The notes under the pieces were generated by a model. It was not told the origin of the DNA, searched no databases, and worked only from the letters and a program-made list of their open reading frames with translations. Source: Plumapathes pennacea (taxonomy: Eukaryota > Cnidaria > Anthozoa > Antipatharia > Myriopathidae). Taken from it: DNA of 64,000 nt. The stretch lies in NCBI GenBank assembly GCA_964036295.1, contig OZ038469.1, positions 3,364,067 through 3,428,066 of the forward strand, in the 5' to 3' direction. A program made the position numbers and the translations under genes. Shown here in pieces: positions 1-64,000 of the stretch (position 1 is its first letter; each line of letters begins with the position of its first letter).

Positions 1-3000
1 TGACTGGACTGGACGAAAGTTGTTGCACAACAGACCGGTTTTGTAGCCATGTTTTGACTTCAGCATCCTGAATTGCTTCAACTAAAACAAGAAACAAAGA
101 AAGAAGTGTGAAATAATTAGCGGCGGGAAAATAAGGAAAATGTATTATGAGAAATTGAAAATGAAGAAATGAGGAGAAAACAAACAAACAAACAAACAAA
201 CAAACAAACAAACAAACAAACAAACAAACGAGAAGAGAGAGCTGAGAACAGAAAGAAGTGCAGGGCCCTGAAAGAAAACTCATAACACAATGTTATCGAA
301 GAAAAAAAGTAAGATAGTTGTAAACAGAAAATATGCTCGTCTTCTGAGTTTTAGTACCTCTGAATCCAGCAAAAAAGAGAGAAGTTCTCATCAATAATGA
401 ATGGTACCCTGAGTTCAAGGGATGCCGTCGAAATACAAATTTTGTACCACTAAAGATTTCAGAAGTAAATATGCTCAGTAACAGTTTCTGTGTGGCAAGC
501 ATTGTAGGAAATAGATGACTATAAGACTCTTCTGCGTCTGAACAAGGCCTTGCTGAACATATATTTTCTTTACTGATTGGTCATATTTACCTGTTTCTCA
601 GTAACTCGTATATGTTTCTCCAATATAATCCATTTTACGGACTCGTAACAGGGAGGGGTCGTTAAAGATCCGTTGTAGGTGAAGTATTTATCAACTTCAG
701 GAACCAACATCGCCAAGTCAATTGCATCATCCTCATCGAAGTTCACGGTCTCCCCTGTAAGTACACCAATTCAAGTTTCTTAGTAATAGTCTTCTGCTTT
801 ACTTCGTTGTTTGTCGTCCAATTTCAGCTCATAAAGATCATAACAAGACTTGTGACAGAGTGTACCTTCCTCGGTAATTTCTGGCAGCGTTGTGGTAATT
901 TTCCTCAGCACTTTGTTAGCGTGTTTCTTATATTCCTGAGAGGAATAAAAGATTGAAAAGCAAATTAAATCACTAAAAGGACTGGAAAGATGAACGGTCA
1001 ATGCAACACTCTTTGTTAGCAAGCCAGCGGTTTCCCGTCTTTATTCCCATAGCGTGCAACGCGGGATTGGTCGCCATTTTGTTTTAAAGTTCAGTTGGTA
1101 CCACGTGTGTTCAGCTATCCCCGCTTTATCACTGATCATGTATACTTTCTTTGCGCCTCGGATCACCCTGTTGGTATCAGAACAATTGGTAAGTCGTTGC
1201 TTATCAGTAAATATTATTTGTTATGGTTTTACTCGTTTTTGTAATTTCTTCGCTACTTATAGTATTTACTACTCAATTTCGAGAGGGGAATTGCCTCTGG
1301 GAACCTGGACATTTTACTGCTTGTTTTGAGTTGACACTAAAGCACTATTAGTCGATTTTAGTGTAAAAGTGTGCTGTTTGAACGACCAGGTTCCAAGTCT
1401 GTTTCAAATAAAAAGAAATAACGCGACGTTTGGCCGACTTGCGCGCGTCAAGCACGTGCCAATGCGCCGAAATAATTTCAGAGTGCACGTGCAATCAGAA
1501 TGAGGTGGCAATCGAAACCAAAGGAACATTCAGTTTGTGCGACAGGGCTTTTAATCTATCCTTATAATAACAAAAACACCTCTCATCTGAATTTTTGCTT
1601 ACTCTTGTGAAAATCAACTAACCTTGAGGAATATTCCAATGACTGACAAACCGTCTGATTTGTCTACAGCGTTGCTAAAATTTCCATACTTCTTGTTGTA
1701 AAAGACCAAATGAAGCTGCAGCAGAAATGAAATTGTGGAGTTTATTTGATGCGCGGTGACTGCTCTTGAGATCAGAGCCGTTATCAAACTCCGTATTAGG
1801 TCATAACTGAGCTATATCATGCTTGTATAGTAAATGGAAGGGGCAAATTTCGCGATTTTGCAGAAAAATTTCGTTATTCCGGCAAAAGTCTTCCCAATGT
1901 TGATCCACATTCACAAACAGGTAGTCTCAGAATAGGCTCTACATTTCAATCAGTTGTCACAATATTTTTGCAACCGCGAAAATAAGTAATAATAAGGTAA
2001 TCGCTAAAATGGTTTGTGTACTTTCGCACCGATGGACCTGTTTGGATACTGATAAGCCATAAACAAAGTCTTGGTACATAGTCAATTGCACTTGTTGATT
2101 CACTGACCTCGGCGGGAAAAGCCTTGCCTTTCTGTGTGTGCTCGGATCCCTCGGCCGATGTGCACCCAAAGTGAAAGTGAAATTGTTGAAGTTCATAATT
2201 CCCATCGAGTGGGCCTCCTTTTAGAACAACAGTGCCATAAGTCTTGTCGATGGCAAACGTTGGAGAGTGTCCGTTGTTGGTGAAGGAGCCAATTACTCTT
2301 CCGTTAAGTTTCCCAAAGTCCAGACTCAATTTCGACACTAGGCCACTCTCCATTTTGACCTTGTCGATGTTCACTGGGGACTGGTGTTGACCTGCACAGT
2401 GCGGAGCCACGTGGTGCCAATCCGCTGGACCGTACACTGCATGTTCATAAAATAAAATAAACAAACGAATAAATAAACAACAATTCTTGGATAAGATTAT
2501 TGATAACGAATTTTTGAAAATTTATAGCTTTTCTTGTCGAATGGATGGGACTCTTTGCACATTTCATTTGAGCCAATCGTCCGACTGAATGATATGATAA
2601 ATAGATGAAAGCTGAAACACTGCATAATGTAGGATTGTTTATGGAAGATACTGTTAAGAATTATAATGGGGATGAAGAGCAAACCCCTGGGTCATCCAGA
2701 GCCGGATTGTATTTCCTTTGCCTTACGAGAGTAACAATCGCCTGAGTTGTAGCGCAATGGCGTAATTTTGGGGTGCAGTCTTCGTGTAGAATTTGCGCGG
2801 TGTAAATAAATAAATATTATTATTATTATATTCACAATCCCTGGAGATCTAAAATAAGACCTCGCGGCCATGCTGATTTGGAGGCACAATAGAGGCTAAT
2901 GAGTACACTTTGTTAAATTTAAGCCAACAAGACCGCATTGACGTCACATTGTGCATTGTAACCAAAAAATTTCAATTTGAACTGAAAACAAGACAATGTT

Positions 3001-3677
3001 TCAAAAAGGCTTACTGGTTAGCGATAATAAAACAAGCATAAAAAAAATAAATAAATAAAAAAAAACAAAGCCAAGCATTGAAACACCAAGACAAGCACCA
3101 AAACAGCAAAGAAAAAAACATTACATCACACGGTCAGCTAAGAGTAGCGAACACTGCCAAGGGCTGGAAAAGTATGTTCTATATTCTAGTGTTCGGGGCT
3201 TTTATTGTTTGATCTTATATCAACTAAAACTGTCAACAAATTACCTCCACCAAGAGTCTCTCCATATCCCCAAGAACCTGTGTGAGAAATTGAAATCAGC
3301 GTCTGTTAAGATTAGCTAAAGTATCTTGTTTTACATTACACTGTCCAAAAACGAGTCTCGCTTCAATTACTCCGAAATTGCTCTTTATACGGGTACATCG
3401 GGTGTGGGCCGCCATTAGCTGCCGAGAGGTCAAATATAGTGCTAGAAATAGTTCTACTTTATTATCTTTTTAATAGTACTAGAAAACTGAAACACCAAAG
3501 AATGAGTAATTCGACTGATGCTTGCGGTAGTCGTTCATCGGCCACATCCGCAGCCGTGTTCAAGAATACACTACACACGCCGTGATATAAGCATTGCGGT
3601 CGTCCTAGACCCTTACCTGCATTGCAGTCTGCTGTTAATGCAGCAATAAAAGCCAATACTGCAACAAATGATTTCAT
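1..3677 (-). CDS. Secreted alpha-carbonic anhydrase (7 exons, 3' end cut by window edge)
   Basis: Zinc enzyme interconverting CO2 and bicarbonate; predicted secreted. I joined the exons by GT/AG sites, reading frame and family motifs: 3677-3617 (ATG plus hydrophobic signal peptide ending near DCNAG), 3277-3245 (SWGYGETLGG), 2436-2108, 1715-1623, 935-866, 754-591 and 81 to beyond base 1. All junction phases agree and give 277 residues before the edge. Seen in the model: proton-shuttle His in NNGH (about residue 88), zinc ligands in QFHFHFG (His118, His120) and LHLVFYN (His143), the gate Glu in GSEHT, and SLTTPPC near 225-231. Cys45 and Cys231 match the disulfide typical of extracellular family members. 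The last visible residues, NNFRPVQS, match the family C-terminus, so little is missing. In corals such enzymes serve calcification; that role here is inference. No defect seen. Confidence 0.9.
181..229. repeat. (CAAA)n microsatellite
   Basis: About twelve uninterrupted CAAA units. The tract lies inside the carbonic anhydrase intron between the exons 754-591 and 81-1. Confidence 0.95.
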
Positions 3678-4138
3678 TGTGAAGGCTTCCGGAGGAGATA
3701 CAAGCTGAGGACAAGCTGTCGAGCGTCTTCGATGAATCCAAAGATAAATGAGAAAGAACTGGGCGGGGCGCGTCCTTGTTTAAGTTTTAACAAAATGCAA
3801 ATGAATCGCATTTCACATCAGGTCAGGAGTGTTGTCATGGGTAATGTGTATGGCAGTCGTGAAACCCTGAAATTTCACCTATTGAACGAAATCCATATTA
3901 GGACTCAGTGCAAAATGTGTTAATGATTGTAATGCTGTAGGCACCAATGAAGAGGTCACCAAAATCTGGTTTTCACGAGCAAAGCAAGCACGAAATATAG
4001 AATGCGTTCGTAAAAACGAGTGATGCAAACAGAAGAGTTATGCGTCAAGCACAATAAAAACGCATCGATTCGAAAACGTCATCCAAAAGTGGGTCGTCTC
4101 CGGCTTCTGGGAGAGTGGGGAAAAGGTAGCCAAAATCC

Positions 4139-4174
4139 GGGGGGAGGGGGGGGGGGGGGGGAGGGGGAGGGGAT
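4139..4174. repeat. Poly-G tract
   Basis: Nearly pure run of G with a few A interruptions, in the gap between the carbonic anhydrase start and the desaturase 3' flank. Probably length-polymorphic and error-prone in sequencing. No gene from 3678 to about 4260. Confidence 0.9.
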
Positions 4175-4262
4175 GTGGTTAGTCCCACCCCTTTGAAAAG
4201 CAAAAACAAACAAACACACAAAAAGGTACACTACCAAAGAAAGTGAAAATGATTTTTAAAGC

Positions 4263-4268
4263 TTTATT
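4263..4268 (-). terminator. Candidate poly(A) signal of the desaturase (distal)
   Basis: AATAAA on the minus strand about 1.6 kb beyond the desaturase stop. A second, nearer AATAAA lies at 5247-5242. Either could end the transcript. The stretch between 4.27 and 5.84 kb is AT-rich with no coding signal and is best read as 3' UTR or 3' flank. Confidence 0.35.
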
Positions 4269-4576
4269 AACCAAAACAACATAACACACATTTTTATTTT
4301 AACAGTTTTAAATCCAGGACTTGTGGAAAATGTTTTGCACCTGTGTACTTATAATTTAATACACAGATACAATTAACATCTTCTAAACAATATATACACA
4401 CAGTTCGAAACTACACTAACTTGTGTAGATCAAAGTATGCAGAAAGAGGTATATTCATTACAATCTAATTTAGTTAATTAAGCCTCGACCCTATTAATCC
4501 TCAAAACGAATTTTCTTAACCAAGGAGAAATAAGTACAACATCTGCATTGTTTACATGGAAGACAGCTGCTAATTC

Positions 4577-4863
4577 TGAAACTGTAGATTATCCTTAAAA
4601 TCCATGTTTCCTTGTGAACAGGATGAAAAACTGACAGCATACAATATTGACAGCCAATCTAAAGTACAAGTTCTGTTTGAGGGAACAGTTATTTCCAAAA
4701 TATTCTTTCAAGTTGTAACTTTCCATTGAAACTGTAGATTATCCTTAAAATCCATGTTTCCTTGTGAACAGGATGAAGAACTGACAGCCAATCTAAAGTA
4801 CAAGTTCTGTTTGAGGGAACAGTTTATTTCCAAAATATTCTTTCAAGTTGTAACTTTCCATTG
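4577..4863. repeat. Two-copy tandem duplication, about 150 bp unit
   Basis: The segment starting TGAAACTGTAGATTATCC at 4577 is repeated at 4727. The second copy is almost identical but lacks about 13-16 bp present in the first (the piece holding CATACAATATTGA). It lies in the presumptive 3' UTR or flank of the desaturase and looks recent. Confidence 0.9.
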
Positions 4864-5841
4864 AGAAATGGCATTTAAAGAATTCATTAAATTTTTTAAT
4901 ATCTATTTCCCAATATGTGAAACATTGCTATGTAATAAAATATATTAACCAATTAATATCAAGATATATTGCAAGACAATTTGAGAGAGACTAATCCTCA
5001 TAGTTACCTCAACATTTTTTTTTTCGAAAACATACACAGAATATAATACAACAAAAATTATATTTGACAATGCTTGTGAAAACCTTTTAATTATATTTGA
5101 CAAAATTTATGTCAATCTTCTATAATACTGGTAGAGATAGTAATCTAATACTGTGAAGTGTATGGTCAATACCACAATATACTCTGCTACCTTTTCAGAA
5201 TATTGTCAATAGTTTTTTTTTTTTTTTTATCACTTCAAGTTTTTATTTCTTTTTGTACTTTACATTGTATCACATACATACATACACAGGAAAAAAAAAA
5301 CAAAATAAGATCAATCCCACGCATATTCACAAAACACACTAAGGGCTAGTATAGAAAAATAGGCTGACTTAATATATACTAAACTAAGCTCATCACAACC
5401 GACTAGTTACTAATTGTCAATTTGATCTGAAACAAAAATGTGATTTAACTTTTCCCATTTCTTATAATGAAGAGGTAGCTTGTATATTGTCAATAGTTAC
5501 CATAAAACTCACAGGGTCACTAGTTAACTGTTCATGTTCTGACATAGCATGAATCCTAGATGTACTCAGAGTCAAGTCATGTTTTTAAAGCATCAGTGAA
5601 ATTTAGAGTTTCACCTAATGCCAGTTTCTTTAAACTTTAGAAATGAAACAACAATATTACTTTTAGGGAAAAAAGGCACCCCACCCAGCTAATATTTTCA
5701 TATATCATATATAAACAAAACAATACCATAATATGAATAAAATCTACAAAATAACAGAACAGAAATACTGAGTTACCTGTTTCTAATCATATCCTGTATT
5801 ACAGATTGTCTTGGTTATACGAGTTTCAAGAAGGCATTCAG

Positions 5842-8397
5842 TTAGCCCACAGCATTGATGCCTTCCCAGATCAAGGGGGAAAACCCCTGGGCTTTGGCAG
5901 CAGTGTTCTTGAGATTCTGGATCACATGCATATTGGCCGCTACAAAGCTCATTGAGATATACTCCACTCCATGTTTCTTGCACATTGCTTCGACTCTTTC
6001 TTTGACTTGGCGTAAATATTGCCGGCTGACTCTTGGAAACAGGTGGTGCTCGATTTGGAACTGGAGACCTCCATGGAAGAAATCCAGCCAAGGATGGCAC
6101 TCAATGTCCATGGTTGTTCGGAGTTGTGACCGTATGAACTCATCACTGTCAAAGGAATCCAGAGGCAAGCCGTGGTATGTTTCCATGGAAAAGTGACTGA
6201 GTGTGATCTGGATGTGGATGATGCCAACAAGAAAGTGCGACACAAATATGAAGAGTAACCTCGTAGGCCAAGTGGGAAGGCAGGACACAAGGCTCAAATA
6301 CCAGACCCAGAACAGGCATATGGTCAGAAATTCCAGACCTCGCTGGCGGACGTTCGGGCTGAACATGACCATCAAGAAAGTCTGCAGATACATGAAGTAT
6401 CGTGCAAATCCCATAACTACATAGAACAACCAGTGCTGATAGGAAACAAAAAGATGCGCCAACCTATCAAAGTGCAAGACCTTATTGTGGTACAAGGACT
6501 TGACAGACTTGAAAAACTTGTCTGTGATGGCCAAGACAGGTAGATGCTGGATGTCCGGGTCAAGTTCGACGGAGTTGGTAGAGATATGGTGTGCATTATG
6601 ACTCTGTATCCACCACGTAAGGCTTACACCAGTCAGCAAGTTACCAACGACTGCACCAATAGTATTATCCCAAGCTGAATCATGGGTAATTGCATGGTGT
6701 CCGGTGTCGTGTCCAATGAATGCCGACTGTTGCCAAAAGAGTGCCACCAGGGGAGATGCAGCCAGTTGTAACCAGATATTCCCGCTGAAGACCACACAGT
6801 ATACGATGAGTGCAGCAAGAAAGGTAAGGGCAACAACCTGTCTGATGTAGAACCAATCTGTCAAGGAAAATAAGCAGTAATAGAATTAATGTTTAGTAAA
6901 TTTCATAATCCCCAAGGAAGAATTGTACAATTTGTTGTAATTATTTCAGAGTTGTATCTTTTGAAAGAATAAGCAATGGGAATGTTTCTATTTGATCTCT
7001 TATGAATATGTTGCTTATGTAACATGCCTGAACTAACATTTATACTTATATAATCATGGTGTAGCTATGACTATGCCACACATGTGGACTTGGACTTAAG
7101 AGGGTTGTAAATATTAGCAAAGCCTTTTCCTTTAAAGTTTCTTGGAGTGCCCCCTCCTCTGGGTATAATGTACATTATAGTTGTACATACATACCAGCTG
7201 GTTTAAAAAGCTCCTATTTTAAGAAATATATTTCTCCCATGTGCTATTTCTGACAGTGGTAAAGAATTGAATTAATTGGCCAAACATATTTGAATAATTT
7301 TCGATATGAAATTGAAAGCTCTGGATATCTGCCAAAACTTGTCAAATTAAAGACTTTTGATTGAAAAGGCCTGTGCTAGGGGCGGTTGATAATGCTGAAA
7401 TGTCAAAAGCAGTGATACAGCGCGAGATGAGCTCATAAATCCCGGCCCTCCATCTTATATGCACACTGAATAAATATATTTCAATATGAAAATTTTAGCT
7501 ACGAACTTTGGCATGGTAAAATTGCATCCAACACGCACTGTACAAATTCAAAACAGAAACACGACTGGGTACATTTTAGCTTTCCGTTTGCTTCATTCGT
7601 TGCGAAGGAAACATAAAATATTGATATGAGAGATTCGCTTTTGAACCTGCCAACACCTTCAATGCGAAAACTCCCGCTTGTCATTAAATTTGCCGATTCT
7701 AACAGCGGCACATACAATGAGGTTCAAAAACACACCCAAATGCAGTTTGCTAAACCAATTTCATGTGTGGCTGTTAAATGCTGCATAGTTCGACCGATGT
7801 GTACGGGGAGAACACTTTCGGAACCTCTTTATAACTCGGGAAATGGTCGATGTCGATTAGGAAAAGTATCCCAGAGAAAAACCTGGAAAGAAAGGCAGGT
7901 GCAATGGGTGTCAAAGTCCGTCGGAGTACAATCGTTAAACCTCGTGGTAATTGTGAAGAGCACCAAATCAATGCAGAAAAGTATACAGAGACCGCAGAAA
8001 TAAGCAGAACCAGGAAACACTTACAGTTGGTGTCCAGAAATCCTTCGCGGATCAGGTCCACTCGCAGCTTTTGCAAGTCTTGAGCGAGGCCAGTTTTGAG
8101 CTTTGGTCCATTGATTTCTTTGATTTGTCCAATACGAAAGTAAGGCAGCTTCTTGTCCTCTACCCACGACGGGTGGAAAGCATTGAAGACATCCGTACAA
8201 TCGTGGCCGGCCAAATACAGAATTGGGAAAGGCCCACCGGGATGCGATTTAATCCATTTGCTCAAGTCGTAAACGCCATCTTTGTACACAACCCAACAGT
8301 CACGTTCAGTGCTGTGTTGGCGCACCTCGTCCATCGTAAAATAGCGCTCCATCTTGGTGGGTTTATGAACGGCGCCATCGGTAGATTGAGGAGCCAT
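5842..8397 (-). CDS. Cytochrome b5-fused front-end fatty acid desaturase (2 exons)
   Basis: Membrane di-iron desaturase that adds a double bond between an existing one (or the polar head) and the carboxyl end of an acyl chain, with electrons from its own cytochrome b5 domain; expected in the ER. Exon 1 is 8397-8025 (donor ACT|GTAAGT) and exon 2 is 6857-5842 (acceptor TTGACAG), joined in phase 1 to give 462 residues, a normal family length. Residues 1-95 are the b5 domain with heme ligands His52 (HPGG) and His75 (FHPS). The three histidine boxes are HDTGHH (174-179), HNAHH (211-215) and QIEHH (392-396). Gln in place of His in the third box marks front-end desaturases. Several hydrophobic segments lie between about 130-165 and 265-340. 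Regiospecificity (delta-5, -6, -8 or sphingolipid) cannot be read from sequence. Exon 1 starts at an ATG followed closely by the b5 fold, so the start is secure. Confidence 0.92.
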
Positions 8398-8530
8398 TTC
8401 TCCAACGTCTTCGGGTCTTTGTCGGAAATAAAGTCTGAAGGAAAATGGTTCTGCTTGTGCAATAATAATATGGGCTTATCTGATTGGACGACTGTTTTAG
8501 CTCAGCCAATCGTCTTGCAGCATCTATTGT
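8398..8530 (-). promoter_or_regulatory. Probable promoter and 5' UTR of the desaturase
   Basis: Immediately upstream of the desaturase ATG. Minus-strand CCAAT occurs near 8483-8487 and an opposite-orientation CCAAT near 8516. No TATA box at a convincing spacing. Position is the main support. Confidence 0.3.
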
Positions 8531-8742
8531 GTTGCCGTCTGCTGTTGGGAAACCCGTTTGCGGGAAGGTACGTTTTCTCAGCGAGAGATGCGTTTAGACA
8601 ATCCATTTCTTTAAGATTGCAAAGGGTTTCTTACACGTTTGCTTTTACAACTTTCCTCCTTATTCTCGAAAGTTCATCACTGCGAAATCGACATGTATTT
8701 TCCTGCGTGCATCATCAGTTCGTACATTTCACAATGAACTAA

Positions 8743-10522
8743 AATCTCCAGGGACTACTAGAGTGCATGTTTTGACACTGACTTTGGCCCAAAAGTTTAT
8801 TGTTTTGAAATCAGGCCATGAAGCCACATGTGACTCTGAATGGCAACACTTTCTTGCGACATTTTTGACAGAGAAGATATTCTAACAGCTCGAAATATTT
8901 AAACTGATCTCGAATAAAGCGCTGTATTCAGACAAGGCTTAAACCACTCGTGTGTAAAACTTTCTTTCAAACAACACTGAGTGCCAGGAGATTTAACAAT
9001 GCCCCAAACTGGTGAATTTAGACTTTGATTCCACACGCTTTAGGTAAATGACGCTTCACAGACGTCTGGATAAATATATGCATAATATTGTGCAAGAAAG
9101 TGGCGTGATCGGAGATTTTCAGACACAGGGGAGTACCCTGGGGGCTAGATGCTGTACCGCTCACAGAAACAAGCATGTATTCTCTTTCGTAAAGGCTTTA
9201 CGAATTAGGACACTCGACTAATCTGTTTGTATTAGACTAGATTCAGCTAGAACGCTGCATATGTACTGTACAAAGTGCTTGATCCACTATCCCCGCCCCT
9301 ACCCTCTTCGTATAGAGTTCTGCGATCACACCACAATTTGGGTCAAGTAGCACACTTGACCCGAGGAGAATTTGACTCATTCGCGGACCAAGTCCTTGTT
9401 TCAACCCTTTGACAATGTGATTCTTGTCTGCGAGATAAAAACTGCTGTGAAAGGGGAAAAGAACTCAAAAACAAGAAGGGTGAAGGGATGAAGTTGCTGT
9501 CGAAACCATGGAGGCCCCAAATCACTTTACGCCACGGGTGTCGCAAGATTCAATATAAGGAGCACGTGCACGCACGTGGAGCACTCGGGGTACCCCTGCG
9601 GGGAACCCCCCCCCCCCCCCCTCAAGAAGCGAAATACAACTTGCAAAAGTCTCCGAGAAAGAGAGAGACGAATTTTCCTATCAAACTTTTAATTTCCCAA
9701 AATCCCGGCTGCACATATAATAGATTTTGAACTGGGAAACCGAAGAAAAACCCTTAAAGGTTTGCTGAGGCACTTCCCCACTCCCCTTACTGTTCTAGGG
9801 TTACGTCAGTTGACGTGACAGTCAAAATAAGGACAGTTTCCGGCATTCGATTTATAGCGAAAAAATATTTTAAAAGAAAATTGTTTACCACTGTACCAGA
9901 TGGACAAGGATCGTAGTCACGTCTATAGCGGCAGGCGTGTTTTTCTCGAAAATTACTTTCGCAGCCGCGATGAATGAAATATTAGGTGATAGGCATTTGA
10001 ATTTGTCGGTGAAACATCATTTTATTTATTTAGAATCTCATCTACATTTATCTAACACTTCTCAATAGAAGTAAATCTTGCTTTCCCCTGGAAGCATGAA
10101 ACTCGATAGAAAAAGCTACTTGACCTCACAATGACTAATAACGCAACAATGTGCTTTATAGTGAAACGATCTTGCGTGAACTAAACCTAAACTACAGAAC
10201 GTCTTCTAATCCATGCTACTCCCTAACATGTGTTTACGCCAATTGGCTCAAAATCCTGAATGTCTCTCGGAATTACGCTCCTTGTTCCCAGAGCTATTGA
10301 AATCAACGCTGTTACAAAAGCTCTCTCGATTTTATACCACTACTGCTTGGCCTAAAAGCAGCACGTCATACATCTTGAAACTACCGTCGTCCTGGCAGGA
10401 AAAATTTCTAACTTGAGACTGAACTCTGACTAAACCTGGGCGGGTCATGTCATCGGTATTAGACTTGACGATGGCCCTTTTTCTCTAATGAAAACTAATT
10501 ATACTCTGACAAGCAAACTCAT
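8743..10522. other. Intergenic region, no gene recognised
   Basis: Only short, low-complexity or stop-rich frames on both strands. A poly-C run lies at about 9606-9621. No domain-like peptide, tRNA fold or transposase signature seen. Its right end is the left border of the repeated array. Confidence 0.6.
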
Positions 10523-12056
10523 TTTAAGACCACTAGCAAATCCAGTACAAAATTAAACTTTGTCATACCTGCCAGGAATAACTTATACTGTGTCATATTC
10601 TATCTTTGAGAATAACGATGTCCAGTAAATACATTTTTAAAAATACATTTGAGACCACAATAGCAAAACTAGGCAAACTAGTATGTTACATTTGTCAGGA
10701 ATGGCCAGCGCCTGTCCATAGTGGCTTCTCCACTAAGTGTATAAACATACCCCGACTGGCAGCGGTTAGTCATTTTAAGAAACTATAAATGCTCCTTTTT
10801 CTACTCAAACAATAAAAAAATATTATACTCTCCATATAAATATAATCTCTATTTGAGAACACTAGCTAAACCTACAAACTGTCTTACGTTCAGGGCAGTC
10901 ACCCTTCATTACTAAAGAGCGATCTCAATTTGAGACCGTTGTATCTAAACCTAAACCGAGACATGCAAGTCATATAAATTTAATAGATGTAGCGTTTCTT
11001 CCTACCACTAAACTTAATCTAAATTTGCAAGATAGGTGCCATACAAGCGGAACCACTACATTAAATAAAGAAGAGCTGCATACACGAGTTACTTTGAGGT
11101 TACATGTCTCAGCATGCTGCTAAATCTAACGTATAAATGAATTGTTCAGTTTACACTGTTTTCCACGCAAGTAGCTTTAGGGCACAACGAAAATGCGTTT
11201 TTCGGTCGTGCGGTCACCCTATTTTTGTGTCAGCGGTAATTGCACACAAATGCAGCTTCAAGTGCAGAATTTGTAGCTCAGTCTAACACTTGTAAAACCT
11301 CAAGACTTGGCCAAGGAACTCAATACTAGGACTCTATACTTTATATAGTTCAACTATCACATAAATTGTGCACAAGAAAAGCAGGGCTTGCATACGAGGT
11401 GAAATTTTATCTCGAGTAAATTAGACCTACGAACGCTGACGTCAAGAACGTCTGTCCGCGGTTTCACATGAGCAATGGAGCTCGACTTTATTTATGAGTG
11501 ATTCTCCTGAAGTCAGAAAATTGAGGGCTGATCCATTACGTCGTCCGTCACAATCGAATCGGAGTGTGATCTGAAGAAAGTCTGTCAGTGACGTCAAGTG
11601 GGTCAGCGGCTGGTCACTGAAGGCGTTGCATCCGCTGCTTGCTGTGTATTAAAAAAAACCACAACAAAACAATAAAATTAATCTGATGAAATTCCGATCA
11701 CCGTCAATACGCTGACCGATGGTTAACTTCGCTACCGTTAGAGTTCATAAGGAACATTATTTTTCCGACTGTGGAAATTCGGGAAATGCAGGACTCCAGA
11801 TAAATCTGAGGGAAAAGTTTTTCTTCAACGCCGGACTGTGAAACTAGTAACGGCTCTTAACGTTAGCGTTTTGTACAAATTTAAACCACAAATGAGGAGT
11901 CTTCAATCGTATTTACCTTGCGCAGCCGGCCAGAAAAGTCTAAATGTCAAACCCCGCCATTTTGAACCTTAAGGAATAAACACCGACATAACATGGAGAG
12001 AGCGGGAATTTCAGAATTGACTTGTGGAAACAGTGCGCTGGTGTGGGAAATGTTGT
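10523..12056. repeat. Array spacer segment C, copy 1 (left border of the array)
   Basis: First of five related copies of a spacer. Others are at about 25480-27015, 39160-41040, 51960-53840 and 61700-63840. Homology begins near TTTTAAGACCACTAGCAAATCC and runs to the last exon of the neighbouring gene. Shared landmarks are paired TCTCAATTTGAGA-type palindromes (this copy has a mismatch in one, near 10846, and a clean one at 10923-10935), CRE-like TGACGTCA, and a conserved donor-bearing short exon candidate near 11917-11990. No LRR gene follows on the left, so this is where the array ends. Confidence 0.8.
11917..11990 (-). promoter_or_regulatory. Candidate 5' leader exon L1 in spacer C
   Basis: Minus-strand segment containing ATGGCGGGG and ending CTGCGCAAG|GTAAAT, a good splice donor. 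The same donor is kept at 40794, 53595 and 63342 (there GCGAG|GTAAAT), where it would lie upstream of genes 2, 3 and 4. The ATG frame stops after a few codons, so it would be untranslated leader. In this leftmost copy no array gene lies downstream. Upstream of gene 1 the equivalent has been lost, because homology stops near 27015. Confidence 0.3.
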
Positions 12057-12062
12057 TTATTC
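12057..12062 (-). terminator. Poly(A) signal of LRR-Roco-protease gene 1
   Basis: AATAAA on the minus strand about 100 nt after the proposed TAG stop. The same hexamer at the same place occurs for gene 3 (40933-40938) and gene 4 (53734-53739). In the partial fifth unit it is AGTAAA. Confidence 0.55.
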
Positions 12063-12164
12063 CAGAGAAGCATCCAACACTTTGAGAAAACGATAAGACA
12101 ATCCAGAGTTTGTAGTTTTATATGAAGTTCAGTTCACTTACTGTGCTGTGGCATCCTGTAGATT

Positions 12165-15100
12165 CTAGTCAATGTCCATCCTCTCTGTCAACGTCAAGAA
12201 AAGCTTTATTTACAAATGTCATTTATATAAAGGTCAGTACAGCCTTCCCCAAATAGATCGAGCTGTATTAAAATAATATCTCAATTAGCACCCTGTGAAC
12301 AACTGCATACAAATGGCAGCGCACCTAGGGAAAAATACTAATCTGGAAACACATACTCAAAAAAAAAGAAAAAGTTGAATACCTCGTTCTAGATCATCCC
12401 GTCTTCCAAACAGCTCAACTGCCAGGTCTTGTGTCTCGGTTTTTTGTCGCATCAGCAGGTAAACGTCACTCAAGTTGACACCTTGATCCAGCACGTGAAC
12501 TTCGTTAACAAACGCCGCGTGTGTCTGCATGAGTACCAGCTTCCCGCGGTCATCAAAGCAAGGAGACCCGGATGCACCGAACATCATGCTGGGTTCCATG
12601 AGCGTCTTGCATGGGTGGACAAGATTTGCAAACTGGGGGCGACCGACCAGCCCCTGAACGTCTGGGTGGCTTGGAAGTCGTTCCTCACAACACAGGTTCA
12701 CTGTCTTGAACCATCCACTGCAGTGACCAATCAGATGAAACTTATGGCTTTGATTGACATCTTCCAGGCGATTTCCCAGCGCAGGCGGCAGATTATGGTC
12801 ACGTGGTGCTGTGAGTTGTAGCACAGCGACATCCAACTCCTTGCTTGACCACTGCACACCTGGTTCAAGTCGTTCAATCACTTGAACTGTTTCAGTTGAC
12901 TCGTGATAATTGAAACACACCTCAACGAATTGACCAGAAAACGATCTTTCACCGACAAGCCCTGTTGACGTAAGCAAAGATTACCTATAATCAAACACAT
13001 CAATCTCGTTTGATTTCACAATCCCTGAGTCACGTTTGGGTAAGTTCTCCTAACCGCCTCTGAACAAAATGTATGAGTAATGTTGGGAGAATTTCTACTT
13101 TGACCAGATTTAATAACTCAAACGAGAGATCATAAGATAAGTCGGTGTTACTTTTTAGTCCAAATACAACTGATCGTATTTTCAAACAAGTCGGATTAAA
13201 AGAGATGAAGATTTGCTCTTGTCATTTGAAGCCTTGAAAGTGGATTGGTAATTAAGGCTTTAGGTTTTAGAGGTATTCTTTATAAGGGTGTCCTTTGCAC
13301 TTGCTGTAAGCTACATTCACCGGAAAATGACAACTACTAAAGACAGCACACAGATTTTGTTTATCTTATATTGCAAAGAGCAAAGGAGCTGTTATGAAGT
13401 CTGATTGTCAAATCGTCTTCATGTAATTTATTAAAACTGACACGTATTTGTGTGCAAAGTGCAGATCAAACCACTAATATCACAATTTATTTTTAGAACA
13501 GTTCAAGCCGACCTCTACGCGCGCAGAGCATTGTGGTACCCGTTGCGAAAAGCAAAACAAAATTTGTTTTGTCTCACATTTAATGTGAAAAACAGGGACA
13601 TGAGACGGATTCTCGCAAAAAGCGCGTATGCTGAGTAATGTTTTCATTATAAACAATCGAGAAATCACACATCATGTCCTTTTGCCTTCGGGCGAATGAA
13701 CATTTGCAAATGCCGTCTTTCTAGAAAAAACACCAAAGTTCTTCCGACTTACCACAGATATCGGTGACCACGTGAAGGCATGTCATCACGTGACATGGAC
13801 CAACTCGGAACACAGTTCCCGCGTACCAACCAGTGGGCGTCTTTGCACGGATGATCCCCACGGATTTGCAGAGGGCGCCCAACAGAACAACAAACTCGGC
13901 TGAGATTCCTCCGGTGCCCAAACGGCCAAGTCCCACCAGACGGAAGTCCTTGCCTTCTGATTCTGTACTGAGACGCTGGGTGAATCTGTTCAAACATTTC
14001 TTGTGTCGACGAGGCAGAGCAGAAAGGTCTGTTGGAAAACAAGGAAATTGACGTTAATCCCGATGACTAATATGTTTTAACCAACCATGCAATTCGTGAA
14101 ACTTGTCACGATTTATCTTTCTTTCTCATCAATTGAAACATTTTTTTCAATTGACGCTAGCTCCGAAACACTATCTTTAACGACATTCGAGACAAAATCT
14201 TAGCAAAGTTTGAAATACAGGTCTGAAATCATAAATTTGGTACGAAACAGTGCAAGGCTTTTGAAAGCCATGCGGCAAATTCCTGTCTTTTGATGTTTCG
14301 CATTTTTGTTATGGCAGACTATAATTTCCTCACCTTTCACCGGGTACACCAGACAAGACGGCACTTTCATCGTAGCGTCACGCTCGCAGGTCATTTCAGG
14401 ACACCTCTCGGGAAATGGCTCACTCATCCGTCTGCCAGGAAATCTACCCGGCTTACTGATGCCATATTGAAGACAGTGTGGACACAACAGCCAGTTCTCC
14501 CACTTTACACCACGCCACTCGCTCATCACGCTCTTCATCTCCTCATCAAGAGCCTTCAGGACCGCCCAGAGATCACCAATGTCTTGTCCTTCCACTGTCA
14601 GACTAATCACAGTTTCCATGCCTCGAATGACGCGGTGAACCACAAGACGACTTAGGTTGATGTCAGCATACACTCCGTCCTTCCAGTCTATCCGGCTGTT
14701 CTTGTCATGAACATGGCGGTGCAGGCGAACAGCAAACTTCTCATAGAGCGGAGGGCAAATGGACAGAAACTCGTACTCCAGGCTGAAGCGAAGGCATGTC
14801 ACAGCGGGGGGACCAAATAGAATCTGTTGTACCGCTGCAGTGTCCGGGACCCCATCCTTCAAGAACCAGGGGAAGCGAAGGCTAGCCACTTGGCCGTCTT
14901 CATCTGTACGTAGAGGATAACACAAGTCCAAGTGAATGAACAAGTGTATCATAGCATCAAAAACTCTTCCGTCCAATTCCTTGAGTTTCCATAGACACTT
15001 CAACAATTCCCTTGGCATAATTCCTCGTCTAAGCAAATCCATTTTGATTTGCTCAAATTCGCTTGGAGAGAATGTTATTTGAAAGGAGGTGTCCTTGTCG

Positions 15101-18100
15101 TAGGTCAATGATTCTGTTTCTAGCCGCTCTGAGAAGACGGCTTTCAACAGGTTGGTGAGATACTCGGGGTTGTGGAATATAAACTGCGCAAGCTCAGGAG
15201 TGTCGCGGTACCACAGAATGGCGCCGATCGCATTAAAAAACTCCAGAATAGAGCTGACATACTCCTTACGATTAAAGGGCAAAGAAAACATCAAGAACAA
15301 TCTTGCGACATCTTTCGCAATCATCTTGTGTTGCATAAACCATGGTGCTAGTAGTTCTGAAATATCTTCCTTCAACCTCGAGAATCTTGAACGCCTTTCC
15401 ACCAAACTGAAAGCTTCAAAAACCAAATAGGGCTCTTCACACGATAAAGTACTTTGCAGGCTCCTGTACAGTTCTAACCAAGCACGTGGGACTACTTTTC
15501 CTTTCTCATAAACAAGACTCACCAGCTTCTTCCGAAACTCTGGAATGCCCATCATGGTTTCCGACGAAACCACATCGATGCTTGGAAGATCCTTACACTG
15601 CAAGCCTTCTCTCTTACATTGCACATCAACATTCGATTCAATGCTCTTACACTTCTCTGACGCCTGGTCCTGCTCGAGCATGTCAGCATGTGTTCCTACT
15701 ATCCTAAGGGTAGCCGTCGGTACACGAGTGAGCAACGTGCTAAGCCAGCTCCCGATGTCTCTGTGGAAGTTATTTCCTGAGAATTCGGCTAAGTTCACCA
15801 CAAGTACAAATATTGCATTTTGATTGACGAAAAGGTGATGTACTATTTTATACCAGTCGTTCCCACCAAAGTCAATCAGAGAAATGCTGAAATTTTTGTC
15901 GTTCTCCTGCAGCTCCCACATGAATCTTTTTAGAACTATCGTCCTGTCCTCCATATCAACACAAGATGAACGGTTGTTGACCATAGTCGTAGCCAGACTT
16001 GTCTTTCCTGCTCCACTAGATCCAAGAAAAACAATCTGCTGGTGTATTAATCTGCCAAGTCGAATATCAGCAAGGTAACTGAAAACAGCTTGTACACCTT
16101 CCTGGCATACTTCGACTGGAGGGATTCTTACCGGGTTCCCTACTAACTCTAATGTTCTTAAATGTGTCAAATTTGTCAGATCAAGGGGGATCTCTCTTAA
16201 TCTATTGCTGCCTAATAAAAGCTCCTCCAGCTGGAACAAATCACAGATTTCTCCAGGCATATCTTTCAACTTGCAACAACTTAGATGCAGCGTTTGAAGG
16301 TGCTTTAAATTTGAAAAGCCAACAGGGAGGTCTTTTACTGGATTGCCATTCAGATACAACACTTCGAGTGAAATCAACTGAGTAATGTCTGTCGGTATCT
16401 CTGTCAACCCACAATTATAAATAGCCAGTATTCGAAGTTGTTTCAAGTTTGAGAACCCAGCGGAAAGGTTCTTTACTGGGTTGTCATGCAGACACAACTC
16501 TTCCAGTGACGTCAACTGAGTGATGTCTGTCGGTATCTCTGTCAACCCACAATTGCCAATATAAAGCATTCGAAGTTGCTTCAAATTTAAAAAGCCAGCA
16601 GGGAGGTTTTTTACTGGATTGTCATTCAGATACAACTCTTCCAGTGACGTCAACTGAGTGATGTCTGTCGGTATCTCTGTCAACCCACAATTGCCAATAT
16701 AAAGCTTTCGAAGTTGCTTCAAATTTAAAAAGCCAGCAGGGAGGTTTTTTATTGGATTCTCATTCAGATACAACTCTTCCAGTGATGGCAGCTGAGTGAT
16801 GTCTGTCGGTATCTTTGTCAAACCACAGTTATCAATAGCCAGTATTCGAAGTTGCTTCAAATTTAAAAAGCCAACAGGGAGGTTTTTTACTGGATTGTCA
16901 TTGAAATGTACCTCTTCCAGTGACGTCAACAGAGTGATGTCTGTCGGTATCTCTGTCAACCCACAATTGTTAATGTAAAGCTTTCGAAGTTGTTTCATGT
17001 TTGAGAACCCAGCGGGAAGGTTCTTTACTGGGTTGCCATGCAGACACAACTCTTCCAGTGACGTCAACTGAGTGATGACTGTCGGTATCTCTGTCAACCC
17101 ACAATTGTTAATGTGAAGCTTTCGAAGTTGCTTCAAATTTGAAAAGTCAGCAGGAAGGTTCTTTACTGGATTGTCATATAAATACAACTCTTCCAGTGAC
17201 GTCAACTGAGTGATGTCTGTCGGTATCTCTGTCAACCCACAATTATAAATAGCCAGTAATCGAAGTTGTTTCATGTTTGAGAAGCCAGCGGGAAGGTTCT
17301 TTACTGGGTTGTCGTGCAGACACAACTCTTCCAGTGACGTCAACTGAGTGATGTCTGTCGGTATCTCTGTCAACCCACAATTGCCAATATAAAGCATTCG
17401 AAGTTGCTTCAAATTTAAAAAGCCAGCAGGGAGGTTTTTTACTGGATTGTCATTCAGATACAACTCTTCCAGTGACGTCAACTGAGTGATGTCTGTCGGT
17501 ATCTCTGTCAACCCACAATTGCCAATATAAAGCTTTCGAAGTTGCTTCAAATTTAAAAAGCCAGCAGGGAGGTTTTTTATTGGATTCTCATTCAGATACA
17601 ACTCTTCCAGTGACGGCAGCTGAGTGATGTCTGTCGGTATCTTTGTCAAACCACAGTTATCAATAGCCAGTATTCGAAGTTGCTTCAAATTTAAAAAGCC
17701 AACAGGGAGGTTTTTTACTGGATTGTCATTGAAATGTACCTCTTCCAGTGACGTCAACAGAGTGATGACTGTCGGTATCTCTGTCAACCCACAATTGTTA
17801 ATGTGAAGCTTTCGAAGTTGCTTCAAATTTGAAAAGTCAGCAGGAAGGTTCTTTACTGGATTGTCATATAAATACAACTCTTCCAGTGACGTCAACTGAG
17901 TGATGTCTGTCGGTATCTCTGTCAACCCACAATTATAAATAGCCAGTAATCGAAGTTGTTTCATGTTTGAGAAGCCAGCGGGAAGGTTCTTTACTGGGTT
18001 GTCATGCAGACACAACTCTTCCAGTGACGTCAACTGAGTGATGTCTGTCGGTATCTCTGTCAACCCACAATTGTTAATGTAAAGCTTTCGAAGTTGCTTC

Positions 18101-21100
18101 AAATTTGAAAAGTCAGCTGGAAGATTCTTTACTGGATTGTCATATAAATACAACTCTTCCAGTGACGTCAACTGAGTGATGACTGTCGGTATCTCTGTCA
18201 AACCACATTTATCAATAGCCAGTATTCCAAGTTGCTTCAAATTTAAAAAGCTAGCAGGGAGGTTTTTTACTGGATTGTCATTCAAATATACCTCTTCCAG
18301 TGATGTCAACTGAGTGATGTCTGTCGTTATCTCTGTCAACCCACAATTGCCAATGTAAAGCATTCGAAGTTGCTTCAAATTTAAAAAGCCAGCAGGGAGG
18401 TTTTTTACTGGATTGTCATTCAGATACAACTCTTCCAGTGACGTCAACTGAGTGATGTCTGTCGGTATCTCTGTCAACCCACAATTGCCAATGTAAAGCA
18501 TTCGAAGTTGCTTCAAATTTAAAAAGCCAGCAGGGAGGTTTTTTACTGGATTGTCATTCAGATACAACTCTTCCAGCGACGTCAACTGAGTGATGTCTGT
18601 CGGTATCTCTGTCAAACCACAATTATAAATAGCCAGTAATCGAAGTTGTTTCATGTTTGAGAAGCCAGCGGGAAGGTTCTTTACTGGGTTGTCATGCAGA
18701 CACAACTCTTCCAGTGACGTCAACTGAGTGATGTCTGTCGGTATCTCTGTCAACCCACAATTGTTAATGTAAAGCTTTCGAAGTTGCTTCAAATTTGAAA
18801 AGTCAGCTGGAAGATTCTTTACTGGATTGTCATATAAATACAACTCTTCCAGTGACGTCAACTGAGTGATGTCTGTCGGTATCTCTGTTAACCCACAATT
18901 GCCAATATAAAGCATTCGAAGTTGCTTCAAATTTAAAAAGCCAGCAGGGAGGTTTTTTACTGGATTGTCATTCAGATACAACTCTTCCAGTGACGTCAAC
19001 TGAGTGATGTCTGTCGGTATCTCTGTCAAACCACAATTGTTAATGTAAAGCTTTCGAAGTTGCTTCAAACTTGAAAAGCCAGCAGGGAGGTTTTTTACTG
19101 GATTATCATTCAGATACAACTCTTCCAGTGACGTCAACTGAGTGATGGCTGTCGGTATGTCTGTCAACCCACAATTGCTAATGTTAAGCTTTCGAAGTTG
19201 CTTCAAATTGGAGAAGCCGGCGGGGAGGTTTTTTACTGGATTGTCATTCAGATACAACTCTTCCAGTGACGTCAACTGAGTGATGTCTGTCGGTATCTCT
19301 GTTAACCCACAATTGCCAATATAAAGCATTCGAAGTTGCTTCAAATTTAAAAAGCCAGCAGGGAGGTTTTTTACTGGATTGTCATTCAGATACAACTCTT
19401 CCAGTGACGTCAACTGAGTGATGTCTGTCGGTATCTCTGTCAACCCACAATTGTTAATGTAAAGCTTTCGAAGTTGCTTCAAACTTGAAAAGCCAGCAGG
19501 GAGGTTTTTTACTGGATTGTCATTCAGATACAACTCTTCCAGCGACGTCAACTGAGTGATGTCTGTCGGTATCTCTGTTAACCCACAATTGCCAATATAA
19601 AGCATTCGAAGTTGCTTCAAATTTAAAAAGCCAGCAGGGAGGTTTTTTACTGGATTGTCATTCAGATACAACTCTTCCAGTGACGTCAACTGAGTGATGG
19701 CTGTCGGTATGTCTGTCAACCCACAATTGCTAATGTTAAGCTTTCGAAGTTGCTTCAAATTGGAGAAGCCGGCGGGGAGGTTTTTTACTGGATTGTCATT
19801 CAGATACAACTCTTCCAGTGACGTCAACTGAGTGATGTCTGTCGGTATCTCTGTTAACCCACAATTGCCAATATAAAGCATTCGAAGTTGCTTCAAATTT
19901 AAAAAGCCAGCAGGGAGGTTTTTTACTGGATTGTCATTCAGATACAACTCTTCCAGCGACGTCAACTGAGTGATGTCTGTCGGTATCTCTGTTAACCCAC
20001 AATTGCCAATATAAAGCATTCGAAGTTGCTTCAAATTTAAAAAGCCGGCGGGGAGGTTTTTTACTGGATTGTCATTCAGATACAACTTTTCCAATGACAT
20101 CAACTGAGTGATGACTGTCGGTATCTCTGTCAGCCCACAATTGCTAATGTTAAGCTTTCGAAGTTGCTTCAAATTTGAAAAGCCAGCAGGGTTTTTTTTT
20201 ACTGGGTTGTGATTCAGATACAACTCTTCTAGTGACGTCAACTGAGTGATGACTATCGGTATCTCTGTCAACCCACATTTATCAATAGCCAGTATTCGAA
20301 GTTGTTTCAAGTTTGAGAAGCCAGCGGGGAGGTTCTTTACTGGGTTGTCATTCAGATACAACTCTTTCAGTGACGTCAACTGAGTGATGTCTGCAGGTAA
20401 CTCCGTTATTCGACAATTCTTGATACCTAGCTTTTGAAGATGCTTCAAATTTGACAAGCCCTCGAGAAGAAACTTTACTGGGTTATTTGACAAACACAAT
20501 TGTTCGATTGAAGTCAGCTGAGTAATACTTTCTGGAATCTCTGTTATTCCACAGTTTTCAACGTTCAATTGTCGAAGTTGATTTAGATTTAGTAAGGCGT
20601 TGGGAAAACTGTTCATTGGGTTGTCTGATAAATCCAACTCTTCCAATGAAGTCAGTTCGGAGATTTGTGTTTTGATCGCTGTTAAACCACATCCTTTAAG
20701 AGAGAGTTTCTTGAGCTCGTTTAAACTTGACAAATCGTTTGGAAGTCTCTTTAAAGGATTATTCGACAAGTTTAATTCTTCTAATGTTCTCAGTTGACCA
20801 ATGCCCGGACTAATTCCGGTTAATCCACACTTGCACAAATTCAAGGTTTTTAGGTGTTGTATTTTGAATATGTGGGAATGCAAATGATCGATATTATCAT
20901 TGTTCGAGATGTCCAACGTCTTCAGAGTGGTAAGTTTCTGTAAGACTGACACATTCCTTAGTTTGCATCCCTTCAGAACAAGCCCTTGTAAGTTTTTTAA
21001 CTTGGAAAAACTTTCTGGGACATCGGGTATGGGAATGCCGGACAAGTCAAGGACTTCGACTTCTGTCATCATTGACACAGCCTCTGGGACTCTCGTCAAA

Positions 21101-21180
21101 CCACTCTTGCTGAGATCTAGCTTCACTTTCCCAGCAGCGTCGGTTGTTGCCAGACCTCTTAAATCTTCGATTGTCCACAT
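12165..21180 (-). CDS. LRR-Roc-COR-trypsin-like protease fusion, gene 1 (about 2,570 aa)
   Basis: Predicted cytosolic multidomain GTPase/protease. The large exon runs from acceptor TTTTTGCAG (exon begins 21213, ATG 21180 at MWTIEDLRG) to donor AAAG|GTGAGG at 14334. Exon 2 is 14028-13753, exon 3 is 12961-12383, and a proposed last exon at 12184-12165 ends in TAG. All junctions are phase 1. Residues about 20-1690 are LRRs with about 29 near-identical 46-residue doublets. A Roc GTPase follows (P-loop GSSGAGKTS near 1716, switch DFGGNDWY, THAD), then a COR-like region (AIGAILWY), then CPHC/CPEMTC (about 2228-2260), possibly zinc-binding. The protease triad is His2368 (CLHVV), Asp2418 (LDVAVLQL) and Ser2505 (GASGSP). 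If the donors are not used, the large frame ends at 14200 without the protease. The Roc-COR part resembles MFHAS1/LRRK-type Roco proteins. The last 20-nt coding exon is the weakest part of the model. Confidence 0.82.
16390..20400 (-). repeat. 138-bp coding tandem repeat (LRR doublets), gene 1
   Basis: About 29 head-to-tail units of 138 bp encode two LRRs each, on the pattern LTSLEELYLNDNPVKNLP followed by a cysteine-bearing repeat (NCGLTEIPTDITQ). Many units are almost identical at DNA level, which points to recent expansion or conversion. Flanking LRRs toward both ends (20400-21150 and about 16150-16390) are diverged single-copy repeats. Confidence 0.95.
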
Positions 21181-21692
21181 TTTTGATGTGAAAGTTGTTC
21201 ACTAAAACTTTAACTGCAAAAACAATGTCACATCATGTTCTCCTATTAAATGTGAATTTTCTTCACATGTTGGTGTTTTTAAGGGTGATGACGGGGTTAC
21301 ATTGCACACTGTGGAAAGCTGGATTGTAAATTATGTCAAATAGAACAAAAGTGTTGTATATACATCATAGTGATGTACTTAGATTACACAAACAAAACAA
21401 AAACAGTAGATTCACTGGCGACAACAGGTGGCATTTTAGGTGGGGTGGTCTTGGTATAAATCTAAAAGATCACCAAGAAAACGACAAAAAAATAACAGTG
21501 TTCTTGAAGGGACTGGATGTGTAGGGGATGTAGGAGAGTACCATTTTCATATTAGTAAATTTAAAAGGCTAACTATGTGTTACATGTAATATTACCTGGG
21601 TTTACATAAGCACTAAACATTTCTGAATCAGGCTTGTATACATATTGATGTAAAAAGGGGCCTAGTCTCAAACAAGCAATGCAATATTCATA

Positions 21693-21726
21693 CCCCCCCC
21701 CCCCCCCACCCACACACACACACACA
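21693..21726. repeat. Poly-C followed by (CA)n
   Basis: Simple repeat at an equivalent place in three units. The others are about 35839-35879 and 59451-59487. The gene 3 unit lacks it. Confidence 0.9.
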
Positions 21727-23121
21727 ACACTAAGCCATTAAAATTGGGATCTTTGCTAATGATTTGTGGTAGCAAACAATATCAGGATGAGGTGGAGTGA
21801 TACGCACACCAGCATCAATACACATTCCCTTTACGCAGCACCAAACTAAAGATGATTTGAAGTTTAGTTTGATTTTGTGTTGCTCAGAAGATAGTGTTAA
21901 TCTTGCTAATTGAAACTAGCGGGACCCCCGTTAAATACGGTGACATAGGATCTTCCTTTTTTTTCCTTTTTTTCTTTCTTTTTTGCTTTTTCTTCAAACA
22001 TGAAATGAATCCTTATTTAAACATGGTATCCATTCACATTACTAAACAATCAAAGCAATTATGCTCTTCGAGGGAACCGTGTAATACTATCAAAAAGTAT
22101 ATTTAAAATACTATCATACTAAACAAATAAAGCAATATGCTCTTTGAGGGAACTATTGAAAAGGTAATTAATTATAATACTAATGTATTAAAAGATTAAC
22201 AGTTTTATTTCAATAGGCAAATAATACATGTATTGTGTCATACATCAATTTCACTTAATAAGAAATTTAGTGATAGAGCTTGCAATTCTACTAGTGCCAG
22301 GGATGCTATTTCACAAAACTGCCCCACGATAGCAAAAGCTTTTCTTTATCCCTTTTCTCTCGGGCTGCCAGTGGAAAAACCCAGACTTTGTTGAACATGA
22401 AACCAAATTATAAATGGCCCTTGCCAGGCTAAGCTATCAGCCAATTGTCCATTAACTGTAACCAAGACAAGAGCTCCCAATTAGTGAAAAGTAGAAAATT
22501 ACAAGACTTCCCATTTTCTGCATACCTGAATACAATAAAAATCAAAGCATTTACTTTGAGTATATTTTTAGTAAAAACCAAGACAAATTTCTAAACAAAA
22601 TTAGATATGCATAGCATGCAGTCAAGTGTTGCGGCACTCCTGCAAAATTCAAAATTTATTTTGCAGCCCCAAAACAATGTTTTACCTCTAAAAATCACTC
22701 AATGTTTCAGCTCAGCATTGCAGTGGCCTTAATACAGTGCGAGTTTAGGTACTTTCATGCAGCAAGAAGAAGCAAAACTTTGAAATGAAATGTGTGAGTT
22801 TTTAATACTGTGAAGGCAGGTGTGGTTCAGTAAAAAAAAAACATGTTATTGATGTATAAAAAGGTGGGGCTTGCCCTTTTATAGCACAGATTTGGAGAAT
22901 GTTGGAAGTTGTTCAAAGACATTGTGGTGTGTGATTATTAACAACTTTGTACATAGTAGTAGCACATTGTTTCTCTTTTCATTGTTCCCCAAGCATCTAT
23001 AGAGAGCAAGTGATTATTGTAGCTGCTCTGTTTCATAGTTTTGGAAGTCTGTCACCCAGGCATTTACCCAAGTATGCTTCCCCAAACAATGCTACTGTAG
23101 CCGAAGAAGGGGAGGATAATT

Positions 23122-23430
23122 TCAGTAACAGACAGTAACACGTGTGGACTGTAGGACATAAGGAATCATACGTTTTAGTGCTACCAGGCCTTTGGACACT
23201 TTTTTAAAGATTTTTAATGACATGTTCATCCCAGGAAAGACTGTCTCTTCCAGAGTTACACCAAGGAATTTGTATTTGTCTACTTGTAAAAATTTTTTAG
23301 AGTTTACAGTGATAACAGGTTCACTGGGAATTCTGAAAATTCTTTGGCGTGTACCCATTAACATATATTCTTCGACACATTCAGAGTTAGTTTGAAAGCT
23401 GCAGGCATGGACTTTCTGCAGGCTTTTCAT
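23122..23430 (-). pseudogene. LINE reverse-transcriptase C-terminal remnant
   Basis: About 100 codons with the pattern EYMLMGTRQR...PVITVNSKKF...YKFLGVTLEE...KKVSKGLVALKR, which fits the post-palm/thumb part of non-LTR retrotransposon reverse transcriptases. No catalytic core, endonuclease or 3' tail is present, so it is a dead fragment. It lies in a spacer and has no role in the neighbouring genes that I can see. Confidence 0.7.
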
Positions 23431-24479
23431 TCATCAGTTTTTGAACTTTACTATCATTGGCATAAAATATGGCTTTAGCCACTATTTTGGAATTGGACAA
23501 ATCATTAATTATATTAAAAAACATATGGCAGTATTGCAGGTCACCAAAGCAAAAAAAGATAATTTGTATGGAAAATTACATATATGGCCTTAATATGCGC
23601 TGAAAGTGTTGAAATACAATGAAAATATTTACATGCCCGCTGGCATGGGGTGTTATTTCTCATGTTTCTGGGTCATTTTGGGCTGATACACTGCAGGTGC
23701 GACAAATGCATTTTGAAAAACTTGACAAAAATATCGACCAGATGAAGGGGGACGACAAATATGCTTTCACAGCACCTTCCTCACAGCTTGCTGTTTTGTC
23801 GTGGTCATGTAAACTAGTTAATGGCACTTGCCACTCATGTTTCCTGCACTGAGCGCTACTTACTATAAAGATACTGGCCCGTTGAGCCACTGATCCGTCC
23901 ATGCATGACTAGACTGAGCAAGCGGCCGCACATAATGCAATTTATTGCCTTGATAGTCGCTAAAATCAGTCCAGATTACATTGAAAATGTTGGGAATTTA
24001 CAGCAAAAACATATTGTTAAAAATAAATCAATGTGTTTTGATCCGTTCGAAATTTTCGGCGGTTTAAATCTTGAGCGGCAGTGCTGATGAAGGTTCCCAC
24101 CTTCTCTTCTTTATTAACACAAACAACAGTGATATTAACCGGCCCAAATCGACTCAGAAACACAAGACGTAACACACACCAGCGGGTAAGTAAACATTTC
24201 TATCGTATTTCAACACTTTTAGCACATTTTCAGGTCATTCGTAATTTCCCAAAACTCTCTTAGCTTTGGTGACCTGTGGCAGCGCGTCAGTCCGGCATCC
24301 TCGAACAAGCGGAAACATCAGCTAGCAGGGATACTGAACTATGAAGTGCAGTTCATAATGTAGATGGTTTACCTCACCAAAAGAACACGTACTGTACGAG
24401 TTTAGATCATGCCCGGAATTCATTGCACTTGCACAATCATCGCAAACACCCAAAGCATGACAAAAGCGAAATCCCTCAC

Positions 24480-24641
24480 CTTGTTAAACTCGCTTGCGTT
24501 CGAAGGAATCCGTTTCAATGATTTGCTTCTGCTAGTAGCTGTACAGGATCGAGAAGAACACATTGCAGGTCTTAGAGCACATATATATTCTCGACACCTC
24601 AATGTACGTCGACGATCGGGAGTTGAAAAATAAACAAACAA
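24480..24641 (-). promoter_or_regulatory. Candidate 5' leader exon L2 of gene 1 (donor at 24480)
   Basis: Minus-strand segment with an ATG-initiated 54-codon frame ending at donor AACAAG|GTGAGG. The donor is kept in all four units: 38146 (GTGAGG), 51122 (CTAG|GTAAGG) and 60884 (GTGAGG), with variation only between two functional donor types. Spliced to the large-exon acceptor at 21213, the short frame would hit TAG in the leader, so it would act as a 5' UTR with an upstream ORF. Confidence 0.35.
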
Positions 24642-25208
24642 ACATGGCGTCGCAAAAGCCTAATTCACCTTCATCGTCACCCGCATCATCAGTAAACAGG
24701 CATACTGTTGCGAGATCCCTTTTCCTGAGTAACGATTTTCATTAAATCCACCTGAACTGCGTGCTGGTACTAGCTCCTGTACTGTTAAAACCTGCTTCAG
24801 AAGCAAAAATTTGCCGAGGAAGCATAATTTTATTACACGGCGCCGCCCAAAACTGCTCCCAACCGGTAAAACCGGAAAGCAGTGTGCATCGTGGATGACA
24901 AGCTATGCAGAGTATTAGTGCTAAACAAAAAGGCTTCACCAGACCATGGAAGTCCGTCCGCCATGATGGTTTTGGCGATGTCCGCTGCGATTTTCAGCAC
25001 AATCGCGGGCGCATTCATTTTGCCCTGCAGTGTGATTCATTATGTCAGCGGTCGCCCTACGGCAGTTAGAACTGACAAAAACTAACCAGCCGTCAAACAG
25101 TGATAAATAAACGTCACAGCGGAGTGAAATACCGTGTAAAAAGAGGAGCGTAAAGTAGAATATCTAAGTTCATAAAGAGTTTTGGAGTGTGCAAATAATA
25201 CTTTTTAA

Positions 25209-25236
25209 TAGGACTCCTAACGCTTTAGGAGTCCTA
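25209..25236. repeat. Perfect 12-bp inverted repeat (hairpin), class A spacer
   Basis: Arms TAGGACTCCTAA and TTAGGAGTCCTA around a CGCT loop. An identical copy is at 38874-38901. Next to both lies a short ATAAGC repeat (25268-25292 and 38933-38960). No run of T follows, and its function is unknown. Confidence 0.9.
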
Positions 25237-25479
25237 ACAGGAAGATAAAGCCTTGTCCTCACTGGCGCATAAGCATAAGCATAAGCATAAGAATAAGAGA
25301 GCGACATAAGTATAAGCATAAGGAACGGACATTTTTGCTTCGTGTTAAAAAAATTGCAACATAAATTTACGCGAATCGGAGAAAAAATTTCCCGGAGGGG
25401 GTGGGGCGATACGGCACTCTCATACACAAGCCATACACAGTTTGTGCCGCCCTAAACGGTTATCGTTCTCAATATTGTA

Positions 25480-27015
25480 TTAGGGGATCGATTTTGTCTT
25501 TTTTGTCTGAAATTAGGGTAGTTGACTTTTTGGTATTTGGTCTAAAATAGAAGCGTTGGCTAAAATCACAGTACTTGCATGGCTTCAATGCTTTTATTTC
25601 TTAATGCTGTATACAGAGCGAACTGGAAATCAAAGGATTTTAAGACCACTAGCAAATCCAATACAAAATTAAAATTTGTCACATCTTTTAGAAATAACTA
25701 TTACCTCTTCGAGCCAAGTTAAACCTGCGAAGGTACAACTGTGTCATAGTCTAACTTTGAGAGTAACGATGCTCTTTTCCTCTAAAACTAATGCAACCTG
25801 AAAGAAAGCCATCTCATCCTTTTGAGAGACCATACACTATATAGCAAAACTATACAAACTCTACATTTGGCTGGGATGGTCTGCGCCTGTGGCTCTAGTC
25901 GCTTCTCCGCCAAGTGTATAAATATAAGTTTAATATACCCCGACTTAGCGGCGGTTAGTCACTTTAAGCCACTATAACTGCTCCACTTTCTACTTAAACT
26001 ATACAAAAAAGAATATGCTATGATTAAACTAGCAATCTCAATTTGAGAACACTAGCTAAACCTTCGAACTGTCTTACGTTTGTTCAGGGCAGTCACCCTT
26101 TACTACTGAAAAGCAATCTCAATTTGAGACCGTTGTATCTAAACCTAACCGAGACATGCAAGTCATATAAGTTTAAACTAGATGTAGCGTTTCTTCCTAC
26201 CACTAACTTTTATCTAAATTTGCAAGATAAGCGCTGTACAAGCGGAACCACTACATTAAATAAACGAAGAGCTGCATACACGAGATGCTTTGAGGTGACA
26301 TGTCCCAGCATGCTGCTAAAATCTAACGTATAAATGAATTGTTCAGTTTACACTGTTTTCCACGCAAGTAGCTTTAGGGCACAACGAAAATACGTTTTTC
26401 GGTCGTGCGGTCACCCTATTTTTGTGTCAGCGGTAATTGCACACAACTGCAGCTTCAAGTGCAAAATTTGTAGCTCAGTCTAACACTTGTAAAACCTCAA
26501 GACTTAGCCAAGGAACTCAATACTAGGACTCTATATACTTTATATAGTTTAACTATAACATAAGTTGTGCACAAGAAAAGCAGGGCTTGCATACGAGGTG
26601 AAATTTTATCTCGAGTAAATTAGACCTACAAACGCTGACGTCAAGAACGTCTGTCCGCGGTGTCACATGAACAATGGAGCTCGACTTTATTTATGAGTGA
26701 TTCTCCTGAAGTCAGAAACTTGAAGGCTGATCTATTACGTCGTCCGTCACAATCGAATCGGAGTGTGATCTGAAGAAAGTCTGTCAATGACGTCACGTGG
26801 GTCAGCGGCTGGTCACTGAAGGCGCTACATCCACTGCTTTCTGTGTATTTTTCAAAAAACAATAATATTAATCTGACGAAATTCCAATCTCCGTCAGTAC
26901 GCTGACCGACGGTTAACTTCGCTACCGTCAGAGTTCACAAAGAACATTATTTTTTCCGACTGTGGGAAACTCGGGAAATGCTGGACTCCGTATGAATCTG
27001 AGGGAAAAGTTTTTC
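25480..27015. repeat. Array spacer segment C, copy 2 (truncated)
   Basis: Matches the other C copies until about GGGAAAAGTTTTTC near 27010, then stops abruptly. The missing part would have carried leader L1 and the last exon of a neighbouring gene. Palindromes TCTCAATTTGAGA are at 26036-26048 and 26117-26129. Confidence 0.85.
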
Positions 27016-28428
27016 AAAAGTTTTTCGGTAGAAGCGCGACCAACTGTCTAAACACTTGCTCGCAGACACCAAGCAAGACCTGATGACAGACCGAGACAGA
27101 AAGGCACTGTCGAATGCAGTTCAAACAATAATTATTAAATCTTATTTAAAAAAATCCATTAATTCCGGTGTCATTAGCACAGGGACAGTACGTAAATATG
27201 CCGGTAGAGCTAGCTTTGGACGAACAGTGGTCTCGGCACCGAGGGTTAGGGTTTGTACGCTTGTCAATATATGAGTTAAACAACAACTCACTGTGTCAAC
27301 ATTAGCTTGTAGGTGTTTGTTAGCTTATTATACACAAACAAACACCTAATGTTTAATGTTTGCTTGTAAGGTGTGTTAAGTGGGACAAGAGACAAAAACA
27401 ACCACAAACACAAAAGTCTTCCTAACAACTAAATATAAGTTATTAATATTAATATCTTATTAGCACCAAGTGTACAACGGCCTGTACGTACAATGTCATG
27501 ATAAACTTACTCAGATCAAAATGCACAACTGGTTCTCAGGGGACATTCTTGTCCACTACTTACCGTTTTGTAAAACACAGTGTCAACCTACGGCTGCTCG
27601 TCCAGTTCCATGGCCTCTGTCAAAACGAAAGCAAAGTTTCCTTCATTATTTTAACACAATTAGGAACAGTTTCTTTTTGTTTAGTTACAAAATTAAGGTT
27701 TAAAGAAACTGTGCTTTAATGCTTGAAAATTTGTAAATAAAGTACTCTATTACTAAGTGTTCATCTTCATTGCCTAAAATATAAATCAGCTTCTGTTCTT
27801 TTATTCGCATATTGGTCACTTTTACAATCATGCGCAGTAACAAATAGCACTATTTACTGCTCACACAAACGAGTGTCTGTCAAGTAAATCCTTCTACTGA
27901 GCTTGGTTTTGTGTCGATATAATTACACTATAACCAAAGAATAAGTCATACACTGCCCACGATGTTTTATCATCTGGTGACCCGCCGGAAAATCTGCAAT
28001 TCGCGAACTGCTCATAATATTGTGAAAGTGGCTTATTGTTTGTTTGTTTATTTATTTTGATCTTCTTACCCTCTCCTGTTTTACCTCTTCTATTCCTCCT
28101 TTTTTTATCACTTCTCTTCCTCCCACTTTGTAAACTATGATAGTGACTTATTGTTTATTTATATATTTACTCTTTTTTCTTCCACTGTCTTATCTCTTCC
28201 TTTCCTCCCTATATTATGTTAGATTTGTTAGACTACCCAGAACGTCACCCCAGAATGCTTTCCCCCCTCCCTCCTCCTCCAACCCTCAGCACTAGCACGC
28301 ACTCAATCTTCGTCCCCTCTCCCCGTAATTATCTAGCATCAAGAAGTTGGATTTTCAGATACGTAAAATCAGATACGTAAAATATAATATAATACTCTGA
28401 CTAATAGAAGTTTTAGAGAATATCTGCC
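27016..28428. other. Unique sequence between truncated spacer C and gene 2
   Basis: Not repeated elsewhere in the window. Contains a 12-bp stem inverted repeat (27310-27321 with 27337-27348) and pyrimidine-rich + strand sequence with minus-strand AATAAA motifs near 28040 and 28155 that could serve gene 2. No coding signal recognised. Confidence 0.5.
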
Positions 28429-31400
28429 TTACTCGTTTCTAGAAAGCAATATCCCACTTCTTTTAGACAGAGAGATAGAGAGGTGTTTTCCGGTAGAAAT
28501 ACCTGGCTCATTTCCAAACAGTTCAATGGCCAGCAGCTGCTGTGACTCTTGTACCATTTGTCGATACACATCCATCAAGTTAACACCTTGGTCGAACACG
28601 TGTTCCTCACCAAGAAAGAAACCTCGCACTTCCATGAGTACCAGTTTCCCACTGTCATCAAACCATGGAGACCCGGATGCTCCATACGTCATGCTAGCTT
28701 CCAGGAGAGTCCGACGACGGTCGGAAAAATCCCGCCTTACATCACGGGAGAGCAGTGAGAACCTGGGGTCGGCTTGAAAAGCAATCACATCTTGATGGTC
28801 GGAAGGTCGCGCTTCACAGCAGAGGTTCACTGCCTTGTGCCCTCCATTGCAGTGACCAATCAAATGAAACTTCAAGTACTGATTGACGTTACACAGGAGA
28901 TGTCCCAAACTTGGTGGGAGGCTATCATCATGTGATGCTCTGAGCTGCAACACAGCCACATCCAAAGCCTCGTTGTACCACAACACACCAGGCTCAAGGT
29001 GTAGGATCAGTAGATCTCCTTGTCGAATTGACGGGTGGTGATTGAAACAAACTTGGACCAAAGGACTGGAGAGTGCTACTTCCCCAACCAGCCCTGATAA
29101 TAACAAAAAAATGAAACAATTCGGAAAAACGTGACCCTCGCAACACAGTATTGAGTAGTAACAACAAAGTTGTTTTTCATCAGATAAGCACCCACCGTTT
29201 TGTGGAAAACGGTCAGATCATAATCTCCGCGGTCGTCAGGCAAAACAGTTTACTTTTCTTTGAGACAATAATTGGTGAACATCCGAATCCATAAGTCAAC
29301 AAATGCCTTTAAATTCGGCGGCGATATTTTGTGATATCATAACACACAGCTGAAAACCAGATTGCTGTCATAAGAAGAGTCATGTAGTATCATATCTCCA
29401 CCTACCATAGATCCCCCTGACCACGTGATAGCAAGTAACCACGTGATGTGGGCCAACGCGGAACACTGTGCCAGTGTAGGAAGCTGTAGGAGTTTCCGCA
29501 CGAATGATTCCCACGGAATGGCTGTAGTCAATCAGCTTATCAACAAACTCCACTCCGATTCCTCCAGTCTGCAAACGACCAAATCCTTCAATTTGGATCC
29601 CCTTTCTTCTTGATTTGTCTTTCAACTGCTGGGTAAATTTGTCCAGACTTTTCTTGTGTCGGTCAGGCAGCGAACTCAGGTCTGACGAGAAAACGGATGT
29701 TTGCTTAAATCTCCACAAAGATGAAGATGACACACAACGGAAGCTATCATAATAGCAAAAGTAGTTAATCTTAACGGTATTAATTCGCGTAAAGGGATCG
29801 TGAGAGCGGCTATATCATCACGATTGCATAAATCCAGACAGAAGGCTTACATTTCACTCTTAATTACAATAATATCTAATTAACATAATCCCAAGTGCAT
29901 CACTTACTACAGCAGAATCACCTCACCTTTAACAGGGTACACCAGGCAAGAGGGCACTTTCACGTCAAAATGACTTCCACAAGTCATGCCAGGGCAATTC
30001 TGGGGATACAGCTTACTTAGCATTCCTCCACTGAATCTACCAGGCTTTCTGAAGCAATGCTGAAGGCAGTATGGACACAAAAGCCAGCTCTCGCACTTTA
30101 TGCCAGGCCACTCGCTCATCACACTCTTCTCTCCGCTCTTCATCTCCTTGTCAAGAGCCGTCAGTACCGTCCAGAGATCACCGATGTCTTCTCCTTCCAC
30201 TGTCAGACTAATCACAGTTTCTGTGCCTCGAATGACGCGGTGAACCACAAGACGGCTTAGGTTAATGTCAGCATACACTCCGTCCTTCCAATCTATCCGG
30301 CTGTTCTTGTCATGAACATAGCGGTGCAGGCGAACAGCAAACTTCTCATAGAGTGGTGGAGGGCAGATAGAAAGGAATTCATACTCCAGAGTAAAGCGAA
30401 GGCATTCCACGGCGGGGGCACCAAATACAATCTGCTGTACGGCTGTAGTGTCCGGGACCCCATCCTTCAAGAACCAAGGAAAGCAAAGGCTGGCCACTGG
30501 CTCGTCTTCATCTGTACTATAACACAAGTCCAATTTCTTGAACAAGTAAATCATAGCATCAAAAACTCTTCCGTCCAGGTCCTTGTGTTTCCATAGACAA
30601 TTCAACAATTCTCTTGACATAATTCCTTGTCTAAGCAAATCCATTTTGACTTTCTCAAATTTGCTTGGGGAGAATGTTATTTGAAACAAGGTGTTCTTGT
30701 CGTAGCTCAATGATTCTGTTTCCAGACGCTCTGAGAAGACGGCTTTGAACAAGTTGGCCAGGAAGTCAGGGTTGTGGAATACATACTGCTTAAGCTCAGG
30801 AGGTTCGCGGTACCACAGAATGGCGCCAATTGCGTGAAAAAACTCCAAACGATGAAATGCTTCTTCTGTTGAAACTTTCTTCACCAACTTTATTCGCCTA
30901 ACCTCTTTATCTGCTGCTTCGACATCTTCCAAAGCCAAATAAGGCTTTCTTCTCATGGAGCGACTTCGCAGGCTCTTGTACAATTCTAACCAAGCAGATG
31001 GGACTACTTTTCCTTTCTCACAAACAAGGTTCACCAACTTCTTCCGAAACTCTGGAATTCCCATCATGGTTTCCGACGAAACCACATCGATGCTTGGAAG
31101 ATCCTTACACTGCAAGCCTTCTCTCTTACACTGCACATTAACACTCGATTCGATGCTCTTACACTTCTCTGACGCCTGGTCCTGTCCGAGCATGTCGGCA
31201 TGTGTTCCTACTATCCTAAGGGCAGCCGTCGGTACACGAGTGAGCAACGTGCTGAGCCAGCTCCCAATGTCTCTGTGGAAGCTCTTTTCTGAGAATTCAG
31301 CTAAATTCACTACAAGTACAAAGATTGCATTTTGTTCGACAAACAGATGGTGCACGACTTTATACCACTCGTTCCCACCAAAGTCAATCACAAAAATGCA

Positions 31401-34400
31401 CAGGTTCTTGTCTTTTTCCTGCAGCTCCCACGTGATTCTGTCTATAACTATCGTCCTGTCCTCTACGTCGACACAGGACGGTATGTTGTTGACCAGTGTT
31501 GTAGCCAGACTTGTTTTTCCTGCTCCACTAGAACCAAGGAAGACAATCTTCTGGTGTACTGATCTGCCATATCGAACATCAACAAGATAACTGAACACAG
31601 CTTGTATCCCTTGCTGGCATACTTCAATTGGAGGGATTTGTGTCGGATTAGGCAACATCTCTAATGTTCTTAAATGTTTCAGTTTTGTGAGATTACAAGG
31701 GATCTCCCTTAATTGATTGTTGCCTAGATGAAGCTCGTCCAGTTCCAGTAAATCACAGATTTCAACAGGCAAATCACTCAACGAGCAACCCTTGAGATGC
31801 AGCTGTCGAAGTTTCTTCAAATTTGAGAAGTCCGTGGGGAAGCTCTTTACTTGATTCCAATTCAGACGCAACTCTTCAAGTGACGTCAACTGAGTGACGT
31901 CTGTCGGTATTTCTGTTAACCCACAACGCTCAATAATCAGTTTTCGAAGATTCTTCAAATTTGAGAAGCCCGTGGGGAAACTCTTTAGTGCATTCGCACT
32001 CAGATCCAACTCTTCAAGTGACGTCAACTGAGTAAGGTCTGTCGGTATTTCTGTCAACTCACAATCCCATATATCCAGCTTTCGAAGTTGCTTCAAATTT
32101 GAGAAGTCCGTGGGAAGGCTCTTTACTGAATTTAAGCCCAGACGCAACTCTTCAAGTGACGTCAACTGAGTGAGGTCTGTCGGTATCTCTGTCAACCCAC
32201 AACGCTCAATATTCAGCTTTCGAAGTTTCTTCAAATTTGAGAAGCCCGTGGGGAGGCTCTTTAGTGGATTCCAATGCAGATCCAACTCTTCCAGTGACGT
32301 CAACTGAGTAAAGTCTGTCGGTATCTCTGTCAACTCACAATCCCATATATTCAGCTTTCGAAGTTGCTTCAAATTTGAGATGTCCGTGGGGAGGCTCTCT
32401 AGTGGATTGTTGGACAGATCCAACTCTTTAAGTGACGTCAACTGAGTGACGTCTGTCGGTATCTCTGTCAACCCACAATGCTCCATATTCAGCTTTCGAA
32501 GTTTCCTCAAATTTGAGAAGCCCGTGGGGAGGCCCTTTAGTGGATTCGAACCCAGATCCAACTCTTCAAGTGACGTCAACTGACTGAAGGCTGTCGGAAT
32601 CTCTGTCAACTCATATTTCCGCATATTTAGCTTCCGAAGTTGCTTCAAATTTGAGAAGCCCGTGGGGAGGCTCTTTACTGAATTGTCACCCAGATCCAGC
32701 TCTTCAAGTGATGTCAACTGAGTGAGGTCTGTCGGTATCTCTGTCAACTCACAATCCCGTAAATTCAGCTTTCGAAGCTGTTTCAAATTTGAGAAGCCCA
32801 TGGGAAGGTTCTTTAGTGGATTCCAATGCAGATCCAACTCTTCAAGTGACGTCAACTGAGTGATGTCTGTCGGTATCTCTGTTAACCCACAATCCCATAT
32901 ATTAAGCTTTCGAAGTTGCTTGAAATTTGAGAGGTCCGTGGAAAGGCTCTTTAGTGGATTCGAACTCAGATCCAACTCTTCAAGTGACGTCAACTGAGTG
33001 ACGTCTGTCGGTATCTCTGTTAAACCACAACGCTCAATAATCAGCTTTCGAAGTTTCTTCAAATTTGAGAAGCCCGTGGGGAGGCTCTTTAGTGGATTTG
33101 AACCGAGATCCAACTCTTCAAGTGACCTTAACTGAGTGATGTCTGTCGGTATCTCTGTCAACCCACAATCCCATATATTCAGCTTTCGAAGTTGCTTCAA
33201 ATTTGAGCAGTCCATGGGGAGGCTCTTTAGTGGATTGTTGGACAGATCCAACTCTTCAAGTGACGTCAGCTGTGTAAGGTCTGTCGGTATTTCTGTCAAC
33301 TCACAATCCCATATATCCAGCTTTCGAAGTTGCTTCAAATTTGAGAAGTCCGTGGGGAGGCTCTCTAGTGGATTGTTGGACAGATCCAACTCTTCTAGTG
33401 ACGTCAACTGAGTGATGCCTGTCGGTATCTTTGTCAACCCACAACGCTCCATATTCAGCTTTCGAAGTTTCTTCAAATTTGAGAAGCCCGTGGGGAGGCC
33501 CTTTAGTGGATTCGAACCCAGTTCCAACTCTTCAAGTGACGTCAACTGAGTGACGTCTGTCGGTATCTCTTTCAACTCACAATCCCGTATATTCAGCTTT
33601 CGAAGTTTCTTCAAATTTGAGAAGCCCGTGGGGAGGCCCTTTAGTGGATTCGAACCGAGATCCAACTCTTCTAGTGACGTCAACTGAGTGATTTCTGTCG
33701 GTATCTCTGTCAACTCACAATGCTCCATATTTAGCTTTCGAAGTTTCTTCAAATTTGAGAAGCCCGTGGGGAGGCCCTTTAGTGGATTCGAACCCAGTTC
33801 CAACTCTTCAAGTGACGTCAACTGAGTGACGTCTGTCGGTATCTCTGTCAACTCACAATCCCGTATATTCAGCTTTCGAAGTTTCTTCAAATTTGAGAAG
33901 CCCGTGGGGAGGCCCTTTAGTGGATTCGAACCGAGATCCAACTCTTCAAGTGACGTCAACTGAGTGATTTCTGTCGGTATCTCTGTCAACTCACAATGCT
34001 CCATATTTAGCTTTCGAAGTTTCTTCAAATTTGAGAAGCCCGTGGGGAGGCCCTTTAGTGGATTCGAACCCAGTTCCAACTCTTCAAGTGACGTCAACTG
34101 AGTGACGTCTGTCGGTATCTCTGTCAACTCACAATCCCGTATATTCAGCTTTCGAAGTTTCTTCAAATTTGAGAAGCCCGTGGGGAGGCCCTTTAGTGGA
34201 TTCGAACCGAGATCCAACTCTTCAAGTGACGTCAACTGAGTGATTTCTGTCGGTATCTCTGTCAACTCACAATGCTCCATATTTAGCTTTCGACGTTTCT
34301 TAAAATTTGAGAAGCTCATGGGGAGGCTCTCCACTGGATTTACACCCAGATCCAACTCTTCAAGTGACGTCAACTGAGTGACGTCTGTCGGTATCTCTGT

Positions 34401-35312
34401 CAACCCACAACGCTCCATATTCAGCTTTCGAAGTTTCTTCAGATTTGAGAAGCCCGTGGGTAGGCTCTTTACTGAATTGTCACCCAGATCCAGCTCTTCC
34501 AGTGACGTCAACAAAGTGATGTCTGTGGGTAACTCTGTCATTCGACAATTCTTGATATCCAGCTTTTGAAGTTGCTTCAAATTTGACAAGCCCTCGGGAA
34601 GACTCTTTACTGGGTTGTTTGAAAAGCACAACTGTTCGATTGAAATCAGCTGAGTGATACTTTCTGGAATCTCTGTTATTCCACAGTTCTCAACGTTCAA
34701 CTTTCGAAGTTGCTGTAAATCTAGCAAAGCGGTGAGAAAATTGTATATTGGGTTGTCTGATAAATCCAACTCTTCCAATGAAATCAGTTCAGAGAATTGT
34801 ATCTTAATGTCCGTTAAACCACATCCTTTAAGGGACAGTTTCTTGAGCTCGTTCAAAGTTGAAAATTCGTTTGGAAATCTCTGTAACGGATTATGTGATA
34901 AGTTAAATTCTTCTAGTGCTCTCAGTTGACCAATGCCTGGGCTAATTTCGGTTAATCCACACTTACATAAATTCAAGGTTTTTAGGTGTTGCATTTTGAA
35001 TACGTGGGAATGCAAATCATCGATATTCTCATTACTTGAGATGTCCAATGTCTCCACAGTGGTAAGCTGCGGTAAGACTGACACATTCCTTAGCTTGCAT
35101 CCCTTTAGAACAAGCCCTTGTAAGTTTTTTAACTTCGACAAACTTTCTGGGACATCGGGCATGGGAATGCCAGACAAATCAAGGACTTCGACTTCTGTCA
35201 TCATTGACACAGCCTCTGGGACTCTCATCAAACCACTCTTGCTGAGATCTAGCTTCACTTTCCCAGCAGCGTCGGTTGTTACCAGACCTCTTAAATCTTT
35301 GACTGTCCACAT
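28429..35312 (-). CDS. LRR-Roc-COR-trypsin-like protease fusion, gene 2 (about 2,085-2,110 aa)
   Basis: Same architecture as gene 1. The large exon begins at 35344 after a TTTTTGCAG acceptor; the ATG is 35312 (MWTVKDLRG) and the donor AAAG|GTGAGG is at 29927. Exon 2 is 29681-29406 (donor TATG|GTAGGT) and exon 3 starts at 29093. Exon 3 either stops at TAA 28429 or splices at CCAG|GTATTT (28503) to an exon I could not find. About 19 LRR doublets of a different flavour (LDLGSNPLKGLPTGFSN, MEHCELTEIP) precede the Roc domain (GSSGAGKTS near 1258, DFGGNEWY, THAD), COR-like region and CPYC/CPGMTC tail. The triad is His1881 (CYHVV), Asp1932 and Ser2027 (GASGSP). It is the most diverged copy in the protease and Cys-rich tail, and its introns (245 and 312 bp) and 3' flank are unlike the other units. 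The frame also reads upstream to 35363, but the conserved ATG is preferred because that extension crosses the acceptor. Confidence 0.85.
31780..34560 (-). repeat. 138-bp coding tandem repeat (LRR doublets), gene 2
   Basis: About 19 units. Within 33470-34300 a 276-bp higher-order unit (one NMEHCELTEIPTEITQ plus one NIRDCELTEIPTDVTQ doublet) is repeated about three times almost without change. Confidence 0.93.
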
Positions 35313-35344
35313 CTTTGATTGAAAGTTGTTCACTAAAATTTTAA

Positions 35345-38300
35345 CTGCAAAAACAAATGTCACATCATGTTCTCCTATTAAATGTGAATTTTCTTCACAT
35401 GTTAGAGCTTTTTCAGGGTGGTGATGGTGTTACACTGTGCAAAGCTGGATTGTAAATTATGTCAAATAGAACAAAAAATGTTGTGTATACATCATTGTGA
35501 TGTACTTAGATTACCCAAACAAAACAAAAAACAGTAGATTTACTGGTGACAAAAGGTGGCAATTTAGGTGGGGTGGGGTTAGTATAAATCTAAAAGATCA
35601 CCAAGACAATGACAGTATTCTTGAAGGGACTGGATGTGTAGGGGAGGTAGGACAGTGGACAGCATCACAACAAGGCTGCTTGACTTCCCACCATTTTCAT
35701 ATCAGTAAAAGTAGAAGGCTGACCATGTGTTAGTAATATTACCTGGGTTTACATAAGCATTAAACGTTCTGAATCAGGCTTGTATATAACTTGATGTAAA
35801 ACATGGCCAAGTCTCAAACCAGCAATACAATATTCATACCCCCCCCCCCCCCCCCCCCCCCCCTCCACACACACACACCACCCCATGGCATTAAGATTGG
35901 GACCTTGCTACTGATTTGTGGTAGCAAACTATATCAAGATGAGGTGGATCAAAATGCACACAAGCATCATTTCCTTGCTGCAGCACCAAACTAAAGATGA
36001 TTTGGACTTCAGTTTGATTTTTGTGTTGCTCAGAAGATAGTGTTGATCTTATTAATTGTGGGACCCCCGTTAAATATGGTGACATAGGATTTTCCTATTT
36101 TTTCCCTTTCTTTCTTGCTTTTTGAATTCCTTTTCGAGCTTCTGCACAGTTAACAGTGTCACAGAACATACTGTACATCTCACCTGACCATACCCTGAGC
36201 TAACTGTGACCAAGACAAGAACTAATTAGTGAAATGTAGAACATTACAAAACATTCTGTTTTCTGCGTACCTGAATACAATGCAAAGCAAAACATTTATT
36301 TTGAGTTCATGTTTAGTAAAAACCAAGGCAAATTTCTAAACAAAATTAGATATGCATGGCATGCAATCAAGGATCATGGCACTCCTGTGAATTGCAAAAT
36401 GTATTTTGCAGCCCAAAAGCAATATTTTACCAGTCAATGCTTCAGCTCAGCATTGCAGTGGCCTTAATACAATGCGAGTTTAGGTACTTTCATGCAGCAA
36501 GATGAAGCAAAACTTTGAAATGAAATGTGTGAGTTTTTAATACTGTGAAGGCAGGTGTGGTTCAGTAAAAAAAAAAACATGCAATTGATGTATAAAAAGG
36601 TGGGGCTTGCCCTTTTATAGCACAGACTTGGAGAATGTTGGAAGTTGTTCAAAGACATTGTGGTGTGTGATTATTAACAACTTTGTACATAGTAGTAGCA
36701 CATTGTTTCTCTTTTCATTGTTCCCCAAGCATCTATAGAGAGCAAGTGATTATTGTAGCTGCTCTGTTTCATAGTTTTGGAAGTCTGTCACCCAGGCATT
36801 TACCTACGTATGCTTCCCCAGACAATGCTACTGTAGCCGAAGAAGGGGAGGATAATTTCAGTAACAGACAGTAACACGTGTGGACTGTAGACATAAGGAA
36901 TCATACGTTTTAGTGCTACCAGGCCTTTGGACACTTTTTTAAAGATTTTTTAATGACATGTTCATCCCAGGAAAGACTGCTCTTCCAGAGTTACACCAAG
37001 GAATTTGTATTTGTCTACTTGTAAATAATTTTTAGAGTTTACAGTGATAACAGGTTCACTGGGAATTCTGAAAATTCTTTGGCGTGTACCCATTAACATA
37101 TATTCTTTGACACATTCAGAGTTAGTTTGAAAGCTGCAGGCTTTTCATTCAGCAGTTTTTGAACTTTACTATCATTGGCATAAAATAGGGCTTTAGCCAC
37201 TATTTTGGAATTGGACAAATCATTAATACATATTAAAAAACATATGGCAGTATTGCAGGTCACCAAAGCAAAAAGAGATAATTTGTATGGAAAATTACAT
37301 ATGGCCTGAAAGTGTTGAAATACAATGAAAATATTTACTTACCCGCTGGGGTGTTATTTCTCATGTTTCTGGGTCATTTTGGGCTGATGCACTGCAGGTG
37401 CGACGAGTGCATTTTGAAAAATTTCACAAAAATTTCAACCAGATGAAGGGAGACAACAAACATGCTTTCGTGGTGCCTTCCTCACGGCCTGCTGTTTTGT
37501 CATGGTCATGCAAACTAGTTTGGCACTTGCCACTCGTGTTTCCTGCACTGAGCGCTACTGACCATAAAGATACTGGCCCGTTGAGCCACTGATCCGTCCA
37601 TGCATGACCAGATCGAGCAAGCGGCCGCACATAATGCAATTTATTGCCTTGATAGTTGCTGAAATCAGTCGAGAGTACATTGAAAATGTTGGAAATTTAC
37701 AGCAAAAACATATTGTTAAAAATAAATCAATGTGTTTTGATCCGTTCGAAATTTTCGGCGGTTTAAATCTTGAGCGGCAGTGCTGATGAAGGTTCCCACC
37801 TTCTCTTCTTTGTTAACACAAACAACAGTGAGATTAACCGGCCCAAATCGACTCAGAAACACAAGACGTAACACACACCAGCGGGTAAGTAAACATTTCT
37901 ATCGTATTTCAACACTTTTAGCACATTTTCAGGTCATTCGTAATTTCCCAAAACTCTCTTAGCTTTGGTGACCTGTGGCAGTGCGTCAGTCCGGCATCCT
38001 CGAACAAGCGGAAACATCAGCTAGCAGGAATACTGAACTATGAAGTGCAGTTCATAACTGTACGAGTTTAGATCATGCCCGGAATTCATTGCACCTGCAC
38101 AATCATCGCAAACACCCAAAGCATGACAAAAGCGAAACCCCTCACCTTGCTAAACTCGCTTGCGTTCGAAGGAATCCGTTTCAGTGATTTGCTTCTGCTA
38201 GAAGCTGTAAAGGATCGAGAAGAACACATTGCAGGTCTTAGAGCACATATATATTCTCGACACCTCAATGTAAGTCGACGATCGGGAGTTGAAAAATATA

Positions 38301-39150
38301 TAAACAAACATGGCGTCGCAAAAGCCTAATTCACCTCATCGTCACCCGCATCATCAGTAAACAGGCATACTGTTACGAGATCCCTTTTCCTGAGTAACGA
38401 TTTTCATTAAATCCACCTGAACTGCGTGCTGGTACTAGCTCCTGTAATGTTAAAACCTGCTTCAGAAGCAAAAATTTGCCGAGGAAGCATAATTTTATCA
38501 CACGGCGCCGCCCAAAACTGCTCCCAACCGGTAAAACCGGAAAGCAGTGTGCATCGTGGATGACAAGCTATGCAGAGTATTAGTGCTAAACAAAAAGGCT
38601 TCACTAGACCATGGAAGTCTGTCCGCCATGATGGTTTTGGCGATGTCCGCTGCGATTTTCAGCACAATCGCGGGCGCATTTATTTTGCCCTGCAGTGTGA
38701 TTCATTATGTCAGCGGTCGCCCTACGGCAGTTATAACTGACAAAAACTAACCAGCCGTCAAACAGTGATAAATAAACGTCACAGCGGAGTGAAATACCGT
38801 GTAAAAAGAGGAGCGTAAAGTAGGATATCTAAGTTCATAAAGAGTTTTGGAGCGTGCAAATAATACTTTTTAATAGGACTCCTAACGCTTTAGGAGTCCT
38901 AACAGGAAATTAAAGCCTTGTCCTCACTAGCGCATAAGCATAAGCATAAGCATAAGAATAAGAGAGCGACAGTGACGACATAAGTATAAGCATAAGGAAC
39001 GGACATTTTTGCTTCGTGTTAAAAAAATTGCAACATAAATTTACGCGAATCGGAGGAAAAATTTCCCAGAGGGGGTAGGGCGATACGGCACTCTCATACA
39101 CAAGCCATACACTGTATGTGCCGCCCTAAACGGTTATCGTTCTCAATATT
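35345..39150. repeat. Class A spacer, copy 2 (upstream of gene 2)
   Basis: Close relative of 21214-25480. It holds the poly-C/(CA)n tract, a second LINE fragment, the L2 leader candidate (donor 38146) and the hairpin at 38874-38901. No intact gene seen. Confidence 0.85.
36893..37145 (-). pseudogene. Second copy of the LINE reverse-transcriptase remnant
   Basis: Duplicate of 23122-23430 carried along with the class A spacer. Small indels break the frame here, so no long open frame remains. Confidence 0.6.
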
Positions 39151-39159
39151 GTATTAGGG

Positions 39160-41040
39160 GATCGATTTTGTCTTTTTTGTCTGAAATTAGGGTAGTTGAC
39201 TTTGCACATTTTGATATTTGGTCTAAAATAGAAGCGTTGGCTAAAATCACAGTACTAGTTGCATGGCTTCAATGCTTTTATTTCTTAATGCTGTATACAG
39301 AGCGAACTGGAAATCAAAGGATTTTAAGACCACTAACAAATCCAATACAAAATTAAAATTTGTCACATCTTTTAGAAATAACTACTACCTCTTCGAGCCC
39401 AGTTAAACCTGCGAAGGTACAACTGTGTCATAGTCTGACTTTGAGAATAACGATGCTCTTTTCCTCTAAAACTAATGCAACCTGAAAGAAAGCCATCTCA
39501 TCCTTTTGAGAGACCAATCACTATAGAGCAAAACTATACAAACTCTACATTTGGCTGGGATGGTCTGCGCCTGTGCCTCTAGTCGCTTCTCCGCCAAGTG
39601 TATAAATATAAGTTTAATATACCCCGACTTAGCGGCGGTTAGTCACTTTAAGCCACTATAACTGCTCCACTTTCTACTTAAACTATACAAAAAAGAATAT
39701 GCTCTGATTAAACTAACAATCTCAATTTGAGAACACTAGCTAAACCTTCGAACTTTCTTACGTTTGTTCAGGGCAGTCACCCTTTATTACTGAAAATCGA
39801 TCTCAATTTGAGACCGTTGTATCTAAACCTAACCGAGACATGCAAGTCATATAAGTTTAAACTAGATGTAGCGTTTCTTCCTACCACTAACTTTTATCTA
39901 AATTTGCAAGATAAGCGCTGTACAAGCGGAACCACTACATTAAATAAACGAAGAGCTGCATACACGAGATGCTTTGAGGTGACATGTCTCAGCATGCTGC
40001 TAAAATCTAACGTATAAATGAATTGTTCAGTTTACACTGTTTTCCACGCAAGTGGCTTTAGGACACAACGAAAATACGTTTTTCGGTCGTGCGGTCACCC
40101 TATTTTTGTGTCAGCGGTAATTGCACACAAATGCAGCTTCAAGTGCAGAATTTGTAGCTCAGTCTAACACTTGTAAAACCTCAAGACTTAGCCAAGGAAC
40201 TCAACACTAGGACTCTATACTGTATATAGTTCAACTATAACATAAATTGTGCACAAGAAGACCAGGGCTTGCATACGAGGTGAAATTTCATCTCGGGTAA
40301 ATTAGACCTACGAACGCTGACGTCAAGAACGTCTGTCCGCGGTGTCACATGAGCAACAGAGCTTGACTTAATTTACGAGTGATTCTCCTGAAGTCAGAAA
40401 ATTGAGGGCTGATCCATTACGTCGTCCGTCACAATCGAAACGGAGTGTGATCTGAAGAAAGTCTGTCAATGACGTCACATGGGTCAGCGGCTGGTTACTG
40501 AAGGCTCTGCATCCGCTGCTTGCTGTGTATTAAAAAGAAAAAAGCAATAAAATTAATCTGATGAAATTCCGATCACCGTCAGTACGCTGACCGATGGTTA
40601 ACTTCGCTACCGTTAGAGTTCATAAGGAACATTATTCTTCCGACTGTGGAAATTCGGGAAATGCAGGACTCCAGATAAATCTGAGGGAAAAGTTTTTCTT
40701 CAACTCCAGACAGTGAAACTGGTAACGGCTCTTAACGTTAGCGTTTTGTACAAATTTAAACGACAAATGAGGAGAGTCTTCAATCGTATTTACCTTGCTC
40801 AGCCGGCCAGAAAGGTCTAAATGTCAAACCCCGCCATTTTGAACCTTAAAGAATAAACACCGACATAAGATGGAGACGGCGGGAATTTCAGAATTGACTT
40901 GTGCAAACAGTGCGCTGGTGTGGGAAATGTTGTTTATTCCAGAGAAGCATCCAACACTTTGAGAAAACGATAAGACAATCCAGAGTTTGTAGTTTTATAT
41001 GAAGTTCAGTTCACTTACTGTGCTGTGGCATCCTGTAGAT
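39160..41040. repeat. Array spacer segment C, copy 3
   Basis: Full-length copy between gene 3 (3' side) and gene 2 (5' side). Contains paired TCTCAATTTGAGA palindromes near 39719 and 39790, leader L1 candidate with donor at 40794, and the gene 3 poly(A) signal at 40933-40938. Confidence 0.85.
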
Positions 41041-41041
41041 T

Positions 41042-44000
41042 CTAGTCAATGTCCATCCTCTCTGTCAACGTCAAGAAAAGCTTTATTTACAAATGTAATT
41101 TATATAAAGGTCAGTACAGCCTTCCCCAAATAGAGCTGTATTAAAATAATATCTCAATTAGCACCTTGTGAACAACTGCATACAAATGGCAGCGCACCTA
41201 GGGAAAAATACTAATCTGGAAACACATACTCAAAAAAAAAAAAAAATTGAATACCTTGTTCTAGATCATCCCGTCTTCCAAACAGCTCAACTGCCAGGTC
41301 TTGTGTCTCGGGTTTTTGTCGCATCAGCAGGTAAACGTCACTCAAGTTGACACCTTGATCCAGCACGTGAACTTCGTGAAAAATCGCCGCGTGTGTCTGC
41401 ATGAGTACCAGCTTCCCGCGGTCATCAAAGCAAGGAGACCCGGATGCACCGAACGTCATGCTGGGTTCCATGAGCGTCTTGCATGGGTGGACAAGATTTA
41501 CAAACTGGGGGCGACCGACCAGCCCCTGAACGTCTGGGTGGCTTGGAAGTCGTTCCTCACAACACAGGTTCACTGTCTTGAACCGTCCACCGCAGTGACC
41601 AATCAGGTGAAACTTGTGGCTTTGATTGACATGTTCCAGGCGATTTCCCAGCGCAGGCGGCAGATTATGGTCACGTGGTGTTCTGAGTTGTAGCACAGCG
41701 ACATCCAACTCCTCGCTTGACCACTGAACACCTGGTTCAAGTCGTTCAATCACTTGAACTGCTTCAGTTGACTCGTGATAATTGAAACACACCTCAACGA
41801 ATTGACCAGAAAACGATCTTTCACCGACAAGCCCTGTTGACGTAAGCAAAGATTACCTATAATCAAACGCACCAATCTCGTTTGGTTTCACAATCCCTGA
41901 GTCACGTTTGGGTAAGTTCTCCTAACCGTCTCTGAACAAAATGTATGAGTAATGTTGGGAGAATTTCTACTTTGACCAGATTTAATAACTCAAGCGAGAG
42001 ATCATAAGATAAGTCGGTGTTACTTTTTAGTCTAAATACAACTGATCGTATTTTCAAACAAGTCGGATTAAAAGGGATGAAGACTTGCTCTTGTCGTTTG
42101 AAGCCTTGAAAATGAATTGGTAATTAAGGCTTTAGGTTTTAGAGGTATTCTTTATGAGGGTGTCCTTTGCACTTACTGTAAGCGACATTCACCGGAAAAT
42201 GACAACCACAAAAGACAGCACACAGCTTTTGTTCACCTTGTATTGCAAAGAGCAAAGGAGCTGGTATGAAGTCTGATTGTCAAATCGTCTTCATGTAATT
42301 TATTAAAACTCACACGTATTTGTGTGCAAAGTGCAGATCAAACCACTAATATCACAATTTATTTTTAGAGCAGTTCAAGCCGACCTCTACGCGCGCAGAG
42401 CATTGTGGTACCCGATGCGAAAAGCAAAACAAAATTTGTTTTGTCTCACATTTAATGTGAAAAACAGGGACATGAGAACGATTCTCCCAAAAAGCGCGTA
42501 TGCTGAGTAATGTTTTCATTATCAGCAATCGAGAAATCACACATCATGTCCTTTTGCCTTCGGGCGAATGAACATTTATAAATGCCGTCTTTCTAGGAAA
42601 AACACCAAAGTTCTTCCGACTTACCGCAGATCTCGGCGACCACGTGAAGGCATGTCATCACGTGACATAGACCAACTCGGAACACAGTTCCCGCGCACCA
42701 ACTAGTGGGCGTCGTTGCACGGATGATTCCCACGGATTTGCAGAGGGTGCCTAACAGAACGACAAACTCGGCCGAGATTCCTCCGGTGCCCAATCGGCCA
42801 AGTCCCACCAGACGGAAGTCCTTGCCTTCTGATTCTGTACTGAGAGGCTGGGTGAATCTGTCGAGACATTCTTTGTGTCGCCGAGGCAGAGCAGAAAGGT
42901 CTGTTGGAAAAAAAAAACGGAATTGACGTTAATCCCGATGACTAAATATGATTTAACCAACCATGCAATTAGTGAAACTTGTCACGACTTATCTTTCTTT
43001 CTCATCAATTGAAACATTATTTTCAATTGACGCTAGCTCCAAAACACTATCTTTAACGACATTCGAGACAAAATCTTAGCAAAATCTTAGCAAAGTTTGA
43101 AATACAGGTCTGAAATCATATATTTGGTACGAAACAGTGCAAGACTTTTGAGAGCCATGCGGCAAATTCCTGTCTTTTGATGTTTCGCATTTTTGTTACG
43201 GCAGACTATAATTTCCTCACCTTTCACCGGGTACACCAGACAAGACGGCACTTTCATCGTAGCATCACGCTCGCACGTCATTTCAGGACATGTCCGGGGA
43301 AATGGCTCACTTATCTGTCTGCCAGGAAATCTACCCGGCCTACTGATGCCATATTGAAGACAGTGTGGACACAACAGCCAGTTCTCCCACTTTACACCAG
43401 GCCACTCGCTCATCACACTCTTCATCTCTTTGTCAAGAGCCGTCAGTACCGTCCAAAGATCACAGATGTCTTCTCCTTCCACCGTCAGACTAATCACTGT
43501 TTCCTTGCCTCGAATGACGCGGTGAACCACAAGACGGCTTAGGTTGATGTTAGCATACACTCCGTCTTTCCAGTCTATCCGGCTTTTCTTGTCATGAACA
43601 TGGCGGTGCAGGCGAACAGCAAACTTCTCATAGAGCGGAGGAGGGCAAATGGACAGAAACTCGTACTCCAGGCTGAAGCGAAGGCATGTCACAGCGGGGG
43701 GACCAAATAGAATCTGTTGTACCAGTGCAGTGTCCGGGACCCCATCCTTCAAGAACCAGGGGAAGCGAAGGCTAGCCACTTGGCCGTCTTCATCTGTACG
43801 TAGTGGATAACACAAATCCAAGTGCACGAACAAGTGTATCATAGCATCAAAAACTCTTCCATCCAATTCCTTGTGTTTCCATAGACACTTCAACAATTCC
43901 CTTGGCATAATTCCTTCTCTAAGCAAATCCATTTTGATTTGCTCAAATTCGCCTGGGAAGATTGTTGTTTGAAAGGAGGTGCCCTTGCCGTAGCTCAGTG

Positions 44001-46137
44001 ATTCTGTTTCCTGACGCTCTGAGAAGACGGCTTTGAACAGGTCGACCAGGAACTCGGGATTGTGGAATACATACTGCGCAAGCTCGGACGTTTCGTGGTA
44101 CCACAAAATGGCGCCGATTGCGTGAAGAAACTCCAGAATATATCTGATATGCTTCTGACGACCAAAGATACTGTCCGTCACCCATGTTACCAAAGACATT
44201 CCTCGCCTAGCCTCTTTATCTGCTGCTTGGATATCTTCCAAAACCAAATAAGGCTTTTTTCTCATGGAGGGACTTCGCAAGCTCTTGTACAATTCTAACC
44301 AAGCAGGTGGGACTACTTTTCCTTTCTCACAAACAAGGCTCACCAGCTTCTTCCGAAACTCTGGAATGCCCATCATGGTTTCCGACGAAACCACATCAAT
44401 GTTTGGAAGATCCTTACTCTGCAAGCCTTCTCTCTTACACTGCACATCAACACTTGATTCGATGCTCTTACACTTGACTGACGCCTGATCCTGTCCGAGC
44501 ATGTCGGCATGTGTTCCTACTATCCTAAGGGCAGCCGTCGGTACACGAGTGAGCAGCGTGCTGAGCCAGCTTCCAATGTCTCTGTGGAAGTTATTTTCTG
44601 AGAAATCGGCTAAATTCACAACAAGTACAAATATTGCATTTTGTTCGACAAATAGATGGTGCACAACTTTATACCAGTCGTTTCCACCAAAGTCAATCAC
44701 TGAAATGCAGATGTTCTTGTCGTTCTCCTCCAGCTCCCACGTGATTATGTCCACAACTATCGTCCTCTCCTCTGCACCAACACAAGATGACTCGTTCTTG
44801 ACTAGTGTTTTAGCTAGACTTGTTTTTCCTGCTCCACTAGAACCAAGCAAGACAATCTTTTGGTGTACAGACCTGCCGTATCGAACATCAACAAGATAAC
44901 TGAACACAGCTTGCACCCCTTGCTGGCATACTTCGCTTGGAGGAATTTGCATGGGATTAGGCAACATCTCTAATGTTCTTAAATGTTTCAGTTTTGTGAG
45001 ATTACAAGGGATCTCCCTTAATTGATTGTTGCCTAGTTGAAGCTCGTCCAGTTGCACTAAATCACAGATTTCTTCAGGCAAATCACTCAACGTGCATTTC
45101 GTGAGACGCAGCTTTCGAAGTTCTTTCAGATTTGAGGAAACCGTGGGGATGCTCTTTACTGGATTCGAACTCAGATCCAACTCTTCCAGTGACGTCAACT
45201 GAGTGATGTCTGTCGGTATCTCTGTCATTCCACATTTCTTGAAATCCAGCTTTTGAAGTTTCTTCAAATCAGAGAAGCCTACGGGGAGGCTCTTTATTGG
45301 ATTCCAACTCAGATCCAACTCTTTCAGTGACGTCAGCTGAGTGATATCTGTCGGTATCTCTGTCATTCCACAATTCTTGAATTCCAGCTTTTGAAGTTGC
45401 TTCAAATCAGAGAAGCCCACGGGGAGGCTCTTTACTGGATTCCAACTCAGATCCAACTCTTTCAGTGACGTCAACTGAGTGATGACTATCGGTATCTCTG
45501 TCAACTCACAACCCCGTATAATCAGCTTTCGAAGTTTCTTCAAATTTGAGAAGCCCACGGGGAGGCTCTTTACTGAATTGAAACTTAGATACAACTCTTC
45601 AAGTGACGTCAACTGAGTGAGGTCTGTCGGTATCTCTGTCAACCCACATTCCCACATATTCAGCTTTCGAAGTTTCGTCAAATTTGAGAAGCCTGTGGGG
45701 AGGCTCTTCACTGAATTGTTACTCAGATCTAACTCTTCCAGTGAAGTCAACTGAGTGAAGTCTGTCGGTATCTCTGTGAACCCACAACGCTCCATATTCA
45801 GCTTTTGAAGTTGCTTTAAATTTGATAAGCCATCGGGAAGATTCTTTACTGTGTCATTGCTTGAGATGTCCAATGTCTTCAGAGTGGTAAGTTGCATTAA
45901 GACTGATACATTCTTTAGCTTGCATCCCTTTAGAACAAGCTCTTGTAAGTTTTTTAACTTCAAGAAACTTTCTGGGATATCAGGTATGGGAATGCCTGAC
46001 AAGGCAAGGACTTCGACTTCCGTCATCATTGACACAGCTTCTGGGACTCTCATCAAACCACTATTGCTGAAGTCTAGTTTCAGTCTCCCAGCAGTGTCTC
46101 TTGTTACCAGACCTCTTAAATCTTCGACTGTCCACAT
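41042..46137 (-). CDS. LRR-Roc-COR-trypsin-like protease fusion, gene 3 (about 1,260 aa)
   Basis: Large exon from 46170 (acceptor TTTTGCAG), ATG 46137 (MWTVEDLRG), donor AAAG|GTGAGG at 43221. Exon 2 is 42900-42625, exon 3 is 41833-41255 (donor AAG|GTATTC), and the proposed last exon 41061-41042 ends TAG. Only about 5 LRR doublets. Compared with genes 1 and 2, several N-terminal LRRs are missing exactly after LDISSND, consistent with an in-frame deletion. Roc P-loop GSSGAGKTS is near residue 430, with DFGGNDWY and THAD, then the COR-like region and CPHC/CPEMTC. The triad is His1058, Asp1108 and Ser1195. Exon 2 is open throughout although it has no ATG, as expected for an internal exon. Introns (320 and 791 bp) and exon 3 are nearly the same as in gene 1, which suggests recent exchange. 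Confidence 0.85.
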
Positions 46138-46170
46138 CTTTGATGAATCAGACGTTCACTAAAACTTTGA

Positions 46171-46835
46171 CTGCAAAAGCAAATGTTTTATTTTGTTTTA
46201 TTTTATTAGCCTCGCTGAAAACTATAAATAATAATAAGAAAGACTATGGCAGGGTTATACCACAACAGCATGGTCAGACTGCAGGCCCATATATATTACT
46301 AAACTTGCTGTAGAAAAATTATTGTTCTATTTAACTACAAAACACAACTTAAATTAACGAGAAAACTTAAAATGACTTGAATCTTGAAACAACATTTGAC
46401 AGGATGCTCGAGGTTGGGTGGGATGTTGCACTGATTTAACACAAACAGCTCTAAATGTTCGAGGATTTTGAAGGACGTAGGTGTTAATATTGTCTAAGGA
46501 GATGAAAAAGTAGTTTATCGTAACAGATGTAAAATAGTTGGAAGTTATCTGTGCTGATGTGTAGTACATCTGCCAAGGTGTTCCAAACTCTGGCTGTTCT
46601 AACTAGAGATGATTGCTAATTCACATCATGTCCACCATTTTCTTCACACGTTGTGCTTTTCTTAGGATGATGAAGTGTTATATTGCACACTGTGAAAAGC
46701 TGGATTGTAAGTTATGTCAAATAAAACAAAAATACCAACTGGATGTGTAGGGGTAGAATAGCGGACAGCATCACAACAAAATGGCTGCTTCTGCCCACCA
46801 TTTTCATATGAGAAAAGTAGAAGGCTAAACATGTG
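46171..46835. repeat. Class B spacer, first part, copy 1 (upstream of gene 3)
   Basis: Matches 58691-59355 upstream of gene 4 until a retroinsertion interrupts it. No coding signal recognised. Confidence 0.8.
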
Positions 46836-47135
46836 TTGAATATTATTCTTATGATTATTGTTAGCTAATTACTATCTACAAATAAAAATATTTTTAGCTT
46901 CACGTTTGTTATTTCTTACGTGTTCGTGGCGAAGTAGCTTATCTTTATTAGTATGATTATTTCATCAACCAAAAAATATATACATAGAATAGAATATTTT
47001 TGTTGGTAATTCTGCCAACTGATCACCTATAAAGATAATCTCAAAGTATTACATAAAGGGGGACTACTCTGTAAAAGCCTGTTAGGGTTTAATTTAGTCC
47101 TCCTACCATTGTATTGATTAAATATACCAATGTAC

Positions 47136-47166
<31 letters not shown>
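46836..47166 (+). mobile_element. Poly(A)-tailed retroinsertion, about 330 bp
   Basis: Absent from the otherwise matching class B spacer at about 59356, where GTGTTGGATGAAAGATTACC is continuous. The insert ends in a run of about 27 A on the + strand, the mark of target-primed reverse transcription. It has no long frame and could be a SINE or the 3' end of a LINE. A clear target-site duplication is not evident. Confidence 0.7.
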
Positions 47167-47167
<1 letters not shown>

Positions 47168-47322
47168 GAAAGATTACCTGGTTTGCATACCTAAACATTA
47201 AATTTTTCTAAACCAAGCTGGTATACAACTTGATGCAAGTATTCCTACACAACCCCAAGTCATAAACAAAGGTATGCAAAAAAGCGTATGTGAAGCTATT
47301 TGGTAGTTGATGATAGTGCATG

Positions 47323-49785
47323 ACGAGCCCCACGCCTTGACAACGGCCTTTCGGTAGGGACAATTTGTCCCCACCGCCCGTGGAGTGCGGTCTGCTTGGT
47401 ATGAATGACAGAGGTGTAAACTCCAAACCATTAGCACAGTCGGTCTGCTGATAATCACTTTGTCCTGAATTAGAAATTGTAATTTTAGCCTGCAATCGTG
47501 CTCTGGGGTGCCTTTCTCACTCTATAACAGAAGTCGCGCTTATGTGGCGAAAATTATCAGTCGGCATCTAACGAAAGAGCTTGATAAACAGTAAAAAAAT
47601 CTTATTAGTTTTCCGCCAGTCACAAACAATGTCATTGATTTGACTTCACTTCCGTGCAATATTTCCTCACAAAGATTCGCGTCGAAACACGCACTTCCTG
47701 AGAAGTTACAGTAACAAAGATTCTGTCGGGTCAGGTAGTCGCCGAAACATTCAATGAATGGTTTCTATGTACCGCAATCAAAAAGCTATAATATGTCCGT
47801 TCAATCAAAGCCTGTTAAAGTCAGCGAGCTCTTTGCTGTTATTTCACGTTATCGCGTTTTCTGACTGAATCAGCTGCTGGCAGACAATGTGCCGAATCGA
47901 AAATCAATTTTTCTAAATCCGAATTTCAAATTAGATGCTGAAGCCGTTATCAAAATCTTACAAGACTGTTTCAAGGCTAGTTATCAGTAAAAAATGTCCC
48001 GCGATATTATTCCAATAATAGTCGATTCAATAAGGCTCATCCACATCAGACAACTCTCAACTGTCATGAAATCAGCATGATAGCATCCAGTTCCTGTTTT
48101 AGGAATAAAATTACATTCGCGGGGCATTACATACGTGGGAAGGACAAGAGGCAGGATTGAGAGGGCTAGCGAATAGCTTGTATAGTGGTATAATCGGCTG
48201 AGGGTAAGCTATCGCTATTTCAGTTAATCTGCGAGATTTATTCGGGCCGATTTCCCGTGTGTACGTTCTGGCCACATGTTTGGTTTTGTGGCCGGATCTT
48301 GCTCTATAATTGTTTAGCTACAAATTTCAGGATGGGTAGATATACTAGTTAGATTTGTTTCTTGAAGTATGGCTCATAGCTTTAAAAATAATATGTTGAA
48401 GTGATTGTGGCTCTTTTTTAGTGTGACGGCCAGATCCGTTCAATCGGTGGTTTTGAGCGAACCATATTACTGCGAGATCACCTCGCGAACGAAGCCCAGG
48501 GACTTGTCAAAGGTCTAGCGCTCGGCCCGCGTACAGTATTATCTGATCATAACATGGTTACTTGTAAACTCGCGCAGGCCCAAAGGTTTATATAGTCATA
48601 GCAAAAGATTAAGTTTAATTTTCAAAACTCGATGATCGATGTTTGGACATTGCAAGCAGCTTTATGGAATGTATTTTACTCATTGCGGCAAATGGAATGG
48701 TTCAAAGCTAAATTAAGCTTTGTTAGGAGAACACAAGACAAAACTCCGGGCAGACTCACACAGAAAGTACAAGAGCATTAACTCGTACATGGTCGTTTGG
48801 GTCTTTGATCAATTACAGGGCGAAGTATTTATAGTTTGATTAAAGTTTTTGTCGAGAAGTCTACTGGTGTTTTCAGTGGTGTTTGGGGATTTTGAATTGA
48901 ACCGCAACCTTGTGCGAAAAAAAGAAAACACCTTGGCTTTCAACCGGCTACTATTACTGCGAAGTACTATAATTTCGGATATATATTTTACGACTTCGGT
49001 TATTACCTGACCCGGCAGAATCTTAGTGCTGCAATGTTCTGAGGAAGTGTGTGTTTCGGCACGAATCTTTGTGAAGGAACATTGTATGAAAGTGAAGTCA
49101 AATTCAGGTAAAATAGCTTGTAGCCGTCCAGTTTCAGCAGTCTTCTTGTCGTTGCGATCGTAACTCAAACAAAACAAGTAAGATCTCGCCTGTGCGAAGT
49201 AAACATCTCGGCTTTTTTTGGACCAAATTTCAGCCTTTTGGAATCTTTCTATTAATTACTACCTGACCAGACAGAATCTTAGTTGCTGCAATGTTCCCAG
49301 GAAGTGGATGTTTCGACACGAATCTTTGTGAGGGAATATTGCACGGAAGTGAAGTCGAAATCAGGTAAAACCGTTCTTGTAGTGATTGGCTTTTTTCCAA
49401 AACTGATATACGCTTCAATCTTGCGTATCAGCTTATTTTGGCAGGATAAAAAGTTGTCAATTTTAATACTCGGCGACGGACGGTTACTTTAAATTTGCGC
49501 AATAGTTTAGTGTATCAGCCCATTTGTCGAAGAAAAAATGACAAACTTTGAAGAGACTCAAAAAATACAGTAAAACGGCCCCAAAGCTCAGTGAAGTCTT
49601 GATATCCGGCTTTCACAAAGCAGCTCAGCAGGCTGGCGTTTTCCCACGGGAAACATTCTCACCTCAAGGATCGAGGCGCTTGCGTGCTGTTTTGCTTACA
49701 CCTTTGTTCGCCGCAGTTAATTGGGATTAAAACAGCTTGGTTAGCAACGGGTACTTACGGCTCAACCCGGCTGCGGCTCCTCATG
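47323..49785. mobile_element. 2.5 kb insertion with inverted subterminal repeats, no transposase seen
   Basis: Present only in the gene 3 unit. In the gene 4 unit GATGATAGTGCA continues directly into CACATGCATACATGC. Inside, a segment of about 110 bp containing GAATCTTTGTGAGG occurs inverted at about 47639-47745 and in direct orientation at about 49005-49110 and 49258-49370. Frames on the minus strand at 48809-49177 and 49230-49418 cover the repeats but look like no known protein. Probably a non-autonomous DNA element or nested insertion. Confidence 0.6.
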
Positions 49786-51955
49786 ATACATGCATACATG
49801 CATGAACTTTATTAAAGTGTCAAAATCTTCTAGCGTATCACAGTCATGTGATATACTAATCGGGGACATTTAAAAAATAAAAATATATATATATGATGCA
49901 TGATAGTTCGTGATCAATCAAGTGTGAAAGTTTGAATTATCATCACCATTTGATCAGGGTTTTGACCTAAGCCAGCTGAGTACTATGCATGACCAAACAC
50001 AAATGCACAAATATGACATTTTGTTATAATTATTTTGAGCTGATCGACACACAAGGAGGAAAATATAGCTTCCCAAACTAATTCAAGTCGTTGTGTAAAT
50101 TTCTGTGAAATAAACCAGATTTTGACTCGCTATATACTTTGTAAAGTAACACACTCCAGCCAAACAAACCTGTTTCTCGTGATCTTCATAAGGTTGTGAC
50201 AAGGATTCACGGTAAAATTTCCTATCGATTTTTCAGTTATATCTTTAAAATTCTGCTCCCCTATGATATACAGATGATTAGCGACAAAACCAATCCAATT
50301 TTATAAACAAACAACTTAGACATACCACAGTCGATCTGCATCCTGCAATTTATGTCATGAAATCATGTGTGAACAAACATACCAGTGAATGCAAGGAACT
50401 GAATAACTGCTTTACCTTTAGTTTGATAAATCAGATGTCACACTGTAGTCACACCATACAGATCATATACAGCTGTGTTCTTTCTTTCACGAGCGAAGCG
50501 TCGCAAATGTTGCGGCAATGTGTGAATGTCAGTCAGGGAGCTGAAGGGGGAGCAGAATTTCCAAATACAACCAAAGAATCGGCAAACTTACCGCCGCCGA
50601 CTATAATAGTGCCTTTAGATTCACCGCGTACAAGAGAGTCAATTATATTTAGAAGACCCCTCCCTGGAGAGGAAATTTGGCATCTGACATTCTGTCGCAA
50701 AGTTATAACATTTTAGCAGGTAAACTCTTTACTTTCTCGAAACGTTCTAGCAGGTCCTGTACTTCAGCCCAAGGCTCCGGGAAATTGGGATCTTTGCTAC
50801 TGATTTGTGGTAGCAAACACTATCAGGATGGGGTGGATTGAAACGCGCACCAGCATCATTCCCTTGCTGCAGCATTAAACTAAAGCTGATTTGGAGTTTA
50901 GTTTGATTTTTGTGTCGCTCGGAAATTAGTTTTAAATCTTGTAGTGCTTTTCACGATGTATATAGTTTCGATGAACATTTTAAATACAACACCAAAAGAG
51001 TTCATCGCGCCTGCACTGAATCATCGCTAAAGAAAAAATCGAATTTGATCAGCGTATGGGTAGAACTCAGGAACTTTCTTTTAATAAACACCTAGAGCAT
51101 AACAAAAGCGAAACCCCTTACCTAGTTAAACTCGCTTGCGTTCGCGGGAATCCGTTTCAGTGCCGGTTTGTTTCTGCTAGTTCATAGCTGTAAAGGATCG
51201 AGAAGAAACACATTGTAAGTCTTACAGCACATTTATATTCTTGAAACCTTACTGTACGTACGTATGGTAAATCGATCGACGATTTGAAAAATAAACAAAC
51301 ATGGTGTCGCAAAAAACCCAACTTCACCTTCATCTTCGCTCGCATCATCAGTAAACAGGCACACTGTTATACAAGATCCCTTTTCCTGAGAAACGATTTC
51401 ATTAAATCCAATCCTGAAATGCTTGTTGATACTGCTGTTATGTTTTAACAAACCTGCCTTCCTCAGCAAAAACTTGCTGAGGGGCTGAAGAAGCATTCCT
51501 TTATCACACGGGAATGCTTCCAACCGGTAAAACCGGAAATCAGTGTGTACCGTGGGTGGACAAGCTATATGCAGAGTATTCGTGCTAAGACTGGAGCCCG
51601 TTTGACCCCCTCCCGCAGTGTTGTTATGTCAGCGGTCGCCCCGCGACAGTAATAACTGACAGAAAACTGACACAGATTAAAGTATCCCAGCCTTCAAGTA
51701 GTGGTAAATAAACGTCACACCGGAGTGAAATACTATGTACAAAGAAGAGCGTAAAGCAGAATATCTAGGGTCAAATAGCATTTTGGAGCGTGCAAATAGT
51801 ACTTTTTTTTCGTAGGAAATCAACGCTTATATTAATTATTGCGACTTAAATTAACACTGATCAGAGGAGAAATTCCCGGAGGGGGTAGAGGGAGAGGGTA
51901 CTCTCATACATAAGCTATATACTGTATGTGCCGCCCTAAAGGGTATCGTTTTTAA
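49786..51955. repeat. Class B spacer, second part, copy 1
   Basis: Highly similar to about 59565-61690. From about 51100 it also resembles the class A sequence near 24450-25200, including the L2 donor (51122). No intact gene seen. Confidence 0.8.
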
Positions 51956-51959
51956 GCAT

Positions 51960-53840
51960 TTTAGTCTGTATTTATGGGATCGATTTTGCCTTTTTTTGTC
52001 TGAAATTAGGGTAGTTGACTTTGCATATTTTGGTATTTGGTCTAAAATAGAAGCGTTGGCTAAAATCACAGTACTTGCATGGCTTCAAATGAATGCTTTT
52101 ATTTTCAAAATGCTGTATACAGAGCGAACTGGAAATCAAAGGATTTTAAGACCACTAACAAATCCAATACAAAATTAAAATTTGTCACATCTTTTAGAAA
52201 TAACTACTACCTCTTTGAGCCCAGTTAAACCTGCGAAGGTACAACTGTGTCATAGTCTGACTTTGAGAATAAAGATGCTCTTTTCCTCCAAAACTAATGC
52301 AACCTGAAAAAAAGCCATCTCATCCTTTTGAGAGACCATGCACTACATAGCAAAACTATACAAACTCTACATTTGGCTGGGATGGTCCGCGCCTGTGCCT
52401 CTATTGGCTTCTCCGCCAAGTGTATAAATATAAGTTAAATATACCCCGACTTAGCGGCGGTTAGTCATTTTAAGCCACTATAGCTGCTCCACTTTCTACT
52501 TAAACTATACAAAAAAATAATATACTCTGATTAAAAAGCGATCTCAATTTGAGAACACTAGCTAAACCTACAAACTGTCCGTATGTTTGTTCAGGGCAGT
52601 CACCCTTCATTACTAAAAAGCGATCTCAATTTGAGACCGTTGCATCTAACCCTAACCGAGACATGCAAGTCATATAAGTTTAAACGAGATGTGGCGTTTC
52701 TTCCTACCACTAACTTTTATCTAAATTTGCAAGATAAGCGCTGTACAGCGGAACCACTACAATAAATAAACGAAAAGCTGCATACACGATTTGCTTTGAG
52801 GTGACATGTCTCAGCATGCTGCTAAAATCTAACGTATAAATGAATTGTTCAGTTTACACTGTTTTCCACGCAAGTAGCTTTAGGACACAACGAAAATACG
52901 TTTTTCGGTCGTGCGGTCACCCTATTTTTGTGTCAGCGGTAATTGCACACAACTGCAGCTCAGTCAAACACTTGTAAAACCTCAAGACTTAGCCGAGGAA
53001 CTCAATACTAGGACTCTATACTTTATATAGTTCAACTATAACATAAGTTGAGCACAAGAAGACCAGGGCTTGCATACGAGGTGAAATTTTATCTCGAGTA
53101 AATTAGACCTACAAACGCTGACGTCAAGAACGTCTGTCCGCGGTGTCACATGAGCAATGGAGCTCGACTTAATTTATGAGTGATTCTCCTGAAGTCAGAA
53201 AATTGAGGGCTGATCCATTACGTCGTCCGTCACAATCGAATCGGAGTGTGATCTGAAGAAAGTCTGTCAATGACGTCACATGGGTCAGCGGCTGGTTACT
53301 GAAGGCTCTGCATCCGCTGCTTGCTGTGTATTAAAAAGAAAAAAACTATAAAATTAATCTGATGAAATTCCGATCACCGTCAGTACGCTGACCGATGGTT
53401 AACTTCGCTACCGTTATAGTTCATAAGGAACATTATTTTTCCGACTGTGGAAATTCGGGAAATGCAGGACTCCAGATAAATCTGAGGGAAAAGTTTTTCT
53501 TCAACTCCGGACAGTGAAACTAGTAACGGCTCTTAACGTTAGCGTTTTGTACAAATTTAAACCACAAATGAGGAGAGTCTTCAATCGTATTTACCTTGCG
53601 CAGCCGGACAGAAAAATTTAAATGTCAAACCCCGCCATTTTGAACCTTAAAGAATAAACACCGACATAACATGGAGAGAGCGGGAATTTCAGAAATGACT
53701 TGTGCAAACAGTGCGCTGGTGTGGGAAATGTTGTTTATTCCAGAGAAGCATCCAACACTTTGAGAAAACGATAAGATAATCCAGAGTTTGTAGTTTTATA
53801 TGAAGTTCAGTTCACTTACTGTGCTGTGACATCCTGTAGA
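51960..53840. repeat. Array spacer segment C, copy 4
   Basis: Full-length copy between gene 4 (3' side) and gene 3 (5' side). Leader L1 donor at 53595; gene 4 poly(A) signal at 53734-53739. Confidence 0.85.
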
Positions 53841-53842
53841 TT

Positions 53843-56800
53843 CTAGTCAATGTCCATCCTCTCTGTCAACGTCAAGAAAAGCTTTATTTACAAATGTCAT
53901 TTTTATAACGGTCAGTACAGTCTTCCCCAAATAGAGCCGTATTAAAATAATATCTCAATTAGCACCTTGTGAACGACTGCATACAAATGGCAGCGCACCT
54001 AGGGAAAATACTAGTCTGGAAACACACACACACAAAAAGCAACGGCTATGGAGAACCACAGTCAGCTTATTCGGGTTGATGACGTCACGAATGGTCCGCT
54101 GATCCAGGGATTTGTATGGGAGATTTTCAAATTACGTTTTACGCATGAAAATAATTAATATTACTGTTAAAATCCGTCTAAAAACAGAAAGAGTTCTTAA
54201 TTGCCGCTTATGATGACCTTCGAGGCGAGTTAGCGCCGATTTAGCGATCTCCTCGAAAGTTATCATAACGGCCTACGGGCATTAGATAGTATTATATTCA
54301 CGCGTAAAACGAGATTTGAAAGTCCCCCATACAATTCCCTATTGGCGGATCAGTCGTGACGTCATCAGCCCGTATTGGCTGCCTGTTTAAAAGAATGATG
54401 AAATCCTATGAATGTTGAATACCTCGCTCCAGATCATCCCGTCTTCCAAACAGCTCCACTGCCAGGTCTCTGTGTTCTCGTCGCATCAGTCGATAAACGT
54501 CACTCAAGTTGACAGCTTGATCCAGCACGTGAACTTCGTTAACAAACGCCGCGTGTGTCTGCATCAGTACCAATTTCCCGTGGTCATCAAAGCAAGGAGA
54601 CCCGGATGCGCCGAACGTCATGCTGGGTTCCATGAGCGTCTTGCATGGGTGGAAAAGATTAGCAAACTGGGGGCGACCGACCAGTCCCTGAACATCTGGG
54701 TGGTTTGGAAGTCGTTCCTCACAGCACAGGTTCACTGTCTTGAACCATCCATTGCAGTGACCAATCAGGTGAAACTTATGGCTTTGATTGACATCTTCCA
54801 GGCGACTTCCCAACGCAGGCGGTAGATTATGGTCACGTGGTGCTCTAAGTTGTAGCACAGCGACATCCAACTCCTCGCTTGACCACTGAACACCTGGTTC
54901 AAGTCGTTCAATCACTTGTACTGCTTCCGTTGACTCGTGATAATTGAAACACACCTCAGCTGATTCACCAGACAACGATCCTTCACCAACAAGCCCTAGT
55001 GATGTAAGCAAAGATTATCGTTAATTCCTGAGCCACGCTTGGGCTAAATTCTCTCAACCTTACCTGAACAAAATGTGTGAGTACTGTTGGAGGAATTTCT
55101 AGTTTGACCAGATTTAATAACTCAAGCGAGAGATCTTAAGATAGGTCGATATTACTTTTTAGTGGTGATATTTCATTATTAGTAATCGAGCATCATACAT
55201 AACATGTCCATTTTCCATGAAGTGAATGAATATTTGCAAATATCGTCTTTCTAGTAAAAACACCAAAGTTCTTCCGACTTACCGCAGATCCCGGCGACCA
55301 CGTGATGGCATGTCATCACGTGACATGGGCCAACTCGGAACACAGTTCCCGCGTACCAACCTCCAGTGGACGTCTTTGCACGGATGATCCCCACAGATTT
55401 GCACAAGGTGCCTAACAGAACGACAAACTCGGCTGAGATTCCTCCGGTGCCCAAACGGCCAAATTGCACCAAACGGAATTCCTTTCCTTTCCATTCTGTA
55501 CTGAGACGCTGGGTGAATCTGTCCAGACATTCCTTGTGTCGACGAGGCAGAGCAGAAACGTCTGTTGGAAAAAAAAAACGTAAATTAACTAAATATGAAC
55601 TCACCCACCATGCAAAATAATGAAACTTGTCACGAAGATTTATCTTTCTTTCTCGTGAACATTATTTTTAACGATATTCGAGGCAAATCTCAGCAAAGCT
55701 GGTATATGTTTTCTTGTAGAAGCCAGGAGAAAAACAGTCATCGAATCTTGACATCCCAACAAGATTTACCTTGGACTTAGACCTTAGAATTGAAGAATTT
55801 TGCATGCGGTAATTCCTGTCTTTTGAAATTTTGCATTTTTGTGATGGCAGACTATAATTTCCTTACCTTTCACGGGGTACATCAGACAAGACGGCACTTT
55901 CATCGTATCATCACGCTCGCACGTCATTTCAGTACACTTCTCGGGAAATGGCTCACTCTGCATCTGGCTGCCGGGGAATTTATCCGGCTTACTGATGCCA
56001 TATTGAAGACAGTGTGGACACAAAAGCCAGTTCTCCCACTTTACACCAGGCCACTCGCTCATCACGCTCTTCATCTCCTCATCAAGAGCCGTCAGTACCG
56101 TCCAGAGATCACCAATGTCTTGTCCTTCCACTGTCAGACTAATCACAGTTTCCATCCCTCGAATGACGCGGTGAACCACAAGACGGCTTAGGTTAATGTT
56201 AGCATACACCCCGTCTTTCCAGTCTATCCGGCTCTTCTTGTCGTGAACATGGCGGTGCAGGCGAACGGCAAACTTCTCATAGAGCGGAGGAGGGCAAATG
56301 GACCGGAACTCGTACTCAAGACTGAAGCGAAGGCATCCCCTGTCGGGGGGACCAAATAACATCTGCTGTATCGCTGTAGTATCTGGGACCCCATCCATCA
56401 AGAACCAGGGGATGCGAAGGCTAGCCACTTGGCCGTCTTCATTTGTACATAGAGAATAACACAAGTCCAGGTGCATGAACAAGTGAATCATAGCATCCAA
56501 AACACTTTCGTCCTTGTGTTCCCATAGAAACTTCAACAATTCCCTTGGCATAATTCCTTGTCTCAGCAAATCCATTTTGACTTGCTTGAGTTTGCTTTGG
56601 GTGAATGTTTTGTGAAAGGGAGTGTCCTTGTCGTAGCTTAAAGATTCTGTTTCTAGACGCTTTGAGAAGACGGCTTTTAACAGGTCGGTCAGGAACTCGG
56701 GGTTGTGGAATACATACTGCGCAAGTTCAGGAGTGTCGCTGTACCACAGAATTGCGCCAATTGCGTGAAAAAACTTCAAAATGGATTTGATTTTTTTCTC

Positions 56801-58657
56801 ACGACCAAAGACTACTCCTGTGCAACCTTTCGTCACACATGTTACCAAACACTTTCCTCGCCTAACCTCTTTATCTGCTGCTTCGACATCTTCCAAATCC
56901 AAATAAGGCTTTGTTCTCATAGAGGGACTTTGCAAGCCCTTGTACAATTCTAACCAAGCAGGTGGCACTAATTTTCCTTTTTCACAAACAAGGCTCACCA
57001 GCTTCTTCCGAAACTCTGGAATTCCCATCATGGTTTCCGACGAAACCACATCGATGCTTGGAATATCCTTACACTGCAAGTCTTCTCTCTTCCATTGCTC
57101 ATCAACACTCGATTCGATGCTCTTACACTTCTCTAAAGCCTGGTCCTGCTTGAGCATGTCGGCATGTGTTCCTACTATCCTAAGGGTAGCCGTCGGCACA
57201 CGAGTGAGCAACGTGCTGAGCCAGCTCTCGATGTCTCTGTGGTAGTTCTTTTCTGAGAATTCGGCTAAGTTTACCACAAGTAAAAATATTGCATTTTGTT
57301 CAACGAATAGATGGTGCACAACTTTATACCAGTCGTTCCCACCAAAGTCAATCAAAAAAATGCACAGGTTCTTCTCTTTTTCCTGCAGCTCCCACGTGAT
57401 TCTGTCTATAACTATCGTCCTGTCCTCTACGTCGACACAGGACGGTCTGTTGTTGATCAGTGTTGTAGCAAGACTTGTTTTTCCTGCTCCACTAGAACCA
57501 AGGAAGACAATCTTCTGGTGTACAGACCTGCCATATCGAACACCAACAAGATAAATGAACACAGCTTCCATCCCTTGCTGGCATACTTCAATTGGAGGGA
57601 TTTCCATCGGATTAGGCAACATCTCTAATGTTCTTAAACGTTTCAGTTTTGTGAGATTACAAGGGATCTCCCTTAATTGATTGTTGCCTAGTTGAAGCTC
57701 GTCCAGTTGCACTAAATCACAGATTTCTTCAGGCAAATCACTCAACCTGCAGTCCGTGAGACGCAGCTTTCGAAGTTTCTTCAAATTTGAGAAGCCCACG
57801 GGGAGGCTCTTTACTAATTGATTCCAACTCAGATCCAACTCTTCCAGTGACGTCAACGAAGTGATGTCTGTGGGTAACTCTGTCATTCGACAATTCTTGA
57901 TATCCAGCTTTTGAAGTTTCTTCAAATTAGAGAAGCCCACGGGGAGGCTCTCTACTGGATTCCAACTCAGATCCAACTCTTTCAATGACGTCAACTGAGT
58001 GATGACAGTCGGTATCTCTGTCAACTCACAACCCCGTATAATCAGCTTTCGAAGTTTCTTCAAATTTGAGAAGCCCACGGGGAGGCTCTTTACTGAATTG
58101 AAACTTAGATACAACTCTTCAAGTGACGTCAACTGAGTGAGGTCTGTCGGTATCTCTGTCAACCCACATTCCCACATATTCAGCTTTCGAAGTTTCGTCA
58201 AATTTGAGAAGCCTGTGGGGAGGCTCTTCACTGAATTGTTACTCAGATCTAACTCTTCCAGTGAAGTCAACTGAGTGAAGTCTGTCGGTATCTCTGTGAA
58301 CCCACAACGCTCCATATTCAGCTTTTGAAGTTGCTTTAAATTTGATAAGCCATCGGGAAGATTCTTTACTGTGTCATTGCTTGAGATGTCCAATGTCTTC
58401 AGAGTGGTAAGTTGCATTAAGACTGATACATTCTTTAGCTTGCATCCCTTTAGAACAAGCTCTTGTAAGTTTTTCAACTTCAACAAACTTTCTGGGATAT
58501 CAGGTATGGGAATGCCAGACAAGTCAAGGACTTCGACTTCCGTCATCATTGACACATCCTCTGGGACTCTCATCAAACCACTATTGCTGAAGTCTAGTTT
58601 CAGTCTCCCAGCAGCGTCTCTTGTTACCAGACCTCTTAAATCTTCGACTGTCCACAT
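53843..58657 (-). CDS. LRR-Roc-COR-trypsin-like protease fusion, gene 4 (about 1,220 aa)
   Basis: Large exon from 58690 (acceptor TTTTGCAG), ATG 58657 (MWTVEDLRG), donor AAAG|GTAAGG at 55867. Exon 2 is 55561-55283 (one extra codon, TSTGGWYAG), exon 3 is 54995-54423, and the proposed last exon 53862-53843 ends TAG. The 3' intron holds a MITE. Shortest LRR part, about 4 doublets, one of which has an extra residue (SWNQLVKSLP). Roc P-loop GSSGAGKTS is near residue 384, with DFGGNDWY and THAD; the COR-like region and CPHC/CTEMTC follow. The triad is His1017 (CHHVV), Asp1067 and Ser1154 (GASGSP). Intron B is only 287 bp against 791 bp in genes 1 and 3. If the last donor is not used the frame ends at 54406. 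Confidence 0.85.
54063..54381. mobile_element. MITE with about 75-bp terminal inverted repeats
   Basis: Unique to the gene 4 unit. Both ends read inward as CGGG[T/C]TGATGACGTCACGA..., continuing through TTGTATGGG and GTTTTACGC, so the inverted repeats are about 75 bp with scattered mismatches. The interior holds a second inverted pair (TTATGAT...TTCGAGG near 54210-54275), so the whole 320 bp could fold into a nested hairpin. It has no coding capacity. It lies in the last intron, or just past the coding end, of gene 4. Confidence 0.85.
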
Positions 58658-58690
58658 CTTTGATGAAGCAGACGTTCACTAAAACTTTGA

Positions 58691-59355
58691 CTGCAAAAGC
58701 AAATGTTCTATTTTGTTTTATTTTATTAGCCTCGCTGAAAACTAAATGATAATAAGAAAGACTATGGCAGGGTTACAACGACAGCATGGTCAGACTGCAG
58801 GCCCATATATATTAAACTTGCCGTAGAAAAATTATTTTTCTATTTAACTACAAAACACAACTTAAATTAACGAGAAAACTTAAAATGACTTGATGAATCT
58901 TGAAACAACATTTGACAGGATGCTCGAGTTTGGGTGGGATGTTGCATTTAACACAAACAGCTCTAAATGTTTGAGGATTTCGAAGGTCGCAGGTGTTAAT
59001 ATTGTCTATTGAGGTGAAATAGTAATTTATCATAACAGATGTAAAATAGTTGGAAGTTATCTGTGCTGATGTGTAGTACATCAGCTGCCAAGGTGTTCCA
59101 AACTCTGGTTGTTCTAACTAGAGATGATTGCTAATTCACATCATGTCCGCCACCATTTTCTTCACACGTTGTGCTTTTCTTAGGATGATGAAGTGTTATA
59201 TTGCATACTGTGAAAAGCTGGATTGTAAGTTATGTCAAGTAAAACAAAAACACCAACTGGATGTGTAGGGGTAGAATAGCGGACAGCATCACAACAAAAT
59301 GGCTGCTTCTGCCCACCATTTTCATATGAGAAAAGTAAAAGGCTAAACATGTGTT
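58691..59355. repeat. Class B spacer, first part, copy 2 (upstream of gene 4)
   Basis: Uninterrupted counterpart of 46171-46835. Serves as the empty-site reference for the retroinsertion in the gene 3 unit. Confidence 0.8.
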
Positions 59356-61695
59356 GGATGAAAGATTACCTAGGTTTGCATACCTAAACATTAAATTTTT
59401 CTAAACCAAGCTGGTATACAACTTGATGCAAAGAGGGCCTAAGTCTTCCTACCCCCCCCCCCTCTCCCCCCCCCCCCCCCACACACACAACCCCAAGCCA
59501 TAAACAAAGGTACGCAAAAAAGCGTATGTGGAGCTATTTGCTAGTTGATGATAGTGCACACATGCATACATGCATGAACTTTATTAAAGTGTCAAAATCT
59601 TCTAGCGTGTCACATGTGATATACTGATCGGGGACACTTAAAAAATAAAAAAATATATATATGATGCATGATAGTTCGTGATCAATCAAGTGTGAAAGTT
59701 TGAATTATCATCACCATTTGATCAGGGTTTTGACCTAAGCCAGCTGAGTACTATGCATGACCAAACACAAATGCACAAACATGATATTTTGTTATAATTA
59801 TTTTGAGCTGATCGACACACAAGGAGCAAAATATAGCTTCCCAAACTAATTCAAGTCGTTGTGTAAATTTCTGTGAAGTAAACCAGATTTTGACTTGCTA
59901 TATACTTTGTAAAGTAACACACTCCAGCCAAACAAACCTGTTTCTCGTGATCTTCATAAGGTTGTGACAAGGATTCACGGTAAAATTTCCTATCGATTTT
60001 TCAGTTATATCTTTAAAATTCTGCTCCCCTATGATATACAGATGATTAGCGACAAAACCAATCCAATTTTATAAACAAACAACTTAGACATACCACAGTC
60101 GATCTGCATCCTGCAATTTATGTCATGAAATCATGTGTGAACAAACATACCAGTGAACGAAAGGAACTGAATTAATGCTTTACCTTTGATAAATCACATC
60201 TCATACTGTAGTCACACCATACAGATCATACAGCTGTGTTCTTTCTTTCACGAGCGAAGCGTCGCAAATACTGCGGCAATGTGTGAATATGTCAGTCAGG
60301 GAGCTGAAAGGGGAGCAGAATTTCCAAATACAACCAAAGAATCGGCAAACTTACAGCCGCCGACTAATAGTGCCTTCAGATTCACCGCGTGCAAGAAATT
60401 ATATTTAGAAGACCCCTCCCTGGAGAGGAAATTTGGCATCTGACATTCCGACATTCTGTCGCAAAGTTGTAGCCTTAGCAGGTAAACTCTTTACTTTCTC
60501 GAAACTTTCTAGCAGATCCTGTACTTCAGCCCAAGGCACCGGGAAATTGGGATCTTTGCTACTGATTTGTGGTAGCAAACACTATCAGGATGGGGTGGAT
60601 TGAAACGCACCCCAGCATCATTCCCTTGCTGCAGCATTAAACTGAAGCTGATTTGGAGTTTAGTTTGATCTTTGTGTCGCTCGGAAATTAGTTTTAAATC
60701 TTGTAGTGCTTTTCACGATGTATATAGTTTCGATGAACGTTTTAAATACAACACCAAAAGAGTTCATCGCACCTGCACTGAATCATCGCTAAAGAGAAAA
60801 TCGAATTTGATCAGCGTATGGGTAGAACTCAGGAACTTTCTTTTAATAAACACCTAGAGCATAACAAAAGCGAAACCCCTCACCTTGTTAAACTCGCTTG
60901 CGTTCGAAGGAATCCGTTTCAGTGGTTTGTTTCTGCTAGTACATAGCTGTAAAGGATCGAGAAGAAACATATTGTAAGTCTTACAGCACATTTATATTCT
61001 TGAAACCTTAATGTACGTACGTATGGTAAATCGATCGACGATTTGAAAAATAAACAAACATGGTGTCGCAAAAAACCCAACTTCACCTTCATCTTCGCTC
61101 GCATCATCAGTAAACAGGCACACTGTTATACAAGATCCCTTTTCCTGAGTAATGATTTTCATTAAATCCACCTGAAATGCGTGCTGATACTGTTATGTTA
61201 CAAACCTGCCTTCCTCAGCAAAAACTTGCTGAGGGGCTGAAGAAGCATTCCTTTATCACACGGGAATGCTTCCAACCGGTAAAACCGGAAATCAGTGTGT
61301 ACCGTGGGTGGACAAGCTATGCAGAGTATTCGTGCTAAGACTGGAGCCCGTTTGACCCCCTCCCGCAGTGTTGTTATGTCAGCGGTCGCCCCGCGACAGT
61401 AATAACTGACAGAAAACTGACACAGATTGAAGTATCCCAGCCTTCATGTAGTGATAAAGAAACGTCACACCGGAGTGAAATACTGTGTACAAAGAAGAGC
61501 GTAAAGCAGAATATCTAGGGTCAAATAGCGTTTTGGAGCGTGCAAATAATACTTTTTCATAGGAAATTAACGCTTATATTAATTATTTTCGACTTAAATT
61601 AACGCTGTTCGGAGAAGAAATTCCCGGAGAGGGTACTCTCATACAAAAGCCACATACTGTATGTGCCGCCCTAAAGGGTATCGTTCTCAAGCATT
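59356..61695. repeat. Class B spacer, second part, copy 2
   Basis: Counterpart of 47167-47322 plus 49786-51955, without the 2.5 kb insertion. Holds poly-C/(CA)n at about 59451-59487 and the L2 donor at 60884. No intact gene seen. Confidence 0.8.
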
Positions 61696-61699
61696 TTAG

Positions 61700-63840
61700 T
61701 CTGTATTTAGGGGATCGATTTTGCCTTTTTTGTCTGAAATTAGGTATAGTAGACTTTGCATGTTTTGGTATTTGGTCTAAAATAGAAGCGTTGGCTAAAA
61801 TCACAGTACTTGCATGGCTTCAATGCTTTTATTTCCCAATGCTATATACAGAGCGAACTGGAAATCAAAGGATTTTAAGACCACTAGCAAATCCAATACA
61901 AAATTAAAATTTGTCATATCTGTCATGAATAACTACTACCTCTTCGAGCTCTTTAAAAAAGCTGGGAGAAGCTGCATTTTGATCTTGGGAGTGAAAGGGT
62001 TAAACCTGCAAAGGTACAAGTGTGTCGTAGTCTAACTTTGAGAATAACGATGCTCTTTTCCCCTAAAACTAATACAACCTGAAAGAAAGCCATCTCATCC
62101 TTTTGATAGACCATGCACTATATAGCAAAAGTATACGAACTCTACATTTGGCTGGGATGGTCCGCGCCTGTGCCTCTAGTCGCTTCTCCGCCATAAATAT
62201 AAGTTTAATATACCCCGACTTAGCGGCGGTTAGTCATTTTAAGCCACTATAACTGCTCCACTTTCTAATTAAACTATACAAAAAAGAATATACTCTGATT
62301 AAAAAGCAATCTCAATTTGAGAACACTAGCTAAACCTTCAAACTGTCTTACGTTTGTTCAGGGCAGTCACCCTTTATTACTGAAAAGCGACCTCAATTTG
62401 AGACCGTTGTCATACAAATTTGATAGATGTAGCATTTCTTCCTACCGCTAAACTTAATCTAAATTTGCAACAGAAGCGCTGTACAAGCGGACCCGCTACA
62501 ATAAATATACGAAGAGCTGCACACATGAGTTGTTTTGAGGCTACATCTCTCAACTTGAGAGAAGTACATGCTGCTAAAAGCTAACGTACAAAATGAAATG
62601 CTCTGTTTACACTGTTTTCCACGCAACTCGCTCCAGGACACCGCAAAAAACCGTTTTTTTTTTTCGGTCGTGCGGTCACCCTGTTTTTTAAGTCAGCGGT
62701 AATTGCACAAAAGTGTGGATTCAAGTGCAGAATTTGTAGCTCTGTCTAACGCTTGTAAAACCTCAAGACTTAGCCAAGGAACTCAATACTAGGATTCTAT
62801 ACTTTTAGTTCAACTATAACATAAATTGTGCACAAGAAAAGCAGGGCAGAGGTAAAATCGAGTTGACGACAAACGCTGATGTCAAGAACGTATTTTCGCG
62901 GTGTCACATGAGCAATGGAGTTCGACTTAATTTATGAGCGATTCTCCTGAACTCAGAAACTTGAGGGCAGACCCATTACGTCGTCCGCCACAATCGAATC
63001 GGAGTGTGATCTGAAGAAAGTCTGTCAATGACTTCACGTGGGTCAGCGGCTGGTCACTGAAGGCACTGCATCCGCTTGCTTCCTATTTATTTCCAAAAAG
63101 ACAGTAATATTAATCAGAGAAAATTCCAATTACCGTCAGTACAAGCACCAACGGTTAACTTCGTTTTCGTTAGATTTGGAACATTATTTTTCCGACTGTG
63201 GGAAAACTCGGGAAATGCAGGACTCTAGATAAATCTGGGGGAAAAGTTTTTCAACTCCGGACAATGAACTCAAAGGCTCTTCATGTTAGATCTTTGTAAA
63301 AATTTGAACGACAAATGAGAAAAGTCTTTAATCGTATTTACCTCGCGCAGCCGGCCAGAAAGTTCCAAATGTTTGCTAACCCCCCTTGGCGGACAAAATT
63401 ATTAAAACATCCCCCTTCCCCCCATTCAATGTTGATAAATTAATTATTTAACCACGGTTTTCCGTCAAAGTCTTACCGGAACTCTTCCAAATTCAAGCTA
63501 CAACATTGGTACGGGGAGGGGGGTGCTTTGGAACTGGGTGACTCACAGCATGGTAGTTTTAACAAAAGTACGACATTTAAAGCATGTGTCAACACGTTTT
63601 GTCCGCGATTGTAGCCCCTTGGCGAAAAGTCAAACCCCGCCATCTTGAACCTTAAAGAATAAACACCGACATAAGATGGAGAAGGCGGGAATTTCAGAAA
63701 TGACTTGTGCAAACAGTGCGCTGGTGTGGGAAATGTTGTTTACTCCAGAGAAGCATCCAACACTTTGAGAACGATAAGACAATCCAGAGTTTGTAGTTTT
63801 ATATGAAGTTCAGTTCACTTACTGTGCTGTGGCATCCTGT
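61700..63840. repeat. Array spacer segment C, copy 5
   Basis: Most diverged full copy. Leader L1 donor is GCGAG|GTAAAT at 63342. A 258-bp insertion splits the L1 segment. Confidence 0.8.
63373..63630. mobile_element. 258-bp insertion in leader L1 segment
   Basis: The other copies read AAATGTCAAACCCCGCC here without a break. The insert starts TTGCTAACCCCCCTTGG and ends CCTTGGCGAAAA. The ends are weakly inverted: both read inward to GCGGACAAAA. Likely a small non-autonomous DNA element with a possible GT target duplication. Confidence 0.5.
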
Positions 63841-63845
63841 AGATT

Positions 63846-63865
63846 CTAGTCAATGTCCATCCTCT
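63846..63865 (-). CDS. Proposed last coding exon of a fifth array gene (rest beyond right edge)
   Basis: The 20-nt phase-1 exon (acceptor GTTGACAG, then codons for RMDID and TAG) matches the last exons proposed for genes 1, 3 and 4. The upstream 3' intron sequence also matches up to base 64000. The poly(A) hexamer is AGTAAA rather than AATAAA. This implies that the array continues to the right. Confidence 0.45.
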
Positions 63866-64000
63866 CTGTCAACGTCAAGAAAAGCTTCATTTACAAATGT
63901 CATTTTTATAACGGTCAGTACAGTCCTCCTTGAAATAAAGCTGCATTGAAGTTATATCTCAATTAGCACCTTGTGAACAACTGCATACAAAATGAAGCGC

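Follow-up and report, generated by a model that had tools for sequence, protein, structure and literature searches.

A tandem family of four genes was found on the minus strand (58657..12383) of the analyzed window, a 64,000-nt stretch of the Plumapathes pennacea genome (GCA_964036295.1, contig OZ038469.1, positions 3,364,067–3,428,066 of the forward strand). Pfam matches and splice sites bore out the initial annotation, which had described four minus-strand genes with a long LRR-Roc-COR exon followed by protease exons. The array extended beyond the 64-kb window with gene 5 (L009). All coordinates below are window positions of minus-strand features.

Exon 1 of gene 1 (14334..21180) ran from a conserved ATG to a phase-1 donor and encoded LRR, Roc, COR-A, and COR-B. 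Exon 2 (13753..14028; 276 nt, phase 1-1) carried the start of the protease and the catalytic His, and exon 3 (12383..12961) carried the catalytic Asp and the Ser within a GASGSP motif. The same arrangement of an LRR-Roc-COR exon, a His exon, and an Asp and Ser exon was found in gene 2 (29927..35312, 29406..29681, and 28503..29093), gene 3 (43221..46137, 42625..42900, and 41255..41833), and gene 4 (55867..58657, 55283..55561, and 54423..54995), where the His exon was 279 nt long. The LRR array of each gene consisted of a 138-bp tandem unit, present in 30.2 copies in gene 1 (16289..20460), 20.4 copies in gene 2 (31800..34613), 5.1 copies in gene 3 (45145..45851), and 4.2 copies in gene 4 (57764..58351).

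Domain composition of the predicted proteins

The profile scan for Roc, COR, and Trypsin_2 that the initial annotation had proposed placed Roc and COR-B over the cut-off in all four window genes. Roc scored 42.9 to 54.8 bits (Pfam, cut-off 27), and COR lay directly behind it, with 29.5 to 37.4 bits for COR-B (cut-off 27). COR-A exceeded its cut-off of 35.3 in three of the four genes and reached 27.9 in gene 1. The Roc domain of gene 4 matched that of LRRK2 at 4.9e-12. Among the best 25 Pfam matches of each of the four exon-1 proteins, neither NACHT nor NB-ARC was found, and nSTAND3 gave a match below the cut-off on the Roc P-loop. An AlphaFold model of the LRR-Roc-COR part of gene 4 exon 1, built from the four window sequences, had a pLDDT of 44.9, too low for use.

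Exon 3 by itself remained below the Trypsin_2 cut-off in all four window genes, and the spliced product of exons 2 and 3 exceeded it in both genes scanned (gene 2, 3.6e-9; gene 1, 2.3e-7). In a profile search, the closest PDB structure by sequence was FAM111A (E = 1.6e-26), followed by a second match at 0.0045. This ranking and a His-Asp-Ser triad intact in all 12 spliced copies agreed with the proposal of a FAM111-like protease. The spacing of about 50 and 87 residues claimed for the triad held for genes 1, 3, and 4; gene 2 departed from it, with 51 and 95 residues. When the dimer helix of FAM111A was aligned and read by eye, Val347 corresponded to Val, and Val351 to Ile in gene 2 and to Gly in genes 1, 3, and 4; conservation of the helix residues is thus partial, a point against the dimer model proposed below. 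UBL domains, of which two are described in vertebrate FAM111 and none in the soft-coral and lancelet relatives covered in PMC9798293, were found neither among the best 25 Pfam matches of each of the four exon-1 proteins nor in the two spliced proteases. In PADLOC, all eight members of alignment A3 matched RT-Protease_XI in its protease part (best 3.5e-8); this identity was dropped because no reverse transcriptase was seen.

Splice architecture and constraint

The predicted introns of the window genes were GT-AG throughout, and every junction was in phase 1. Intron 1 measured 305, 245, 320, and 305 bp in genes 1 to 4, exactly the range of 245–320 bp and the constant phase noted earlier, and intron 2 measured 791, 312, 791, and 287 bp. 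Between genes 1 and 2, 60-column windows wholly inside the protease exons showed 45 to 82% identity, and those in the introns, with gaps counted as differences, 0 to 33%. Intronless copies, sought as proof of splicing, were not found.

We also considered whether the locus holds two kinds of genes, namely a Roco gene that stops shortly past the donor and, downstream, a protease gene that is independent and has its own start. The frame of exon 1 does continue past the donor to a stop in the window genes, exon 2 of the copies C5, C4a, C4b, and C4c has an additional in-frame Met before the His, and at two of 15 protease loci COR was missing from the roughly 4.4 kb upstream. The read-through tails after the donor, however, varied between genes whereas the exons were conserved, and the phase-1 junctions stayed in register in six further, diverged copies outside the window. 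Moreover, exon 2 offered no usable start codon in eight of the 12 spliced copies, where the sole in-frame Met before the His lay four residues before it, and the order of COR then protease was kept at 13 of the 15 loci. Given the splice conservation and the lack of a start codon in most copies, we rejected the separate-gene reading as very unlikely. On the evidence of sequence, the LRR-Roc-COR exon and the two protease exons are one gene, joined by predicted splicing.

The spliced set comprised 12 copies; C6:10743583 (out of frame) and L050 and L051 (no detectable exon 2, the His exon) were left out. In five of six window pairs, the dN/dS ratio of the spliced protease was 0.31 to 0.36. Higher values came from pairs with few differences, namely the near-identical genes 1 and 3 (0.66–0.67), genes 3 and 5 (0.85), and genes 1 and 5 (1.08). 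Leaving aside constraint on these newest copies, the ratios indicate that the protease is under purifying selection. Decay of the array, in which a formerly useful gene would have left recent, mostly pseudogenic duplicates, could be read from the ratios of these closest pairs, from the missing exon 2 of L050 and L051, and from a stop within COR at C4:10881573. This reading is extremely improbable in view of the frames of all four window genes, which remain open over 963 to 2332 aa, the intact triads, and the dN/dS near 0.33 of most protease pairs.

Putative exchange of output exons and variation of the LRR arrays

Across the genome, 13 of 15 loci with a FAM111-type protease had it directly behind a same-strand COR tail, on four chromosomes, and a different COR-protease arrangement was present on another chromosome. 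Of 150 scored Roc matches we examined 20, mostly ones with long frames, and found a Death-domain exon in place of the protease in 14 of the 15 non-protease Roc loci examined. All 10 Death loci that have the shared tail had a phase-1 donor in it, and a candidate acceptor in phase 1 was present in all 14. In a Roc-COR tree of 19 regions, drawn from nine of the 13 COR-tailed protease genes and from 10 of the 14 Death loci, the nine protease sequences formed a single group (support 100/99). These data suggest that protease and Death are alternative output modules behind a common phase-1 donor, putatively exchanged for one another.

The position of the protease in place of the output domain of the sister genes argues against a regulatory role, in which it would cleave itself, thereby freeing or destroying the receptor, while the signal exits otherwise. 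Autocleavage is documented for FAM111A and does not need the dimer, but the same source describes, from a peptide assay, a role in cutting other proteins (PMC10920703); we regard a regulatory protease as unlikely. A mixture of lineages was seen in gene 2, whose Roc-COR was close to those of genes 1, 3, 4, and 5 and whose protease His exon was close to that of g6, about 300 kb away. With AU p values of 0.003 and 0.037, gene 2 is, as judged from its predicted exons, a mosaic of two lineages.

The LRR arrays contained 4 to 30 units, all within one long exon. Amino-acid diversity between units peaked at concave positions 3, 5, 7, and 8 (for unit type A, 1 of 8855 four-site choices; for type B, 65 of 8855). 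The piN/piS ratio at these positions was 0.46 to 0.67 in gene 1 and the pooled sets and 0.95 in type B units of gene 2, and exceeded 1 solely in type A units of gene 2 (2.74); this ratio did not show positive selection on concave LRR sites in general. Ratios mostly below 1 would fit a non-immune Roco signaling family acting in development, trafficking, or stress, as would the varied roles described for known Roco proteins (PMC6337361). Concave LRR differences, arrays of such lengths, a mosaic gene, and Death/protease exchange are, however, usual in recognition families, and one coral gene annotated as MFHAS1, a single annotation, changes on symbiont contact (PMC8861010). We therefore judge a non-immune family improbable.

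Proposed receptor function and known systems

The modular receptor reading of the initial annotation gained support from the Death sisters, the concave LRR differences, the mosaic gene 2, and bacterial relatives of the protease. We propose, with reasonable though limited confidence in the mechanism as a whole, that the genes encode intracellular receptors in which LRR-Roc-COR controls a FAM111-type protease with proteolytic output, and that they arose by exchange of the effector. The concave LRR face would bind a varying ligand, probably microbial or viral. Binding would shift Roc-COR to another nucleotide and dimer state, and this change would in turn switch the attached protease. Like FAM111A, the activity of which depends on a dimer formed through its N-terminal helix (PMC10920703), the protease may work only as a dimer, held by the helix at its own start. 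Once active, it would cut a substrate, leading to defense or cell death. Because the protease would be its own output, we propose that the Death adaptor of the sister genes would not be needed.

A broader view is put forward only tentatively. A Roc-COR chassis with a diversifying LRR face might swap Death and FAM111-type protease over a fixed phase-1 intron and mix switch and effector between tandem genes; with COR and a trypsin-like protease joined at least twice here, and independently in SAR, brown algae among them, Roco-proteases could represent a recurrent GTPase-switched counterpart of NLRs that acts directly by proteolysis.

If the proposal is true, an animal innate-immune receptor would carry its own protease, and defense could start without caspase recruitment. 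Roco proteins (LRRK2 and MFHAS1) and FAM111 proteases, both of which are studied in human disease, would share a logic of sensing, GTPase-controlled dimerization, and proteolysis, and the genes would allow a direct test of whether dimeric Roc-COR is able to switch a protease that depends on dimerization. The Death and protease sisters at a common exon boundary offer a natural experiment in effector exchange.

In titles and abstract openings, no Roco-FAM111 fusion or animal Roco-trypsin fusion was reported, and our literature search found no paper in which FAM111 and Roco occur together. A peptidase domain of IPR009003, which we take to be the PA-clan S1 superfamily, nevertheless ends certain other Roco proteins. 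The suggestion that the domain order had not been described did not hold, since brown-algal ROCO group 3, with three members, carries this domain at the C-terminus, and other SAR ROCOs are also described with C-terminal peptidase domains (PMC11378527). The bare order LRR-Roc-COR-peptidase is thus not new. Group 3 is alike in the order of LRR, Roc, COR, and then peptidase, the likeness being one of order. As described in PMC11378527, the brown-algal ROCOs are candidate immune receptors, and their positively selected concave LRR sites 14, 16, 18, and 19 have the spacing of positions 3, 5, 7, and 8 here; their LRRs lie on separate exons, whereas those of the coral genes lie within one. The peptidase of the present family differs from that of group 3 in its FAM111 type, its exchange with Death, and its partly mosaic makeup.

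MFHAS1 and LRRK1/2 share the LRR-Roc-COR core; as described in PMC6337361 and generally known, MFHAS1 ends after COR and LRRK2 carries a kinase, neither having a protease. FAM111A and FAM111B share the protease domain and triad and differ in being without LRR-Roc-COR; FAM111A acts in antiviral defense (PMC9798293; PMC10920703). Five of the six bacterial relatives of the protease found were EAD-protease proteins, in which Pfam detected no Roc-COR. The EAD1/EAD8-trypsin effectors resemble the coral genes in pairing a homologous protease of the Trypsin_2 type with a neighboring adaptor-like domain, but the identity is 23–27% and the EAD is N-terminal. The top PDB fold match of a Calothrix protease model was FAM111A, with other trypsin-like proteases close behind. 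Finally, the family would resemble NLRs in its logic of an LRR sensor, a nucleotide switch, and an exchangeable effector, with the difference that NLRs use NACHT or NB-ARC and the coral genes a Roc GTPase with COR.

Gene structure and coupling of the protease exons

In the four LRR-Roc-COR genes of the window C8:3364067–3428066 (minus strand; conserved ATGs of genes 1 to 4 at 21180, 35312, 46137, and 58657), the LRRs, Roc, COR-A, and COR-B all lay on one uninterrupted exon, and an acceptor-like TTGCAG was located approximately 35 bases upstream of the conserved ATG. The initial annotation had placed phase-1 protease exons behind each of these long exons and predicted a trypsin-like domain on the joined models. 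Both proposals were borne out: all junctions in the four genes were GT-AG and in phase 1, and the spliced protease exceeded the Trypsin_2 cut-off in both models scanned. Exon 3 by itself fell below this cut-off in all four genes. Exon 2 (276 nt in genes 1–3; 279 nt in gene 4) holds the catalytic His, and exon 3 holds the Asp and the Ser of GASGSP. A Cys-rich tail (CPHC...C...C) lacking a Pfam name follows COR-B at the end of exon 1 (e.g., 14335–14530); it looks like a zinc-binding element and is common to the window genes and their Death-bearing sister genes. Outside the array, the window (5845–8475 and 1949–2521, minus strand) carried frames for cytochrome b5 and fatty acid desaturase, together with a fragment of a carbonic anhydrase.

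We infer from the sequences that the LRR-Roc-COR and protease exons form one fused gene. Between genes 1 and 2, 60-column windows wholly inside the protease exons were 45 to 82% identical, and intron windows, with gaps counted as differences, were 0 to 33% identical. The dN/dS of the spliced protease was 0.31 to 0.36 in five of the six window pairs and 0.66–0.67 for genes 1 and 3; relative to gene 5, the continuation of the array outside the window, it was 1.08 for gene 1, 0.85 for gene 3, 0.46 for gene 4, and 0.34 for gene 2. In 7 of the 12 spliced copies, exon 2 had a single in-frame Met ahead of the His, four residues from it; gene 2 had none, and other in-frame Met residues were present in the four spliced copies on C5 and C4. 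On other chromosomes, diverged copies kept their donors and acceptors in register, and a genome search with the joined protein yielded no match with an intronless junction.

Protease and Death-domain loci across the genome

This search of 290 Mb in 24 contigs returned 29 matches representing 15 protease loci: six on C8 (four in the window), two on C6, one on C5, five on C4, and one on C1. The introns, the genome size, and the numerous Death domains indicate an animal source. A COR tail was directly upstream in 13 of the 15 loci, and no COR was found within approximately 4.4 kb upstream of C6:10743583 and C1:37731046. At the latter, a ZU5 exon (3.4e-7) lay in the same orientation approximately 3.4 kb upstream, and this region (C1:37730700–37736400) perhaps carries the window-type effector on another chassis. 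His, Asp, and Ser were all intact in the 12 spliced copies, a set that leaves out C6:10743583 (not joined) and two loci, C4:10896746 and C4:10869930, where a COR tail and exon 3 were found and the His exon was not detected. These two are candidate protease-dead receptors or relics, and C4:10881573 contained an in-frame stop within COR; the family mixes live-looking and decaying members. Outside this family, approximately 30 more Trypsin_2 frames, most complete in one exon, form a sizable repertoire of trypsin-like proteases of intracellular type.

Comparison of 63 COR-A places with 44 Trypsin_2 places showed Trypsin_2 following COR-A at approximately 2 kb, in the same orientation, at C3:1473500–1477200 (COR-A exon, 1.6e-12) and C3:1153700–1156900. 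The single-exon proteases (8.6e-15 and 5.2e-15, respectively), whose frame has no Met before the His, were not matched by the window exon 2 and exon 3 profiles; Roc was not located at either locus, and additional exons without a Pfam name were present. At these loci, a different COR protein is thus followed by a trypsin-like protease of another subfamily, a second COR-protease arrangement. A further pair (C4:9227741/9232789) had a Death exon between its members, and another pair was placed at C2:7455355/7462062. In the region of the former pair (C4:9229500–9233900; 801–1157 and 3077–4015 of this interval), approximately 2 kb separated the Death exon of a Roco gene from a downstream single-exon trypsin-like frame, perhaps of the same gene, that is intact and whose sole Met before the His is four residues before it.

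Among 20 Roc loci examined of 150 scored Roc matches, mostly long-frame ones, 5 had the protease exons, and 14 of the remaining 15 were followed on their strand by a Death-domain exon (2e-7 to 5.8e-12 for the four scanned with Pfam); one locus (L019) had neither. The Roc-COR exon of 10 of the 14 Death loci ended in a shared or comparable tail with a phase-1 donor, the count covering those outside the more distant L024–L027, in which the tail was not found. A candidate phase-1 acceptor preceded the Death domain in all 14, several of which also had candidates of other phases. In an IQ-TREE phylogeny of 19 Roc-COR regions, one branch (100/99) split 9 protease rows from 10 Death rows, with D_L028 forming a long branch. 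The simplest account is a single exchange of the output module, in either direction, and the Death domains of the sister genes suggest an input from the wider family into death signaling.

Variation in the sensor, switch, and effector

Gene 2 is a mosaic, in which the switch and effector exons have different histories. Its synonymous difference in Roc-COR was 0.23 to 0.30 versus genes 1, 3, 4, and 5 and 0.55 versus g6, a further protease gene approximately 300 kb away, whereas that in the protease was 0.20 versus g6 and 0.55 to 0.57 versus the others. Grouping gene 2 with g6 in the Roc-COR tree was rejected (AU p = 0.003), and grouping genes 1–5 without g6 in the protease tree was rejected more weakly (AU p = 0.037), p-values that are favorable because the groups were defined with the initial trees and divergences already in view.

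The 138-bp tandem LRR repeats numbered 30.2, 20.4, 5.1, and 4.2 copies in genes 1 to 4, respectively. Amino-acid entropy peaked at positions 3, 5, 7, and 8 of LxxLxLxxN, on the concave strand. Across the type A (n = 50) and type B (n = 57) units, of which more than half came from gene 1 and those of the same array are not independent, mean entropy at these positions was 2.25 versus 0.52 in type A (reached by 1 of 8855 four-site choices) and 1.71 versus 0.64 in type B (65 of 8855). The piN/piS was higher at concave positions than elsewhere in every set, but exceeded 1 there only in gene 2 type A; therefore, positive selection was not demonstrated.

Relationship to FAM111A and known Roco proteins

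A PDB search with the protease profile matched FAM111A at 1.6e-26 (next match, 0.0045), and the alignment included the dimerization helix, on which FAM111A activity depends according to PMC10920703. One pattern-based, non-exhaustive scan of 84,980 species genomes found six bacterial relatives (23–27% identity; four cyanobacteria, Hamadaea, and an Anaerolineae MAG), carrying EAD1 in four cases, EAD8 in one, and neither in one. The top PDB fold match of the Calothrix protein model (pLDDT 76.3) was FAM111A (1.2e-11), although Deg8, V8-like, and other trypsin-like proteases were within a factor of approximately 10, and the fold search alone therefore does not single out FAM111A. A ligand bound on the LRR face could change the Roc-COR dimer, which would switch the attached, presumably dimer-dependent protease; substrate cleavage might then begin defense or death.

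No report of an animal Roco-protease fusion was found in the literature searched, which covered few subscription papers; PMC11378527 mentions "forty domain combinations" in animals, not itemized in the text available. The LRR-Roc-COR-peptidase order, regarded as undescribed in the initial annotation, has already been published in that study from SAR organisms, including brown algae. In the brown-algal ROCOs, the same text places PAML sites 14, 16, 18, and 19 on the concave face, with a spacing equal to that of positions 3, 5, 7, and 8 here.
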